DNA from: Mitsuaria sp. GD03876
GTDB lineage: Bacteria > Pseudomonadota > Gammaproteobacteria > Burkholderiales > Burkholderiaceae_C
Length of the DNA: 64,000 nucleotides
Assembly (NCBI RefSeq): GCF_029840635.1
Contig: NZ_JAOCCU010000004.1
Location: 62,001-126,000 of the forward strand
Direction of reading: 5' to 3'
Part shown: positions 1 through 64,000 of the stretch, piece after piece
Layout of the letters: every line of letters starts with the position of its first letter
How positions within the stretch are numbered: position 1 is the stretch's first letter
The notes under the pieces: model-generated
The model's database searches: none
What the model was told of the DNA's origin: nothing
Seen by the model: only the letters and a program-made list of their open reading frames with translations
Translations under genes and position numbers: made by a program

Positions 1-2
1 GC

Positions 3-644
3 GCGCTTGCAGCTGGGGGCGTGACCTGGGCCATCGCAACCTACGCGGTGTCGATCAGCGGAGCTAATCGCGAGGTGACCGAAGGGCTGTCGAGCCTCTT
101 CGCGGCGATAGTGCTGCTGAGCGTGGGAGTGTGGATGCACCAGAAGAGCGTCGCTGGTCAGTGGCAGGCGTACCTGCGGGAGCGCATGTCCGCGGCGCTG
201 AACCGCCGTTCTGCTTTTTTCATGTTCGCACTCGCCTTCGTTGCGGTGTACCGCGAGGTGTTCGAGACGATCCTCTTCTATGCGGCGCTGTGGGGCCAAG
301 GCAATGACGGCGCGATCCTGGCAGGCTTGGGAGTAGGCGTACTCTGCTTGGCGCTCATCACGGTGCTGCTCCTTCGATACAGCGCTCGGCTCCCCATCGG
401 CATATTCTTTTCCGTGAGCTCTTGGCTCGTTGCCATCCTGGCCGTGGTCCTGACCGGCAAGGGAGTGGCCGCACTGCAAGAGGCTGGCTGGATCGCGCCC
501 AGTGCACTGTCCGCGCCGCGTCTGGAGCTACTGGGGGTCTATCCCTCAATCATCGGCCTGACGGCGCAGGCAGCCGTGCTTCTGCTTGTTCTGGCGTTTT
601 TCCTCAGGAATGCGCGCCCGAAAGCTGCGGGCGTCGGCCGATAG
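3..644 (+). CDS. FTR1-family iron permease, C-terminal part (5' end outside window)
   Basis: This is the distal part of an Ftr1/EfeU-type high-affinity iron permease of the inner membrane. The frame is open to the left edge, so the first GTG or ATG seen here is not the true start and the protein is N-terminally incomplete. The visible 210 or so residues hold about five hydrophobic segments. One carries REVFE, the REXXE iron-coordinating motif of this family, followed by TILFYAAL. FTR1 proteins are frequent cargo of proteobacterial metal islands. The gene ends in a basic tail and a TAG, about 60 bp before a small exported-protein gene. Whether the substrate is iron or another metal cannot be told from the fragment. 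Confidence 0.8.
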   Translation, partial: ALAAGGVTWAIATYAVSISGANREVTEGLSSLFAAIVLLSVGVWMHQKSVAGQWQAYLRERMSAALNRRSAFFMFALAFVAVYREVFETILFYAALWGQGNDGAILAGLGVGVLCLALITVLLLRYSARLPIGIFFSVSSWLVAILAVVLTGKGVAALQEAGWIAPSALSAPRLELLGVYPSIIGLTAQAAVLLLVLAFFLRNARPKAAGVGR

Positions 645-704
645 GAGCCTTGTCCGGCATTCGCCTGCGGCGGCTTTGAACTTGCCGCTACACTTTCACC
701 ACTC

Positions 705-1088
705 ATGTTGCGACGCCTTGCTCATCGCCTGACCGTCACGTGCTACGTGGCGCTGTCGCTGCTGTTCTCGCAGCTGGCGCTGGCGAGCTATGTCTGCCCT
801 CAGGAGCAGGACATGACGGCCATGGCTGAGATGGTGGCGTCCGGGGTGCCCTGCGAAGGCATGGACATGGATCAGCCCGCGCTATGCGCGGAGCATTCGT
901 CTGGGGCTCCCCAGTCGTTCGAGGCGGTCAAGGTGCCAACGCTTGCGCCTGCGCTCGTGGTTTCGATGCTGATGGTCAGCGTCGATGTTGGTGGCGACGC
1001 TAGCGTGCCCGTCGGGGGCTTGACTCCGACGGAGGATCGGGCACCAGCCGATCCACTCTTTCTTTCCACACTCAGACTCCGAGTCTGA
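705..1088 (+). CDS. Small exported Met/Cys-containing protein preceding cusCBA
   Basis: The 127-residue product starts with a typical Sec signal (basic MLRRLAHR, then a hydrophobic core ending LALAS). The mature part has CPQEQDMTAMAEM, PCEGMDMDQPALC and a histidine, so potential soft-metal ligands are concentrated near the front, while the rest is low complexity and ends in a basic LRLRV. I do not recognise a named family. Its place directly upstream of a CusC-type gene resembles that of CzcI-like periplasmic proteins before czcCBA, so a periplasmic copper-associated role is a guess from context. Confidence 0.6.
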   Translation: MLRRLAHRLTVTCYVALSLLFSQLALASYVCPQEQDMTAMAEMVASGVPCEGMDMDQPALCAEHSSGAPQSFEAVKVPTLAPALVVSMLMVSVDVGGDASVPVGGLTPTEDRAPADPLFLSTLRLRV

Positions 1089-1163
1089 TCAGCTCCGTCG
1101 ATTGACTGGCGCCGGTGCGGCATGTCCGCCATCTGGCCACACTGTCCTTCGTTCGGAGCTCTC

Positions 1164-2396
1164 GTGAACCCAAGAATCATTGTGCGCATGGCCGCCCTGG
1201 CCGTCGCTTTGCTGCCGCTGCACAGCCGCGGCAACTCTCTCACGCTGGACCAAGCGCTGAGCCTGGCCGTCGAGCGGTCGCAAGCCGCGCAGGCTGCCAG
1301 GTCTGGTGCTGCCAGCGCCGCGCAAACGGCTCGCGCCGCCGCCCAGTTGCCCGATCCCGTCTTGCGCGCCGGGATCGACAACTTGCCCATCTCGGGCAGC
1401 GACCGTTTCAGCGGTCGAGACTCGATGACGATGAAGCGTGTCGGAATCTCGCAGGAATGGGTGTCCGCAGGCAAGCGCAGCGCACGTCAGGCCGCCGCAG
1501 ACGCCGCAGTTCATCGAGAGGTCGCCGCAACTCACGCGTCGCTGGCTGACGTCCGACTACAGACCGGCATGGCCTACCTGGACGTCTACTTCGCGCGCGC
1601 GGCGCTGGGATTAGCCGTCCAGGACGAACGCCACGCGCATGACGAGCTGGAGACGGCGCGGGCTCGTCTGAGCTCAGCCAGCGCGACCAGCCAAGAGGTC
1701 CTCGCGCTGGCAAGCGCCCGCGGCTTGGCCGAGGATGCTGCGGCTGAAGCGCGCCAGCAGCTGGACGTCGCCCGCGCCGCGTTGGAGCGTTGGGTGGGCG
1801 TTCCCGTGGATGACGTGGCCGCAGCGGGCGGCTGTACGGCGCCCAGCGAAGACGCCTATGTGAGTAGGCATCCAGCCGTCGTTGCCGCCCAGCGAGACGT
1901 CGATATGGCGCGTTCGGAGGCAGACTCGGCCCGGATCAATCGCAGCCCCAACTGGTCGTGGGAAGTGAGTTACGGGCAGCGATCTGGATACTCGGACATG
2001 GTCTCGGTGGGCGTGAGCATCCCACTGGCGATCGCGCCGGCGCAGCGGCAGGACCGCGAACTCGCGGCCAAGCTCGCGCTGGTGGAGAAGGCTCAGGCCC
2101 AGCTTGCCGAGACGACTCGAGTCGCTGTGGCGGAGTACCGGGGGCTCAGCACAGAAGCCGCTCGGTTGGCCGAGCGCGTCGAGCGCTATCGAACGTCAGT
2201 CGTTCTCCCGGCACAGCAACGCACGGTCGTTGCTCTGGCCGCATATCGGTCGAATCAGGCGCCGCTCACGACGCTCTTCGATGCGCGCCACGCCGAGCTC
2301 GAAGCCGATAGGAAGCTACTCGCGCTTCAGCGCGATCTGAGCCGAGCACAGGCGTCGCTCGCCTTCAAGGCCATCAGCGAAGGAGACCTTCCGTGA
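1164..2396 (+). CDS. cusC: TolC-family outer-membrane component of copper/silver RND efflux
   Basis: This is the outer-membrane channel of the tripartite efflux system made with the next two genes. The GTG at 1164 is preferred because GGAG lies five bases upstream at 1155-1158 and the product then opens directly with a signal peptide (VNPRIIVRMAALAVALLP); an ATG at 1122 would add 14 residues with no signal character. The body has the long coiled-coil helices of CzcC/CusC proteins, with the N-terminal LTLDQALSLAVERS typical of OEP domains and two repeat halves. At about 410 residues it has the normal size. Its stop overlaps the next start in GTGA, so the genes are translationally coupled. Confidence 0.88.
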   Translation: MNPRIIVRMAALAVALLPLHSRGNSLTLDQALSLAVERSQAAQAARSGAASAAQTARAAAQLPDPVLRAGIDNLPISGSDRFSGRDSMTMKRVGISQEWVSAGKRSARQAAADAAVHREVAATHASLADVRLQTGMAYLDVYFARAALGLAVQDERHAHDELETARARLSSASATSQEVLALASARGLAEDAAAEARQQLDVARAALERWVGVPVDDVAAAGGCTAPSEDAYVSRHPAVVAAQRDVDMARSEADSARINRSPNWSWEVSYGQRSGYSDMVSVGVSIPLAIAPAQRQDRELAAKLALVEKAQAQLAETTRVAVAEYRGLSTEAARLAERVERYRTSVVLPAQQRTVVALAAYRSNQAPLTTLFDARHAELEADRKLLALQRDLSRAQASLAFKAISEGDLP

Positions 2397-3922
2397 ATCG
2401 CGCATCAGTTCTCACTCTGGCTGCGATCGGCGTCGCCTTGGCAGTTGGAGGCTTTTACGCCGGCCGAGCGCTCAACTTGCCAAGCAGGGACCTCGGTCGA
2501 CTCGGTGAAGGAACGGCAAGCACCACCACCGATGCTGATCGCAAGGTCTTGTACTGGCACGACCCGATGGTGCCGGGACGTCGCTTTGACAAGCCGGGCA
2601 AGTCCCCCTTCATGGACATGCAGCTCGTGCCCGTGTACGCCGACGAAGCCGCTGACGCCGGTGTCAAGATCTCCGCTGGCGTACAACAAAACTTGGGCAT
2701 CCGTATGGTCGCGGCGAAGATGACCGACGTGTCGTCGTCGATTGACGCAGTGGGCGCGGTGCAGTTCGACGAAAGACTCAACGTTGCCGTTCAGACGCGC
2801 ATCTCTGGCTACGTCGAGCGCCTGTTCGTGCGAGCGCCCATGTCCATCGTTCACAAGGGGCAGCCGCTCGCCAAGATCTTCGCGCCGGAGTGGCTGGGGC
2901 CGCAAAACGAGCTCCTCGCGCTTAAGCGCGCCGGCGCCGCGCCGGAACTTATCGATGCCGCGAGAGATCGCCTCAAAGCCATGTCCGTCCCCGAAGCGCT
3001 CTTGCGTCGCAGCGAGGACGCCGGCACGGCGCAGGCTCGCTTCACCCTTGACGCGCCTGCCGACGGCGTTGTGGCGGAGCTCGGTGTGCGCGACGGTGCA
3101 GCGGTGAGCCCCGGGAACACGCTGTTCCGCATCGCAGGTCTTGAGCGCGTGTGGGTGGTGGTCGAGGTGCCTGAGGCACAGGGGGCGCAGCTCGTCCGCG
3201 GTCAACGGGTCAGTGCGACGCTGCAGTCCGATGCGGCACAGACTTTCGAAGGTGAACTCAAGGAGATCCTGCCGCAGGTCAGCGCCGACACGCGCACGTT
3301 GCAAGCGCGCTTCGAGGTCGACAACAGGAACGGCAGACTGGTGCCCGGCATGTTGCTGCGATTGAAGATTGCAGCTGCCACCGCATCGCGCCTGGTCATT
3401 CCAGCCGAAGCCGTCATCCGTACGGGCGTCAGGGCCTTGGTCATCGCCCGCAAGGACGGCGGCGCCTTCGAGCGGCGCGAGGTGAAGCTCGGTTCGGAGC
3501 TGGGGGGCGACGTGGAGATCCTGCAGGGCCTGCGTCCCGGTGAAGAAGTCGTGGCCAGCGGCCAGTTCCTCATCGATTCCGAAGCCAACCTGAAGTCGGC
3601 ACTTGGAGGCATGGCCCCCCCGCCTGGTACCCCCAGCACGCTCAGTGCCACGGCTGCGTCCTCCTTACCGGCCGTCCCAGTCGCCACTGGCACCTACGCC
3701 GCCGAAGGCACGATTGAGAGCGTCGACGCCGACAGCATCACGCTGTCACACGGCCCTGTGGCTGCGCTGAAGTGGCCCGCCATGACCATGGCTTTTGGGA
3801 AGCCTGCACCTAATGCTTTCTCTGGAGTGAGGCCCGGTGACACGGTCCACTTCGAGTTCAAACAAGGCAGTTCTACGCAATGGGAGCTGGTCTCGGTGCG
3901 CAAGATGGGTGGTGCGCCATGA
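2393..3922 (+). CDS. cusB: CusB-type periplasmic adaptor with built-in CusF domain
   Basis: This is the membrane-fusion subunit linking the pump to the outer-membrane channel, 509 residues from GTG 2393. A single N-terminal hydrophobic anchor is followed by a short heavy-metal-binding domain (about residues 51-82, with YWHDPMVPG and [12 protein letters not shown]), then the barrel-sandwich and beta-barrel adaptor core. The C-terminal 70 or so residues are a CusF-like OB fold with H453, W461, M464 and M466, the same His-Trp-Met-Met set that binds Cu(I) or Ag(I) in E. coli CusF. Metal capture and hand-over are therefore in one polypeptide. A separate cusF remnant after cusA is broken, so this fused copy probably does the work. 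Confidence 0.92.
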
Positions 3923-6900
3923 TCGCTGCGCTGATCCGATGGTCGATCGGGAATCGCTTCCTGGTGCTCATTGCCACCGCGATGCTGGTCGCCGCGGGCG
4001 CTTGGTCCGTCGCGCGCACGCCGGTGGATGCGTTCCCCGATCTGTCCGACGCACAGGTGATCGTACGAACGAGCTACCCGGGCAAGCCCCCGCAGGTCGT
4101 CGAAGACCTCGTCACATATCCGCTGACCACCACGATGCTCAGCGTGCCCGGCGCCAAAACGGTGAGGGGTTACAGCTTCTTCGGCGACTCGTTCGTCTAC
4201 GTGCTCTTCGATGATCGGACCGATCCGTACTGGGCCCGGTCCCGTGTGAGCGAAGCGCTTGGTCAAGTCCAGGGGCGACTGCCGGCTGGGGCCACAGCGG
4301 TGCTAGGCCCGGACGCGACCGGCGTGGGATGGGTTTACGAATATGCGCTGGTCGATCGCACAGGTGCGCACGACCTGTCGCAGCTGCGCGCGCTCAACGA
4401 TTGGTTTCTGAAGTTCGAGCTCAAGACAGTACCGGACGTGGCCGAAGTGTCCAGCTTGGGCGGCATGGTCCGGCAGTACCAAGTCGTCCTAGACCCAAAC
4501 CGCATGCGAGCGCTCGGCGTGACGCAGGAGGCTGTCTTGGCCGCCTTGCGCAGTGCCAATCAGGCCTCTGGAGGATCCGTCGTGGAGCTGGCGGAGAGCG
4601 AGTACATGGTGCGCTCGCGCGGCTTCCTGAGGTCGCTAGACGACTTCCGCGACATCCCGGTGAGCGTGGCGCGGGCGACGCCGGTGATGCTGCGGGACGT
4701 CGCTTTCGTGCAGGTCGGTCCCGAGATGCGGCGCGGCATTGCGGAGCTCGACGGCGAGGGTGAGGTCGCCGGCGGCGTGATCGTGATGCGATCCGGCAAG
4801 AACGCCCGAACCACGATCGAAGCCGTCAAAGCCAAGATCGAGGCGCTCAAGCCTGGCCTGCCAAAAGGCGTCGAGATTGTGGAAACCTACGATCGGTCGA
4901 CGCTCATTGACCGCGCCATCGATCATCTGCGCGACAAGCTCATCGAGGAGTTCATTGTCGTCGCGGTCGTCTGCGCCGTGTTCCTGTTCCACCTGCGTTC
5001 CGCCTTGGTCGCAGTCGTGACCTTGCCCGTCGGCGTACTGACCGCCTTCATCGTGATGCACTGGCAGGGCCTGAGTGCCAACATCCTGAGCCTGGGCGGC
5101 GTGGCGATCGCGCTGGGCGCGATGGTCGATGCGAGTGTCGTGTTGGTCGAGGCGGCGCACAAGCACTTGGAACACTTCGAGGCTCGGCATGGGCGATCTG
5201 CCAGTGTTGTCGAGCGGTGGGCCCTCATCACGGAGGCTGCCGTGGAGGTGGGACCTGCGCTGTTCTTCTCGCTGCTGGTGATCACGCTGTCGTTTCTGCC
5301 GGTGTTCACGCTTGAGGCGCAAGAAGGCCGCCTGTTCTCGCCTTTGGCGCTGACGAAGACCTATGCGATGGCCGCGGCGGCGGGCTTGTCCGTGACGCTC
5401 GTGCCGGTGCTGATGGGCTTCCTGATCCGGGGGCGCATCCCGCAGGAGAACGCCAATCCGATCAACCGACTGCTCATCGCGCTCTACCGACCGGCGCTGG
5501 AGGTCGTCCTGAGGTTCCCCAAGATGACGCTGCTGGCGTCTGCGCTGGTGCTGGCGCTCACCGTGATCCCGCTGATGCGTCTTGGCGGCGAGTTCATGCC
5601 GCCACTGGACGAAGGTGATCTGCTCTACATGCCGTCTGCGCTACCAGGGATATCCGCCTCCAAGGCCGCGGAACTGCTGCAGCAGACGGATCGGCTCATC
5701 AAGACCGTACCCGAAGTGGATCGCGTCTTCGGCAAGGCCGGCCGCGCCGACACGGCGACCGATCCGGCTCCGCTGGAGATGTTCGAGACTACGATCCGAT
5801 TCAGGCCACGAGCCCAATGGCGGCCGGGTCTCACACCGGAGAAGCTCGTCGAGGAGCTCGACCGCGTCGTGAAGGTTCCGGGGTTGTCCAACGTCTGGGT
5901 TCCACCCATCCGCAATCGCATCGACATGCTGGCCACCGGCATCAAGAGCCCGGTCGGCATCAAGGTGTCCGGCCCTGACCTGGCCACGCTGGACAAACTG
6001 ACGACGCAGATCGAGGCTGCGGTGAAAACTTTGCCCGGCGTTTCGTCGGCCTTGGCTGAACGCCTGACCGGTGGCCGCTACATCGATATCGACGTCGACC
6101 GCGCGGCTGCGGCGCGGTATGGACTTTCTGTGGCGGCGGTCCAGTCGATCGTCTCGACTGCCATCGGCGGAGAGAACGTCGGTGAGGTGGTGGCCGGGCG
6201 CGAGCGCTATCCCATCAATGTCCGCTACCCGCGCGAAATCCGGGACTCGCTGGAGCGGCTGCGGCAGCTGCCTTTCGTGACAGACAAGGGGACCACCGTG
6301 CTCCTTCAGGACGTCGCCCGTGTGACAGTCGCGGACGGGCCGCCCATGCTGCGCAGCGAGAACGCCAGGCTGTCGGGCTGGGTGTACGTCGACGTTCGGG
6401 GGCGCGACCTGCGCTCCGTCGTCCAAGACATGCAAGCCGCGGTTGGACAAGAGGTGGTCATGCCGGCCGGGTATGCCTTGTCTTGGTCCGGTCAGTTCGA
6501 ATACCTGGAGCGCGCAACGCAGCGGCTGAAGCTGGTGGTACCGGCGACGTTGGCTGTGATCTTTGTGTTGCTGTACGTCTTGTTCCGCTCCGCAGGTGAT
6601 GCGCTACTGGTGATGGCGGCGGTGCCGCTGTCGCTGGTCGGTGGCTTCTGGCTGGTGTGGGGACTTGGACATGCGGTGTCTGTCGCCACTGCGGTGGGCT
6701 TCATCGCCTTGGCCGGCTTGGCGGCGGAGTTCGGCGTCGTGATGCTGGTGTACCTCAAAAACGCCCACGCGCAGCGCCTGGCGGCCGGCGAAGCGGACGA
6801 CGAAGCCACGCTGCTCGCGGCAATTCGCGAAGGTGCCGTCCTTCGTGTACGTCCCAAGGCGATGACGGTCGCTGTGGTGATGGCCGGCCTGCTTCCGATC

Positions 6901-7098
6901 CTGCTGGGTGGTGGGACAGGATCGGAGGTCATGGGGCGCATTGCCGCCCCCATGGTGGGCGGCATGGTGACGGCGCCCCTGCTCAGCATGCTCGTGGTTC
7001 CAGCTGCTTGGTACCTTTTGCGCCGGCGACGTACGTCGGCAGGGGAGATATCAAGCCGGTCGGCCACTTCCCGTCCTCTCCAACCAACTCAACTTTGA
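3919..7098 (+). CDS. cusA: CusA-type copper/silver RND efflux pump
   Basis: This is the inner-membrane proton-driven pump, 1059 residues. ATG 3919 is chosen because it overlaps the cusB stop in ATGA and begins [14 protein letters not shown], the usual CusA N-terminus; an upstream ATG would only add 13 residues. M571, M621 and M670 match the three-methionine relay of E. coli CusA (573, 623, 672) in both spacing and context ([20 protein letters not shown]). The intramembrane segment [18 protein letters not shown] is of the HME4 monovalent-cation type and differs from the CzcA gene later in the window. Substrate is therefore Cu(I)/Ag(I) with good confidence. It is the last intact gene of the operon. 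Confidence 0.94.
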
Positions 7099-7110
7099 AG
7101 GAATCCTGTC

Positions 7111-7464
7111 GATGAATGCCAACAACGTGCTTGTCGCAGCGCGGATCACGCTGCTGGGCGCAAATGCGCAGGCGTAAGGCGCTTCAAACTCCACAGCCAT
7201 GCCGATGTCTAGCAAGGCTGCAGCTTCGGCAGCGATGCCGTTGGTGTTGGGTGGGGTGCGTAAGGTCGACTTGGCCAAAAGATTGATCGTCCTGCGACAC
7301 GGCGACACGGCGACATACCCAACCTCGCTATGCCGGGCATGACCATTGGCGTCGACTTCGCCGACAAGAAGCTGCTCGATGGCCTCACGGCCGGCCATCT
7401 CGTCGAATTTCAAGCAGAAGTGATCAAGGGCAAGGCAACGGTGACGGAACTCAAGCGACGCTGA
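7111..7464 (+). pseudogene. Broken cusF-like gene
   Basis: A start at 7111 encodes a 21-residue signal-peptide-like piece ending GANAQA and then stops at TAA. A second frame from about 7205 reads VRKVDLAKRLIVLRHGD. The frame then shifts, and from 7330 reads MPGMTIGVDF through to a TGA at 7464 with the usual CusF ending. Between the last two, the eight bases GGCGACAC are present twice in tandem (about 7299-7314); removing one copy restores RHGDIPNLAMPGMT in one frame. The pieces in order match a periplasmic copper-binding protein of the CusF family. At least two lesions (early stop and 8-bp duplication) inactivate it. Confidence in the family is good; the exact ancestral start is uncertain. 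Confidence 0.75.
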
Positions 7465-7591
7465 CCGGGATCCCCGGTTCCAGTCGCTCCAGCACCTGCA
7501 CCTGGCGCACTTCGGACTGCGCCTACCAAGCGCGCCTGAGAGGTCCTCGAATGGGACTGCCAGACATCTCACCAGATCAATTTCTCAGGTG

Positions 7592-7620
7592 TTGCTGTGT
7601 TTCATCGATTCGAGTATTCT
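7592..7620 (+). promoter_or_regulatory. Likely promoter of the arsR-arsC-arsC-acr3-arsH operon
   Basis: TTGCTG at 7592-7597 and TATTCT at 7615-7620 are separated by 17 bases. The region around the second box (TTCGAGTATTC, then TTTAAATATGGAATC) is AT-rich with imperfect dyad symmetry, as expected for an ArsR operator overlapping the -10 box. The arsR ATG at 7627 falls near the expected transcription start, so the mRNA would have almost no leader. No experimental start is known; an alternative -10 in TTTAAAT is possible. Confidence 0.45.
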
Positions 7621-7626
7621 TTAAAT

Positions 7627-7953
7627 ATGGAATCAACAGATGTCGTACGCGCCCTCGGCGCACTGGCCCAGCCGCTGCGCTTGCAGGTCTTCCGCGCGCT
7701 CGTCGTGGTGGGCGATACGGGTCTAACCCCCGGTGCCATCCAGCAAGCGCTCGGCGTAGCCCCCGCGACGCTGTCGTTCCACCTTAAGGAACTGGTCGCT
7801 TCGGGACTGGTAACGCAGGAGCGGGTGAGTCGAAATTTGGTCTACCGCGCCGCGTACGCCCAGATGAACGACCTGCTGAGTTACCTCACTGAAAACTGTT
7901 GCCATGGCTCGTCGTGCGCCGTGGAAACGGCTACATCCAGCTGCGACTGCTGA
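7627..7953 (+). CDS. arsR: ArsR-family arsenite-responsive repressor
   Basis: The 108-residue winged-helix repressor would bind the operon promoter and be released by As(III). The ATG at 7627 is preferred over a GTG 30 bp upstream, because MESTDVVRALGALAQPLRL is the usual N-terminus and the promoter boxes overlap the longer version. The recognition helix lies around residues 43-58 (GVAPATLSFHLKELV). Cysteines 91, 92 and 97 in ENCCHGSSC match the C-terminal three-cysteine As(III) site of the Acidithiobacillus-type ArsR, not the E. coli site in the DNA-binding helix; two more end the protein (CDC). It is the first gene of a tightly spaced ars operon. Confidence 0.92.
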   Translation: MESTDVVRALGALAQPLRLQVFRALVVVGDTGLTPGAIQQALGVAPATLSFHLKELVASGLVTQERVSRNLVYRAAYAQMNDLLSYLTENCCHGSSCAVETATSSCDC

Positions 7954-7966
7954 ACAAGGAATCTTC

Positions 7967-8461
7967 ATGACATCGAGGGTCTACAACGTGCTGTTCATCT
8001 GCACGGGCAACTCTGCACGGTCCATCCTTGCCGAGGGCTTGCTGAACCACCTGGGGCGTGGCCGCTTCCAGGCGTTCTCGGCTGGTAGCCATCCCAGGGG
8101 CGCAGTCCATCCGCTGGCTCTCAAGGAACTGAGCGAGCTGGGTATCCCGACGGACGGCTTCCGCAGCAAGAGCTGGGAGGAGTTCGCTGAGCCGGGCGCT
8201 CCCGAGATGGACTTCGTCTTCACCGTCTGCGACCAGGCTGCTGGCGAGGTTTGCCCCGTGTGGCCCGGTCAGCCGCTGACCGCGCACTGGGGCATGCCGG
8301 ATCCGGCTGCCGTTGAAGGCAGCGATGACGCGAAGCAGCAAGCCTTCCGCGCCGCGGCGGTCACGATGAAGCGCCGGCTGGAACTGATGATGTCCTTGCC
8401 GCTCCAGAGCCTGGACGCCATGGCTATCCACAAGGAAGTCAAAGACATCGGGACGCGCTGA
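7967..8461 (+). CDS. arsC: Thioredoxin-type arsenate reductase ArsC, copy 1
   Basis: This cytoplasmic enzyme reduces arsenate to arsenite and has the low-molecular-weight phosphatase fold. ATG 7967 is the first plausible start after arsR and gives 164 residues beginning MTSRVYNVLFICTGNSARS. C12 and R18 form the CX5R phosphate loop. C88 and C96 (TVCDQAAGEVCP) are the further cysteines of the disulphide relay used by thioredoxin-coupled enzymes. It lies 13 bp after arsR and 3 bp before a second, divergent arsC. The two copies share motifs but differ clearly in sequence, so this is an old duplication or a combination of two lineages. Confidence 0.92.
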   Translation: MTSRVYNVLFICTGNSARSILAEGLLNHLGRGRFQAFSAGSHPRGAVHPLALKELSELGIPTDGFRSKSWEEFAEPGAPEMDFVFTVCDQAAGEVCPVWPGQPLTAHWGMPDPAAVEGSDDAKQQAFRAAAVTMKRRLELMMSLPLQSLDAMAIHKEVKDIGTR

Positions 8462-8464
8462 GCC

Positions 8465-8953
8465 ATGACCACCAACGTTCTCATCCTGTGCACCCACAAC
8501 TCGGCGCGAAGCGTGCTGAGCGAGGGCATGCTGAACCATTGGGCCCAGCGTCTGGGCAAGGACATCAAAGGCTTCAGCGCCGGCAGCGCGCCGAGCGGGC
8601 GCATCAATCCGTATGCCCTCCAGGCGCTGGGCGAGGCCGGCATCGACACCAGCGCCTATCGCAGCAAGAGTTGGGACGAGTTCGTCACCGATGGCGCGCC
8701 CGAGATGCGGGTCGTCATCACCGTGTGCGACAGCGCTGCGGCTGAGCAGTGTCCCTACTGGCCCGGCAGCCCCGTCAAGGTTCATTGGGGCTACGCCGAC
8801 CCGTCGAACGCGCCAGAGGCCGACAAGCCTCAGGCCTTCGAACTGACGCGGCAGGCCATCGGCTACCGGATGCTCCAGCTGGCGCAGTTGCCGCTGAAGA
8901 CCATGTCCAACGCCGAGCTGCAGCAGGCGCTCGATGCCATCTCGAAGTCCTGA
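8465..8953 (+). CDS. arsC: Thioredoxin-type arsenate reductase ArsC, copy 2
   Basis: This second arsenate reductase has 162 residues, beginning MTTNVLILCTHNSARS. C9 and R15 form the CX5R loop; C88 and C96 in TVCDSAAAEQCP complete the relay. The loop has His where copy 1 has Gly (CTHNSAR against CTGNSAR). The start is only three bases after the copy 1 stop, consistent with one transcript. The pair may differ in thiol partner, but nothing in the sequence decides that. Confidence 0.92.
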   Translation: MTTNVLILCTHNSARSVLSEGMLNHWAQRLGKDIKGFSAGSAPSGRINPYALQALGEAGIDTSAYRSKSWDEFVTDGAPEMRVVITVCDSAAAEQCPYWPGSPVKVHWGYADPSNAPEADKPQAFELTRQAIGYRMLQLAQLPLKTMSNAELQQALDAISKS

Positions 8954-8962
8954 ATCCCGACC

Positions 8963-10042
8963 ATGACTATCGCAACTCTCAAGCCGGCCGCCACCGTTGC
9001 CAAGCCTGCCATCAGCTTCTTCGAGCGCTACCTCAGCGTCTGGGTTGGCCTTTGCATCGTCGTCGGCGTTGCGCTGGGCCAGCTCTTCCCCGGCGCGTTC
9101 AAGGCGATTGCCTCTCTCGAAGTCGCGCAGGTCAACATCCCGGTGGGCCTGCTCATCTGGGTGATGATCGTTCCGATGCTGCTGAAGATTGACTTCGCAG
9201 CGCTGGGGCAGGTGAAAGCCCATGCCCGAGGAATCGGCGTCACACTCTTCATAAACTGGGCCGTCAAGCCGTTCTCGATGGCGCTACTGGGCTGGATCTT
9301 CGTGCGCCAGCTCTTCGCCCCCTGGCTGCCAGCAGACCAGATCGACAGCTACATCGCTGGGCTCATCCTGCTGGCCGCGGCGCCGTGCACCGCCATGGTC
9401 TTCGTCTGGAGCCAGTTGTGCAAAGGTGACCCGTACTTCACCCTGTCTCAGGTCGCGCTCAACGACGCCATCATGGTGGTCGCCTTCGCGCCCATCGTCG
9501 CGCTGCTCCTGGGCCTGTCCTCGATCACGGTGCCATGGGACACGCTATTGACCTCGGTCGGCCTGTACATCGTCTTGCCGGTCATCCTGTCGCAGCTGTG
9601 GCGCAAGCTGCTGCTCAAGCGCGGGGTCGGCCACTTCCAAGCTGTGGCAGCCAAGCTCGGCCCGTGCTCCATCGGGGCGCTTCTGTTGACCCTGGTGCTG
9701 CTGTTCGCCTTCCAGGGGGATCGCATCATCCAGCAGCCGCTGGTAATCGCCTTGCTGGCCGTACCCATCCTCATCCAGGTGGTGCTGAACTCGGGGCTGG
9801 CCTACTGGCTCAACCGCAAGATGGGTGTGCAGCATTGCGTCGCAGGCCCGTCGGCCCTCATTGGCGCCAGCAACTTCTTCGAGCTGGCCGTGGCAACGGC
9901 CATCAGCCTCTTCGGCTTCCAGTCCGGCGCCGCCCTGGCGACCGTCGTTGGCGTTCTCATCGAGGTGCCGGTGATGCTCGCCGTCGTCGCAATCGTGAAC
10001 CGCTCGCAGGCTTGGTATGAACAAGGAGCGCAGCGTGCCTGA
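8963..10042 (+). CDS. acr3: Acr3-family arsenite efflux permease
   Basis: This inner-membrane arsenite exporter has 359 residues and about ten transmembrane segments, and works with the upstream reductases by expelling the As(III) they make. The conserved cysteine is C142 in [12 protein letters not shown], and the second signature [13 protein letters not shown] follows. The ATG at 8963 lies nine bases after arsC copy 2. Length and motifs are normal. Its 3' end overlaps the start of the arsH frame. Confidence 0.93.
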
Positions 10043-10756
10043 ACTGGACCAGACCTTCCCGGTCTTGGAGTCGGAGCTCTTCGATGTACCCGACCAGGGG
10101 CGGTTGACGGTGCGCGAGCCGTCTGAGCATCGGCCGCGATTCCTGATGCTCTATGGCTCCCTGCGCGCCAGGTCGTACAGCCGACTCTTGACCTTTGAAG
10201 CGGCCCGCTTGCTGGAAGCCATGGGCGGCGAGGTCAAGATCTTCGACCCGTCCGGTCTCCCGCTTCCCGATGATGCCGCGGACACGCATCCGAAGGTCCA
10301 AGAACTGCGTCAGCTGGCCACGTGGGCGGAGGGCATGGTCTGTGCTCTCCAGAGCGTCACGGCGCCATGACGGGCGTCATGAAGTCCCAGATCGACTGGA
10401 TCCCCTTGAATTCCGGCGCTGTCCGTCCGACGCAGGGCAAGACCCTGGCGGTGATGCAGGTCTCTGGCGGCTCGCAGAGCTTCAACGCCGTCAACCAGAT
10501 GCGCGTGCTGGGCCGCTGGATGCGGATGCTGACCATCCCCAACCAGTCCTCGGTGGCCAAGGCATACGCGGAGTTCACCGAGGAAGGTCGGATGAAGCCG
10601 TCCTCGTACTACGACCGCGTGGTCGACGTCATGGAGGAGCTGTTCAAGTTCACGCTCCTCACGCGCGACTTGGGTGACTACCTAGTCGACCGGTACAGCG
10701 AGCGCAAGGAGACGGCCGAGAAGCTGTCCGAGCGGGTCAATCAGAGCGCCATCTGA
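10035..10756 (+). pseudogene. arsH: arsH with a single-base frameshift
   Basis: ArsH is an NADPH:FMN oxidoreductase that oxidises trivalent organoarsenicals. The N-terminal part ([19 protein letters not shown] onward) is in one frame and ends at a TGA at 10368-10370. The rest ([18 protein letters not shown] to the C-terminus) continues in the next frame to 10756. At about 10343 the bases read GTC TGT GCT CTC; adding one G to give GTC TGG TGC TCT restores the family sequence [17 protein letters not shown] 10035 is the preferred start because AAGGAG lies six bases upstream; an in-frame ATG at 10017 is possible. A sequencing error cannot be excluded, but as it stands the protein would lose its catalytic C-terminal two thirds. 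Confidence 0.85.
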
Positions 10757-10765
10757 GCGCGAGTG

Positions 10766-10787
10766 CGGGGCTGCGGCCCCGTTCTCT
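10766..10787 (+). terminator. Rho-independent terminator after arsH
   Basis: CGGGGC (10766-10771) pairs with GCCCCG (10776-10781) around a four-base loop, and TTCTCTT follows. It sits ten bases after the arsH stop and just before the promoter of the next unit. Confidence 0.6.
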
Positions 10788-10795
10788 TGGTCATC

Positions 10796-10858
10796 TAGTT
10801 GCTATTGACAACCAAAAGAGCGATTTCTAGCATGCGGCCAAATAGTTGCTTTCACAAC
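10796..10858 (+). promoter_or_regulatory. Promoter with two MarR-type operator dyads
   Basis: TTGACA at 10805-10810 and TAGCAT at 10828-10833 are spaced by exactly 17 bases. TAGTTGCTATTGACAAC (10796-10812) overlaps the -35 box, and TAGTTGCTTTCACAAC (10843-10858) lies at and below the expected transcription start. Each is a GTTG...CAAC dyad with 7 or 6 bases between the arms, beginning with the same TAGTTGCT. The second ends three bases before the marR ATG. Repression by MarR binding at both sites, with autoregulation, is the natural reading. Confidence 0.65.
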
Positions 10859-10861
10859 GAT

Positions 10862-11341
10862 ATGAGCCAAAGCCTATCTGTCGAGCTTCTGCGCGAGGTC
10901 ACCCGGATGTACACACGCGCTCAGCGCGTCGTCGCCGACTGCTGCCGCACCACCAACACGCAGTGCCATCTGCTGACGGAGCTGGGACGCTCGGGCCCGC
11001 TGCCGCTGTCCGAGCTTGGCGTGCGGGTCAGTCTGGAGAAGAGCTGGGTGTCCCGTGCGGTGGAGGCCATGGTCGCGCATGGCTGGGTGACGAAGGAGCC
11101 GAACCCCTCCGACGCAAGGAGCTGGCTCGTCACGCTCACCGCCGACGGCGAACACACGGTCCATGAGCTCAACGCCACCCTCGACCGTCACGCCGAAGCC
11201 TTGATGGCCAAGCTCAGCGAGCGCGACCGGACCGCTGTCGAGAAGTCACTGCAAATTCTCATGAAGGCGCTGCGCGAGGACGACGCGGCCATGTGCTGCC
11301 TGCCGCCTCCAGACGCCAAGGACGACAAATCATGTTGTTGA
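10862..11341 (+). CDS. MarR-family regulator with vicinal cysteine pairs
   Basis: The 159-residue winged-helix regulator has its start at ATG 10862, after the operator pair; an earlier in-frame start would lie inside the promoter. The DNA-binding part (SELGVRVSLEKSWVSRAVEAM to SDARSWLVTLT) is typical. Unusual are C27-C28 and C35 near the N-terminus, C145-C146 after the last helix and C158-C159 at the extreme C-terminus. Vicinal cysteines are good As(III) ligands, and the gene directly precedes and overlaps an ArsN2-ArsO-like fusion by 10 bp, so it may be an arsenic-sensing MarR protein. That function is inferred from context. Confidence 0.8.
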   Translation: MSQSLSVELLREVTRMYTRAQRVVADCCRTTNTQCHLLTELGRSGPLPLSELGVRVSLEKSWVSRAVEAMVAHGWVTKEPNPSDARSWLVTLTADGEHTVHELNATLDRHAEALMAKLSERDRTAVEKSLQILMKALREDDAAMCCLPPPDAKDDKSCC

Positions 11342-13206
11342 ACGCGAACATCACCCTGCGCCAAGCGAAGCCCACCGACTGGCCCGCGTTGGCCGCGCTG
11401 CTCCAGGCCAACAAACTTCCGCTGGACGGCGCGCAAGAGCATCTGCACGCGTACCTGCTCGCGCTGTCCAACGGCGAGGTCGTTGGCAGCGCCGGCGCGG
11501 AGATCTATGGAGACATCGCGCTGTTGCGCTCGGTCGCGATCTCGCCGGGGCTGCAGGAGCGGGGCGTGGGCAAGGCGCTGGTCGGTCGCTTCCTGGATGA
11601 AGCCAGAAGCCGAAGCATCCGCCGCGTCTTCCTGTTGACGGTCACCGCGCCGGAGTACTTCGAGCGATTCGGCTTCCGGCGGCTGGACGCCAAGGAAGCG
11701 CCCGAGGCGCTGAAAGCGTCCGCCGAGTTCCGGGGCGCTTGCCCAGCGAGTGCGGCGCTCATGGGCCTGTCGCTCCAGGCTGCCACAACACCCGAGCCGG
11801 GTCTGCCGGTCGCGGTGCTGGGAGCAGGTCCGGTTGGTCTGGCGGCTGGGGCGAAGCTCATCGAGCGCGGCTTGCCATTCGTGGTGCTCGAAGCGGGCCG
11901 CGAGGTGGGAAGCAACCTGCAGGAGTACGGTCACGTTCGGCTGTTCTCGCCGTGGCGCTACAACGTCGACGGCTCGATGGCCGCACTTCTCAAGCCCACT
12001 GGCTGGACGGCACCCGATCCAGACGGCCTGCCGCTGGCGCGCGACATCGTGGAGCAAGTACTGAGACCGTTCGCACGGCTGCCCGAGGTCGCGGCGGCGC
12101 TGCATCTCGGCACGAAGGTGCTGGCGGTGAGCAGGGAGGGCTTCGACAAGGTCAAGAGCACCGGTCGTGACCAAGCCGCCTTCGTGATCCGCGCCCAACG
12201 TGGCGACGAGCGCCTTGAATTCCGGGCGCGAGCGGTCATCGATGCGACGGGGACGTGGAGCACGCCCAATCCGCTCGGCGCCAGCGGCTTGCCGGCCATT
12301 GGCGAAACCCAGGCCACCTCGCGCATCTTCTATGGTATCCCTGATGTACTGGGTGCGCATCGCCATCGTTATGAGGCCCGGCGCACGCTGGTGGTCGGCG
12401 CTGGGCATTCCGCTGCGAACGCGCTGCTTGCGCTGGCTGAGCTTGCCAAGACAGTGCCGGGCGCGAGCCTCGCCTGGGCCGTGCGCTCGCCTGTGCTCAC
12501 CCGCGTCTTCGGCGGAGGCAATGCCGACGCGCTCCCTGCTCGCGGGCAGCTCGGCGCATCGCTTCGGCGCCTGCGCGATGCCGGACAGCTGGCGTTCTTC
12601 GGCGGTCTGCGCATCACCGAGATTCGCGAGCAGGACGATGCGCTGACGGTGATCGGGTTGAGCGCCGACGACCGACAGGTCCAGGTGGATGGCGTTGATG
12701 AAATCATCTGCGCGACCGGCCAGCGCCCCGACCTTTCGCTGACAAGCGAGCTGCGGGTCAAGCTCGATCCCTGGCTGGAATCGACCGAAGCGCTCGGCCC
12801 TCTCATTGACCCGAACGTTCACAGCTGCGGGACGGTTCGTCCCCATGGACATCGGGAACTTGCACATCCAGAACCAGCCTTCTACACGCTCGGAGTGAAG
12901 AGCTACGGCCGCGCACCGACCTTCCTGATGGCGACGGGCTTCGAGCAGGCGCGATCCGTGGTGGCCGCCATTGCCGGCGACATCGAAGCAGCCGACCGTG
13001 TGGAACTCGATCTGCCCGAGACTGGCGTCTGCGGCATTGGCGTGCCAGGCGTCGCTGCGACGGGTGCTGGCTGCTGCGGGGATTCAGCGCCGTCGCCGAT
13101 TGCGAAGCCGAAGCCCGCGATGGGGAAGGCGGGAGGCTGCGGGCCGTCATCCTGCGGCACAGGAGCAGCGACGCCAAAGCCTCCCGTCTCCCGTTGCTGC
13201 CGCTGA
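11332..13206 (+). CDS. ArsN2 acetyltransferase fused to ArsO-like flavoprotein monooxygenase
   Basis: The 624-residue protein begins at ATG 11332 inside the marR stop region. Residues 1-145 are a GNAT acetyltransferase of the ArsN2 type, with the acetyl-CoA loop QERGVGKAL at 75-83 and GACPASAALM near the end. A short linker leads to an FAD Rossmann fold (VAVLGAGPVGLAAG, G164-G169), a second nucleotide-binding site (TLVVGAGHSAANAL) and the CATGQRP motif of ArsO/FMO-like monooxygenases. The last 60 residues are a Gly/Ala/Pro-rich tail with seven cysteines (GAGCCG, GGCGPSSCG and a terminal RCC). ArsN2 and ArsO are known as separate genes of ars clusters. One polypeptide doing both, with a metal-binding-like tail, is unusual. 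Substrates are not evident. Confidence 0.85.
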   Translation: MLLNANITLRQAKPTDWPALAALLQANKLPLDGAQEHLHAYLLALSNGEVVGSAGAEIYGDIALLRSVAISPGLQERGVGKALVGRFLDEARSRSIRRVFLLTVTAPEYFERFGFRRLDAKEAPEALKASAEFRGACPASAALMGLSLQAATTPEPGLPVAVLGAGPVGLAAGAKLIERGLPFVVLEAGREVGSNLQEYGHVRLFSPWRYNVDGSMAALLKPTGWTAPDPDGLPLARDIVEQVLRPFARLPEVAAALHLGTKVLAVSREGFDKVKSTGRDQAAFVIRAQRGDERLEFRARAVIDATGTWSTPNPLGASGLPAIGETQATSRIFYGIPDVLGAHRHRYEARRTLVVGAGHSAANALLALAELAKTVPGASLAWAVRSPVLTRVFGGGNADALPARGQLGASLRRLRDAGQLAFFGGLRITEIREQDDALTVIGLSADDRQVQVDGVDEIICATGQRPDLSLTSELRVKLDPWLESTEALGPLIDPNVHSCGTVRPHGHRELAHPEPAFYTLGVKSYGRAPTFLMATGFEQARSVVAAIAGDIEAADRVELDLPETGVCGIGVPGVAATGAGCCGDSAPSPIAKPKPAMGKAGGCGPSSCGTGAATPKPPVSRCCR

Positions 13207-13219
13207 GCACGCGACGAGC

Positions 13220-14392
13220 ATGAGGCGTTCGAGCACCGTTGTCGCGTTGGGGCTGGCCCAGACCCTGGCCTGGGCCTCGACCTACTACCTGCCGGCCATG
13301 CTGGCTGCGCCAATGGCGCGGGATGTGGGCGTCACCGTCCCGACGGTGTTCGCCGCGTTCTCCGCGGCGCTGGTCGTATCGGCACTGCTGGGACCGCAAG
13401 CCGGCCGGGCCATCGACCGCGTCGGCGGTCGGCCGGTGCTGATGGCCACCAATCTGGTGTTCGCGCTAGGCCTTGTGCTCCTCGGGCTCGCTTCTGGACC
13501 GACCTCGCTGTTCGCCGCATGGGTGATCCTTGGCATTGGGATGGGGAGCGGCCTATACGAGGCCGCCTTCGCGGCTCTCGTTCGACTGTGGGGGAACGAC
13601 TCCCGCGGCGCCATCACCGGCGTCACGCTCTTCGCCGGATTCGCCAGCACAGTCGGCTGGCCGCTGTCGACCTACCTAGAGGTGCACCATGGATGGCGGG
13701 CGGCATGCTTCGTCTGGGCTGCGCTTCATCTTTGCGCCGGGCTTCCGCTGAACGCATTGCTTCCTCGGGTTCGGAAGGAGGCTGAGTCCGCGCAGGGCCC
13801 CGCCAACGAAGCACCCGCGCCGGTCGGCGACGAACGGTCGTCCTTGCGCGCTTCGCTGGTGCTCGCATGGGTGTTCGCGACGACCTGGTTCATCAGCACG
13901 GCGATGGCGGCTCATCTTCCACGCGTGCTGCAGGCTGGAGGCGCCAGCATTGAGACGGCGGTTCTCGTCGGAGCGCTAATCGGACCGGCCCAGGTTGGGG
14001 CAAGACTGCTTGAATTCGGCCTCTTGCGTCGTTTGCATCCGATGCTGTCCGCGAGGCTTGCTTCGGTGATGCATCCGCTTGGGGTCGTATTGCTCGGCGT
14101 GCTCGGGATGCCCGCAGCACCGCTTTTCGGGTTACTTCATGGGGCAGGGAACGGTATCTTGACCATCGCCAAGGGGACTCTGCCGTTGGTGGTCTTCGGT
14201 CCTGAAGGCTATGGCCATCGACAGGGCGTCATCATGGTTCCGGCACGAGTGGCGCAAGCGCTCGCACCATGGGCCTTTGGCAGCGCGATAGACCATTGGG
14301 GGGCAGCAGCCCTGGTGCTGTCGGCCAGCCTTGGTCTTCTGGCATTCGCGAGCTTGTTCCTTCTGTCGCTTCAGCCTCGGACGGCGAACTGA
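13220..14392 (+). CDS. MFS transporter of the arsenic unit
   Basis: A 390-residue major facilitator with 12 predicted transmembrane segments and the loop motif GRAIDRVGGRPVL between segments 2 and 3. The ATG lies 13 bp after the fused ArsN2-ArsO-like gene, so it is the third gene of the MarR-controlled unit. It probably exports the product made by the fusion protein or arsenite derivatives. It is not called ArsJ, since the GAPDH-like partner of ArsJ is missing. No metal-specific residues are visible. Confidence 0.75.
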   Translation: MRRSSTVVALGLAQTLAWASTYYLPAMLAAPMARDVGVTVPTVFAAFSAALVVSALLGPQAGRAIDRVGGRPVLMATNLVFALGLVLLGLASGPTSLFAAWVILGIGMGSGLYEAAFAALVRLWGNDSRGAITGVTLFAGFASTVGWPLSTYLEVHHGWRAACFVWAALHLCAGLPLNALLPRVRKEAESAQGPANEAPAPVGDERSSLRASLVLAWVFATTWFISTAMAAHLPRVLQAGGASIETAVLVGALIGPAQVGARLLEFGLLRRLHPMLSARLASVMHPLGVVLLGVLGMPAAPLFGLLHGAGNGILTIAKGTLPLVVFGPEGYGHRQGVIMVPARVAQALAPWAFGSAIDHWGAAALVLSASLGLLAFASLFLLSLQPRTAN

Positions 14393-14438
14393 ACAACTCG
14401 GCGACTCGCAGACCAGCGCTGGCACGGGATTACCCTAG

Positions 14439-14867
14439 GCGCTTAACCCCATCTACGGCATCGAAAGCGAGGTCACCCCCAGCAAGGCGACCCTCGGCCA
14501 GCTACTGCGGATCTTGCGAGAGCGGGTGGACCTACACCCGACATTCGACGAGCGCTTCGAGCGATTTCTGGAGAGCCGCAACATCATCGCGCACCGCTTG
14601 TTCGACGTGCCGGGCGGCCTGGACCTTCATACGGACGCAGGCAGGCAGAACCTCAAGATGTTCCTGCTGCGCTTCATGGATGATGGCCAAACCCTCTCGA
14701 TGATATTCCTTGGCTTGATCCGAATCTGGTCTCAACAAGTCGGCATCGATCTGCCCAGCGTAGATGACCATGCTACGCAGGCCATGCTGGATCACGTCGA
14801 TGAGAACGTGATCCCCAATCTGAGCATCCTCTTGAAGGAGAAGATGCCTTCTGCAGGCAACAACTAG
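14439..14867 (+). pseudogene. 5'-truncated hypothetical gene
   Basis: After a TAG at 14436 a frame reads NPIYGIESEVTPSKATLG and on to SAGNN with no ATG until well inside. The sequence (LLRILRERVDLHPTFDERF, then RNIIAHRLFDVPGG) resembles conserved hypothetical proteins whose N-terminus is missing here. The internal TTG at 14514 could start a 117-residue product, but without a good ribosome binding site. Function unknown. It ends convergently with the minus-strand gene at 14864, overlapping by four bases. Confidence 0.4.
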
Positions 14868-15283
14868 CCTGGGTCTCGCATGAGATTGGCACTCTCGCTG
14901 CATAGCGCCGTGGCTAAGTCTGCACGCAGCTGATTACCGAGATCCGAGAGCAGCCTCGTGGCGAGCTGAGCGCTCAACGACAACCTCGATTTGGAAGCGA
15001 GCTGGACAAAGGGGCGAACAGACCTGGCCAGTTCGTCGGACGCATCAAGCACCTCTGAAAATGGGCGATCCAGAAGAATCGTCAGCATCAGCACTGAGCT
15101 CAACCTCTTCATCGCCTCCGCTTGCCGCTTCAACGTGGCGACTTTGCTGTGCACCAACATCGAAGGAAGCGTGAGGATCAGCTTGTCCAGGTCCCGCAGC
15201 TCCCTAGTCACTCGAACGGCCGCCTGCTCAGACATGCGCAGCCCCGTGTCGATCGAACTCCTCTCGTCTTCAGTCTTCAGCAT
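14864..15283 (-). CDS. Hypothetical protein downstream of czcS
   Basis: The 139-residue protein starts at ATG 15283, preceded by GGAG at eight bases. It is largely helical, with many Leu and Ala, no signal peptide and no membrane segment (RELRDLDKLILTLPSML, RPFSEVLDASDELARSVRP). I do not recognise the family. It lies about 120 bp after czcS on the same strand and may be the last gene of the czc transcript. Codon use looks normal for the region. Confidence 0.5.
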   Translation of the reverse strand: MLKTEDERSSIDTGLRMSEQAAVRVTRELRDLDKLILTLPSMLVHSKVATLKRQAEAMKRLSSVLMLTILLDRPFSEVLDASDELARSVRPFVQLASKSRLSLSAQLATRLLSDLGNQLRADLATALCSESANLMRDPG

Positions 15284-15404
15284 CGTGCGGTCTCCCGCGC
15301 ACGCACCTTCGGCAGGCATGACAGGGGAACGCGAACCACTAGGCCCGCGCTCTGGCCTCGCCGTGGGAGGCTGACCTCATCAAGGACGAGAGTATTGCGT
15401 TGAA

Positions 15405-16742
15405 TCAAGTGGGTACCGCGCTGGAGGAGATCGTGAAGCCAATGCGCGTCTCGCCGCGCTCGGAAGTTGCAATCGCCTTGCCTCCATGCATGCGCGCAAT
15501 TGCCGCGACGATGGAGAGGCCAAGGCCATGGTTCTTGCTGGCGCCGGTGCGGGAAGGGTCGACGCGGTAGAAACGGTCGAAGAGCCTTGGCAGGTGTTCC
15601 GCGGGGATCTCCGGACCCTCGTTGATCACGCCGATATAAATCTCTTTGCCACGTGGCTCGATTTCGACCACCACCTCCGTCCCGCGGGTCGCGTAGCGGC
15701 GAGCGTTACCCACCAGGTTGGCGATCGCGCGCTGCAACAAGCCAGTGTCCACGCTGGCTCGGGCACGCCCGCGCACGACGCCGCGAACGCCCGCTTCCTG
15801 CAGGGAGCCTTCGTGATAGTCCAGCACCTCTGCACAGAGTTCCGCCAACTCCGTGACCTCGTCGCGGCTGGCCTGAGCGCCTCGCTGTGCATTCGCAAGA
15901 AAGAGCATGTCCGCCACGATCCTGGCGATGCGACGAAGCTCCTCGAGGTTTGACTGAAGCGTCTCCTTGAGCTCGTCGGGCGAGCGGGGACGCCGGAGCG
16001 CGAAGTCGCAGCTGTTGATGAGGATCGAGAGCGGATTGTTCAGCTCGTGTGCGACATCAGCGTTGAACGACTCCATCTGCCTGTAGGCGATGGCGAGGCG
16101 ATCGAGAAGATCGTTCGTTTGAGCGATCAGCGGCTGCAACTCTTCGACCTGGTCGCGGCCGTCAAGTCGCAGCTCCAGACGGTCGGCGCGGACAGCTGCG
16201 GTCTGCCTGACAAGCGCACGAAGGGGCGCGAGCTCTCGCCTGACCCCAAATGCCGCAGCTGCAGACAGCACCAGGGAGCCCCCAACGGCCGCAAAACCGA
16301 GCGTCCACGCGAGCCGCAGGAGCAGCTCCTTGTCCTTACTCTGGTCGAAGGCAAGCGAGGCGGTCCCCGCCCCGCCGAGATCGGGAGGCAGCGGCACTGG
16401 AAATCGCTCGACCTTGACGTCGGCGCTAGCAGCGCGCTGCGGCGGCAAAAAGATGTGGCCCGAGTTGTCCGCCACGCTGAGCGTGAGCTCGTCGTGCCCA
16501 GCGAGAAAGTCGTTCAGCAGATGACGGACGCTGTCCAAGTCGTGCGCGCCGCGCCCTTCCTTGAGCAGATGTTCAACGGCCTCGCGCTTCATGCTCAGGG
16601 TCTGGTTCTGACGTTGATCGAGCGTCAGGAAAATCACCACGTACACCGCCACGCACACGACGCCGAGCCCCGCCATGGACTGCACAGCGAGTCGACGAAG
16701 GAGACGTGCCCGAAGGCTTCCCGTATGCATTGCGACGCTCAT
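15405..16742 (-). CDS. czcS: Heavy-metal sensor histidine kinase CzcS-like
   Basis: The 445-residue inner-membrane kinase has a transmembrane helix near 22-41, a periplasmic sensor region to about 140, a second helix near 143-166, a HAMP region, the phosphoacceptor box with H232 (DVAHELNNPLSI), and an ATPase domain with an N box, GLGLSIVAAIARMHGG and a short C-terminus. It would sense periplasmic metal and phosphorylate the adjacent regulator, whose stop overlaps this start by four bases. Position in the czc block supports Zn/Co/Cd sensing; a copper role for the cus operon cannot be excluded. Confidence 0.88.
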   Translation of the reverse strand: MSVAMHTGSLRARLLRRLAVQSMAGLGVVCVAVYVVIFLTLDQRQNQTLSMKREAVEHLLKEGRGAHDLDSVRHLLNDFLAGHDELTLSVADNSGHIFLPPQRAASADVKVERFPVPLPPDLGGAGTASLAFDQSKDKELLLRLAWTLGFAAVGGSLVLSAAAAFGVRRELAPLRALVRQTAAVRADRLELRLDGRDQVEELQPLIAQTNDLLDRLAIAYRQMESFNADVAHELNNPLSILINSCDFALRRPRSPDELKETLQSNLEELRRIARIVADMLFLANAQRGAQASRDEVTELAELCAEVLDYHEGSLQEAGVRGVVRGRARASVDTGLLQRAIANLVGNARRYATRGTEVVVEIEPRGKEIYIGVINEGPEIPAEHLPRLFDRFYRVDPSRTGASKNHGLGLSIVAAIARMHGGKAIATSERGETRIGFTISSSAVPT

Positions 16743-17425
16743 GCGGGTCGGTCTTCGATGACGTACCCCATCCCGCGCACGGTATGGATCAGGGCCCGAT
16801 CAAACGGCTGATCAATCTTCACGCGCAGACGGCGTATGGCCACCTCCACCACGTTGGTGTCACTGTCGAAATTCATGTCCCAGACCTGTTCAGCGATCTC
16901 TGTCCTGGAGAGCACCTCGCCTTTGCGTCGCATCAGCAGCGCGAGGAGACCGAACTCCTTGGTGGTGAGATCAATCCGCTGACCAGCGCGGCTGACCTTG
17001 CGACGGATGGGATCCACCTCCAGATCAGCTACGCGGTACACGGACTCCTCGGTCACCTGTCGACCTCCCGTGCGCCGGCGCAGGAGAACCTGAACCCGGG
17101 CCACGAGTTCGGAGAATGCGTAGGGCTTGGTGAGGTAGTCGTCAGCGCCGCTTTGCAGGCCCTTGACGCGATCTTCGACGCGCGAGCGGGCCGTGACCAT
17201 CAGAATGGGCACATCGCTGCTCTGACGGATCGCGCTCAGCATGGCGAGCCCATCGATGCCCGGCAACTGCCCGTCAAGGATGAGCAAGTCGTAGCTGTTG
17301 ACCGAGGCCATGTGCAGCCCGTCAACGCCGTCGTGGGCGACCTCCACGGAATAGCCTTCCTCGGTGAGCCCCTTGCGGAGGTACTCAGCGGCCTTTTCCT
17401 CGTCCTCGACGATCAGTAGTTTCAT
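16739..17425 (-). CDS. czcR: OmpR-family response regulator CzcR-like
   Basis: The 228-residue regulator starts MKLLIVEDEEKAAEYL at 17425. The receiver domain has the acidic pair at 8-9 and phospho-acceptor D51 (LILDGQLPG); the C-terminal part is a winged helix ending YVIEDRPA. It is the partner of the overlapping kinase and lies 28 bp after the metal ATPase gene. The order ATPase-regulator-kinase suggests that the response genes are read from both a czc transcript and a local promoter, but no clear promoter was found. Confidence 0.9.
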   Translation of the reverse strand: MKLLIVEDEEKAAEYLRKGLTEEGYSVEVAHDGVDGLHMASVNSYDLLILDGQLPGIDGLAMLSAIRQSSDVPILMVTARSRVEDRVKGLQSGADDYLTKPYAFSELVARVQVLLRRRTGGRQVTEESVYRVADLEVDPIRRKVSRAGQRIDLTTKEFGLLALLMRRKGEVLSRTEIAEQVWDMNFDSDTNVVEVAIRRLRVKIDQPFDRALIHTVRGMGYVIEDRPA

Positions 17426-17453
17426 GAGCGGATCTCGTTGTTGTTCGTCGATC

Positions 17454-19574
17454 TCATGCGGCCGACGCCTTCTGGTCGCCGTAGGCGAGCAAGCGAAGCG
17501 CGTTGATGACCACGATGAGGGTAGACCCCTCGTGGAACAGGACCGCGGTGCCAATATTCAAGCCGAAGAGCGTGGCCGGAATCAAGACCGCCACAACGCC
17601 CAGGGATACCCACAGGTTTTGCCGGATGACGCCGCTCGCCCTGCGCGACAGGCCGACCACGAACGGCAGCTTGGAGAGATCGTCCGCCATCAACGCCACG
17701 TCAGCAGTCTCCAGCGCCACGTCCGACCCGGCCGCGCCCATGGCAATCCCGACGGTCGCACTGGCCATGGCCGGAGCATCGTTGACGCCATCGCCCACCA
17801 TCGCCACCTTGCCCTCGTTGGCGCTGAGCTGCTTGATGAAGCCGACCTTGTCATCTGGCATCAGCTCGCCTTTGGCCTCGCTCAGGCCAACGGACTTCGC
17901 CACCGCGTCGGCCACCCGCTGGTTGTCTCCCGAGATCATGATCAGGTCCTTGACGCCAAGCTTCTGAAGCTTGCTCATGACGTCCGCGGCGGCCGGGCGA
18001 GGCGTGTCCATGACGCCAATGACGCCCAGGAAGCGCTGGCCTCGCTTGACGATCATGGTCGTGCGGCCCTTCTCGATCAGCTGCTGATCGATGCTGGAGA
18101 CCTCCGGCGGAAGACCACCCACATCTTCCACAAAGAGCTTGGCCTTGCCTATCCACACGTCGTCGGCGCCAATGCGTCCCGTGACGCCCTTGCCGGTGAC
18201 GCTGTGAACATCTTCGGCACTCAGGGCCTGAGCAGTTCCCTGCATCCGTTCCTTCGCGCCAGACACGATGGCGGCTGCCAGCGGGTGATCGCTGTGGCTC
18301 TCGATGGCCAGTGCCACGGCCAGCAGTTCATCCTGCTCCACGCCAGGCGCAGCCTGGACATCCACAAGCTTGGGTTTGCCTTCCGTGAGCGTGCCTGTCT
18401 TGTCGAACGCGATCGCGGTCAAGACCCCCAAGTTTTCCAGCGGCGCGCCGCCCTTGATGAGAACCCCGCCACGCGCCGCCCGAGCAACGCCGCTCAGGAC
18501 GGCGCTCGGGACCGAGATGGCAAGCGCGCATGGGCTAGCAGCCACCAACACTGCCATGGCACGGTAGAACGTCGCACTGAAGGGCTCGTCGATGATGAAG
18601 CCTGCGAACAAGAGCGCGCCGACGAAGCCCAGCACAGTCGGCACGAAGATGCGTTCGAACTTCGCCGAGAAAGACTGGGTGGGGGACTGCTGCTGCTGCG
18701 CCTCGGTCACCATCTTCACGACGCGTGCCATGGTGGACTCGGTGGATCGCTTGGCGACCATCACCTCCAGTGATCCGGAGCCGTTGATCGTGCCCGCAAA
18801 CACGCGACTCGTTGCCGCGACGCGGTCGAAAGCGGCAAGCGCCTGCTGCGCGTCCTCCACGGGCTGCTTGTCCACGGGAATACTCTCCCCGGTGACAGGC
18901 GCCTGGTTCACGCTGGACTTGCCCGTGATCACAAAGCCGTCGGCCGGCATGCGCTCGTTGGGCTTGATCACCACGATGTCACCGGGCTCCAGTTCAGCGA
19001 TTGGCACCTCTTGCGTGGTGCCATCACGCTTGCGAAGCGCGGTTTCTGGCGCCAGCTTGGACAACGCCTCGATCGCACGTCGTGCGCGGCCCATCGCGTA
19101 ATGCTCGAGCGAATGCCCCAGACTGAAGAGGAACAACAGCAAGGCGCCTTCAGCCCACTCGCCGAGCGCGGCCGCGCCGGCTGCGGCAACGAGCATCAGC
19201 GTGTCGATCTCGAAGCGCCGCTTACGAATATTCTCCACCGCCTCGCGCAGCGTGAAGAAGCCGCCGAAGACGTAGGCCGCCACGTACAGGCTCGTCTCCA
19301 GCGTGGACGAGAGCAGTTGATATTTGCCGAGCAGCCACCCCGCCAACAACAGCGCACCGCACAGCAGCGAGAAGATCAGCTCCGTGTTGCTGCCGAAGAT
19401 GCCGCCCTCATGGCCATGATCGTGATCGCCATGGTCTTCGGCGGCGTCGCTTCCGTGGTCATGCTTCTCGCCCTTCACATGCTTGTGATCCGGCGACGGA
19501 AGAGTCGACGCGCTAGGCGAGTTGGCCTCCAGCGACTGGGACTTGGCCTGTTCAGAATCTTTTCGTTCAGCCAT
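17454..19574 (-). CDS. czcP: PIB-4-type heavy-metal ATPase, CzcP-like
   Basis: This inner-membrane P-type ATPase exports divalent cations. The start at 19574 (706 residues) has GGAG seven bases upstream. Instead of an HMA domain, the N-terminus has a histidine-rich stretch (residues 30-55). The ion site has SPC (AASPCALAISVP), not CPC, and a late LFHEGSTLIVVINALRLL, both marks of the PIB-4 group that includes CzcP of C. metallidurans. TGES, DKTGTLTEG, SDHPLA and GDGVNDAPA are all present, so it should be active. It lies inside the czc cluster between czcD and czcR. Likely substrates are Zn, Cd and Co. Confidence 0.9.
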   Translation of the reverse strand: MAERKDSEQAKSQSLEANSPSASTLPSPDHKHVKGEKHDHGSDAAEDHGDHDHGHEGGIFGSNTELIFSLLCGALLLAGWLLGKYQLLSSTLETSLYVAAYVFGGFFTLREAVENIRKRRFEIDTLMLVAAAGAAALGEWAEGALLLFLFSLGHSLEHYAMGRARRAIEALSKLAPETALRKRDGTTQEVPIAELEPGDIVVIKPNERMPADGFVITGKSSVNQAPVTGESIPVDKQPVEDAQQALAAFDRVAATSRVFAGTINGSGSLEVMVAKRSTESTMARVVKMVTEAQQQQSPTQSFSAKFERIFVPTVLGFVGALLFAGFIIDEPFSATFYRAMAVLVAASPCALAISVPSAVLSGVARAARGGVLIKGGAPLENLGVLTAIAFDKTGTLTEGKPKLVDVQAAPGVEQDELLAVALAIESHSDHPLAAAIVSGAKERMQGTAQALSAEDVHSVTGKGVTGRIGADDVWIGKAKLFVEDVGGLPPEVSSIDQQLIEKGRTTMIVKRGQRFLGVIGVMDTPRPAAADVMSKLQKLGVKDLIMISGDNQRVADAVAKSVGLSEAKGELMPDDKVGFIKQLSANEGKVAMVGDGVNDAPAMASATVGIAMGAAGSDVALETADVALMADDLSKLPFVVGLSRRASGVIRQNLWVSLGVVAVLIPATLFGLNIGTAVLFHEGSTLIVVINALRLLAYGDQKASAA

Positions 19575-19614
19575 CTGGTTCTCCGGCTTTGAGTGCATGA
19601 GGGGCGTCAGCGAA

Positions 19615-19797
19615 CTACCGTCGCTTCTTCCTGGACCGCTTCGCAAGCCGCTCGGCCCTTCTCGCAGCACGACGATCCTTCAGCGACATGTAGTCCCGGA
19701 TCGAGGTGTAGGTCAGGTACACGAGCGCGATTCCCCAGCCAACGATGGCCAGGTACTTGAACATCACATGAAGGGTTTCGTGAGAGCCCGTGCTCAT
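19615..19797 (-). CDS. Small single-span membrane protein between czcD and czcP
   Basis: The frame gives a 60-residue product from 19797 (73 from 19836) with one hydrophobic helix (YLAIVGWGIALVYLTYTSI) and a very basic tail (DRRAARRAERLAKRSRKKRR). No known motif and no strong ribosome binding site. Its place between two metal-export genes on the same strand, with 40 bp to czcP, suggests a real small membrane component or regulator, but this is weak evidence. Confidence 0.35.
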   Translation of the reverse strand: MSTGSHETLHVMFKYLAIVGWGIALVYLTYTSIRDYMSLKDRRAARRAERLAKRSRKKRR

Positions 19798-19872
19798 CTG
19801 AGACTTTCGCTCGCGAACGCTGACGCTCGGGTTCATACCGATGACCCAAGCGAAGCATCCGCATTCCTTGAA

Positions 19873-20820
19873 TTACTTGGAGGCTTTCAGAGCCTTCTCC
19901 GCAAGCCCGGTGCGCGGCTCGACCCAATGGCTCTGATCGAGCGCGTCGCTGCAGGCCTCGGTCTCCATCTGCAAGGTGACGTGAGCAATCTCGTACTGCT
20001 CCTTGAGCATCTGGCGGAGTTGGGTCAGCAGGGGACCCACGGAGACCGAGCCGTCGTGCACGACGTGCGCGCTCAGACTCGTCTTGCCGCTGGACAGCGC
20101 CCAGATGTGCAGGTCATGGATCCCCGTGACGCCGGACGTTGCGGTCATCGCCGACTCGATCGCCGTCACGTCTACTCCCTCGGGCACACCCTCAAGGAGG
20201 ATGTTCAGGCTCTCGCGCAGGAGCACCCACGTCCGAGGCAGAACCCAAAGACCGATGCCCACGGCGACCAGACTGTCGACCCACGCCCAGCCGGTGAAAC
20301 GAATGACGATGGCCGCGACGATGACGCCGACCGATCCCAGCAGGTCGCTCCAGACCTCTAGATAGGCGCCCTTGACGTTGAGACTCGCATCCTTGCCGCC
20401 CATGAGCATGCGCATGCTCACGAGGTTGACGATCAAACCGAGCGAGGCGATCACCAGCATGCCGACCGACTGAACCTCGGCCGGCGAATTGAGCCGCTGC
20501 CAGGCCTCATAGAGGATGTAGATCGCCACTCCAAAGAGCAGTAGGGCGTTGAACGCAGAAGCCAGGATCTCGAAGCGGTGATAGCCGAAGCTGCGCTTCT
20601 TGTCTGCCGGCCGTCTGGCGATGCGTATGGCTGCCAGCGCGATCGCAAGGGCAGCCGCATCAGTGAACATGTGGGCAGCGTCCGAGATGAGCGCCAGGCT
20701 CTTCGTCGCGATACCGCCGATGACCTCGGCGATCAGAAAGCCGAAGGTCAACGTGAAGGCAATCCAGAGCGAGCGCTCATTGCCTCCTGCCGCGGCAGAG
20801 TGGTCGTGGTCCTTGGACAT
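19873..20820 (-). CDS. czcD: Cation diffusion facilitator CzcD
   Basis: The 315-residue CDF exporter has six transmembrane segments. The zinc site is formed by SDAAHMFTD in helix 2 and AYLEVWSDLLGS in helix 5, where Glu stands at the place usually held by His, as in many proteobacterial CzcD proteins. The C-terminal cytoplasmic domain (about 210-300) has HDLHIWALSSGKTSLSAHVV. The N-terminus is short with HDHS. It moves Zn, Co or Cd from cytoplasm to periplasm for CzcCBA to expel. It follows czcA by 109 bp. Confidence 0.92.
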   Translation of the reverse strand: MSKDHDHSAAAGGNERSLWIAFTLTFGFLIAEVIGGIATKSLALISDAAHMFTDAAALAIALAAIRIARRPADKKRSFGYHRFEILASAFNALLLFGVAIYILYEAWQRLNSPAEVQSVGMLVIASLGLIVNLVSMRMLMGGKDASLNVKGAYLEVWSDLLGSVGVIVAAIVIRFTGWAWVDSLVAVGIGLWVLPRTWVLLRESLNILLEGVPEGVDVTAIESAMTATSGVTGIHDLHIWALSSGKTSLSAHVVHDGSVSVGPLLTQLRQMLKEQYEIAHVTLQMETEACSDALDQSHWVEPRTGLAEKALKASK

Positions 20821-20929
20821 GGGTCATCTCCTTGTTCGTTTGATTCCCATCCTCGGCAACAGCGATACCCAGCGGCCCCGCGCCGCGGCATTTCAGCCTC
20901 GCGCGGGACCGCTGGCGCTCAGAGGGTGC

Positions 20930-23900
20930 TCAATGGGCGCTTCCGTGCTCGGCGGCCGGGGATTGGCTCTCCAGTTGCTCCTCTTCCTCATCGCGCCGGT
21001 GTGCCAGGCGGTAGAGGATGGGGAGAACCAGCAGCGTCAATGCCGTCGAAGACAAGATGCCGCCGATCACCACGGTGGCGAGCGGACGTTGGACCTCGGC
21101 GCCGGTGCCGGTGGCAAGCGCCATCGGAACGAAGCCAAGCGAGGCCACGAGCGCTGTCATCAGCACCGGACGCAGACGTGTCAGCGCGCCTTCGTGGATC
21201 GCCTCGTCCAGTCCCTTGCCTGACTCGCGCAGGTTGCGGATGAACGAGATCATCACGAGCCCGTTGAGCACCGCCACCCCAGAAAGCGCGATGAATCCGA
21301 CTGCTGCCGAGATCGAGAGCGGGATGTCTCGCAACCACAAGGCCACGATGCCGCCAGTCAAGGCGAACGGGATCCCGGTGAAGACGATGAAGCCATCCTT
21401 CATGTTCCCGAACATGGCAAACAGCAGCACGAACACCAGCAGCAATGAGACCGGAACCACGATCTGAAGACGCTGGGTCGCCGACTGCAGGTTCTCGAAC
21501 TGGCCGCCCCAGACCATCCAGTAGCCGGTCGGGACCTGAACCTGTGCGCCAATCAACTGCTGGGCCTCAGCAACGAAGCTGCCCAGGTCGCGACCACGCA
21601 CGTTCGAGCTCACCACGATCCGACGCTTTCCGTTCTCGCGGCTGACCTGGTTCGGACCAGGTGCCGTCGTGAAGTCAGCGACCTCACTGAGCGGGATGAA
21701 GCGGCGTGCGCCGTCAGCACCAACTGGCATCGGGATAGGCAGCCGCTTGATGGCCTCCACGTCGGCGCGAAGCACTTCGGGCAATCGCACCAGGATGCCG
21801 AAGCGGCGGTCGCCTTCGAACATGATCCCCGCGTCGCGTCCGCCGACAGCGGTCGCGAGCGTGTCTTGCACATCCTGGACGTTGAGTCCGTAGCGCGCCG
21901 TGCGTTCCCGGTCGACGGTCACGCTCAGCATCGGAAGCCCAGTGGTCTGCTCCACATTCACTTCCGAGGACCCCTGGATGCCTTGCAACAGCCCCTGGAT
22001 CTTCTGAGCGGTCGCGTTCAGGACCTCCATGTCGTCGCCGAAGATCTTCACCGCGACGTCGGAGCGCACGCCCGAGATCAGTTCGTTGAAGCGCAGCTGG
22101 ATCGGTTGCGAGAACTCATAGTTCTGTCCCGGCAGCTTGGCCGCCTCGGCCTGCACGGCCGCCAACAGGTCGTCACGCGTGCGCTTGGGGTCAGGCCACT
22201 CGTCCTGCGGCTTGAGCATCACGTAGCCGTCCGAGATGTTCGGCGGCATCGGGTCCGACGCGATCTCCGCAGTACCGGTTCGAGCGAAGACGCGGTCGAT
22301 CTCAGGGAACTTCGCCTTCAGCGTCGACTCCAGCTGCTGCTGCATCGTCAACGACTGCGTGAGGCTCGTGCCCGGAATACGCAGCGCCTGGATCGCGAAG
22401 TCGCCCTCGTTCAAGCTGGGGATGAACTCGCTGCCCATCCGCGCGGCGATCAAGCCCGTCAGCACGATCATCACTGCGGCGAAGGTCAACACGACTGCCT
22501 TGGCACCCATCACGTAGTTGAGCAGCGGCTCATACACGCGACGCGCCCAGCTCATCAGCCAGTTTTCTTTCTCAGCAACCTTCTTGCCGATGAACAGCGC
22601 GACCGCTGCGGGAACGAACGTGATCGACAGGATCATGGCGCCGACCAGGGCGATCACGACCGTGAAGGCCATCGGGTGGAACATCTTCCCTTCGACACCG
22701 GCCAGAGCAAAGATCGGCAGGTAGACGATCATGATGATCAGTTGTCCGAACAGCAGCGGACGACGAGCTTCCTGGGACGCGAGGAACACCTCGTGGAATC
22801 GCTCCGAGCGCGTCAGCAGTCGTCCCTTGTGCTCCTGCGCATGTGCCAGGCGCCGCACGCAGTTCTCGACGATCACCACCGCGCCGTCGATGATGATGCC
22901 GAAGTCCAGGGCCCCCAAACTCATCAGGTTGGCGCTGACCTTCTGATTCACCATGCCGGTGAAGGTGAACAGCATCGACAGCGGAATCACCATGGCCGTC
23001 AGGATGGCCGCACGGATGTTGCCCAGGAACAAGAACAGGATGGCGATGACGAGCACCGCGCCTTCGATCAAGTTCTTCTTGACGGTGGCGATTGCCTTGT
23101 CGACCAGCTTGGTTCGGTCGTAGACCGTGACCGCGTGGACGCCCTTGGGCATGTTCGCGTTGATCTCGGCCATCTTCTTGGCAACCGCTTGCGAGACCGT
23201 CCGGCTGTTCTCACCGATCAGCATGAAGACGGTGCCGAGCACGACCTCGCGGCCGTTGTCGGTCGCGGCGCCGGTGCGCAGCTCTCGGCCGATTTCGACC
23301 GTGGCGACATCACGCACGCGCACCGGCACGCCGCCGGCGTTGAGCAGAACGATGTTGCCGATGTCGGTAATCGAGCGCACCTGGCCCGGGGCTCGGATCA
23401 GGTACTGTTCACCGCGGCGCTCGATGTAGCCCGCGCCGACGTTCGCGTTGTTGCGATCAAGCGCAGTCACCACGTCGCTGAGCGTCAGGCCGTACGAGGA
23501 CAGCTTGGACGGATCGGGGGCGACGTGGTACTCCTTGGCGAAGCCGCCGATGGAGTTGATCTCAGTCACGCCCGTCACGTTCTTCAGCTGCGGCTTGATG
23601 ACCCAGTCCTGAATCTCGCGCAGGTCTGCCGGCGTATACAGCTCACCGTTGGGCTTCTTTGCGCCCGGCTCGCTTTCGACAGTCCAAAGGAAAATCTCAC
23701 CCAACCCCGTCGAGATCGGCCCGATGTTGGGCGTCACGCCCTCGGGCAGCTGAGACCGCGCGGATTGGATGCGTTCATTGACGAGCTGGCGGGCGAAGTA
23801 GATGTCCGTGCCGTCGTTGAAGATGACCGTCACTTGGGACAGACCGTATCGCGACAGCGAGCGGGTCTGCTGCAGGCCAGGCAGGCCGGCCATCACGGTC

Positions 23901-24109
23901 TCGATCGGATAGGTGACGCGCTGCTCGGTCTCCAGCGGCGAGTAGCCGGGTGCACCGGTGTTGATTTGCACCTGCACGTTGGTGATGTCCGGCACGGCGT
24001 CGATGGGCAGCTTCTGGTAGCTGAACACCCCGAGTGCGGCCATACCGAAGACGGCAAGCATGACAAGCCATCGATGCTCGATGGCGAAGCGGATGATGCG
24101 TTCAAACAT
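20930..24109 (-). CDS. czcA: CzcA-type divalent cation RND efflux pump
   Basis: The 1059-residue proton-driven pump begins MFERIIRFAIEHRWLVML. The motif DFGIIIDGAVVIVEN in helix 4 is that of the HME1 (Co/Zn/Cd) class and contrasts with the CusA gene on the left, which has a monovalent-type motif. Both large periplasmic loops and 12 transmembrane segments are present, and the C-terminus is histidine-bearing (EEEEQLESQSPAAEHGSAH). It forms a complex with CzcB and CzcC encoded immediately before (14-bp gap to czcB). Confidence 0.94.
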   Translation of the reverse strand: MFERIIRFAIEHRWLVMLAVFGMAALGVFSYQKLPIDAVPDITNVQVQINTGAPGYSPLETEQRVTYPIETVMAGLPGLQQTRSLSRYGLSQVTVIFNDGTDIYFARQLVNERIQSARSQLPEGVTPNIGPISTGLGEIFLWTVESEPGAKKPNGELYTPADLREIQDWVIKPQLKNVTGVTEINSIGGFAKEYHVAPDPSKLSSYGLTLSDVVTALDRNNANVGAGYIERRGEQYLIRAPGQVRSITDIGNIVLLNAGGVPVRVRDVATVEIGRELRTGAATDNGREVVLGTVFMLIGENSRTVSQAVAKKMAEINANMPKGVHAVTVYDRTKLVDKAIATVKKNLIEGAVLVIAILFLFLGNIRAAILTAMVIPLSMLFTFTGMVNQKVSANLMSLGALDFGIIIDGAVVIVENCVRRLAHAQEHKGRLLTRSERFHEVFLASQEARRPLLFGQLIIMIVYLPIFALAGVEGKMFHPMAFTVVIALVGAMILSITFVPAAVALFIGKKVAEKENWLMSWARRVYEPLLNYVMGAKAVVLTFAAVMIVLTGLIAARMGSEFIPSLNEGDFAIQALRIPGTSLTQSLTMQQQLESTLKAKFPEIDRVFARTGTAEIASDPMPPNISDGYVMLKPQDEWPDPKRTRDDLLAAVQAEAAKLPGQNYEFSQPIQLRFNELISGVRSDVAVKIFGDDMEVLNATAQKIQGLLQGIQGSSEVNVEQTTGLPMLSVTVDRERTARYGLNVQDVQDTLATAVGGRDAGIMFEGDRRFGILVRLPEVLRADVEAIKRLPIPMPVGADGARRFIPLSEVADFTTAPGPNQVSRENGKRRIVVSSNVRGRDLGSFVAEAQQLIGAQVQVPTGYWMVWGGQFENLQSATQRLQIVVPVSLLLVFVLLFAMFGNMKDGFIVFTGIPFALTGGIVALWLRDIPLSISAAVGFIALSGVAVLNGLVMISFIRNLRESGKGLDEAIHEGALTRLRPVLMTALVASLGFVPMALATGTGAEVQRPLATVVIGGILSSTALTLLVLPILYRLAHRRDEEEEQLESQSPAAEHGSAH

Positions 24110-24123
24110 GTTGCGTCATCTCT

Positions 24124-25731
24124 TTAGTGGGCGTGGGAAGCCGTGGACTTGCCGGCCTCGGCCTTGGCAACGAAGCTGCCGACGGCGATGTAGGGCACAC
24201 CGGCCTTCAGGCCCTCGACGATCTCGACCCGCTTGCCGTCCGTGCGGCCCACCTTGACGGGCTGGGCGACAAAGCCCGAACCGGTCTTCACGAACACGAC
24301 GGGCTTCTCTTCCATCGTCTGAACGGCTTCGGAGGTCACGGTCACCGGCGCGTCGAAGGTTTCGCTCTTCATCTCGACGTTGACGAACAAGCCCGGCCGC
24401 CATGCGGTCTTGGGGTTCTCCAGCGTCACGCGGGCTTGGGCCGTGCGGGTGGACTCGCCGATGAGCGAGCCGACGTAGGCGACCTTGCCGACCGCGGACT
24501 GCTCGAACGCCGCCGCGCGCACGACCACGTTGTCGCCTACGCGCACCAGCGGCAGGTCCTTGGCGGGCACGTTGATCTGGGCCCACACAGTGCGCAGATC
24601 GGCGACCGTGAAGACATTCGCGTCCTCGCGCACCTGCTCGCCCAGCGCGATGTGCTTCTCGACGATCGTGCCGTCGAAGGGAGCACGCAGTTCATAGCGG
24701 TTGAGGGCACCGCTATCCAGCGTGGCGCCGACGGCCTGGAGCTTCTGCCTGGCGTTCGACACCGCGATCTCCGCCTCGCGCATGGCTTGCTCGGCGATCT
24801 GCACATCCTGCTGAGGCGAGATCTTCGCTTCGTACAGGCTCTTTTCGCGTTCGTACGTGATCTTGGCCAGTTGCAGGCGCTTCTGCGCACCTTGCAAGTC
24901 GGCGCGTTGGTCAGATATCGACGTGCTGTTCACAATGGCCAGAACCTGACCCTTGCGAACCGTCTGTCCCAGCGCCACCGGCACAGATTCGACAACGCCG
25001 GCCACGCGTGGGACCACGTGCGCGGTGGTGTCCTCGTTGAACTTGACCTCGCCCGGCAGCTGGTAGCTGGCCGCCAGCGAAGCGGCCTTGGTGGCTTCGA
25101 CCACGATGCCCGAAGACTTCTGCTGCTCGGCGGACAACGCGATCACCCCTTCGCTGGGGGAGAACGGGAACGACTGGGTTTGGCCGCCGACCACAACTTG
25201 GATGACGCCGTCGAAGACATGCGGCTCTTCAACAGGTTGGGCGCTGACAAGCGCGTCCTTCTGAGCCGCGAACGTCAGCTTCTGCTCCTCGCCGCCAGGG
25301 CGCTTGATCTGTGCGGTCACCTGCAGCTGAGCTGGCGCGACATCCTTGCCTGCCTGTGACACCCAGATCTTCAAGCGCGGCGTGCCTTGATCCTCGGACA
25401 GCAGCGCCTCGACGGTCACGTTGCCCTTGGAGATGAGCTCTCCACCGCGGCTGCCCTTCTTGGCTTCTTCGTGGTGTTCGCCGTCCCCATGCCCCTTGGC
25501 GTCGTCGTGGCCCTTTTCGCCACCGGCCTTGGCTTCCCCGTGATGTTCGCCGTCGCCATGGCCCTTGGCCTCTTCGTGTGCGTGCGACTCTTCGCCGCCG
25601 GATTTCCCGCCGGTGGTCATCAGCCCGACGGCGGCCGCGGCACCAAGCGCCAGCACCACGGCAATGGCGATCGCCTGCTTCTTGCCGGCGCCGCTGCGCA
25701 GGCGTTCCTTGAGTTCGTTCTTGGAGGTCAT
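24124..25731 (-). CDS. czcB: CzcB-type periplasmic adaptor with His/Asp/Glu-rich repeats
   Basis: The 535-residue membrane-fusion protein has an N-terminal anchor (about 18-40), then a charged stretch at residues 50-93 in which AKGHGDGEHH occurs twice, ideal for zinc binding. After this come the adaptor domains, the hairpin coil (KITYEREKSLYEAKISPQQ) and the barrel ending HAH. It connects CzcA with CzcC. The front repeat is longer than in many relatives and is an internal duplication. Confidence 0.93.
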   Translation of the reverse strand: MTSKNELKERLRSGAGKKQAIAIAVVLALGAAAAVGLMTTGGKSGGEESHAHEEAKGHGDGEHHGEAKAGGEKGHDDAKGHGDGEHHEEAKKGSRGGELISKGNVTVEALLSEDQGTPRLKIWVSQAGKDVAPAQLQVTAQIKRPGGEEQKLTFAAQKDALVSAQPVEEPHVFDGVIQVVVGGQTQSFPFSPSEGVIALSAEQQKSSGIVVEATKAASLAASYQLPGEVKFNEDTTAHVVPRVAGVVESVPVALGQTVRKGQVLAIVNSTSISDQRADLQGAQKRLQLAKITYEREKSLYEAKISPQQDVQIAEQAMREAEIAVSNARQKLQAVGATLDSGALNRYELRAPFDGTIVEKHIALGEQVREDANVFTVADLRTVWAQINVPAKDLPLVRVGDNVVVRAAAFEQSAVGKVAYVGSLIGESTRTAQARVTLENPKTAWRPGLFVNVEMKSETFDAPVTVTSEAVQTMEEKPVVFVKTGSGFVAQPVKVGRTDGKRVEIVEGLKAGVPYIAVGSFVAKAEAGKSTASHAH

Positions 25732-25757
25732 TTGGAAACTCGTTGATGGATCGTTGT

Positions 25758-27053
25758 TCAGGGACGAGCGTCGGCGCTACCGAGCCGGCGATCGATCTCC
25801 GCGGAGAGGCGGTGGGCTTGAGAGAGCGCGGTGAAGTACTGCCCGCGCGCCTGCAAGAAGGTGCGCTGCGCATCCAGCACATCCAAGAAGCCAAACTTGC
25901 CCAACTCGAAACCGCGGCGCGCGGCCTCGTAGGCGGTCTGGGCGCCGGGGAGCACATCGCGACGCAATGCCTCGATCTCGTCGGTGCGCGCGTCGAGCTG
26001 GTCAACGGCCTGCAGCACCTCGGAGCGCAGACGCTGCTCTTCCGCTTGGGCCATCGCCTGCGCCGCGTCGCGCTTGCGCAGCGCCTGGAACTGAGCGCCC
26101 TGGTTGCGGTCGAACAGCGGAATGGGAATCGAGACGCTGATCAGCGGCTGGGTGCGGCCGATGTCGGGAGCGCGTTGCGCGCCGAGCCCCACCGTCACGT
26201 CGGGGACGCCGCGAGCTCGTTCCAGATTGAAGGCGGCTTCCGCGCGCTGAACCTCCATCTGGGCCCGACGCAGGATCGGGGAGCTCTGGATGCGGTCACC
26301 AAGGGTTTCAGCACCAGGCAGAACCGGCAGCGCGTCAGGGCTGCCGTCAACCAAGGAGATCGATCCCTGAGGTACCCCCATCACCGCGCTCAGCGCCTTC
26401 AGCGCTGCGGTGAGGTCCGCCTGTGCCAGGCGTTGCTCGATCCGCGCGGTGGATTGCGCGACACGGGCACGCGTCTCCTCGGTAGGCGACACCTTGCCCG
26501 CAGTCACGCGACGACCCACGGCGTCCGCGCCGTTGGTAGCGATGCGCAGAGACTCCTCAGCGACTTTCACGCGTTCCTGCGCGATCAACACGTCGAAGAA
26601 GGCCTGGATGGCGCCGGCGCGCGTTTCAGCACGCTGCGTCTCCAATTCCAGCGCTGCAACATCGCGGGTGCGTTGAGCCAGTTCGACGCGAGCGGATCGC
26701 TTGCCTCCCAGCTCGATGGTCTGGCTGAGCGTCACCTGCGTCGTACGCGTGGCCTTGCGGGTGTCCTCGGTGCTCAGGCCGAGCGTGGGATTCGGGATCA
26801 GGCCAGCCTGACGAATCGCGCCGTCGTTGGACTCGAGCTCGTACCCGAACGAGCGCAAGAGCGGGTTCTGACGCAACGCCGTTTGCACGGCCGCATCGAG
26901 CGTCAGTCCGGATTGAGGGTAGACCGTACCGGCCGCCGAAGCGGCGGCAGAGGCCGCGGCCTCAGGGGTTGCGGGACGGGATTCGCCAGCTTGGGCGAAG
27001 GCTTGAACTTGGAATAGTGCCGCACAAGCAAGCGGCACAAGCAATCTGCGCAT
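25758..27053 (-). CDS. czcC: CzcC-type outer-membrane channel
   Basis: The 431-residue TolC-family protein starts with a signal peptide (MRRLLVPLACAALFQVQAFA). LTLDAAVQTALRQNPLL and the two helical halves are normal for the OEP family. It is the outer-membrane exit of the CzcCBA pump and lies 26 bp before czcB on the same strand. Confidence 0.92.
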   Translation of the reverse strand: MRRLLVPLACAALFQVQAFAQAGESRPATPEAAASAAASAAGTVYPQSGLTLDAAVQTALRQNPLLRSFGYELESNDGAIRQAGLIPNPTLGLSTEDTRKATRTTQVTLSQTIELGGKRSARVELAQRTRDVAALELETQRAETRAGAIQAFFDVLIAQERVKVAEESLRIATNGADAVGRRVTAGKVSPTEETRARVAQSTARIEQRLAQADLTAALKALSAVMGVPQGSISLVDGSPDALPVLPGAETLGDRIQSSPILRRAQMEVQRAEAAFNLERARGVPDVTVGLGAQRAPDIGRTQPLISVSIPIPLFDRNQGAQFQALRKRDAAQAMAQAEEQRLRSEVLQAVDQLDARTDEIEALRRDVLPGAQTAYEAARRGFELGKFGFLDVLDAQRTFLQARGQYFTALSQAHRLSAEIDRRLGSADARP

Positions 27054-27156
27054 CGAAAACTCCAGGGTTGTGGAAACAACTCGAAGGATTCGACGAAGGC
27101 AGCGCGGCTCAAGCCGCTAGAGGAGGAACAGGAAGGAACCCGCTGCGATCGCCGAA

Positions 27157-27528
27157 TCAGGCGATGCGCCAATTGGGGCGTTCCGGATGATCTGGAGCGC
27201 GGGTCGAAAAGACTTGCTCGCTCAGTCCGCGCATGACCTGCGCGCTGAGATTTGCGAGCGCCATGCTGCTGCCTGAGACCGGCTTGGCAGCACTGAGATG
27301 GCACGTTCCGCAGTCGTTGTCCAAGCCGACCTTTCCGGGCTTGGTCTTGTCGCCAGGCAGAGGCTTCTTGCCCTGGGCCAGTTGACCGGCGTCAGCGTGC
27401 GAATGCACGTGATGACCGAAGTGGCTGGCTTCACTTGAACTCTCGTGCTCGCAATAGGCCGCCGCTGCACCCCAGGTGAACTGGAAGGGCATCAGCACCA
27501 GCAAGAAGATGGAGAGCCAGCGACGCAT
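27157..27528 (-). CDS. czcI: CzcI-like periplasmic metal-binding protein
   Basis: The 123-residue protein has a signal peptide (MRRWLSIFLLVLMPFQFTWG) and the pattern AAYCEHESS, HFGHHVHSHADAG and NDCGTCHLSAAKP, typical of CzcI, a small regulator or metal buffer at the head of czc operons. It lies 103 bp before czcC. It probably affects czc induction from the periplasm; the mechanism is not known. Confidence 0.82.
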   Translation of the reverse strand: MRRWLSIFLLVLMPFQFTWGAAAAYCEHESSSEASHFGHHVHSHADAGQLAQGKKPLPGDKTKPGKVGLDNDCGTCHLSAAKPVSGSSMALANLSAQVMRGLSEQVFSTRAPDHPERPNWRIA

Positions 27529-27622
27529 GGGTGGCAGTCTAGTAGAGGCCGACGGTTCGGTGGAACCGTCGGTCTAGCCTTTAGGGGACACGAGTGGGCA
27601 TTCGGGCACAGCCCGATGGAAC

Positions 27623-27964
27623 TCAGCTGCCTTCGGACTCGTTGCGGCTGACGTAGACCGTGAAGTTCGCGTTAGCGAAGCCTTCCGGTGCGATGACGGG
27701 CAGGTTCACGGCGCGATGTTGCGCGGAGTCGAACTTCCACGTGAAGGTCTTGGCGCCGTCGCGAAACTCGACGATCTGGCCGCAGTCAACGTTGACGAAG
27801 CCGCCTTGCTTGACGTCGACCACCTTGTCGGCCTTCACGGCGGCGACAGGCAGGCCGTGGGGCGAGCGGCCGTTCATCAGGAGCTCCGGCTGGGTTGCAG
27901 CTTGGGCGCCAGCGGTCAGCATCACGGCGGCAACGGCGGAGAGGATCGACATGGAAACCTTCAC
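27623..27964 (-). CDS. czcE: CzcE-family periplasmic metal-binding protein
   Basis: The 113-residue protein starts at GTG 27964, supported by AAGGAG eight bases upstream; an internal ATG at 27952 also leaves a signal peptide (AAVMLTAGAQA). The mature part (VVDVKQGGFVNVDCGQIVEF, then FTWKFDSAQHRAVNLPVIAP) is of the CzcE family, whose C. metallidurans member binds copper. In that organism czcE follows czcS; here it precedes czcI, about 95 bp away. Confidence 0.8.
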   Translation of the reverse strand: MKVSMSILSAVAAVMLTAGAQAATQPELLMNGRSPHGLPVAAVKADKVVDVKQGGFVNVDCGQIVEFRDGAKTFTWKFDSAQHRAVNLPVIAPEGFANANFTVYVSRNESEGS

Positions 27965-28082
27965 TTTATGTACTCCTTGTTCGTGAACGTGACCTCCGAC
28001 GGAGGCGACACAACGTTCATCGCGGAGTGAACTTTAGAAGTCGGCACCTTCCAGCAAACCGTGCGTGTTGATTACAAAACTG

Positions 28083-28583
28083 TCAGCTTCTTAGAGTGGC
28101 GCGGTCGGCCGCAGACGTAGGCTGAGCACCTGCGGGCAGCCCTTCATCGTCGGTGCGCGCGACCTCTTTCAGCGGCGCCATCCAGCGAAGCGTGGCGTAG
28201 GTCACCAGGCTGAGGATCACCGCGATGTCATACAGGCCGTAGCCCACCGCACCGCCGACCGCGCCGGTCGCCCAAAGACTTGCCGCAGTGGCTGTTCCCG
28301 AAGCGCCGGCAGAGTGCTTCAGGATCGCCCCACCTCCGATGAAGCCGACGCCGGTGATGAGACCTTCCAGGATGCGGGCCTGACCGATCGAGTCGATGCC
28401 CAGTACACGGATGGCGACCAGCACGAAGCCACAACTGGCGATGGCCACGAGAGGAAAGGTGCGTATGCCAGCGCTGCGCTCCTTGCGCTCCCGGTCCCAG
28501 CCGATGGGCAACGCAAGCACGTACGCGATCGCCAAGTCCATCACGTGGGAGGCGATCTCGACCCAATTCACTTGACCTGTCAT
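28083..28583 (-). CDS. MgtC/SapB-family membrane protein
   Basis: The 166-residue protein has four to five transmembrane segments with the family signatures ALPIGWDRERKERSAGIRTF and GVGFIGGGAILKH. MgtC proteins affect magnesium homeostasis and ATP synthase activity in pathogens; members in metal islands are common and of unknown role. The cytoplasmic C-terminal domain of longer homologues is missing; a short tail replaces it. It is a single gene with a 60-bp gap to czcE. Confidence 0.82.
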   Translation of the reverse strand: MTGQVNWVEIASHVMDLAIAYVLALPIGWDRERKERSAGIRTFPLVAIASCGFVLVAIRVLGIDSIGQARILEGLITGVGFIGGGAILKHSAGASGTATAASLWATGAVGGAVGYGLYDIAVILSLVTYATLRWMAPLKEVARTDDEGLPAGAQPTSAADRATLRS

Positions 28584-28762
28584 GTTTGGCTCCTAGCCGT
28601 TTGATAGTGAGAACGATCGGCAAAGCGGCAAGCGTTAAGCATTCCTGACAACACCGTAATCGCGCCGTCAGCGGCTTGCCCGCAGCGGCAACCGATCATG
28701 GCGACGCACTGGGCAGCCCCCCCTGGCTCCCAGCCCGCCAACCACGATGTATCGGAGCGACC

Positions 28763-29128
28763 ATGTCCATTCTTCGCCGCCTGTTCAGCGGCCACCACAG
28801 CGGTGGTCACGGACGAAGTGATCACCACGGCGGGCATCGCCGTCTCGGCGACCCGAGGTACGACTCGCACGGCAGTCGGAATTCGGGATGGTCGGAACCG
28901 TCGCAGCCGCCAATGGCGCGCTCCAACGGACAGCATGTCGCCTGCATGCGCTGCGGCGCGAGCAACAACGCTGCAGGCCGCTTCTGTACCCAGTGCGGTT
29001 TCGCGCTGCGCCCCACGGCTTGCGGGAAGTGCGCCGAACCGCTCGGCACGGAAGGCAAGTTCTGCCCAAATTGCGGCACGCCCATTCCCGCCTCGTCTCC
29101 CGCTCCGTCTCCCGCTTCATCTGGTTGA
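28763..29128 (+). CDS. Zinc-ribbon protein with His-rich N-terminus
   Basis: The 121-residue protein starts MSILRRLFSGHHSGGHG. After a His/Gly/Ser-rich stretch come two CxxC zinc ribbons (CMRCGASNN...FCTQCG and CGKCAEPLG...FCPNCG), then a Pro/Ser tail. No catalytic domain. A cytoplasmic metal-binding or protein-contact role is possible. The last 12 bases overlap the 3' end of the opposite lipoprotein gene. Confidence 0.6.
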   Translation: MSILRRLFSGHHSGGHGRSDHHGGHRRLGDPRYDSHGSRNSGWSEPSQPPMARSNGQHVACMRCGASNNAAGRFCTQCGFALRPTACGKCAEPLGTEGKFCPNCGTPIPASSPAPSPASSG

Positions 29129-29536
29129 ACCTCGCTCGTCTGGACGTTCGACCTGCAGTGGCGGTGCTTCGCCGTCAGCGAGCTGTTCGATTGGTACTTC
29201 GCAGGAGCCTGGCCTGACGAGGACAAAGCGCGGGTCTGATGTCGGACGGGTCGTTCCCGCCGGCAGCAGAAGGATCCAGCCTCGATGGTTGCTGCGGTAG
29301 CTGGTCAGGGCGAAGGGAGCTGTCGTGTCTTCGGGTCGGCGGCAATCCAGAGTCGCAGCTGGCACCTTGAACTCTGCCGCGGGGCGCACCGCCCACAGCG
29401 TCGCAAGACGCCAACCCTGGTTTTCGAGATGGGTCGGCACCCCCGGGGTCGTGCAGCCCCACAGGAAGAGCGCCAGCGTCACCAGGACGATGCCCCAGTG
29501 CGGCCTGTGCCGATCAATCTGCTTGGCTCGCCCCAT
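29117..29536 (-). CDS. Putative lipoprotein
   Basis: The 139-residue product begins MGRAKQIDRHRPHWG and has a hydrophobic stretch closing in the lipobox LWGC, so it would be lipid-anchored at the cysteine. The mature part has DCRRPEDTTAPFALTSY and two further cysteines but no recognised domain. It is divergent from pgm. Start chosen for the signal peptide; a longer frame begins at 29605. Confidence 0.5.
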   Translation of the reverse strand: MGRAKQIDRHRPHWGIVLVTLALFLWGCTTPGVPTHLENQGWRLATLWAVRPAAEFKVPAATLDCRRPEDTTAPFALTSYRSNHRGWILLLPAGTTRPTSDPRFVLVRPGSCEVPIEQLADGEAPPLQVERPDERGSTR

Positions 29537-29682
29537 TTCCACCCCCGTGTGCCCGTCGATTGCCGAGAAGGGTCGAACTGTGGGACTGACAGCCCCGCCA
29601 AACACTGACCGCGGGATTACAAGACTGACAACTTCGGATCGTTCAAGGCTTCAGCGCCTCACGACCGGACCAAGGAACTCTG

Positions 29683-31344
29683 ATGACGACACGCATTTCC
29701 CCTCGGGCCGGCCAACCGGCGCGCGAGGAGGACCTCATCGATGTGAGCGCCCTGCGGGGAGCCTATTTTTCGCTGATTCCCAACTCCGAGGACCCTCAGC
29801 AGCGCGTGCGCTTCGGCACATCAGGGCACCGCGGCTCATCCTTGGATGGCTCCTTCAATGAGCGACACATCTGGGCGATCACGCAGGCCATCTGTGACTA
29901 TCGAAAGAGCGCAGGCACGACGGGACCGCTCTTCCTTGGCATCGATACCCATGCGCTGTCCCTGCCCGCGCGTACGAGTGCCCTGGAGGTTCTCGCGGCC
30001 AATGGCGTTGATGTCCGTGTGGCGCCGTCGGGCCAGTTCACGCCAACGCCTGCTGTTTCCCTTGCGATCCTCGACTTCAACCGGATGCACGCGCCTGGTC
30101 CCCTGGCCGACGGCATCATCGTGACCCCCTCCCACAACCCACCGAGGGACGGCGGGTTCAAGTACAACCTTCCGCATGGCGGGCCGGCCGACAGCCACGC
30201 CGCGTCGGTGATCGAGGAGCTGGCCAACCAGCATCTCGCGGAGCACTGCAAGCGCGTGAGACGCGTTGAAGTTGCCAGGCCATTGGCCTCCGGTGCCGCG
30301 CGCCCTTACGACTTTCTGCAGCGCTACGTGGTGGCGCTGAGCCACGTCATCGACCTTCAAGCGATTCGAGAGTCGGGCATCCGCATCGGCGTCGACCCGA
30401 TGGGCGGCGCCGGCCTCATGTACTGGGAAGCCATTGCCGACAGGTATGGTCTCCCGCTGACCGTCGTCAACGCCAACATCGACCCCACGTTTTCGTTCAT
30501 GCCGCTGGACTGGGACGGCCAGATCCGCATGGACCCGTCTTCCGCGTTCGCCATGCAGGCTCTCACGCGTCAGTGTTCCTTGTTCGACGTCGCGTTTGCC
30601 TGCGACACGGATCATGACCGGCACGGCGTCGTATGTCCGAGCAGCGGCTTGCTGCCACCCAACCACTTCCTCAGCGTCGCAACGGACTATCTGCTGATGC
30701 ACAGACCTCAGTGGCCCATGACGGCCGCAGTGGGGAAGACCGTGGTGACCACGTCCATGATCGACCGGATCGCACAGGCCATGGATCGCCGCGTCCTGGA
30801 GACTCCGGTGGGCTTCAAATGGTTCGCCCAGGGGCTCCATGATTGCGAGCTGGCCGTGGCATGTGAAGAAAGCGCTGGGGCCTCGTTCTTGCGACGTGAC
30901 GGGTCGGTGTGGACGACGGAGAAGGATGGGATCGTGGCGGGGCTGCTCGCCGCGGAGATCACCGCCCGTGCCGGGGCGGATCCCGGGCTGTACTACCGCA
31001 CGTTGAGCGCGACTCTCGGTTTGACCTGGTCCGATCGCATCGATGCGCCGGCTGCTCGGGATCAGCGAGCTAGGTTGGCCAACGCGACAGCCGAAGATCT
31101 TCAGCAGCGCGTGCTCGCCGGCGATGAGATCACGCAGGTGCAAACGCGAGCGCCAGGCAATGATCAACCGATCGGCGGCATCAAGCTGACTTCGCGACGC
31201 GGCTGGGTCGCGATGCGTCCCTCAGGTACCGAGGACGTATACAAGGTCTACGCGGAGAGCTTCGAAAGCGAGGAACATCTTCAGATGCTGCTTTGCGATG
31301 CACTGTCGCTGGCCGACGGTGTGATGGCGGATGCGGAGGCCTGA
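29683..31344 (+). CDS. pgm: Phosphoglucomutase (alpha-D-glucose phosphate-specific)
   Basis: The 553-residue cytoplasmic enzyme interconverts glucose 1-phosphate and glucose 6-phosphate. RFGTSGHRGSS near residue 43, the phosphoserine loop TPSHNPP with S150, the metal-binding CDTDHDRHG and the phosphate-binding RPSGTEDVYKVY near the end are all intact. Length is normal for the Pgm family. Its presence on metal islands of betaproteobacteria is common, often with GtrA and MgtC genes as here, but the reason is unclear. Confidence 0.93.
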   Translation: MTTRISPRAGQPAREEDLIDVSALRGAYFSLIPNSEDPQQRVRFGTSGHRGSSLDGSFNERHIWAITQAICDYRKSAGTTGPLFLGIDTHALSLPARTSALEVLAANGVDVRVAPSGQFTPTPAVSLAILDFNRMHAPGPLADGIIVTPSHNPPRDGGFKYNLPHGGPADSHAASVIEELANQHLAEHCKRVRRVEVARPLASGAARPYDFLQRYVVALSHVIDLQAIRESGIRIGVDPMGGAGLMYWEAIADRYGLPLTVVNANIDPTFSFMPLDWDGQIRMDPSSAFAMQALTRQCSLFDVAFACDTDHDRHGVVCPSSGLLPPNHFLSVATDYLLMHRPQWPMTAAVGKTVVTTSMIDRIAQAMDRRVLETPVGFKWFAQGLHDCELAVACEESAGASFLRRDGSVWTTEKDGIVAGLLAAEITARAGADPGLYYRTLSATLGLTWSDRIDAPAARDQRARLANATAEDLQQRVLAGDEITQVQTRAPGNDQPIGGIKLTSRRGWVAMRPSGTEDVYKVYAESFESEEHLQMLLCDALSLADGVMADAEA

Positions 31345-31816
31345 CGCGGGGTCGCCGCGCGCGGAACCTGCGCAATATCTCGGTGGGTCAACCGATCTCG
31401 CCATTGATCACACGCCCGCAGCTGCGGCCAGCGTTCGCCCGCTACGCTTCCTTCTGGTTGGCGTCGCTGCCACCATCGTTCACTGGGTTGTCGTCGCTGC
31501 CACCGTCTCGACTTTCGGTTGGGAGCTTTTGAGGGCGAATCTGATGGCGTGGTTGGCGGCCGTGGGTGTGTCGTTCATCGGCCACCAACGCTGGACGTTT
31601 GGTTCAAGGCGAGCTGCCACGAGTAGCGCGGCCCCAAAGTTTCTGGTGGTCTCACTCGCCAGCTTCGTCCTCAACCAGGTCATGTTTGCATCGCTGCTGC
31701 GATGGACCGAACTTCGGTACGGCGTTGCACTCGCGGTGGTGCTGCTGCTTACGGCGAGCGTGACCTACCTCGCCAGCAACCTATGGGCCTTCTGTGCTCC
31801 GTTGGATCGACCATAG
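31331..31816 (+). CDS. GtrA-family membrane protein
   Basis: The product of up to 161 residues has four transmembrane helices in the GtrA arrangement, with VSFIGHQRWTFGSRR after helix 2 and ASNLWAFCAPLD at the end. GtrA proteins move or help flip lipid-linked sugars. The ATG at 31331 overlaps pgm by 14 bp; the first 35 residues are not typical, so a later start is possible. Coupled to pgm, so perhaps surface glycan supply. Confidence 0.72.
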   Translation: MRRPDAGSPRAEPAQYLGGSTDLAIDHTPAAAASVRPLRFLLVGVAATIVHWVVVAATVSTFGWELLRANLMAWLAAVGVSFIGHQRWTFGSRRAATSSAAPKFLVVSLASFVLNQVMFASLLRWTELRYGVALAVVLLLTASVTYLASNLWAFCAPLDRP

Positions 31817-31901
31817 CTGCTGCCGAAGTGCGGACCTCCGCCGTTCTTTGCGAATTCCGCATCGCGACTGGACGTAGTTGCCACCGCTAGGCTTCTTGAA
31901 C

Positions 31902-33545
31902 TCAGAAGCTCTCGCGAAGCGGAATGCCCGCCAAACGGAGTGCCTGACGCTTCAAGGCATCCTTGCGTGACCACTCGGGCGTATTGTGGTGATCACCGCG
32001 CTGCACCTCCTCCACGTAGGTCACGTAGCCGGCTTCGTTGCATACGACTATGTCAAGTTCACAGTTCTGTAAGTACATCCAATCCTCAGCGCTGAAGTGC
32101 GGCTTGAGCGCTCGCACGTCGACCAGACTGCGCATCGGATAGTTGGGAACCACAATGGAGCTTGGCAACTCGGCGCGAATCCGATGGAAGGCGTTGCACT
32201 CGGTGTTTGACCTGAACAATCGCGTCGACGTTGCCTCCGGTGGGAGGGAGGATTCGCCTTGCAGAAAGTAAGGATTGAGCACGAGCCGCCCGCGAGTGCT
32301 ACGGTGAAGCGCCTCACACATCCATCCCGAGCCTTCGGCATAAAGCTGCACGCTGGCGCCGTCTACGACGAGCGTGATGGCCTGCTCGGAGACTTCCAGA
32401 TGGCGAACGCCAGGAGTATCTAGCGCTGCGCTGGACAGCCAAACTGCCGCTTTATCCAAGGCCTCCGTCGCTTGCTCGTCGTGCAACCAGCGCTGAGTCT
32501 CGCAGCTCCAGATGGGCCACGACGCCGCTGTCATCAGCTGTTGGAAGGAGTGGCACTCGGGCAGCCACTCTTCAGTTACCCGATAGATCAGCCTGTAGCG
32601 TTCGGCCAAACCGAGGATTTCGTTTTTCTTCCCATTGTGCTTGCTCAGGTACATGTTCAAGCAGTTGAGAAAATCGTCCCCGTCTTTCGGTTTGAGCTCG
32701 ATCAAGGCTCGTAGGGCCTTGTTGGGGTCGTTCTTGTGAAGCACCCAGTCCCGGCGCATACGGTCCTGGTCCGGTATCGGCTCTTGGTGCGTCTTCAGGC
32801 GCTCCAACTCCCTCTCGTAGGTTGACATAGCTCTGGGTGATTCGTCAGCGACAAGCTGGCGCAGGTCGGAGGCGAGGCGACTGTTCAAAGCAGCGCAGAA
32901 ATGACAGTCGCACGACTTCGACGAGACTCTCGCGTCCGTTGTGTCCAAGCTGTGTCGGCAACGTTGGCAACTGAACATGCCGCGGAATAGCAAGCCTGGG
33001 TTGGCGACATCTAGCGTCTTGAGGCGATAGCTTCCGTCCTCGCCGCAAGCAGGACAACGAACCTTGGCTTCAAGTCCAATGTCCAAGGACGCGAGATTCG
33101 CGAAGCTGATGCTCTTCGCGTTCTTCCACGGGGACGCGTTGCCGGTTTCGAGCAACATCCGAAGCGCTTCGAGGGCCGCCAATTTTGCGAAGACTTGGCG
33201 AAGCGTTCGAGCGTCTGGCTCCAGTGGGCCGTTGGCGCCGTTCCCGAAGACGGGCGGCCGTACAACGGACTTGGCTGCCGTGGCCGTTCGTTGGTCCAAT
33301 ATCTCCGAGAGGTAAGTGAGGACAGCGTCGCTTTGCTCAGGTGTGCATGCGGCAACCAACTCAGCGACGGCGGCGTAAATGACAGGCTGCAACATGCTAG
33401 CCAACGCAGCCTGAATCTGCTCTCGATTGAGCGACACTTCTGCCCGGTGCCGTTGGTGAAGGCGAGCAAGCCTCTCCCTTCCGGCATCAGAAATCAGTGG
33501 GATCTCGTGCGTGCTGGAACGCCACCTCATGAGCCGCATGGTCAC
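31902..33545 (-). CDS. Zinc-finger protein with DUF2726-like nuclease domain
   Basis: The 547-residue protein has no membrane segment. The middle carries VRCPACGEDG, FSCQRCRHS and CDCHFC, two or more zinc-binding knuckles. The C-terminal 110 residues (LFRSNTECNAFHRIRAEL, then CELDIVVCNEAGYVTYVEEV and WSRKDALKRQALRLAGIPL) match the layout of DUF2726, a restriction-endonuclease-like fold with Asp, a Glu-x-x strand and a Lys-rich helix. It may be a DNA or RNA nuclease. It lies in the accessory zone of the island among unknown genes, so a role in defence or element maintenance is a reasonable guess. I know no characterised homologue. Confidence 0.55.
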   Translation of the reverse strand: MTMRLMRWRSSTHEIPLISDAGRERLARLHQRHRAEVSLNREQIQAALASMLQPVIYAAVAELVAACTPEQSDAVLTYLSEILDQRTATAAKSVVRPPVFGNGANGPLEPDARTLRQVFAKLAALEALRMLLETGNASPWKNAKSISFANLASLDIGLEAKVRCPACGEDGSYRLKTLDVANPGLLFRGMFSCQRCRHSLDTTDARVSSKSCDCHFCAALNSRLASDLRQLVADESPRAMSTYERELERLKTHQEPIPDQDRMRRDWVLHKNDPNKALRALIELKPKDGDDFLNCLNMYLSKHNGKKNEILGLAERYRLIYRVTEEWLPECHSFQQLMTAASWPIWSCETQRWLHDEQATEALDKAAVWLSSAALDTPGVRHLEVSEQAITLVVDGASVQLYAEGSGWMCEALHRSTRGRLVLNPYFLQGESSLPPEATSTRLFRSNTECNAFHRIRAELPSSIVVPNYPMRSLVDVRALKPHFSAEDWMYLQNCELDIVVCNEAGYVTYVEEVQRGDHHNTPEWSRKDALKRQALRLAGIPLRESF

Positions 33546-33880
33546 CTCTATCTGCGAAACCGTAGATCGCAGTTATCTCATAGACCTCTTCGTCCCCGAC
33601 GAGGCTGCGGGCCCCAGGCACGAGCCTACGTCATTGGGGGAGTGCACACGCGGAGCTGCCCGGACCTTTGCGCAGATGTCTGGACGCTTCATGCTGACGC
33701 GGCTTGGACTTTTTGCACCGAGGCCAGGGAGGGGGGCGACGCTTTAGCTCTGGAGAGAAATCGGCACCTTGTCGCGAAGCAGCTATGACCGGTCCGATCA
33801 ACGAATCGCTGGCGCCGGTCTGGACATGTCGGCGAGATGGAGACGGAGTGGGAGAGATGGGAATTTACTCCCTGGTCGCA
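33546..33880. other. Intergenic stretch without a credible gene
   Basis: Between the zinc-finger gene and the terminator of the toxin-antitoxin unit I see only short frames without ribosome binding sites or recognisable sequence. It presumably contains the promoter of the minus-strand zinc-finger gene near its left side, though no clear -35/-10 pair was identified. Confidence 0.4.
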
Positions 33881-33908
33881 AAGAAAAAGGCCCGCAGATG
33901 CGGGCCTT
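33881..33908 (-). terminator. Rho-independent terminator of the toxin-antitoxin unit
   Basis: On the minus strand AAGGCCCGC (33908-33900) pairs with GCGGGCCTT (33895-33887) around a four-base loop, and a run TTTTTCTT follows to 33881. It starts 20 bases after the antitoxin stop. Confidence 0.85.
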
Positions 33909-33928
33909 GGGCGCGAGCGGAAGACGTC

Positions 33929-34348
33929 TTACGCTGCGAGACGTGCGTTGCTCTCTTCGTGCTGCAAAGCAGCAGCTTCCGCCTGCTCTACGGCAGCGGC
34001 GGCCTCTTCAGCTTCGCGCTCAAGCGCGCGATCACGCTCCAACTCCTGCTGACGACGCAAGGCTTGGTCGCGAACGATCGCTCGCTTCTCAGCATCCACA
34101 AATCTCTTGCAGATTTCGCGGATCAACGGCTGATAGCCCATCCCATTCAGTTGGGCGATCGCCTTCAAGTCTCGAACCATCTCCTTGGTGAAGCGGATCG
34201 AAATCGGGTGAAGGCCGAGCGCTTCGTCGACGTTCTTTGACTCGTCGGCCTTTTTTGCGTGGGTCGGGTCGTTGCCGAGGTGTCCGGTGGGCCCCCAGTC
34301 ATCCGCAGTCGCTTCCACGCGATCGAGCAGATCTTGGTTGATGGGCAT
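33929..34348 (-). CDS. Ribbon-helix-helix antitoxin, BrnA/CopG-like
   Basis: The 139-residue protein has a polar N-terminus, then HPISIRFTKEMVRDLKAIA and YQPLIREICKRFVDAEKR, the beta strand and two helices of an RHH fold as in BrnA-type antitoxins, and ends in a long charged helix rich in Glu, Ala and Arg. It lies eight bases after the presumed toxin gene on the same strand. It should bind the toxin and the operator upstream of it. Confidence 0.7.
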   Translation of the reverse strand: MPINQDLLDRVEATADDWGPTGHLGNDPTHAKKADESKNVDEALGLHPISIRFTKEMVRDLKAIAQLNGMGYQPLIREICKRFVDAEKRAIVRDQALRRQQELERDRALEREAEEAAAAVEQAEAAALQHEESNARLAA

Positions 34349-34356
34349 GTGCGCTC

Positions 34357-34644
34357 CTAGTTTCCGTGAAGGTCAAAAATGTCTTGTATCGTCTTCGTGG
34401 CTGGGTACGCAGTCTTCAGATAGATGTTCTCTTCGTCTTCGACATACACGATCTTCAGCAGCCTTCCCACGTGGGTCTCCGCGACGAACCAAACCGTGGC
34501 CGGATCGGTCCGATGCTCTTCCCGGTCGTCGCAGACGACTCGCCCGCATCGATTGAGAAAGCACTCTCGCACTTCCCGGTCCGTGACCGAGCCGTGAGAG
34601 GAGTCCCCGATCTTCTGTCGGATCTTCTCAGAAATGACGAGCAT
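34357..34644 (-). CDS. BrnT-like toxin of a type II toxin-antitoxin pair
   Basis: The 95-residue protein starts MLVISEKIRQKIGDSSHGSV and has TDREVRECFLNRCG, then TVWFVAETHVGRLLKIVYV and YLKTAYPATKTIQDIF, the pattern of small ribonuclease-type toxins with a BrnT/DUF4258-like fold (some databases give relatives a misleading ADP-ribosyl-hydrolase name). The order toxin then antitoxin is the BrnT-BrnA order. Activity is inferred; no test of catalytic residues is possible here. Confidence 0.6.
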   Translation of the reverse strand: MLVISEKIRQKIGDSSHGSVTDREVRECFLNRCGRVVCDDREEHRTDPATVWFVAETHVGRLLKIVYVEDEENIYLKTAYPATKTIQDIFDLHGN

Positions 34645-34650
34645 GGCAAG

Positions 34651-34742
34651 ATTGTATATACGCCACGATGCCCCTGCAATTTTGGTGCTCTCCTCGTCGG
34701 GCTGAGGGGAAGGCATCACTCGCGGAGAGCACGTATATACGT
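34651..34742 (-). promoter_or_regulatory. Promoter and GTATATACG operators of the toxin-antitoxin pair
   Basis: On the minus strand TTGCAG (34679-34674) and TACAAT (34656-34651) are 17 bases apart, and the toxin ATG lies where transcription should start, so the mRNA may be leaderless. GTATATACG occurs over the -10 region (34654-34662) and again within the perfect palindrome ACGTATATACGT at 34731-34742. These are candidate binding sites for the antitoxin. Confidence 0.5.
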
Positions 34743-35229
34743 CCAGGCTCCTCCCAACACAAGCCCCGACAGACGGCCGGTGTAGCTTTGATGGGCAAAC
34801 GCGCGTCCCGCGTCTTTGTAGGTGTTCGTAGTTCGGAGTTACTCCGACCCAGCGTCCCATTTTGGCTGTCTGTCACTGCGGAAAGCTGTAAGGCGCCGCA
34901 ATCTCCTGTGACATCGTACCAACGTGGGATCGCACCACTCGCGGTTGGAAGCCAGCAAACTAGAGGATAAGCCATTGATTTATATGAGCATTTAGACGGG
35001 GTAGTCTTGCAAACAGGCTGTCAGTGAACGCCCACGTCAAGGTGGTGTCAAAAGTTCTCACAGCAGACATCTCCAAAATCAAGGACTTGCCGCCGGCGGA
35101 GAAGACCAGGGATGTAGCGCTGGTGGTCCCTGTTGCTAGGGTTGGATGCGCAAACCTCCGGACGCCCATCAGCCGCGCCAGATCATCTAGGGCTGACAAA
35201 CCGAAGGGCTGGCAGCCTTTCGCATCTCT
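34743..35229. other. Intergenic stretch, one doubtful small frame
   Basis: The only frame with some protein-like content is a 79-codon one on the minus strand (34960-35199, starting MSALDDLARLMGVRRFAHP). It has no clear ribosome binding site and no family. It follows the helix-turn-helix gene by 30 bp and might be a small continuation of that array. Otherwise nothing is seen. Confidence 0.3.
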
Positions 35230-35559
35230 TCATCGTGCGCGCAGCTTCCTTGCCAGCTCCATCGCGCGTGCGCGCGAGGCCCCTCGTTCCTCCGGACTTG
35301 ACCTCTCGGGCGACGGCACGTCTTCCAGGATCGCTTCGGCGCGGATCTGCTCAAGGTCACCCGGATACGAAGCAACCCAAATGGGCTTGAACCATGCTTC
35401 GAACTCGTCGGCAAGGACGTGCGGCGACGTACCTTCGGTAGACCACCGGACGTGGCCCGGGTATTCGGCAAGAATTCTCTCCAGGAACGGCCGCGATAGA
35501 CCCAATCGCTTGGCGACCTCGGTAGTTGTGATCCAACGGGCGTCGTCGGTCGGCTTCAT
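35230..35559 (-). CDS. Small helix-turn-helix DNA-binding protein
   Basis: The 109-residue protein starts MKPTDDARWITTTEVAKRLGLSRPFLERIL, a MerR/excisionase-type helix-turn-helix at residues 10-35, followed by a middle part with WFKPIWVASYP and a basic C-terminus. Such proteins act as excisionases or as antitoxin-like repressors. It ends a co-directional five-gene array (37283 to 35230) and could regulate it. Confidence 0.6.
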   Translation of the reverse strand: MKPTDDARWITTTEVAKRLGLSRPFLERILAEYPGHVRWSTEGTSPHVLADEFEAWFKPIWVASYPGDLEQIRAEAILEDVPSPERSSPEERGASRARAMELARKLRAR

Positions 35560-35609
35560 GTTGACCTCGCCAGGTTGCTGGCCCACTGCTTCTATCGCTC
35601 ACGATCTGA

Positions 35610-35780
35610 CTAGCGCTTACGAGCGCGTTTGGGGCCAAGTAGCGCACGGACGTTTCTTGGCTCCAGCTCGATGCCGGCGTCAAATTCTGCTTTCGTGGGC
35701 ATCCGTATGCGGGCCGCCTTTTCGACCAGTCCCGAGCGGACCACGACGAATCTTCCCGGTGCTACCTTCACGCGCTTCAT
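35610..35780 (-). CDS. Small basic hypothetical protein
   Basis: The frame encodes 56 residues (MKRVKVAPGRFVVVRSGLVE and on to GPKRARKR) with AGAGGTG five bases before ATG 35780. It is basic and short, perhaps DNA-binding; no known family. It lies between the 113-residue gene and the helix-turn-helix gene on the same strand, about 50 bp from each. Confidence 0.45.
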   Translation of the reverse strand: MKRVKVAPGRFVVVRSGLVEKAARIRMPTKAEFDAGIELEPRNVRALLGPKRARKR

Positions 35781-35834
35781 GACGCACCTCTTTCGCATCG
35801 AACCTACTTGCACCGCCGCGTTGGCGGCCAAGCG

Positions 35835-36176
35835 CTACCGTTCACCCAAGCGATCCGTCAGGCGAGCCAAGATCCACGAGCGGTAGCTCTCGGGCATTTC
35901 GAAATCGTTGGCCAAGTTGACCCTGAATTTTTTCAGCATCTGCTCCGTCGTCAGAGCTGCGTACTTAGGCTTGAGCGCCTTCTCTCGAAGGAAGCCCACG
36001 GCCCAGTCCACCACTTCGCAACAGCGAAAGAAGTCCTCAGCCCGCTCCTCCGGCAGGGAGCCAGGCTCGTGAAATCGGCCATCGGGCCCCCGCGTCAGGC
36101 TGAACTTGAGTTGCATGCCGGACAGCGATCCGCCGAAGGGAGGGTGAGGGAAGTCGTCTGGAACGGCAAGGGTCAT
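35835..36176 (-). CDS. Conserved-looking hypothetical protein coupled to metallophosphoesterase
   Basis: The 113-residue protein (MTLAVPDDFPHPPFGGSLSG, then FFRCCEVVDWAVGFLREKAL and a helical C-terminus with YRSWILARLTDRLG) has no recognised domain. Its start overlaps the stop of the metallophosphoesterase gene by four bases, so the two are translationally coupled and may act together. Confidence 0.55.
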   Translation of the reverse strand: MTLAVPDDFPHPPFGGSLSGMQLKFSLTRGPDGRFHEPGSLPEERAEDFFRCCEVVDWAVGFLREKALKPKYAALTTEQMLKKFRVNLANDFEMPESYRSWILARLTDRLGER

Positions 36177-36979
36177 GGCTTCGCTCCTTCAACAAACTGT
36201 GCGGCCACGGTTGCCCGACTCATGCGAACTGCGCTTGGCCCGTCGAGCTCGCCAGGCACCACGACCTCCAGCTCGCCGTCCCCGATGATGGCCGTGATGC
36301 CACGCAACCCTACCCCTACGGACTTGAAGCCTTGAGATCGCCATGCCTGCGACTGGTCCTCGAAGCGCCACCGCGCATCGTGAAGGTGTCCGTGCGCAAG
36401 CAGACTCACCCCTAGGGCGCGCGCCAGGTCGTCCAGGACAGGGAACCCGTACGGGTGATATCCGCTCGCCTCATGGGTCACGAGAATGTCTGCCCGATGC
36501 CGCTTGAGCCGCTCGAAGTCTTCGGGGTAGATGGTGCCCCAGTGCTTGAAGTGAGGACCGTCACCGTAGCGATGCTGACGAGGCGTTGAACGCGCATGTT
36601 GGCGCATGCTGCTGAAGCTTGGCGGTGCGCCAGCGGAACCGCCGGCCCCCTTGGGCATCCAAACACTGCCGCGGAATACGTTCCCGAGGCCGGCGATCCT
36701 TCGCCCATCCTCGAGCTTCACAACCCGGCCATGCAGGTTCCTATCCGCCAGCCCGCTCTGCCAAGTGCGCTCGATGTCGACGATCCGATCCGCGTCGTGG
36801 TTCCCCGGGATCCACCACACGCGGTCGGCCACCGGAGCCAGGACCGTCTCCAGGGGAGCGTCAGGTTCCATATCGCCGAGAAGAATGACGGCAGCGGGAT
36901 CGAACATCGTCGTCGCCTCAAGGATGTGGGCGAACTGCCCGTGAGGATCGCCGCACAGCAAGATTGGTCTATGGGTCAT
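36173..36979 (-). CDS. Calcineurin-like metallophosphoesterase
   Basis: The 268-residue enzyme has all blocks of the dinuclear metallophosphoesterase fold: GDPHG (D11, H13), GDME (D36), GNHD (N60, H61), LVTHEASG and AHGHLHD. No signal peptide. Substrate could be a phosphodiester, nucleotide or protein phosphate. It is the second gene of a five-gene minus-strand array of island genes, 25 bp after a 92-residue protein and overlapping the next. Confidence 0.8.
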   Translation of the reverse strand: MTHRPILLCGDPHGQFAHILEATTMFDPAAVILLGDMEPDAPLETVLAPVADRVWWIPGNHDADRIVDIERTWQSGLADRNLHGRVVKLEDGRRIAGLGNVFRGSVWMPKGAGGSAGAPPSFSSMRQHARSTPRQHRYGDGPHFKHWGTIYPEDFERLKRHRADILVTHEASGYHPYGFPVLDDLARALGVSLLAHGHLHDARWRFEDQSQAWRSQGFKSVGVGLRGITAIIGDGELEVVVPGELDGPSAVRMSRATVAAQFVEGAKP

Positions 36980-37004
36980 GAGTCATTGGCGCGCTTCGTC
37001 CAAA

Positions 37005-37283
37005 TCATTCGCTGGCGGTGCGGTGCTGCTGGCTTGTGCCCCGGCCGTTCAGTGCTCTGGGGCCGTAAGCCGCGATGGAGCGGAACCCTCGCCGAATGCG
37101 GGTTGAAAGCAGCCGCCCGTTCACCGTCCTTGTCGGCTGGATACCGAACACCGCTCCCAGATGAGTGACGTGGAGGTAAATCCGTTGGCCGAGGTGGAAG
37201 CCGGGCACGGCAGGCGGTAGGTCAATCCTTCCTGCCTTCCTCACTTGGCTTGTCCAGGCGGTGCTTCTCGTTCGACTGTTCAT
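37005..37283 (-). CDS. Hypothetical protein heading the metallophosphoesterase array
   Basis: The 92-residue protein starts at ATG 37283 with GGAG eight bases upstream. RKAGRIDLPPAVPGFHLGQR, YLHVTHLGAVFGIQPTR and NGRLLSTRIRRG look like a small beta-rich, basic protein, distantly like AbrB-type dimers, but I do not recognise the family. It is 25 bp before the metallophosphoesterase. Confidence 0.45.
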   Translation of the reverse strand: MNSRTRSTAWTSQVRKAGRIDLPPAVPGFHLGQRIYLHVTHLGAVFGIQPTRTVNGRLLSTRIRRGFRSIAAYGPRALNGRGTSQQHRTASE

Positions 37284-37471
37284 ATCCGTTCTCCCGTTTG
37301 CGCTGGGCGTGTGGAACAGGCTCGCTGATTGGCAATCTGATTTCCCCGCAGTCCTCAAAAGTCCATATGCACACACCTAGCTCACGACAACAATTGTGAC
37401 TTAAACGCTGGTGATCCTTAAGCAGCATACGTGAAGACCCACGGGTAGCTTCCATCCGTACTCAGCCCAAG

Positions 37472-37697
37472 GAGATTGCCGTCAGCGCGCGTGAGCAGCT
37501 GGCGATCAGTCTCATTCGGCCACGTGCTCAGAAGGGGTGGTCACAGGAGGCGCTTGCGCTGGACTTTCGTAGCTCGTGTTGAGCGCCTGCACGGAAATGT
37601 GTCGATCGACAACATCGAGCGTTTGGCGCAGGTGCTCGGCGTCCCGATGCGAGACTTCTTCGCTCCGATATTTAGGGAGAGAAGAACCGCAGCTTGA
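37472..37697 (+). pseudogene. Broken XRE-type regulator
   Basis: One frame gives AREQLAISLIRPRAQKGWSQ up to EALALD, the first helix-turn-helix half of an XRE repressor. After about 37563 the next frame gives TFVARVERLHGNVSIDNIER and LAQVLGVPMRDFFAP, the second half. About 13-14 bases encoding the middle are missing at the junction. The two parts together would be a normal 70-80-residue XRE protein, so a deletion has destroyed it. No clear start codon. Confidence 0.6.
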
Positions 37698-37747
37698 CGA
37701 TGGGACCGAGCGCTGAACGACGGCTGCCGGCCAGCCGCCCTCCGGTG

Positions 37748-39691
37748 CTAGCCGCTCGATTTTGAACGCTTCACGCGCTGCTTTGACGTGAGCTTCCCCA
37801 ACTCAACGCCGCCCTTGCTCAGAGCGTTGCGCGCCGCTGCTTGACCGGACACGCGGTCGTCCTTCGCCTTGCTATGACGGAAGTCGTCCTTCGGATCCCC
37901 AGGGCAGTAGGGAAGCACTCGGCTCATCACGCCTCTATGTTTTCGAATGGCCTCAAGGACACGAGGAAGCCAACCGTCAACAGCTGTGGGGCGCTTCAGG
38001 ACCAGCACCAACCCGCTGTACTCATCGTTTTTCAACTCCTCCAGCCCACCATCCGGAGTTACCTTGCTCCGCCGTTCGACATCAAGAATGAAGATCGTCC
38101 GGTCGGGCGTTGTCACACGCGCGACCAGAACTCCACGAGGAGCCCTGCGATCAACGTCGACGTAACCCCAGCTATCGCCCGCCGGCGAGCCCTCATGGTC
38201 GCTCAAGCCAGGTATACGAAGAGGCTGAAGTCGCGGAGGCCTGCTGTCCCAACGTGGATTCACCTGCACGAAGTCGTCCTCGCGCGTGAACCAGCTCAAG
38301 GTCATCACCTGCTGTGGATGCTCCGTGGCCAAGAACCTCAGCCCCTCCCAGAGGTCACGCAGGGTCCCGTACGACTTCAGCTCAATGGCAGAGTGGTGCG
38401 ACGCATAGCTCACACCGCCAGCTTGAGATCCCCCCCGTTCTGCGGCTGACGCTTGATCTGCAGGTTCCTCTTGGGGGATGAGCGTCCCGCGGGGCTTGCG
38501 CTCGCCCCCCTCCTGACTTCGGCTCACTATTTCGCGAGCCACACCCAGGATCTGCATCTTTGGGTCCCGCATCAGCACCGAGCCGGATGAAGTTGTGGGC
38601 GCTTCCAGATCGACAAGGGACGCCTCCGCCTTGTCGTCGGCGTCAAATTGGCGTCGGTAATAGCCGCCGGGCCCCATCTCTCCGTTTTCGCGGCGTTCGT
38701 CGACACCGTCGTCTTCCTCGGTCAACGCTTGGTCGCGAACGACCTCGATCGGCGGGCCCGACGGCTGCGACATCCCGGTGATTCGAAGGCCAAGGAACGT
38801 CCGTTCATCGACCTGCAATCCCTCGACCTCGAGTTGTGCCGTCCCGTGCCACCAGGGATGAATCTTCGGGAATGCAACTTCACGGAACCAGTCTTCGCTC
38901 TCATGTTCGGACCACCGACGGTCCGCGCTACCGGTTGTCGCAGTGGCAGGATTTCGTGGGCGGACAACGGCTTGCAACTGCGGAAAAAGTTCGTTGACGC
39001 GCTGGCGTGTTTGCTCTTCGAAGAGCAGATGCCCCAGGAGCAGGGCGTCATCCTGATACATGCCCGGATGGAGCCGCAGTTGCCACCTCGAAGACGACGA
39101 CCCAAGGATCGCCGAGCACATCATGGGAAGGCAGTTTTTGAGTGGATGTTGCGTCAACAGCCTCGTGAGTCGACCCGATCTGCCGTAGCAGCGAGCAAGG
39201 AACACGGCGGCGGGAATCAAGAGCGTTCGCCCATTCGCCGTTGTGAGCCGGACCATCTTGCTACGGTCTTTGTCGTGATTTCGCAGAAGGTATTTCTCGG
39301 GCGGGAAAGGGAAACTTCCACCCGACTCAGCCATGGAAACGAAGTCGTACTTCCCGTCCGAGAAGTCCACCGTGAACAACCTGCGCTGGTAACGGATTTG
39401 ACTCGTCGAACGCTTGTTGGACCAGATCGAGCCGATCGACAGTAGGGGCAGCGACGTGATCGCCATGGTCCTGGAGAAAAACTCGCCGAACGTGTTGTCC
39501 GGTCTGAGGCCGCGAAAGAGCACCTCGATATGCGGCAGCGCCACGTCCTTCCGGGGGTTCTGCATGGTGCCCAGGGGCCACCAAACGACGCAGGCTTCGT
39601 CTTGCTTGTTCCCCTCGCTCAGCTTGCGGCGCCCCAGGGCCGCCAATTCGGGACTGCGTATTACCTCTTCTCGGTCGATCAGATCAGGCAC
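37748..39691 (-). CDS. Large protein of unknown function next to the transposition genes
   Basis: The 647-residue soluble protein has a Trp/Arg-rich N-terminal half (EVLFRGLRPDNTFGEFFSRT), a middle section (about 195-300) with QLRLHPGMYQDDALLLGHLL, an acidic linker of low complexity (about 330-430) and a C-terminal part with TPDRTIFILDVERRSK and DEYSGLVLVLKRP ending in a basic tail. ILDVERR could be a nuclease-type strand, but this is weak. It is on the same strand as the tns genes, about 155 bp after the zinc-ribbon gene, and may be a fixed partner of the transposon rather than cargo. No homologue is recognised. Confidence 0.55.
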   Translation of the reverse strand: MPDLIDREEVIRSPELAALGRRKLSEGNKQDEACVVWWPLGTMQNPRKDVALPHIEVLFRGLRPDNTFGEFFSRTMAITSLPLLSIGSIWSNKRSTSQIRYQRRLFTVDFSDGKYDFVSMAESGGSFPFPPEKYLLRNHDKDRSKMVRLTTANGRTLLIPAAVFLARCYGRSGRLTRLLTQHPLKNCLPMMCSAILGSSSSRWQLRLHPGMYQDDALLLGHLLFEEQTRQRVNELFPQLQAVVRPRNPATATTGSADRRWSEHESEDWFREVAFPKIHPWWHGTAQLEVEGLQVDERTFLGLRITGMSQPSGPPIEVVRDQALTEEDDGVDERRENGEMGPGGYYRRQFDADDKAEASLVDLEAPTTSSGSVLMRDPKMQILGVAREIVSRSQEGGERKPRGTLIPQEEPADQASAAERGGSQAGGVSYASHHSAIELKSYGTLRDLWEGLRFLATEHPQQVMTLSWFTREDDFVQVNPRWDSRPPRLQPLRIPGLSDHEGSPAGDSWGYVDVDRRAPRGVLVARVTTPDRTIFILDVERRSKVTPDGGLEELKNDEYSGLVLVLKRPTAVDGWLPRVLEAIRKHRGVMSRVLPYCPGDPKDDFRHSKAKDDRVSGQAAARNALSKGGVELGKLTSKQRVKRSKSSG

Positions 39692-39847
39692 GGTTGCGGG
39701 TTTTGAGAAAGCTCTGGGGCAAAGTATTGCCTCACCGTCGCCTCGTCCAAGAGCAGTGCAGCGTGCCCCTCACCCAAACGCCAAGTTCGTCACGAGTGCG
39801 CACGGTAGGTGCGGCCTGGCGACTCAAGCGTGCGCCTCAGCTGGTGG

Positions 39848-41287
39848 TCACCTTGAACCGCGATACATAGGAGACGGATCAGGGATCCAGTACCGTTCCG
39901 CGCCATGCTCAAGCTCCACGCCACCGTATGCGTTAAAGAGCTTTCCCTCCGTCAGCAAGTGCTGAGCTTGCTTAAGGGAGATCCAATGGAAGTACATGAG
40001 CGCCACCGGCCGCCAGCGCTGATCGAAATCGGCAGAGCGGTCCTCTTCGAACAGCATCTGCCGGATCTGCACCTCAAGTTGTCGACGGCGCCTGTGGAAG
40101 ATCGTGCGAGCGCTGGATTTCGGCACCGCAAGGTTGACACCGAGCGTCTCTCGAAGGAATGTCGCGAAGGCGAAGAGCGCGGCGCGTTGACCAGGCGCCT
40201 TCATGAGGTAGTGTGTGACGTCATCCTGCGCCGGGAGCTGGTCCCCTGCCAAAGATGCCAGATCGAGGGCGGGTCTAAACGACAGCCGCGCGGTCCGCAC
40301 CGAGATATCTCCCTGTGCAACTCGCTTGCTCAAGAACTGATGAAACGCCATCAACGCTTGGCGAGGCAACGGCTGCTCTGGTAGCTCAGAGAGTTGCTCT
40401 TCGAAGCGCCTGGCTTCGGACGCTTGTATCTTCTTCTTGGCACCGATCTCGACTCCGAGCACTTCCGACAACCACCTGGCCGCTAGCAGGTGCGTGCGCA
40501 AACCTTGCGTTCCAAAATGGCCCAGCAGATCATCGGAGCGCCAGCCACCATCGTTGCGCTCCGGGAGAGCAGCCAGCTTGACGAAGAAGGCTACATGGCG
40601 CGGCAGTGACAGCGCCGTGCGTTTGGGGTCCGTTGTTGTGGCCGCCCAAGCCGCAAATTCCTTGAAGCGCTTTTGGATGCTGGCACGCGAGACCATATGC
40701 GAAAGCTGGTCCGCATCGATCGAGCATTTCTGCGTCCAGTAGCAGCACTCACACCGGCCATTCGCCCCTGCGGCGACCGCGCTCCCGCAGGCTCCGCAAG
40801 GTGCCGAGGGGTTCTCCGCGCACTTCTTGCAGATCCATCTTCCATCCGCGGTGGCAGTGCATGACCGCGATCGCCGGCAGCTGCTGCAGGTGTGGTGGTC
40901 GTTGTTGCATCCCGGACAAAGTCGCGGAGCTTCAGGATTGCCGTGGCGGCGAGACAACCGCGCTGATGGACGGTTGCAGCGTTCACACGGCTCCTCGTCA
41001 ACGAAATAGGTCCGACAACTCGAGCACGCAGGGCCGTTCGCCGTGAGCTTTCCTAGCGGCTGCCCGAAACGACGGCACCGCACACACGGCTGCTTCTTGA
41101 TGCACGCCGTGCACACAGCGTCGGGTTCGCGCACAAAGAGCCGACTGAACATGCCGCAGCCACCACACAACCGTCGCTTGAACAGCCGCGAGTAGCAGGT
41201 GTTGCAGTATGGAATCTCACGGTAGACCTTGTGAGCGCGATCAATCGCGTGATCGCAGCCTCCGCAGATGATGCTCTTTTCGGTCAT
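39848..41287 (-). CDS. Zinc-ribbon/core-binding protein of the transposition module (TniE/TnsF-like position)
   Basis: The 479-residue protein starts MTEKSIICGGCDHAIDRAHK at 41287, overlapping the tniQ stop by four bases. The first 200 residues hold many CxxC pairs (CNTCY, CGGCG, CTAC, CVRC, CSSC, CERC, CPGC, CSSCRRS, CKKC, CGAC, CECC), a string of zinc ribbons. Farther on ALMAFHQFLSKRVAQGDISV and VTHYLMKAPGQRAALFAFAT resemble the SAM-like core-binding domain of tyrosine recombinases, but no catalytic domain is seen. The place after tniQ corresponds to tniE of AbaR-type islands. It is probably a target-selection or end-binding component. Confidence 0.65.
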   Translation of the reverse strand: MTEKSIICGGCDHAIDRAHKVYREIPYCNTCYSRLFKRRLCGGCGMFSRLFVREPDAVCTACIKKQPCVRCRRFGQPLGKLTANGPACSSCRTYFVDEEPCERCNRPSARLSRRHGNPEAPRLCPGCNNDHHTCSSCRRSRSCTATADGRWICKKCAENPSAPCGACGSAVAAGANGRCECCYWTQKCSIDADQLSHMVSRASIQKRFKEFAAWAATTTDPKRTALSLPRHVAFFVKLAALPERNDGGWRSDDLLGHFGTQGLRTHLLAARWLSEVLGVEIGAKKKIQASEARRFEEQLSELPEQPLPRQALMAFHQFLSKRVAQGDISVRTARLSFRPALDLASLAGDQLPAQDDVTHYLMKAPGQRAALFAFATFLRETLGVNLAVPKSSARTIFHRRRRQLEVQIRQMLFEEDRSADFDQRWRPVALMYFHWISLKQAQHLLTEGKLFNAYGGVELEHGAERYWIPDPSPMYRGSR

Positions 41288-42258
41288 AGGTAGGCTCGAT
41301 GCATGCGGCGCAGAAGGCGCGCCCATTCCTGGCGGACCAACCCCGCCGGCCGCGCACCCGAGTTCGGCCTGAACGTCGGGCTCCTACGTTTCTCACCTGG
41401 TCGAGGATGCTGTGGACCCGCCAGTAAGCAGGACACATCTTGCGGCGTAATCTGCGCCAGCTGACCTGCCACCCGGCCAAGACGCAGATGGCGCTCACGC
41501 ACGGATAGCAGTTCGAAGCGAAGTCCCGGCCCAATCGGTACCGGAGGGTTGCCGTTCACCATCAGTTCCTTAGGCTGCTTGAGCCGAACGCAGTGCTGCA
41601 GAACCGCGAACCATGCAGGCGTCGCGACTTCGAGCGATCCGAGGACACCTGTGCCGCACTTCAGCACGGTGTCCGCCCGTGCCTGCATCTCAGCGGCCCA
41701 CGGGTCCAAGCGACTCGCGATGGCACTGCGGTGATCGAACTGACAGTTCCAGCAGCTCGTGAGGCTCACGGGACGAGGAGTGTCGCGAAATGGTTGATGC
41801 ACGGCCAGGCACTTGCAGCAGTGCTCAAGGAGTTCGCAACCGTGGTTCAAACAGCCCACATTCCATGCCGCACGCCATGCTCTACGGAGATAGGGGCGGA
41901 CATCCGACGCGAGGCATTCGGGGCAAAACGGCTGGCCGCCCGCGTTCCTGCGATTGCGCATTCCCCTTGCCGCCAGCCAAGGCCAGACGGGCTCCGCGTG
42001 GCCAAGCGAAGCGCCCAAGGGCCGCAGCAGTTCGCGCATCTCGCAAGCGCGAATTTGCTCCGCGTCGACACCGCATGCTCGATGCAACGCGTTTAAGCGG
42101 GCATCGCTGAGTCCGCGATCCAGATCCACCGTCCATGCCCGCCAGCCTGGCCAGATCACGCCGGTCAAGGTGAGTGGTTCGCAGTGCGCTGCGACTGCGG
42201 AGCGCAGAAGCCAGCTTGAAAGCGTCTCGTCTACCTGGATTGGAACAAGGCGGATCAC
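41284..42258 (-). CDS. tniQ: TniQ/TnsD-family target-selection protein
   Basis: The 324-residue protein starts at GTG 42258 (VIRLVPIQVDETLSSWLLRS), with AAGG upstream; upstream parts of the frame run into tniB and are not coding. The N-terminal TniQ domain is followed by zinc-binding FCPECLASDV and ECLHxx-like NVGCLNHGCELLEHCCKC. In this family TnsD-like members bind the attachment DNA; here the target is comM, so this protein is the likely comM reader. It lies ten bases after tniB. Confidence 0.82.
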   Translation of the reverse strand: MIRLVPIQVDETLSSWLLRSAVAAHCEPLTLTGVIWPGWRAWTVDLDRGLSDARLNALHRACGVDAEQIRACEMRELLRPLGASLGHAEPVWPWLAARGMRNRRNAGGQPFCPECLASDVRPYLRRAWRAAWNVGCLNHGCELLEHCCKCLAVHQPFRDTPRPVSLTSCWNCQFDHRSAIASRLDPWAAEMQARADTVLKCGTGVLGSLEVATPAWFAVLQHCVRLKQPKELMVNGNPPVPIGPGLRFELLSVRERHLRLGRVAGQLAQITPQDVSCLLAGPQHPRPGEKRRSPTFRPNSGARPAGLVRQEWARLLRRMHRAYL

Positions 42259-42268
42259 GCAATCGCCT

Positions 42269-43180
42269 TCAGGCAGCCTTGCCTCGCAGCTTCGCGGTGC
42301 GGTACACGCCTCTCGCGCGGATGGCATCCTCAGTGATCTGCTCGATGCCTGTCTTGATCGCATTCTTGGCGAGTTCCTGAAGAAGGAACTGCAGATCACC
42401 AAGAACTCCGCCAGAGTTCGTGTGGAGGAGGCTTGCCAGCCTGACCGTCGACAGTTGCGACGCCTTGCGCAGCGGCAACACACTTTCAAACCCAGCGAGC
42501 AGCGTTTGAAACTTTTCGTCGGCGTCCCAGAGCGGCACCGGCAAAATCTCAAATCGGCTGGTGTGCTGCGGGTCCGTGTACAGAACTTGGACCGCATTCG
42601 CAGTTCCGATCCCGACGATGGGGACCCGGCAGACGTTGCACAGGTATTTGATCGCGTTCATCACGTCACCTTGCTTCTTCCTCGTCCCGCCTAGCAAGCT
42701 GTGGAACTCGTCGATGAAGATCATCCTGACCTTGCAGTCACGCAACTGCTGGACCACCTGATTGCGCAGAGTAATCGCTGGAGACGAGGCTCGATATGCC
42801 GTCCAGAACTGGTCAAGGATGGTCGCATACAACCCCTTCTCATCTGGAGTGGGAGGCGCCTGCGCGAGGATCACCGGCTTGACTGCCTCCCGCTCCTCAT
42901 CAATGAACGGCTCTCCGCATTGCTGGACGAAGCGGTGCACCAGCGTGGTCTTCCCGTTGTTGGGCTCGCCAATGAGCAGATAGTTTTTTGGCCGTATGCG
43001 CGACGGTGCATTGAGAACACCCGTGAAGACGTCCAACACCTCCTTCGCTCGTCCGTAGCCTACCCAGCGGTCCTCTTCGATGAATGCGAGACGTTGGGCA
43101 TCCGTCAGCTGCATCACATGGCGAAACTTCTCGTTGACGTGGTCGTACGGGCCAGAAGAAGCTGGACTATTCATGGTCAA
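42269..43180 (-). CDS. tniB: TniB/TnsC-family AAA+ transposition regulator
   Basis: The 303-residue ATPase has Walker A GEPNNGKT at 71-78 and Walker B MIFIDEFHS around 153-161. It links target binding by TniQ with the TniA transposase and prevents re-insertion nearby. The start ATG at 43180 overlaps the tniA stop by four bases; a second ATG two codons later is possible. Confidence 0.92.
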   Translation of the reverse strand: MTMNSPASSGPYDHVNEKFRHVMQLTDAQRLAFIEEDRWVGYGRAKEVLDVFTGVLNAPSRIRPKNYLLIGEPNNGKTTLVHRFVQQCGEPFIDEEREAVKPVILAQAPPTPDEKGLYATILDQFWTAYRASSPAITLRNQVVQQLRDCKVRMIFIDEFHSLLGGTRKKQGDVMNAIKYLCNVCRVPIVGIGTANAVQVLYTDPQHTSRFEILPVPLWDADEKFQTLLAGFESVLPLRKASQLSTVRLASLLHTNSGGVLGDLQFLLQELAKNAIKTGIEQITEDAIRARGVYRTAKLRGKAA

Positions 43181-45138
43181 CCGATGTCCAGGGTTGGAGC
43201 GATAGGCGCGTCAGTCATCCCGGAAAAACCCACCTCGCCGCTCTGCCGAGCGGTCGGTGGTGACGAGGACACGAAGCCTTTCGCGGCGGCGGGCGACGCG
43301 GACGGTGGGTGTGACCCTGCCGACTTTGCAACCTTGCGGTGTTCTGAGTTGCGTTGCTGTTCTCGACGCGCCCGCTTGGTTTTTGCTGCCGACTCAGCAA
43401 TGTCTTCCCGTCGAGACTTGATGGACTCAAAGACCGCATCGGCGTCACCCGGATCGAACCCCTGGTCCTTCAGCTCTTTCTGAGCCCGCCGGTGTTCCCA
43501 GATGCTGATGCTGTCTTCTGTATAGACCCAGGGGACGCGGAAGTACTGCTTGACGTCCGGGTCGAAGAACCAGAGCGCCGAAAGGTCCCGCGGGTCTCGG
43601 CGGAACCGCAGCTTCGGGCTCGCCTTGGTTTCCGAATCCTCCTGACCAATCCAGGGTCGAAGGCAATGATCAAAGTAGCGGAGGTTATCAAGCGTCACAC
43701 CATCCTTTTGAATGGTGCGCTCAAACGACGGCATGAAGTGCAGCATCAACGCGTGCTTGTCCTGGGTCCTGCTCGGCAGACCTGTCCCACGCGCGGTGGG
43801 TCCGCCAAGGAGACCTTGCTCCCACTTGCGCAGGGGAGTCATGCCGATCGCGGAATGAGGACGACGGTGGTACTCGTTGCAGATCACCTTCACCAACTGC
43901 CGCTCGAACTCGGACAAGTTCATGATCGCCCGACCTTCTGAGTCGTACTCGCCGCGCTGTCCAACGTTGGAGAACGTGGTACCCGGTATGTCGTGAATCT
44001 CTCGCATCAGCGTCCCTTGGAGCCTCTCGATGCGGCCGCCGAATCTCGGCGTGCAAGCGGGCCGCCAATGCAGGTCAATTCCCAGCTCCGTGCAGGCCCG
44101 GATGAAGTCACTCGATCGGAACTCTGGGCCGTTGTCCGAGACAATCAGCTTAGGGCGCCCCCAGGCCGGCCAAACAGCATCGATGCCGAGCTTCAGCAGC
44201 CCTTCCTCCTTCGGCAGGATTGCATGCGCCATGCACATGGCGCTCGACGTCCTGGAGGGAGCGTCGAAGGAGAGATAAAAGCCCAGCACCATCCGGCTGA
44301 ACCCGTCCATGGCCAAGGTGATCCAAGGCCGGCCGATGGGCTTGCGGTACACGTCATCCACCAAGATGACGTCCACACGCGTATGGTCGATCTCAACGCG
44401 CGAAAGCGGGAAGTCCGCGTCGGGTGCGGTGCCAGGAGTTGCCTGAAAGCGCTGCTTCGCAGCCTCCTTCTTCCCGCGCTTCTTCATCCGCTCTTCAAGA
44501 GGGATGGCGTCGATGCGCGCTTTCAGCGCGGTTGGGCTCGGTGCCTCAACTTTGTACTCACGACATTTGATTGCAAGTAGGCGGTGCGTCTTCGTGAGGG
44601 ATGGTGCCTCCGCGGTCATGTAGTACTCATCGATCACAGCTCGCAGAGCCCGCTCGGCGTGCGCATCCAGGCGCCAGTTCCCTTTCTTCCAACCTCGTTT
44701 TCCCTCGAGCAGCGAGGAGACAGCATCGAAGTTTCGGTACTTGCTCAACCAGCGATACAGCGTCGACGTGTCCTTGCCGACGCGGGCGGCGTGCTCGGAC
44801 ACCACGCTGCGGGTGAGATGACCCGCCTCAATGAGCGGGCGGATGATTTCAAATCGGGCGCGGGCCACCTGCCAGTCCTCATCGTTCACCGCCGCAATGT
44901 CTTCCATCGACATGGGAGGGATCTCATTGCCCAGAGGTTCGAGCTCGAAGAGGCGCAGAACGTCAGGGCGCCCGGTGTCGACGTTGCGCGCAAACACTGA
45001 CTCAAGCCCCAGAACCTCGACGACACGGAAGATCCCGCTCGCGTGCTTGACCAAGGCTCCCGGACCGGTGGAAAACGTTGCCAGATTCTTCGTCACGGCG
45101 CTGGTCGAGCCCGCTTCGCTCTCGATGGCTTCACTCAT
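43177..45138 (-). CDS. tniA: TniA/TnsB-family DDE transposase
   Basis: The 653-residue transposase has N-terminal helix-turn-helix regions, an integrase core with D251 (VEIDHTRVD), D335 (IVSDNGPEF) and E371 (GRIERLQG), giving the DD35E spacing, and a Mu-type C-terminal beta barrel followed by a disordered basic tail that would contact TniB. It cuts the 3' ends and joins them to target DNA. Overlaps tnsA by eight bases. Confidence 0.94.
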   Translation of the reverse strand: MSEAIESEAGSTSAVTKNLATFSTGPGALVKHASGIFRVVEVLGLESVFARNVDTGRPDVLRLFELEPLGNEIPPMSMEDIAAVNDEDWQVARARFEIIRPLIEAGHLTRSVVSEHAARVGKDTSTLYRWLSKYRNFDAVSSLLEGKRGWKKGNWRLDAHAERALRAVIDEYYMTAEAPSLTKTHRLLAIKCREYKVEAPSPTALKARIDAIPLEERMKKRGKKEAAKQRFQATPGTAPDADFPLSRVEIDHTRVDVILVDDVYRKPIGRPWITLAMDGFSRMVLGFYLSFDAPSRTSSAMCMAHAILPKEEGLLKLGIDAVWPAWGRPKLIVSDNGPEFRSSDFIRACTELGIDLHWRPACTPRFGGRIERLQGTLMREIHDIPGTTFSNVGQRGEYDSEGRAIMNLSEFERQLVKVICNEYHRRPHSAIGMTPLRKWEQGLLGGPTARGTGLPSRTQDKHALMLHFMPSFERTIQKDGVTLDNLRYFDHCLRPWIGQEDSETKASPKLRFRRDPRDLSALWFFDPDVKQYFRVPWVYTEDSISIWEHRRAQKELKDQGFDPGDADAVFESIKSRREDIAESAAKTKRARREQQRNSEHRKVAKSAGSHPPSASPAAAKGFVSSSPPTARQSGEVGFSGMTDAPIAPTLDIG

Positions 45139-45862
45139 TGGTCGGGATCCACAGTTCGGTGTTGAGGTTCAACGGCCAGCAGACATCGCATTCGATCCTT
45201 CGGTTCGCGACCAGACTCCAAAGTTGCGCGACGCCTTCTGCACGATGGGCCGGGGTGAAGTACTTGTTGAGTAGGTACTCGAACTCGATGAGGCCAAGTT
45301 CCTCAAGGTCTTCGAGGATGCAGAGGTTGAGCGCCTCTTCGAACTCCAGGTCTTCGTAGCGGCGCAGAAACTTGATGTTGTCCAGTGCTAGGGTGCGGAT
45401 GCGTCGGTCATCCATGATCGTGAAGCGCCAGCCCATCTCGATCGCGTAGCGTCGAGCAGCCTTCCACTTCGCACTCCACTCTCGCCAGTTCGCCTTCCAG
45501 TCCGCCGTGGGCTTCACTTCGACCAGCAGGGGCTTCCGCTGCTGCTTCAAGCTGCCTGGCGTGTGCCGGTACGTCACCAGGAAGTCCGGCGTGTAGGTGT
45601 ACTTACGCCCGCTTGGCCCAACAAACGCTACCGCGCACGGCTGTGAAACCACGTGCGCTACGGCGAGGCTGAAGCGCTGCAAAAGAAGGTAATCCTTCTC
45701 AAGCGGCGACTCAAAGGGGACGCCTGGCTCCCCGTCGCGGAAGAAAACATGGCCCGTGACGTTGCGGTATGACCGCGGAATCTTGCGAACCGACCGAGGC
45801 AGGTCGGTGGAGTCGCACTTATTTGAAGAAATCTTCTTGGCAGTCGCAGCTAATTTGCTCAT
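45131..45862 (-). CDS. tnsA: TnsA-like endonuclease (TniC)
   Basis: The 243-residue protein has FESPLEKDYLLLQRF (E51, E55), YTPDFLVTY (D93) and LLVEVKP (E115, K117), the restriction-like active site of TnsA, then a helical C-terminal domain. TnsA cuts the 5' strands so that the element leaves by cut-and-paste. The start ATG at 45862 lies inside the terminal repeats. Called tniC in AbaR-type elements. Confidence 0.85.
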   Translation of the reverse strand: MSKLAATAKKISSNKCDSTDLPRSVRKIPRSYRNVTGHVFFRDGEPGVPFESPLEKDYLLLQRFSLAVAHVVSQPCAVAFVGPSGRKYTYTPDFLVTYRHTPGSLKQQRKPLLVEVKPTADWKANWREWSAKWKAARRYAIEMGWRFTIMDDRRIRTLALDNIKFLRRYEDLEFEEALNLCILEDLEELGLIEFEYLLNKYFTPAHRAEGVAQLWSLVANRRIECDVCWPLNLNTELWIPTNE

Positions 45863-45944
45863 TTGCGTCGCAGCAATTTCGAGGAGAACCGCGCTAAGTG
45901 ATTGTCAGGCGTGTAACTCAGTCGCAGCAATGGAAATTTGTCAC
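45812..45944. repeat. Island end with TniA-binding repeats
   Basis: Four copies of a 13-base element occur: GTCGCACTTATTT at 45812, GTCGCAGCTAATTT at 45843, GTCGCAGCAATTT at 45867 and GTCGCAGCAATGG at 45921 (the last followed by AAATTT). The end of the element reads, from outside in, as GTGACAAATTTCC or, with one more base, TGTGACAAATTTCC, and TGT is the usual terminus of Tn7-like elements. Such asymmetric arrays of transposase sites are typical. The matching repeats at the other end are outside the window. Confidence 0.75.
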
Positions 45945-45949
45945 ACCCG
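45945..45949. other. Target-site sequence ACCCG at the comM junction
   Basis: ACCCG directly adjoins the outermost repeat. The same five bases flank AbaR islands in comM of Acinetobacter. The true duplication may be shifted by one base (CCCGG) because the terminal A is shared; the second copy lies outside the window. Confidence 0.65.
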
Positions 45950-46667
45950 GCGAGCGTTTCGCGCGCCGCATCACAGCGCGTCGTCAGCGGCGCTGATCGG
46001 CGGCGGCTCACCGCCTCGGCCGGGCGAGATCACGCTCGCGCAGCACGGCGTTCTGTTCCTCGACGAGTTGCCCGAGTTCCAGCGGATGTCGCTGGAAGCG
46101 CTGCGGGAACCGCTGGAGACCGGCCGCGTCCACATCTCGCGTTCCGCGCACCAGGCCGAGTTCCCCGCCCGATTCCAATTGGTCGCCGCGATGAACCCCT
46201 GCCCCTGCGGCCATCTCGGCAATCCGACGAAGGCGTGCCGCTGTTCGCCGGACCAGGTGGCGCGTTACCAGAACCGGTTGTCGGGCCCGCTGCTGGACCG
46301 CATCGACCTGACGGTGGAGGTGCCGGTGCTGCCGCCGGCCATCCTGTCCGCGGCGGCGGACGGCGAGACCAGCGCAGTCGTCGCCGCGCGCGTCGCCGCG
46401 GCGCGGGACCGCGCGATCGCCCGGCAAGGTTGTGCGAACGGGCAGCTGGGCGCGGCGCAACTCGACGCGCACCTCGGGATGGCGCCGGAGGCAGAGACGA
46501 TGCTGCATCGCGCGTCGGCGCGGCTGGCGTGGTCCGCGCGCAGCTTCCATCGGGTGCTGCGCATCGCGCGGACGATCGCGGACCTGGCAGGCAGCGACGT
46601 CGTCACGAGCCAGCACGTGTCCGAGGCGATCCAGTGGCGCCGGGCGCTCCCGGGCCGGGATGACTGA
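45945..46667 (+). pseudogene. comM: comM, 3' fragment
   Basis: The frame gives the distal 240 residues of the YifB/ComM family, from TRRAFRAPHHSASSAALIGG through HGVLFLDELPEFQR, NPCPCGHLG and GPLLDRIDLTVEVP to HVSEAIQWRR. This is the second half of the Mg-chelatase-like AAA+ helicase (about 500 residues) that aids branch migration in natural transformation. The first half, including Walker A, has been cut off by the island. The remaining frame runs into the transposon without a true start. Competence should be reduced in this strain. Confidence 0.93.
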
Positions 46668-46769
46668 GGATGACCGACGCAGGACCGGCGGCCGCGACGC
46701 CGCCGGCATCGCGTCACCGGTCATCGGGATCGATCTGGTTGAGGCAGTCGCAGACGACGCCTGCCAACC

Positions 46770-47936
46770 TCATCCAGCCGCGTGCCGGATCGCGTCATCC
46801 TGCCGATCCAGCGCCGCCTTGATGATCTGGTCGCTCTTCACATGGCGGGTCAGCGGATCCGCGAGCGGCCCGGCGGAGAAGAAGTGCTCGGTCCCGACCG
46901 CCGTCGCGCCGACACCTCGCAGCAGGTTCCCCAGGTTGGGCACCACGTCCAGCTTCACCGAGTACACGTTGACGTGCTGCTCCGCATTGGCGACATCGAT
47001 GCCGAGCTTGGCGAACTCGCGCAACTGCCGGTCGTTCAGCGGCGCGGAGGACAACCCGGTGACCTCGACCGGCGACTTCAGCGAATAGTTGGCCAGCCCG
47101 CTCGAGGCCGCTTCCCCGCCGCCCTTCGAATGGCCCAGCGTCGACACCGAGTAATTGGCCAGGTGGCTGAACTGCGGCGTCTGCTGCAGCTCCTTCACCG
47201 CGCTGACGATGCGACGCGCCTGGTCATGGCTCTTCGTCGGTCGCCCCAGCGCGGTCTTGGCGTTGGCCGTCCATTGCGGAAGGGCCATTTCCAGGTTGCC
47301 CAGCGCGAGCCGCGCCGGCGATCCCGCCACCCGGCCGGCCGTCGTGCCGCCGAACACGATGCCGATGTCCTGGGTCTTGTCGTTGACCAGCAGCGAGCCG
47401 ACCAGGCCGCTCGAGGTGTCGACCAGCGTGCCCGCCGGACGCTCCACCTGGCTGGACGGCAACAGCCCCTTCGAACCCGGCCGGGACGCCCGCTCGGACG
47501 ACGTCCAGACCTTGTCGGCGACCGCCGTGGCGAAGGCGTCGTTGGGCTGGTAGTTGCCCTGCGCGATGCGCTGGTACGGGAACATGCCCAGGTCGATCTT
47601 TTCCCTCAGGCCCTCGTTGGCCTTGAGCTGCTGCTCCGGCAGCGACGCGGTCCGCGACGGGAAAGTGGGCAGATCGTGCCCGCGCAGCGGTTTCGGAGGG
47701 CTCGCGCCCGCGTCCGAGGTGGACGGCAGCATCGCGCCGCGAGGCGGCGCCGAGGCCTTTGCATCGCCCGGCAGCGGCGCCCGTCGGGCGCGCAGGCCGC
47801 CGGAGTCCGGCACGGCGGATGTCGACGTCGAGGACGAGGGCGAGGTGGGAGGCGCCGGACGCGTGTCGACGGCGGACGACCAGGCGTCGCCGAGGCGAGG
47901 TGCGCCCTGGCCGGAAGGGGGGAGTTGAACTGGCAT
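46770..47936 (-). CDS. Lipase-like serine hydrolase, possible secreted effector
   Basis: The 388-residue protein has a Pro/Ser/Thr-rich, disordered N-terminus of about 100 residues (STSTSAVPDSG) and a C-terminal alpha/beta-hydrolase region with NYSVSTLGHSKGGGEAASSG, where GHSKG is the nucleophile elbow, and an Asp/His candidate set in VKLDVVPNLG and LTRHVKS. No Sec signal. This layout, seen in type III effectors of plant-associated Burkholderiales and Xanthomonads, suggests a secreted lipase or phospholipase. No Hrp box was seen upstream. It is divergent from nothing and lies 100 bp after comM, convergent. Confidence 0.55.
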   Translation of the reverse strand: MPVQLPPSGQGAPRLGDAWSSAVDTRPAPPTSPSSSTSTSAVPDSGGLRARRAPLPGDAKASAPPRGAMLPSTSDAGASPPKPLRGHDLPTFPSRTASLPEQQLKANEGLREKIDLGMFPYQRIAQGNYQPNDAFATAVADKVWTSSERASRPGSKGLLPSSQVERPAGTLVDTSSGLVGSLLVNDKTQDIGIVFGGTTAGRVAGSPARLALGNLEMALPQWTANAKTALGRPTKSHDQARRIVSAVKELQQTPQFSHLANYSVSTLGHSKGGGEAASSGLANYSLKSPVEVTGLSSAPLNDRQLREFAKLGIDVANAEQHVNVYSVKLDVVPNLGNLLRGVGATAVGTEHFFSAGPLADPLTRHVKSDQIIKAALDRQDDAIRHAAG

Positions 47937-48011
47937 CGGGCCATCGTGGTCCGCGTCGCCGGTGCCGGCGACAGCTCACCCGAAGCGATGCACGCGCAAC
48001 GGAAGGCGCGC

Positions 48012-48899
48012 TCAGCCCTTGCCGGCGGAAGCCAGCCGCTCGTCGAGCCTGTCCATCAGCGACGCGCTGCCGCGCGGATCGATCTTTCTGCAGAACAGCG
48101 CGTCCGACGCCACGATGCGGTCGAAGTGCGCGTCGGTCAGGAGATGCGGATGCGCCTCGCCCGCCTCGAATTCGACGAAGCGCAGCGGGTCATTGACGAT
48201 GCGCCCGGCGAACGGCGAGTTGCAGATCAACGTCGGGAAGAAGTGCTCGTCGCAGTAGCGGGTGGACCGCATGAAGCGCATCAGCCGCTCGTCCCGCGCG
48301 CGCTCGACGAGATGCGCCGCGCAGTCGCGGGTCAGCGTGAACCAGCAGCCGCCGACGAAGGGCGCGAGGCCGCCGACCATCCGGCGCCGCAGCCCCAGGC
48401 GCTTCATGACGCCGCGCAGCAGCTTGTAGGCCAGCGGCGGCATCCGGCTGTCGTGCCAGTGGTGGAAGTAGCCGTACCGGTCGGCGAAATGCGTGCGCTC
48501 GACGATCGGATCGTGCTGGAGGAACTGCTCGCCCTTGTGCGGCGCGAGCCGGGCGAGGATCTCCTCGGGCCGGCGCACCGGGTAGTCCTGCCCGCTGATG
48601 AAGGTCAGGTGGTCGAAGGCCGGCTCGGCCGCCAGGATCTCCCGCAGCGCCTGCAAGGTCGCCTCGACGGCCGAGACCTCGCCCCAGTGCACGCTGACGC
48701 GTTCCCGGATCAGCCGGGCGCGCGGATCGATGCGATCGACCGGCATCGTCGACTTGCGGTCGACGTTCACGTAGATCGTGATGTCCGGATGGACCAGGCG
48801 GTCGATGAGCCGGTTCAGCAGGTCGACGTTGGCGTGCGCCTGGATCAGGACGATGAGCTTGTGGGGGACGTTGCCGTCGCCGCGGGAGGTCGAGTTCAC
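48012..48899 (-). CDS. GT14 (core-2/I-branching type) glycosyltransferase
   Basis: The 295-residue protein starts MNSTSRGDGNVPHKLIVLIQ at GTG 48899. HANVDLLNRLI, VHWGEVSAVEATLQALREI, FISGQDYPV and YCDEHFFPTLICNSPF are marks of the bacterial Core-2/I-branching family. It should transfer a sugar in surface glycan assembly. No neighbour of the same pathway is seen. Confidence 0.85.
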   Translation of the reverse strand: MNSTSRGDGNVPHKLIVLIQAHANVDLLNRLIDRLVHPDITIYVNVDRKSTMPVDRIDPRARLIRERVSVHWGEVSAVEATLQALREILAAEPAFDHLTFISGQDYPVRRPEEILARLAPHKGEQFLQHDPIVERTHFADRYGYFHHWHDSRMPPLAYKLLRGVMKRLGLRRRMVGGLAPFVGGCWFTLTRDCAAHLVERARDERLMRFMRSTRYCDEHFFPTLICNSPFAGRIVNDPLRFVEFEAGEAHPHLLTDAHFDRIVASDALFCRKIDPRGSASLMDRLDERLASAGKG

Positions 48900-49086
48900 C
48901 GATGCCAGCCATTCAAGAGAAGCGGCCGGCGAATCGGAACGTCGGCCGGCGGGAGCGGCATCGTAATCGCTCGAGGGTGGCAGGCGGAGCCTCGCCGGCC
49001 CCGCCCGCTCGGGTCCAAGGCGTCGGGCATCGACGCCCTCGAACGCCCGGCCGGGTTCGCCGCGCCAGGCGTTCGAATCCGGCGCT

Positions 49087-49755
49087 TTACTGGCGGATCA
49101 GGTTGCCGTCGCTGACGCGGACGATGTCGCCGTTCTGCACGCCCGGGTCATGGCTGAAGTGCATCGTGCGGACCGACTGGTCGGCATTGCGCATCTTGAC
49201 CACCCAGACCGTCGTGCTGCGCTGGCGCTTCTCGATCTCGTTGCCGGCGTAGCCGCCCGCGACCGCGCCGCCCACCGTGGCGATCTTCTTGCCGGTGCCG
49301 CCGCCGATCGCGCTGCCCAGCAGGCCGCCCACGACCGCGCCGCCCACCACGCCGATGCCGGTGCCCTGGCCTTCACGCGCTTCCGTGCGCACCGACAGGA
49401 CCGTCGCGCAGGCCGCGCACAGGCGGGAATCGGCCTGCGCCGTGCCGCCCTGGCCGTTGTTCTCGGCATAGCCGGTGGAGCCGCTGTCGCGGGCCGGCTG
49501 CTGCTGCGCGACGCGGCGCGGCTCGTTGTTGCGGTTCAGCGCGTCGTCGGCCGAGCGCCGGGCGGCGCGCGACTCGTCGTTGGAATTCGCGCCGTTGCGG
49601 TCGACGATGTTGTTCTGCGGCTCGTTCATCGCCGCCACGGGCCCCTCGGGCATGGACGGGGCCGACTGGTGCCGCCCCGCGAAGAAGGCCGCCACGACCA
49701 GCACGGCCGCCCCAACGGCACCTGCCGCGATCTTGTGATTGGTAGTCAACGCCAT
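49087..49755 (-). CDS. Glycine-zipper envelope protein
   Basis: The 222-residue protein has one N-terminal helix (HKIAAGAVGAAVLVVAAFFAG), a Gln/Asn/Ser-rich linker and a glycine-zipper segment (GIGVVGGAVVGGLLGSAIGG) like SlyB and Rickettsia 17-kDa antigen proteins, followed by a C-terminal beta domain with NGDIVRVSDGNLIRQ. There is no lipobox, so it is anchored by the helix in the inner membrane with a periplasmic domain. Start supported by AGAGGTG upstream. Confidence 0.8.
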   Translation of the reverse strand: MALTTNHKIAAGAVGAAVLVVAAFFAGRHQSAPSMPEGPVAAMNEPQNNIVDRNGANSNDESRAARRSADDALNRNNEPRRVAQQQPARDSGSTGYAENNGQGGTAQADSRLCAACATVLSVRTEAREGQGTGIGVVGGAVVGGLLGSAIGGGTGKKIATVGGAVAGGYAGNEIEKRQRSTTVWVVKMRNADQSVRTMHFSHDPGVQNGDIVRVSDGNLIRQ

Positions 49756-49911
49756 GATTCACCTCTTATGGTTTACCCCTACGCCGGGGGATGAGCGAAG
49801 AATGCCACGCTGTTACAAGTCGCGGGTGGGTGGTTCTGTTCCGTTTGTAAAGGGGTGAAACGTAGCCTGTAGGACAAGGCCGCGTCCTGCGGTTTTCGTT
49901 GCGCCCAGGCG

Positions 49912-52680
<2,769 letters not shown>

Positions 52681-52697
52681 GGCGGCGGGTTCTTGCC

Positions 52698-52721
52698 GCA
52701 ATGCCGCGAACGCGGCATTGC
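52698..52721 (-). promoter_or_regulatory. Perfect hairpin in the metH leader
   Basis: GCAATGCCGC and GCGGCATTGC form a ten-base-pair stem with a GAAC loop, 18 bases before the metH start at 52680. It could influence translation or be an attenuation element. No cobalamin riboswitch features were found around it. If the start at 52743 is used it is inside the coding region. Confidence 0.4.
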
Positions 52722-52840
52722 TGGTAGCGGAAACGGCGTGCATTCTACCGGTCGAGCCCGTCTTTGTTGGTGCCGGAAAGCCCGGCGACACCGCGTGCGC
52801 GCCTATGCTCGCGCGCAAACAACGACAACGGGAAGACCAC

Positions 52841-54046
52841 GTGGAATTGGTCCAGCTTCCTTCCAACAGCCTGCGCGTGGGACAGGTGCTGACGTTCTCG
52901 CTGCGCGACGCGGCGGGCCATCTGCTGTTCGCCGCCGGCCATCCGCTGCCCGACACGCCGCAGGTGCGCGAGCTGATCGCGCGCGGCCCCTGGGTGCAGG
53001 CGCACGAGACCCGCGAGTACCAGCGCGCGCTGGCCCACAAGCTCGACACGATGATGCTGCAGGGCGCCTCGCTGTCGGCGCTGGCCGCGGCCAAGGCCGA
53101 ATACAAGCCCACCCGCCCGATGCCGCTGCCCGCGCAGGCGGGGCCGGCGCACGCCGCCATCTGGGCCGACCTGCAATGGCATGCGCAGCAGGTGCTGCGC
53201 GATCCGCGGCGGCCGGACTTCCTGCTGCGGCTGACGCAGCTGCTGGACACGGTGCTGTCGCGGCTGACGCAGCAGCCCGACGCGTCGCTGGCGATGCTGA
53301 TCCACGACGCCGGCCAGGAGCCGCTGCACTACAGCGCGCGGCATGCGCTGCTGTCGCTGGTGCTGGCCGAGATGACGACCCGCCAGCTCGGCTGGGGCGA
53401 GGGCCGGCGCCGCGCGCTCGGCCTGGCGGCGCTGACGATGAACCTGGACAGCGGCGCGCAGCAGGACCAGCACGCGCTGCGTTCGGAGGCGCTGGGCGAC
53501 GCGCAGCGCGAGCAGCTCGCCGGCCATGGCGACCGCGCGGCGGCGACGCTGCGGGAGATCGGCGTCGAGGACGAGTCCTGGCTGGCCGCCGTGCGGCTGC
53601 ATCACGACGCCGGCCCCGGTCCGCTGACCGGCCGCGCCGATGGCGAGTTGATGGCGCGGCTGCTGCGCCGCATCGACGTCTACGGCGCGCGGCTGAGCCC
53701 GCGGCGCAATCGCCGGGCGCTGTCCGCGGCGCAGGCGGCGCGCGCGGTCTACCTGGACGAACTGCAGCAGCCCGACGAGGCCGGCGCCGCGCTGATCAAG
53801 GCGATCGGCCTGTACCCGCCGGGATCGCTGGCGCGTCTGGCCAACGGCGAGGAAGGCATGGTGCTCAAGCGCGGCCACAGCGCCAACGAGCCGCTGGTGG
53901 CGTCGCTGGTCGGGCGCAGCGGCACGCCGCTGACGGTGCCGGTGCTGCGCGACGCGCGGCTGCCGGCGCATGCCATCACCGCCAGCCTCGCGCCGCATGA
54001 GGTTCGCCTGCGGATCCACATGGACGCGATGCTCAAGCTCTACTGA
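52841..54046 (+). CDS. Degenerate HD-GYP-family protein
   Basis: The 401-residue protein begins at GTG 52841 with GGAAG upstream ([20 protein letters not shown]); ATG 52805 is possible. The N-terminal region is a small domain often attached to HD-GYP proteins, followed by helices with [27 protein letters not shown] and [20 protein letters not shown]. The canonical HD and GYP motifs are incomplete, so c-di-GMP hydrolysis is doubtful; it may be a sensor or scaffold. It lies between the two metH genes on the opposite strand. Confidence 0.65.
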
Positions 54047-54065
54047 AGGGCATGGAGGCCGAGGG

Positions 54066-54131
54066 CCTCAGGAGAAGCGGCCTCAGGGGGAAGCAGCCTC
54101 GGGAGAAGAGGCTTCAGGGAAAGAGGCTTCA
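54066..54131. repeat. Imperfect 15-16-bp tandem repeats
   Basis: About four units of the type CAGGGGGAAGCAGCCT and CGGGAGAAGAGGCTT follow one another from the end of the HD-domain gene into the last codons of the metH homocysteine module. They are partly complementary to one another and could form a bidirectional transcription stop between the two convergent genes. Confidence 0.4.
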
Positions 54132-55205
54132 GGCCTCCTCGGCCACCAGCTCGCTGAACAGCTTGCTGCCCCAGCGGCGCGGCTGGTAGGCCGAGACCTT
54201 CTGCGCGATCGCCCGGATGTGATCGGGCGTCGTGCCGCAGCAGCCGCCGGCGATGTTCAGGAACCCGGCGGCGGCGAACTCGCCCACCAGCCGGCCGGTG
54301 ACATCCGGCGTCTCGTCGAAGCCGGTTTCGCTCATCGGGTTGGGCAGGCCGGCGTTCGGGTAGCAGGAGATCGGCGTGTCCTCGGCGGCCTTCGAGAGTT
54401 CCTCGATGTAGGGCCGCATCAGCGCCGCGCCCAGCGCGCAGTTCAACCCGACCGCGATCGGCCGCGCATGCCGCACCGAGTGCCAGAACGCCGTCACCGT
54501 CTGGCCCGACAGGATGCGGCCCGAGGCGTCGGTCACCGTGCCGGAGATGATCACCGGCAGCCGCTCGCCGGTGTCCTCCATCAGCTCGTCGACCGCGAAG
54601 ATCGCCGCCTTGGCGTTCAGCGTGTCGAAGATCGTCTCGATCAGGAACAGGTCGACGCCGCCCTCGAGCATCGCCTTGGCCTGGTCGTAGTAGGCGGCGC
54701 GCAGCGTGTCGAAGTCGACGTTGCGGGCGCCCGGGTCGTTGACGTCCGGGCTGATCGACGCGGTGCGCGGCGTCGGGCCGAGCGCGCCGGCCGCGAAGCG
54801 CGGCTTGTCCGGCGTGCTGTACGCGTCGCAGGCCTCGCGGGCGAGGCGCGCGGCGGCGACGTTCATCTCGTAGGCGTAGTCCTGGAGCCCGTAGTCCTCC
54901 TGCGCGACGGTGGTCGTGCCGAAGGTGTTGGTCTCGATGATGTCGGCGCCGGCCTCCAGGTACTGCCGGTGGATCTCGCCGATGACCTCGGGCTTGGTCA
55001 GCACCAGCAGGTCGTTGTTGCCCTTCAGATCCTTGGGGTGATCGGCGAAGCGCGTGCCGCGGAAGTCGGCCTCGGTCAGCTTGTAGCGCTGGATCATCGT
55101 GCCCATCGCGCCGTCCAGGACGGCGATGCGCCGCGCCAGGATGTCGGGCAAGGCGGCGCCGCGGGTGTAGGCGACGGCGGGACGGGCGGAAGTCGGGGCG
55201 TTCAT
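54129..55205 (-). CDS. metH: Methionine synthase, homocysteine S-methyltransferase part
   Basis: The 358-residue protein is the zinc-containing homocysteine-binding module: DGAMGTMIQ at the front, ETNTFGTTT, and zinc ligands C256 (GLNCALG), C322 and C323 (GGCCGTTP). It must act together with the cobalamin protein at 49912. Genes on the same strand but separated by an opposite-strand gene, so they are probably transcribed separately. Confidence 0.94.
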
Positions 55206-55274
55206 GGCCCCGATTGTAGGAAACGCGTCAAGCCATCGCGCGGCGCCGGCGTTCTTGCCGCCCGGGCCGCGCGC

Positions 55275-55952
55275 TCAGCCGCCGAAGACCTTCTTCAGGA
55301 TCGCGCTGCCGGTGCCGACCGGGTCCTGGCGGATCTTCTTCTCCTCCTGGCCGATCATGAAATACAGCCCGTCCAGCGCCTTGTCGGTGACGTAGGACTG
55401 CAGGTTGGCGTCCTCCTTGCGGATCAGGCCGAAGCCCGAGGCCTTGCCGGCGACGGCGTTGTACTTCTCGCTGAGCGACTGGCGCTCGGTCGCCTTGGTC
55501 ACGATCGGCAGGAACTTGGTGGTCAGCGGCGAGCGGGTCTTGTCCTCGAAGAACTGCGTCACCGCGTTGTCGCCGCCGCGCACGATCCGCACCGCGTCCT
55601 CGACGCTGATGTTGCGCACCGTGCTGACCAGCAGCTGGCGCGCCTCGGGCATCGCCTGCTCGGCGGCGCGGTTCATCGAGGTGATCAGGTCGTCGATGCG
55701 CTTGCCCTGGCCGGTGGTGCGCAGCAGCCGCGCGGCGTCCTTGAGCGCGCCGGGCAGCTCGATCTTCACCTGCGGGTTGCCGAGGAAGCCGTCGGTGCGC
55801 CCCAGGTTCGCGAGCGCCGCCTGCGCGCCGCGCTCCAGGGCCGCCCGCACGCCGGAGGCGGCGTCGCCCTCGCTCAGGCTCAGCGCCATCGCCCAGGGCG
55901 AGGCGCATCCGGCGCCCAGCAGGGCGATCAGGTCACGGCGAAGCAGGTTCAT
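55275..55952 (-). CDS. DUF4197 protein
   Basis: The 225-residue protein begins MNLLRRDLIALLGAGCASPW, with a lipoprotein-like or Tat-like signal (LLGAGC). The mature region is helical (GVRAALERGAQAALANLG, RNISVEDAVRIVRGG, DKALDGLYFMIGQEE) and fits DUF4197. Function unknown; periplasmic. It follows the FAH-family gene and overlaps it by 20 bp. Confidence 0.85.
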   Translation of the reverse strand: MNLLRRDLIALLGAGCASPWAMALSLSEGDAASGVRAALERGAQAALANLGRTDGFLGNPQVKIELPGALKDAARLLRTTGQGKRIDDLITSMNRAAEQAMPEARQLLVSTVRNISVEDAVRIVRGGDNAVTQFFEDKTRSPLTTKFLPIVTKATERQSLSEKYNAVAGKASGFGLIRKEDANLQSYVTDKALDGLYFMIGQEEKKIRQDPVGTGSAILKKVFGG

Positions 55953-57006
55953 CGGTGTCTCCTTCTTGAACGGGGGCCGGGGCGTCGACGCCGGCCGTCT
56001 CGGATGTCTTGGATGCATCGGGCGCCGAGGCCTGCGCGGCGCCGTCGCCATCGTCGTCGAGCAGCGGCGCGTCGTCGTCCGGGGCGGCCTCGGCGGAGGC
56101 CGCATCTTCCGACTCGGCGAGGTCCATGTCGATGGCGCCGAACGGTCCGGGGCCGTCGCCGAGCTTGAATTCGATGCGCAGGCTGTCGCCCGCCTCCAGC
56201 GCGATCGTCCGGCCCAGCGCCGGCGAGCCCGCGCCCACCAGCGTGCCGGCGCGCAGCGGCCGGTTGCGGACCGCCTCGGCCAGCAGGTCGCCGAAGGACC
56301 ACTGCATGCCGGTCTTCGCGTCGACGACCGCCTGCTTGCGGCCGTTGCGCATCACCTGCAGCTGCAGCGCGGCGCGGCCGAGGTACCAGGCGCCCGGCAA
56401 CTCGTCCGGCGTCACCGCGACCGGCGCGAACTGCAGCGCCGGGCGGCTGTGCAGGGCCGGCCAGCCGTTGGCGAGTTCCTCCTGCTGCACGGGCCGCAGC
56501 ACCCAGTCGCTGACCAGCAGCAGCAGGCGGACCGATTCCAGCGCCTGCGACGGCACCGCGCCCTGCGCCAGGTCGCCGGTGAGGACGGCGAGCTGCGGTT
56601 CGGGCTCCAGGCCCGGGGCGCGCAGGTCGAGCAACTCGGACGGGCCCAGCAGCGATTCCGCGCCGCCGGCGCGCAGCAACGGCGCGCTCAGCCGCTCGGG
56701 CCAGGCCAGGCCGCGCTCGCGCAACGCCTGGCCCTGGTCGGGATAGGCCTCGCCGGCGATCCAGCCCGCCAGCCTCGGCAGCGGCGCGAGGCACTGCTTC
56801 GGATCGAAGGCGAACGCGTGCCGCGCGCGGCCCTGGTTCAGCGACAGCGACAGCGTCTCGAGCTGCGGCGCCATGAAGTTCCAGTCGTCCAGCACCTGCT
56901 GCAGGCGCGTCGCGATGCCGTTGGCATAGCATGCCTGGCTCAGGTCCTTGGACACGACCACCAATTGGCCGTCGCGGGACCCGTCGCGGTAGGTAGCGAG
57001 TTTCAT
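55933..57006 (-). CDS. Fumarylacetoacetate hydrolase-family protein with acidic tail
   Basis: The 357-residue protein starts MKLATYRDGSRDGQLVVVSK. The FAH-like core has YLGRAALQLQVMRNG and LVGAGSPALGRTI and ends near residue 290; a C-terminal tail of about 65 residues is rich in Asp, Glu, Ala and Pro (DDDAPLLDDDGDGAA). The tail is absent in most relatives. Reaction could be hydrolysis of a diketo acid; the metal ligands are not all certain. Confidence 0.78.
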   Translation of the reverse strand: MKLATYRDGSRDGQLVVVSKDLSQACYANGIATRLQQVLDDWNFMAPQLETLSLSLNQGRARHAFAFDPKQCLAPLPRLAGWIAGEAYPDQGQALRERGLAWPERLSAPLLRAGGAESLLGPSELLDLRAPGLEPEPQLAVLTGDLAQGAVPSQALESVRLLLLVSDWVLRPVQQEELANGWPALHSRPALQFAPVAVTPDELPGAWYLGRAALQLQVMRNGRKQAVVDAKTGMQWSFGDLLAEAVRNRPLRAGTLVGAGSPALGRTIALEAGDSLRIEFKLGDGPGPFGAIDMDLAESEDAASAEAAPDDDAPLLDDDGDGAAQASAPDASKTSETAGVDAPAPVQEGDTDEPASP

Positions 57007-57010
57007 CGTT

Positions 57011-58066
57011 GTGATCGGACAGTCATTCGTCGGGCGAGCGGTGGCGGCATTGTCGCCCCAGGATCGGATCGCGATCGCCACGGCGCTGGTGCTCGCGCTG
57101 GCGTTGCATGGCTGGGCGATCGGCCTGCTGCGTCACCGGCCGGCGCCGCGCGCCGTCGACGCGCCGGCAGTGACGGCACGGCTCGTCGCCGCGACGGCTA
57201 CCCTGCCGGCACTGCCGTCCCAGGCTCGCGCGATCCCGGTGTCGGCGATGCCACGCCCCACGCCGGTCGCGGACCGCCGCACCGTCGACCGGACCGCCCG
57301 CGCGGAATCGGTTGATCCAGCGATCGCTCCGGCGATCGATCGGCCGGTCGATTCGCGAGCCGACGCGTCGGCCCATCCGCCTTCGAAAACAGCATCCCCT
57401 GCCCCGGCCGGGCCGATCCCGCGCGCGACGCCCGAGACCCGCCCCGCGCCACCCCTGCTCGCGCTGCCGCTGCAAGGCGAAGGCACCCTCGCCTATGCGT
57501 TCGTCATCGACGGCCGGCCCGGCGAGGCGACGCTGCGCTTCCGCATCGACGACGGCCGCTACGAACTCACGCTCGAGCGCCGCGCCGGCGACCGCGCGCT
57601 GCCGGCCTGGCACAGCGACGGCCTCGTCGGCGCGCAAGGTTTGCAGCCGGAACGACATCGCGTGACCCGCCGCGACCGCGAACGCGAGCGGCTGGTCTTC
57701 GACCGGACTTCCGCCCCGCCGGCATTGCTTGTAGGCGCACGCGCCTTCCCGTTGCCGGCCGGCACCCAGGACCGGCTGTCCTGGTGGCTGCAACTGTCCG
57801 CCCTGATGGCCGCCGAACCCGACCCCCACATCGGCCTGCGGCTGCGCCTGCCCGTCGCCGGCCCCGCCGGCGTGCACGACTGGGACTTCGAGGTCGCCGA
57901 ACGCGACGGCGACCGCTGGCTGCTGCGGCGCCACTGGTCGCGCGGCCCAGGGCGCCCCGCGCTGCAATGGTCCGCCTGGCTGGACCGCCAGCGCGGCTTC
58001 CTCCCCGTCGAACTGCGCTTCAGCCTCGACGACGAGGAGCAATGGGCGCTCCGATTGCTCGATTGA
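57011..58066 (+). CDS. DUF3108 protein
   Basis: The 351-residue protein from GTG 57011 has one N-terminal membrane helix (IAIATALVLALALHGWAIGL), a long Pro/Ala/Arg-rich linker (to about 145) and a beta-rich DUF3108 domain (GTLAYAFVIDGRPGEATLRF, then GAQGLQPERHR, EQWALRLLD). It is likely anchored in the inner membrane with the domain in the periplasm. Function unknown. Divergent from the FAH gene with a gap of four bases. Confidence 0.8.
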   Translation: MIGQSFVGRAVAALSPQDRIAIATALVLALALHGWAIGLLRHRPAPRAVDAPAVTARLVAATATLPALPSQARAIPVSAMPRPTPVADRRTVDRTARAESVDPAIAPAIDRPVDSRADASAHPPSKTASPAPAGPIPRATPETRPAPPLLALPLQGEGTLAYAFVIDGRPGEATLRFRIDDGRYELTLERRAGDRALPAWHSDGLVGAQGLQPERHRVTRRDRERERLVFDRTSAPPALLVGARAFPLPAGTQDRLSWWLQLSALMAAEPDPHIGLRLRLPVAGPAGVHDWDFEVAERDGDRWLLRRHWSRGPGRPALQWSAWLDRQRGFLPVELRFSLDDEEQWALRLLD

Positions 58067-58284
58067 CCCCACGAACACGCTGGCATGTCCGCCATGCGAC
58101 GGCGTCCCCGCACGCGTGACGATCCGCGAATCCGTGAAACCTTGTGCGGTTGGCACCACAAATGCTGGGAACACCATGAATCCGGTCCGGCAAGTTCTGC
58201 CACCATGGGGTCATGGCCTGGTTGGGAGCGAGGGGTCTTGAATCCACCGCGTCAGGCCATAACTCCTCAGCAAAGGAGTCCTTC

Positions 58285-58590
58285 ATGCACATGCTCTACG
58301 ACTCACCGAGCTACATCGTCGTCCAGTTCGATGTGCCGGTCGCCCTGTCACCCGGCGACGCCGCCCATGCCGTCCAGGCAGACCGCGAAGACGTCCCCGC
58401 GCTCCAGCGCGACGGGTTCGAGATCGTCGACAAGTTCACCCGCAAGGAAATCTTCATCGAAGGCGCCCTCGCGCAAACCTTCCAGGAAGGGGTCGAGGCG
58501 CTCATCGAGCAAGGACCCGACGTCGACGACCTCGACGCATTCATCGCGCAGTACGCCAATCTGGGTCAGCAGCCAGTCATCATGCATTGA
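58285..58590 (+). CDS. DUF3567 protein
   Basis: The 101-residue protein (MHMLYDSPSYIVVQFDVPV, then ADREDVPALQRDGFEIVDKF and a helical C-terminus) belongs to a small family found in Burkholderiales. AAAGGAG lies six bases before ATG 58285, deciding the start against a longer frame from 58213. Function unknown. Confidence 0.88.
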   Translation: MHMLYDSPSYIVVQFDVPVALSPGDAAHAVQADREDVPALQRDGFEIVDKFTRKEIFIEGALAQTFQEGVEALIEQGPDVDDLDAFIAQYANLGQQPVIMH

Positions 58591-58621
58591 TCGGCCTCTC
58601 CCGTCCTGGCTCGACCGAGCC

Positions 58622-58763
58622 GGACGGAGCGAGCCCCGGCCGCCGGCGGAGACGGCCTCGGCGCTCAACTCGGGCCGCTCGCCTTCGGCTCGCTACCCTC
58701 AAACAGAACGCGCCTGGTCAGTCCACAAGCCGTCTCCGCCGGCGGCCGGGGCTCGCTCCGTCC
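58622..58763. repeat. Perfect 35-bp inverted repeat with 72-bp spacer
   Basis: Arms at 58622-58656 and 58729-58763 are perfect reverse complements, both very GC-rich (beginning GGACGGAGCGAGCCCCGG). A smaller hairpin follows at 58767-58786. It lies between the DUF3567 gene and the AAA+ gene. It may be a strong bidirectional terminator or a copy of a dispersed repeat. Confidence 0.85.
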
Positions 58764-58872
58764 CCATTCCCGCGCGTGCGGGGGAAGGGACTTGTCGAGG
58801 GACAGGCACTGCGCCAAGATCGTGCGCCACGCACCGCGCCCAGCAGTGCGCCTCCCCACCCCCCGCACCACC

Positions 58873-61191
58873 ATGGGCAAGCGCGCGCAGCCTCCACTGG
58901 TCTCACCAGGCTTGTCCGACAGCCCGGTGCTCGACCGCATGTGCTCGCACTTCGTGCTCACGCTCACGGTCCGCCACGCCAATCGCTTCAACCCGCGTCG
59001 CGACCTCAGCGGCCTGCTCGCGCTGACCGCCCGCCATCTCGTCTGGCCACCACAAGTCCTGGCGCGCCTGCGCGCCTACCTCGCGCGACGCTGCGAAGGC
59101 CACGCCCTCTGGGCCGGCCATGAACGCCTCGGCGACACCGCCTTCCTCGCGCGCCACGGCATCTGGCGCGGCCCGTTCGCCGAAGCCACGCTGTTCTTCT
59201 ACCTCGACGAATACATCAAGGACGCCCCCAAGGACCTCCTCGCCCTGCTCTCCTGCACCTGCGAAGCGCTCGACCGCCAGCTGCAGCGCCAGTCGACGCT
59301 GGTCGAGCAGAACATCGACGTGCTCGGGCGCCTGCTCCAACTGAATGCCGCGGAGCGCGCGCTGCTGCTCTACGGCACGCTGGCCCGCTACCAGCGCGAG
59401 TTGCGCGGCGCGCTCGTCGAGTTCAAGGTCAACACCGCGCAGGAAGCCTTCGCCGCGATCGCGGAAGTCGCCGGCGTCGACGCGCACGAGGTCGCCGACG
59501 CGTTGCGCGCCGGCTCGCGGCTCGAGCGCGTCGGCATGATCGAGAACCTGATCGCCGAGCACAACATCACCGACCTCTCCGACCTGATGAAGGTCAGCGA
59601 GCAGTTGCCGCCCGTGCTGATGCGCGCCTATGACGGCCCGCAGGACCTGATGGCGGTGTTCACGCGCCCGGTGACGCCCAGCCCGCTGCAGCGCGCGGAC
59701 TTCGACTTCATCGCCGAAGACCTGGCGATCGTCGCGACCCTGCTGCGCAACGCGGTCGCGCAGGGCCAGGCCGGCGTGAACGTGCTGATCTACGGCCCGC
59801 CGGGCACCGGCAAGACGGAACTGGCCAAGGTCGCCGCGCGCGACGCCGGCCTGTCGCTGTACGAGGTCGAGTACGCCGACCGCGACGGCAACGCGCTGAC
59901 CGGCCGCGACCGCTATCGCTCGCTGCAGATCAGCCAGGTGTTCCTGAAGGCGAGCCGCGACGTGGCGCTGCTGTTCGACGAGGTCGAGGACGTGTTCCCG
60001 CACCTGAGCGGCGACGCGGCCCACCTGATGGCGCGGCTGGACGCGGCGCTGGAGATGCCCGCGCCGATGTCGGTCAACGGCAAGGCCTGGGTCAACCAGA
60101 TCCTGGAGAGCAACCCGGTCCCGGTGCTCTGGATCACCAACCGCATCGAGCACATCGACCCCGCGTTCCGGCGGCGCTTCCAGTACCACCTGGAACTGAA
60201 GTCCCCGCCGCCGGGCGCCCGCCTGGGACTGGTGCGCAAGGCGCTCGAGGACCTGCCGGTGCCCGAGGGCTTCGCCGAACGCCTGTCCGAGCGCCGCGGC
60301 CTGACGCCGGCGCAGGTCCGCACCGCGGTGCGCTTCGCGCGGCTGGCCGGCGGCGAGGGCCCCGCCGGCGGCGCGGCCGATGCCGACGCGAACGAGCGGC
60401 TCGTCAGCCGGCAACTGCTGCATGCGGACAAGGCGCTCGGCCAGGGCGACGCCGCGCCGCCCACGCGGCCCGCGGCGCCGCGTTACTCGCTCGACCTGAT
60501 CCACTGCGAATGCCGCTTCGCGCTGCCCCGGCTGATCGAGGCGCTGCGCCGCCGCGGCATGGGCACGCTGTGCTTCCACGGCCCGCCCGGCAGCGGCAAG
60601 ACCGCGCTGGCCGAGCACATCGCCTCCGAACTGCAACGGCCGCTGATGGTGCGGCTGGCCAGCGACCTGATGTCCAAGTACGTCGGCGAGACCGAACAGA
60701 ACATGGCCCGCATGTTCGAGGCCGCCGCCGCCGAAGGCGCGGTGCTGCTGCTCGACGAGGCCGACAGCTTCCTGCGCAGCCGCCGGATGGCGGAGCGCCA
60801 TTACGAGGTCAGCGAGGTCAACGAGATGCTGGCCGGCATGGAGCGTTTCGCCGGCCTGTTCATCTGCACGACCAACGCGTTCGACGATCTCGACGAGGCG
60901 GCGTTGCGGCGCTTCGGCTTCAAGATCCGCTTCAAGCCGCTGCGGCCGGACCAGCGGCTGACGATGTTCGAGCGCGAGCTCGGCGTGCCGCCCCAGCCGG
61001 GCCACGCCGATCGGCTCGGCGCGTTGGACGCGCTGACGCTGGGCGATTTCTCCGCGGTGCGGCAGCAGGCGGAGATCCTCGGCGAGGCGCTGTCGCCGGA
61101 CGAATTCATGACGCTGCTCGAGGCCGAGCATCGCGTGAAGCCCGAAGTGCGCCAACGCCGGCCGATGGGCTTCCGCGCCGGCGAGGCCTGA
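58873..61191 (+). CDS. Tandem AAA+ ATPase
   Basis: The 772-residue protein starts MGKRAQPPLVSPGLSDSPV. After an N-terminal helical part (to about 300) there are two AAA+ modules: YGPPGTGKTELAKVAARDAG with LLFDEVEDVFP, and HGPPGSGKTALAEHIASELQ with VLLLDEADSFLRS. The layout resembles Cdc48/FtsH-type unfoldases but without a protease. Found in some betaproteobacteria; substrate unknown. The second module has EMLAGMERFAGLFICTTN typical of classic AAA proteins. Confidence 0.82.
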   Translation: MGKRAQPPLVSPGLSDSPVLDRMCSHFVLTLTVRHANRFNPRRDLSGLLALTARHLVWPPQVLARLRAYLARRCEGHALWAGHERLGDTAFLARHGIWRGPFAEATLFFYLDEYIKDAPKDLLALLSCTCEALDRQLQRQSTLVEQNIDVLGRLLQLNAAERALLLYGTLARYQRELRGALVEFKVNTAQEAFAAIAEVAGVDAHEVADALRAGSRLERVGMIENLIAEHNITDLSDLMKVSEQLPPVLMRAYDGPQDLMAVFTRPVTPSPLQRADFDFIAEDLAIVATLLRNAVAQGQAGVNVLIYGPPGTGKTELAKVAARDAGLSLYEVEYADRDGNALTGRDRYRSLQISQVFLKASRDVALLFDEVEDVFPHLSGDAAHLMARLDAALEMPAPMSVNGKAWVNQILESNPVPVLWITNRIEHIDPAFRRRFQYHLELKSPPPGARLGLVRKALEDLPVPEGFAERLSERRGLTPAQVRTAVRFARLAGGEGPAGGAADADANERLVSRQLLHADKALGQGDAAPPTRPAAPRYSLDLIHCECRFALPRLIEALRRRGMGTLCFHGPPGSGKTALAEHIASELQRPLMVRLASDLMSKYVGETEQNMARMFEAAAAEGAVLLLDEADSFLRSRRMAERHYEVSEVNEMLAGMERFAGLFICTTNAFDDLDEAALRRFGFKIRFKPLRPDQRLTMFERELGVPPQPGHADRLGALDALTLGDFSAVRQQAEILGEALSPDEFMTLLEAEHRVKPEVRQRRPMGFRAGEA

Positions 61192-61310
61192 CCCCGCGCC
61201 CGCCCCCCGACGTCCCCAACGCGTCTCCCGACGCGTTCCCCGACGCATCCCTCCCAAGGCCCCCCACCGCTCCCCTCTCCAGCGGGTCCCCCGTTTGCCT
61301 CGGGCCGGCC

Positions 61311-62429
61311 ATGTTCTATGGCATCGTGCCGGCCATGCTGATCGCGTCCCTGTCCCGTTTCCTCGCCCGCCCACTCGCCGCTTCACTCGCCGGCCCGCTT
61401 GTCGACTCACTCGTCGGCCTGCTCGCCAACGGCCGGCTTCCGCGCCGGTCCCGCGCGCGGGCCGCGGGGACCCGCCGCCCGTCCGGGCGGTCTGCCTGGC
61501 TCGCGCTGTTGGCGCTGCTGTCCGGCCTGGCAGCCCCGGCAGCGCAGGCCGCGCCGACCAGGCCGTCGTGCCCGCCCGAGCCCGCGCCGCTGTCGGCCGA
61601 ACGCCTCGCCGCGCAGGCGAAGGACCGCGGCCTGATGTGGACGCTGCGGCGCGACGGCCGCACCTCCTACCTGTACGCGAGCCTGCATGTCGGCCGGCCG
61701 ACCTGGGCCGCGCCGGGCCCGCGGCTGCGCCAGGCGCTGGACGCGGTCGACGCGGTGGCGCTGGAGCTCGACCCGCTGGACCGCGACGCCTGGAAGATGC
61801 CGCCGATGCCGGAGCTTCCGCTGGACGCCTCGATGCGCCAGCGGCTGGACGCCCAGGCCGCCGCCGTCTGCGCCGACCCGCAGGCCTTCGCCGCGATGCA
61901 TCCGCTGCTGCAGACCAGCACCTACATGCTCTTGCGCGCGCGTTTGCTGGGGCTCGACGTGCGCTACGGCCAGGAGGTGCTGCTGAGCCAGTGGGCCCGC
62001 GACCGCGGCCTGCCGGTGCTGGCGCTGGAGACGCTGCAGGGCCAGCTCGAGGCGCTGTTGCCGGCCGACGCCGAAGCCGCGCGCCATGAACTGCGGTCCA
62101 ACCTGCGACAGCTCGAGCGGCCGAAGTCGCTGCTGCGCACGCTGGACGCGATGGTCGCGGTGTACGACCGCGGCGACCTCGCCCGGCTGAACCGCTACAC
62201 CGAGTGGTGCGACTGCGTGACCGACGCCGCCGACCGCGCCGCGTTGCAGCGGATCAACGACGGCCGCAATCCGGCGCTGGCCGATCGCATCTCGGAACTG
62301 CACCAGCGCGGCCAGTCGCTGCTGGTGGCCGTCGGCGCGATGCACATGACCGGCCCGCAGGCGTTGCAGGCGCTGCTCAAGGCGCGTGGCTTCGAGGTAA
62401 CCCTGATGCCGAGATCGGGAACGCGATAG
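61311..62429 (+). CDS. TraB/GumN-family protein
   Basis: The protein of up to 372 residues has a long N-terminus with a signal-like hydrophobic part (WLALLALLSGLAAPAAQA). The mature domain has SYLYASLHVGRPTWA and VAVGAMHMTGPQAL, the two GxxH-type motifs of the TraB/GumN fold, related to metal-dependent Tiki proteases. Start at ATG 61311 or 61335. Periplasmic, function unknown. Confidence 0.8.
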   Translation: MFYGIVPAMLIASLSRFLARPLAASLAGPLVDSLVGLLANGRLPRRSRARAAGTRRPSGRSAWLALLALLSGLAAPAAQAAPTRPSCPPEPAPLSAERLAAQAKDRGLMWTLRRDGRTSYLYASLHVGRPTWAAPGPRLRQALDAVDAVALELDPLDRDAWKMPPMPELPLDASMRQRLDAQAAAVCADPQAFAAMHPLLQTSTYMLLRARLLGLDVRYGQEVLLSQWARDRGLPVLALETLQGQLEALLPADAEAARHELRSNLRQLERPKSLLRTLDAMVAVYDRGDLARLNRYTEWCDCVTDAADRAALQRINDGRNPALADRISELHQRGQSLLVAVGAMHMTGPQALQALLKARGFEVTLMPRSGTR

Positions 62430-62505
62430 GCCAGATGCGGCACACTGAGCCGCCGCCGATCCGGCGTCCGTCCTTCCCGTTCCCCCTCCTCCGGAGTCCC
62501 GCATC

Positions 62506-63177
62506 TTGGACCCCCTGCCGTCCTTCCTCCAATCGCTGTTCCTGGTGCCGCTGACGCTGCTGCCGATCATCAACCCGGTGGGCGTCGCCCCGATCGTCAT
62601 CGGCGCGGCCGGCGGCGACGACAAGGTCCTCAAGCGGCTGTCGCGCCAGGTCGCGATCAACGGCTGGGTGGTGATCATGGTGTCGCTGCTGGTGGGCACC
62701 TACGTGCTGGACCTGTTCGGCATCTCGCTGCCGGTGGTGCGCGTGGGCGGCGGCCTGCTGGTGGCCTACAGCGCCTGGGTGATGCTGACCCGCAACGAGA
62801 CCGACGACGTGCAGACCGCCGTCGTGCACTCGTCCACCGGCGACATCAGCGAGACCGAGATCGTGCGCCGCAGCTTCTTCCCGATCACCTTCCCGCTGAC
62901 CACCGGCCCGGGCTCCATCGCCGCGGCGATCGCGCTGGGCGCGCAGATCCCCAGATCGCCGGTCCCCTACGTGATGGGCGCCGGCATCGCGGCGATCGGC
63001 GCGGCGATCACCGCCGCCGTCGTCTACCTGGTCTACCGCAACGGCGGCCGGCTGCTGATGCGCATGGGCGAGGTGGGCACGCTGGTCATGATGCGGCTGA
63101 TGGCCTTCGTGCTGCTGTGCATCGGCATCCAGATCCTGTGGACCGGCTGGGCCGACCTCAACCACATCCCGACCTGA
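62506..63177 (+). CDS. MarC-family membrane protein
   Basis: The 223-residue inner-membrane protein starts at TTG 62506 with GGAG upstream. Six transmembrane segments, with LLPIINPVGVAPIV and FFPITFPLTTGPGSIAAAIA, define MarC/UPF0056. It was once linked to drug resistance without proof; the role is unknown. Confidence 0.88.
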   Translation: MDPLPSFLQSLFLVPLTLLPIINPVGVAPIVIGAAGGDDKVLKRLSRQVAINGWVVIMVSLLVGTYVLDLFGISLPVVRVGGGLLVAYSAWVMLTRNETDDVQTAVVHSSTGDISETEIVRRSFFPITFPLTTGPGSIAAAIALGAQIPRSPVPYVMGAGIAAIGAAITAAVVYLVYRNGGRLLMRMGEVGTLVMMRLMAFVLLCIGIQILWTGWADLNHIPT

Positions 63178-63268
63178 ACCCGTCACCGCCCGGACGTAGG
63201 ATCGAGACCCCGCGGCCGCCCGTGGGGCAGGGCCCCACGCGCCGCCCGCGGCACACCGAGGAGACACC

Positions 63269-64000
63269 ATGGCGGACACCGACTTCAGCAGATTCGTTCC
63301 CGGCTTCGACTTCCTGCAAGGGCTCATGAAGAACGCCGGCGCGGCGATCCCGGGCTTCACCCAGTGGGTCGCGCCAACGCTGGACCCGCAGGAACTGGAC
63401 AAGCGCATCGACGAGCTGCGCACCGTGCAGTTCTGGCTCGAGCAGAACGCCCGCATGCTGGCCGCGACCATCCAGGCGCTGGAAGTGCAGCGGATGACGC
63501 TGTCCACGCTGCACGCGATGAACGTGCCGATGGCCGACCTCAAGGAGGTCCTGAAGACGCCGACCGCGGGCTGGCCCTCGCCACCGGCGCCGGCGTCCAC
63601 GTCGACCTCCGCGCCGCCCTCGCCTTCGCCTTCGCCTTCCTCCGCGTCCGGGCCCTCGTCCAAAGCGCCAGGCGCGCGGGACCAAGCCCGGGACGGGCAG
63701 GACTCGCGGGACCGGGCCGCCGACGCGGCCGCCAGGTCCACCGAGGCCCGGACCGCCGCGCCTGGCGCGGACAAGCCCGCGGACGCCGGCCCCCGGCCCG
63801 CCGGCGCCGATCCGATGCAGTGGTGGAACGCGCTGACGCAACAATTCACGCAGGTGGCGGCCAACGCGATGAAGACGGCGCAGACCACCGCCACCGCGGC
63901 CACGACGGCGGCGGCGAATGCCACGGCGGCAGCCACCGGCGCGGCGAGACCCTCGGCCAAGTCCGATCCCGCGCCGGCGGCGGCCAAGCGGGCCGCCAAG
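63269..64000 (+). CDS. phaM: PhaM-like polyhydroxybutyrate granule protein (3' end outside window)
   Basis: From ATG 63269 with GAGGAG upstream the frame is open to the right edge, 244 residues so far. The N-terminal part (FVPGFDFLQGLMKNAG, then LDKRIDELRTVQFWLEQNAR and LEVQRMTLSTLHAMN) matches PhaM, which activates PHB synthase and ties granules to the nucleoid. After a Pro/Ser-rich linker, DPMQWWNALTQQFTQVAANA and an Ala/Lys-rich tail begin, the DNA-binding part in PhaM. The end is not seen. Confidence 0.85.
   Translation, partial: MADTDFSRFVPGFDFLQGLMKNAGAAIPGFTQWVAPTLDPQELDKRIDELRTVQFWLEQNARMLAATIQALEVQRMTLSTLHAMNVPMADLKEVLKTPTAGWPSPPAPASTSTSAPPSPSPSPSSASGPSSKAPGARDQARDGQDSRDRAADAAARSTEARTAAPGADKPADAGPRPAGADPMQWWNALTQQFTQVAANAMKTAQTTATAATTAAANATAAATGAARPSAKSDPAPAAAKRAAK

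Follow-up and report, generated by a model that had tools for sequence, protein, structure and literature searches.

Among the closest described systems, the Tn7-like Tn6022 of Acinetobacter johnsonii (AjTn6022) needs TnsA, TnsB, TnsC, TniQ and TnsF to enter comM; its 498-aa TnsF (tniE/orf3) binds comM, for which 10 bp of the Walker B region are required, and its divergent TnsE is encoded close to the left end, on the opposite strand (Faure et al. 2023, PMC10293859). The AbaR islands of Acinetobacter baumannii have related backbones and commonly disrupt comM, and Tn6022-type AbaRs have other sites too (PMC7253598). Within the Burkholderiales, the BGImetal islands of Burkholderia combine Tn7-like tnsABC-tniQ genes with heavy-metal genes in 33–43 kb; comM is absent from the text of that paper, and its accessible parts contain no tnsF (Lan et al. 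2023, PMC10702557). Tn7-like elements of up to 140 kb, and heavy-metal cargo, have already been published (PMC8649781). Here we describe a comM island that is larger than the BGImetal islands, carries metal-resistance genes and sits away from the position that its relatives use.

The window, the whole 64,000-nucleotide stretch analysed, corresponds to positions 62001–126000 of contig C34 in a 6.36-Mb host assembly of 94 contigs. It holds the right part of a Tn7-like element of 104,406 bp (C34:3540–107945) lodged within comM (Table 1). The gene is broken in mid-frame at window 45945/45946, and the contig also carries its 5′ half (C34:2739–3539), which lies leftward of the 3′ half at a distance of 104 kb. 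The element tips are of the TGT...ACA type (left TGTCGCAA..., right ...TTTGTCACA), and a perfect 5-bp target-site duplication (TSD), CCCGG, is present at both junctions. When the element and one TSD copy were removed in silico, a 505-codon comM read through (...SLWARRAFRAPHH...). The element thus entered comM by simple insertion with TSD. An intact comM elsewhere, which the first-pass annotation had counted against its own reading, was not found in host-genome searches with the Mg_chelatase_C, Mg_chelatase and ChlI families. Mg_chelatase_C has one match (E ≤ 0.001), and the remaining matches, still above the family cut-offs, are weak beside the comM halves (three of 20.5–27.4 bits for Mg_chelatase against 83–216 bits; one of 31.5 bits for ChlI against 146 bits).

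Table 1. Features of the comM island in window coordinates. C34 is the host contig.
Feature	Position	Strand	Basis or remark
Right 44% of the Tn7-like element	1..45945		Ends, TSD, joined comM frame; left 58,461 bp outside the window
Right part of nested Tn3-family transposon	1..14479	+	Inverted repeats, TSD, tnpA; absent from PDC51 sibling
cusC-cusB-cusA-like copper/silver RND efflux genes	1164..7098	+	In the Tn3-family transposon
arsR, arsC, arsC, acr3, arsH-like, arsK-like, other frames between	7627..14392	+	In the Tn3-family transposon
Two-component regulator genes beside czc	15405..17425	-	Named by eye from translation
CadA/ZntA-type P-type ATPase	17454..19574	-	TIGR01512 490 bits, cut-off 313.5, on frame 17454–19670
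Cation diffusion facilitator	19873..20820	-	TIGR01297 296 bits, cut-off 82
czcA-czcB-czcC heavy-metal RND efflux genes	20930..27053	-	CzcA TIGR00914 1759 bits, cut-off 701
tnsE-like gene, 647 aa	37748..39691	-	Profile-profile alignment to genuine TnsE; missed by first-pass annotation
tnsF (tniE/orf3), 492 aa, putative comM target selector	39848..41326	-	Cysteine-rich N-terminus common to comM-linked homologues
tniQ	41284..42258	-	Pfam TniQ 65 bits, scored on 437-aa frame
tnsC (tniB)	42269..43180	-	Pfam TniB 211 bits; Walker A GEPNNGKTT
tnsB (tniA)	43177..45138	-	Pfam Mu-transpos_C above cut-off; rve below cut-off
tnsA endonuclease	45131..45862	-	Pfam TnsA N and C domains
Right end	45812..45945		TGCGAC sites start 20, 74, 98 and 129 nt from tip; tip ...TTTGTCACA
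TSD CCCGG	45946..45950		Second copy C34:3535–3539
comM 3′ half	45946..46667	+	Starts at right junction

These boundaries sharpen the first-pass annotation. Its tnsA-tniA-tniB-tniQ set and fifth gene beside a comM cut in mid-frame were borne out, the first four genes by Pfam matches, the fifth by comparison with the published TnsF and the cut by the junction itself, and the leftward extension that it proposed recovered the comM 5′ half and the second element end. The second ACCCG that it expected is absent from the left junction: reading the duplication as ACCCG counts the final A of the element, which ends at 45945 and not at 45949, and the duplicated bases are CCCGG. The TSD of AbaR islands in comM is ACCCG, although no literature text that we found gives it as such. 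The proposed identity with AbaR/Tn6022 in both gene and five duplicated bases consequently holds for the gene and fails for the bases, since the TSD here is CCCGG and lies 56–57 bp off the usual point; the cargo also differs from the antibiotic-resistance genes of AbaR.

The left end carries TGCGAC sites 20 and 40 nt from the tip, and the spacing at both ends is identical in the element of Mitsuaria sp. PDC51; in the Roseateles aquatilis element the sites lie at 20 and 40 nt on the left and 20, 75 and 99 nt on the right. TGT...ACA ends, unequal TnsB-type repeat sets and a 5-bp TSD, the hallmarks of Tn7-like elements, are thus all present. The gene set is tnsA-tnsB-tnsC-tniQ-tnsF-tnsE, with the first five on the minus strand at 39848–45862, adjoining comM; all six tns-type genes are open and tnsF is full length. 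The presumed DDE residues of TnsB (D251, D335 and E371) are in place in invariant alignment columns, and TniQ would be 324 aa long with GTG 42258 as its start, which was assigned by eye. TnsF has many CxxC pairs and no significant Pfam or NCBIfam match. Its place and size match those of the published Tn6022 TnsF, and a TnsF (here 492 aa) directly after a short TniQ (~324 aa) is a trait of the Tn6022 group, for which a dead tyrosine-recombinase fold of TnsF is a further mark. Homologues of 28–44% identity were found in five other elements, every one of them comM-linked. Judged by these sequence features, the fifth gene encodes TnsF, which in Tn6022 is the published selector of comM. The element further resembles AjTn6022 in its comM insertion, its TSD and a ~500-aa TnsF with a zinc-finger-like N-terminus (PMC10293859), and its targeting system is of the published Tn6022/TnsF kind. 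The initial reading, that a Tn7-like element of the Tn6022 kind targets comM in a betaproteobacterium and carries metal cargo, was upheld; the host genus also includes PDC51 and R. aquatilis.

Downstream of tnsF, the 647-aa protein matched nothing significantly in Pfam, NCBIfam or the PDB sequences. PF18623 (TnsE_C) has no match in the host genome and gave one weak match (13.6 bits) over 12 genomes, namely the window's own and the genomes of 11 loci. A 23-member profile of the 647-aa family aligned in hhalign with a genuine TnsE (L154, from the one genome out of 369 in which PF18623 detected it) at a probability of 93.8% (E 1.7e-7), and an 11-member profile of the same family at 91.5%, against 0.1% and 0.2% for two controls. 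Of the 80 named loci described below, 27 contain a homologue, three of the matches being shorter than 350 aa. In six whole islands (G1044, G1033, G1043, G1040, G1030 and G1031) the homologue lies near the left end on the opposite strand, at a distance of ~0.3 kb or less in five and ~0.9 kb in G1030. This is where Faure et al. (PMC10293859) put the TnsE of Tn6022, and we therefore take the 647-aa protein, by profile, as a probable TnsE. The window element differs from Tn6022 in that this gene adjoins tnsF and shares its strand; the PDC51 and R. aquatilis elements share the arrangement directly 3′ of tnsF. TnsE may give the element a second route, to conjugative plasmids. A plasmid route for the family at large agrees with the presence of TnsF homologues in 69 plasmid records, of which 51 are from Acinetobacter; the tns module of the window has no near match among plasmid records.

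We then compared the insertion position with those of relatives. A scan by TnsB alignment kept 80 of 365 relatives as named loci, of which 56, 58 or 60 had readable junctions depending on the pattern used; we adopted 60. In all 60, comM is broken and the tip pattern lies 49–51 nt before the Walker B codons (at 50 in 58 of them), mostly after the GGG of the comM protein motif GGGSxPRPGE. The tip pattern is loose (ACA, AGA, AAA or CGA), and whether comM is broken or intact is the firmer test; the canonical comM stretch is broken in 60 of 60 readable relatives and intact in the window only. The window insertion, with its TSD at comM nt 797–801, lies 107 nt before the Walker B codons and thus 56–57 bp upstream of the usual point, "usual" being our own count and not a published definition. 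This sets it apart from the Tn6022 group as read here. The comM 5′ fragments agree: they end at residue 286–289 in 23 of 24 genomes searched, the 24th (G1028) yielding no such fragment, and at residue 269 in the window. In an end test on 14 whole islands, the best-scoring TGT/ACA pair was flanked by a perfect 5-bp TSD in 13, and G1043 gave no such pair; the other 12 islands with such ends span 14.7–66.4 kb against 104.4 kb in the window.

Among the loci outside the readable 60, four (L129, L133, L134 and L138) carry the comM 5′ half in reversed orientation ahead of the tns genes. Six (L080, L098, L105, L121, L132 and L139) have no comM match in stretches of less than 13 kb, six more (L126, L127, L128, L140, L142 and L143) have neither a comM nor a TnsF match, and three from Vreelandella with tnsF (L091, L107 and L130) have no comM match in the stretch beside the right end. 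L117 (Acinetobacter sp. MB5) is likely another off-register insertion: it enters comM downstream of Walker B, as seen at the right junction alone.

Because the site is not the usual one, we infer the guidance of the window insertion by TnsF from gene content and target gene. By analogy with the A. johnsonii relative, TnsF would bind the Walker B region of comM, TniQ would link TnsF to TnsC, and TnsA and TnsB would cut and join in a cut-and-paste reaction, with strand transfer in this case falling 56–57 bp upstream of the usual point. The unusual position could instead mean that the element came by the TnsE route or by untargeted insertion, with comM a coincidence, and the Vreelandella loci that pair tnsF with no comM match beside the right end would agree with this. 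We regard it as very unlikely, since a chance landing within 57 bp of the family site in a 6.36-Mb genome is itself most improbable and tnsF is open and full length.

The host genus offers a second perspective on the site. Of 16 genus genomes, 12 have an undivided comM, which in one of them contains an in-frame stop, and the other four have the gene split, one of them twice; tnsF is present in three, the window host, PDC51 and R. aquatilis CCUG 48205. TnsF matches (E ≤ 0.001), some of them partial or weak, were found in 7 of 250 family genomes and 8 of 399 order genomes, the window's own included in each. Such repeated hits on comM, twice in one genome, raise the idea that a second element once occupied the canonical site, pushed the window insertion upstream and was later lost exactly. 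This seems unlikely to us, if less so than a coincidental landing: there is no trace of a second element, the canonical site and Walker B sequence of the host are ordinary and intact in the 3′ half, and target immunity of a like element would work against a second nearby insertion.

The reading of one Tn6022-type insertion into comM also draws support from the sibling element of PDC51 (NZ_FOZE01000002.1), which is 53.3 kb long and lies in comM at the canonical site with TSD GGTGG. The two elements share the tns module, right end and czc block, and align in three blocks (20.6, 22.5 and 8.2 kb; ~51 kb) at 96.6–98.8% identity. Their proteins are 99.2% (TnsA), 98.8% (TnsB), 95.1% (TnsC), 96.3% (TniQ), 98.4% (TnsF) and 90.8% (TnsE) identical. 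PDC51 differs in lacking the Tn3-family block and in its left 1.8 kb, which is unlike that of the window. The host flanks (comM and just upstream) are 76.4–88.6% identical. That diverged hosts carry near-identical elements at different places in comM suggests independent and recent insertions. With 98%-identical TnsF, the window and PDC51 insertions both lie to one side of Walker B, separated by 56 bp. The TnsF of L117 is likewise 95% identical to that of L122 (Acinetobacter sp. NIPH 2100, canonical site), and this pair inserted on opposite sides of Walker B. It is quite possible, and we put this forward tentatively, that TnsF-guided transposition has no single fixed point in comM, the spacer from selector to strand transfer being flexible or stepwise, for example through a TnsC filament.

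The size of the window element owes much to a nested Tn3-family transposon of 48,697 bp (C34:27783–76479), without which the Tn7-like element measures 55,704 bp. The nested block has 21-bp imperfect inverted repeats (19/21 alike) starting GGGG and is flanked by two copies of CAGCA, which occurs as a single copy in PDC51, the empty site; it interrupts a frame whose DNA is continuous in PDC51. The Tn3-family transposon thus landed inside the Tn7-like element. Its tnpA (C34:28088–30874, on the left side of the block) scores 656 bits with the NCBIfam Tn3 transposase model (cut-off 500) and is 45–50% identical to Tn3-family transposases annotated IS882; IS882-type elements have this related transposase, and the nested block differs from them by its 48.7 kb of cargo. 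At its best place in each of 5000 plasmid records kept, the nested element showed less than 60% identity. A KfrA-type plasmid gene and a phage-integrase-type gene (C34:56215–57174) also lie inside it. Those two genes are what could be expected if the 104-kb block were an integrative conjugative element or plasmid-derived island and not a transposon, and our family searches covered part of the cargo; given the Tn7-type ends, a complete tns set and the 5-bp TSDs flanking each of the two elements, we give this reading hardly any credence. We consider it very probable that comM received a single insertion of a Tn6022-type Tn7-like transposon and that the Tn3-family block with the copper and arsenic genes landed inside this transposon in a separate event.

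The cargo is divided accordingly between the two elements. The nested block carries cus genes, a copper P-type ATPase, a multicopper oxidase and ars genes, and the Tn7-like part common with PDC51 holds czcCBA, a cation diffusion facilitator and a CadA-type ATPase; CzcA was found in the PDC51 element too. The copper, arsenic and zinc/cobalt/cadmium genes of the first-pass annotation are therefore present, those for copper and arsenic belonging to the separate nested transposon. Curated NCBIfam cut-offs (subfamily or better) are passed by CusA (TIGR00914, CusA/CzcA, 1293 bits, cut-off 701), CzcA, the cation diffusion facilitator, the CadA-type and copper ATPases, Acr3 (383 bits, cut-off 283) and ArsR (56.8 bits, cut-off 55). 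The remaining metal genes fall below cut-offs and are named with less certainty: CusB (285 bits, cut-off 390), CusC (assigned from place and a weak TolC match), CzcB and its outer-membrane component (named by best models), and ArsC, ArsH, ArsK and the multicopper oxidase, under the specific NCBIfam cut-offs, the arsH-like gene being short and matching the N-terminal part of the model. A role in metal resistance is predicted from these gene families. The Tn7-like element, which also bears an ietAS-like defence pair, would itself have brought the Zn/Co/Cd resistance genes and this pair, and the copper and arsenic genes would have arrived separately on the 48.7-kb transposon. Against plasmid records, the metal stretches matched over at most 18% of the query, and over 6% in the best rows of another search.

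Metal cargo is not a rule of comM elements. A tblastn search with nine metal-resistance query proteins, to which further metal genes like merA would be invisible, had matches in two out of 16 comM islands of betaproteobacteria, those of the window and PDC51; the 16 comprise the 14 whole islands, G1036, which stops ~0.7 kb short of the comM 3′ half, and G651 (R. aquatilis), which runs off the contig end. This rules out metal cargo as a general trait, and a Burkholderiales-wide family of comM metal islands, which the first-pass annotation had suggested, is not supported by the islands read. Among the 80 named loci, of which 58 show at least 3 kb beyond the tns genes, a P-type ATPase match was seen in the visible stretch of at least eight, all Halomonadaceae by title; this count is a lower bound because PDC51 (L071) was missed, its czc block lying further in.

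Literature searches on TnsF with comM, where Faure et al. and a review deal with the subject, and on comM islands with copper and arsenic, where the papers listed concern A. baumannii and Acidithiobacillus judging by title and abstract, showed no report of the 104,406-bp element, which differs from Tn6022 in its 104-kb size and nested 48.7-kb Tn3-family transposon. ComM function would have been lost through the insertion. A large environmental metal-resistance island thus joins the same targeting system as the AbaR antibiotic islands, and such islands can grow by one transposon landing in another. If TnsF-guided transposition indeed has no single fixed point, its spacing would be unlike the fixed offset of Tn7 at glmS. 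The two natural sibling pairs, each with nearly the same TnsF at different points in comM, make the spacing rule of TnsF testable.

The Tn7-like element that interrupts comM in the window's host, Mitsuaria sp. GD03876, carries defence-like genes and a plasmid-type gene among its cargo (see the table). The ietA-ietS-like pair and the PDC-S60-like NACHT gene belong to its Tn7-like part, where they lie in a block shared with the sibling element of Mitsuaria sp. PDC51.

Interruption of comM by other elements was also found within the genus, in one genome where the gene has been struck twice (loci L045-L049; G640:C30:254000-340000). The right end of the larger insert holds large genes which, judged by eye, resemble tyrosine recombinases, and elsewhere in this insert is a retained stretch that resembles PDC51's Tn7-like left end (68%). 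Across the window's family, the ComM match fell into at least two pieces in 32 of the 237 genomes having one, a count taken from the match listing that gives an upper bound for split comM.

Cargo genes of the window host's element and inserts in comM of the second genome (G640)
Feature	Location	Size	Remarks
ietA-ietS-like anti-phage pair, PDC-S60-like NACHT protein	L009:11517-18570 (contig C34, left of the window)		PADLOC
PDC-M48B-like gene, weak SIR2 match, KfrA-type plasmid gene	L010:13085-17965 (contig C34)		within Tn3-family block
First G640 insert	comM nt 192-198	32 kb	inverted tips CCTGTAG/CTACAGG
Second G640 insert	comM nt 920, within Walker B codons	50 kb	

Elements bearing tns genes sit at approximately the same comM codon in three Pseudoalteromonas genomes and one Planctobacterium genome (L129, L133, L134 and L138), in reversed orientation, such that the comM 5' half precedes the tns genes; none of the four gave a match to TnsF, the comM target selector, at E 10. 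Between tniQ and the TnsE-like gene, L133 and L134 encode a UvrD-type helicase (Pfam), and L129 has one in the same interval, assigned by sequence likeness.

In Acinetobacter sp. MB5 (L117:9000-9200) the right end lies inside comM, downstream of Walker B; its TnsF is 95% identical to that of the sibling element in Acinetobacter sp. NIPH 2100 (L122), yet the insertion position differs. Three tnsF-bearing Vreelandella elements (L091, L107 and L130) had no comM match beside the right end, and may have used a target other than comM.
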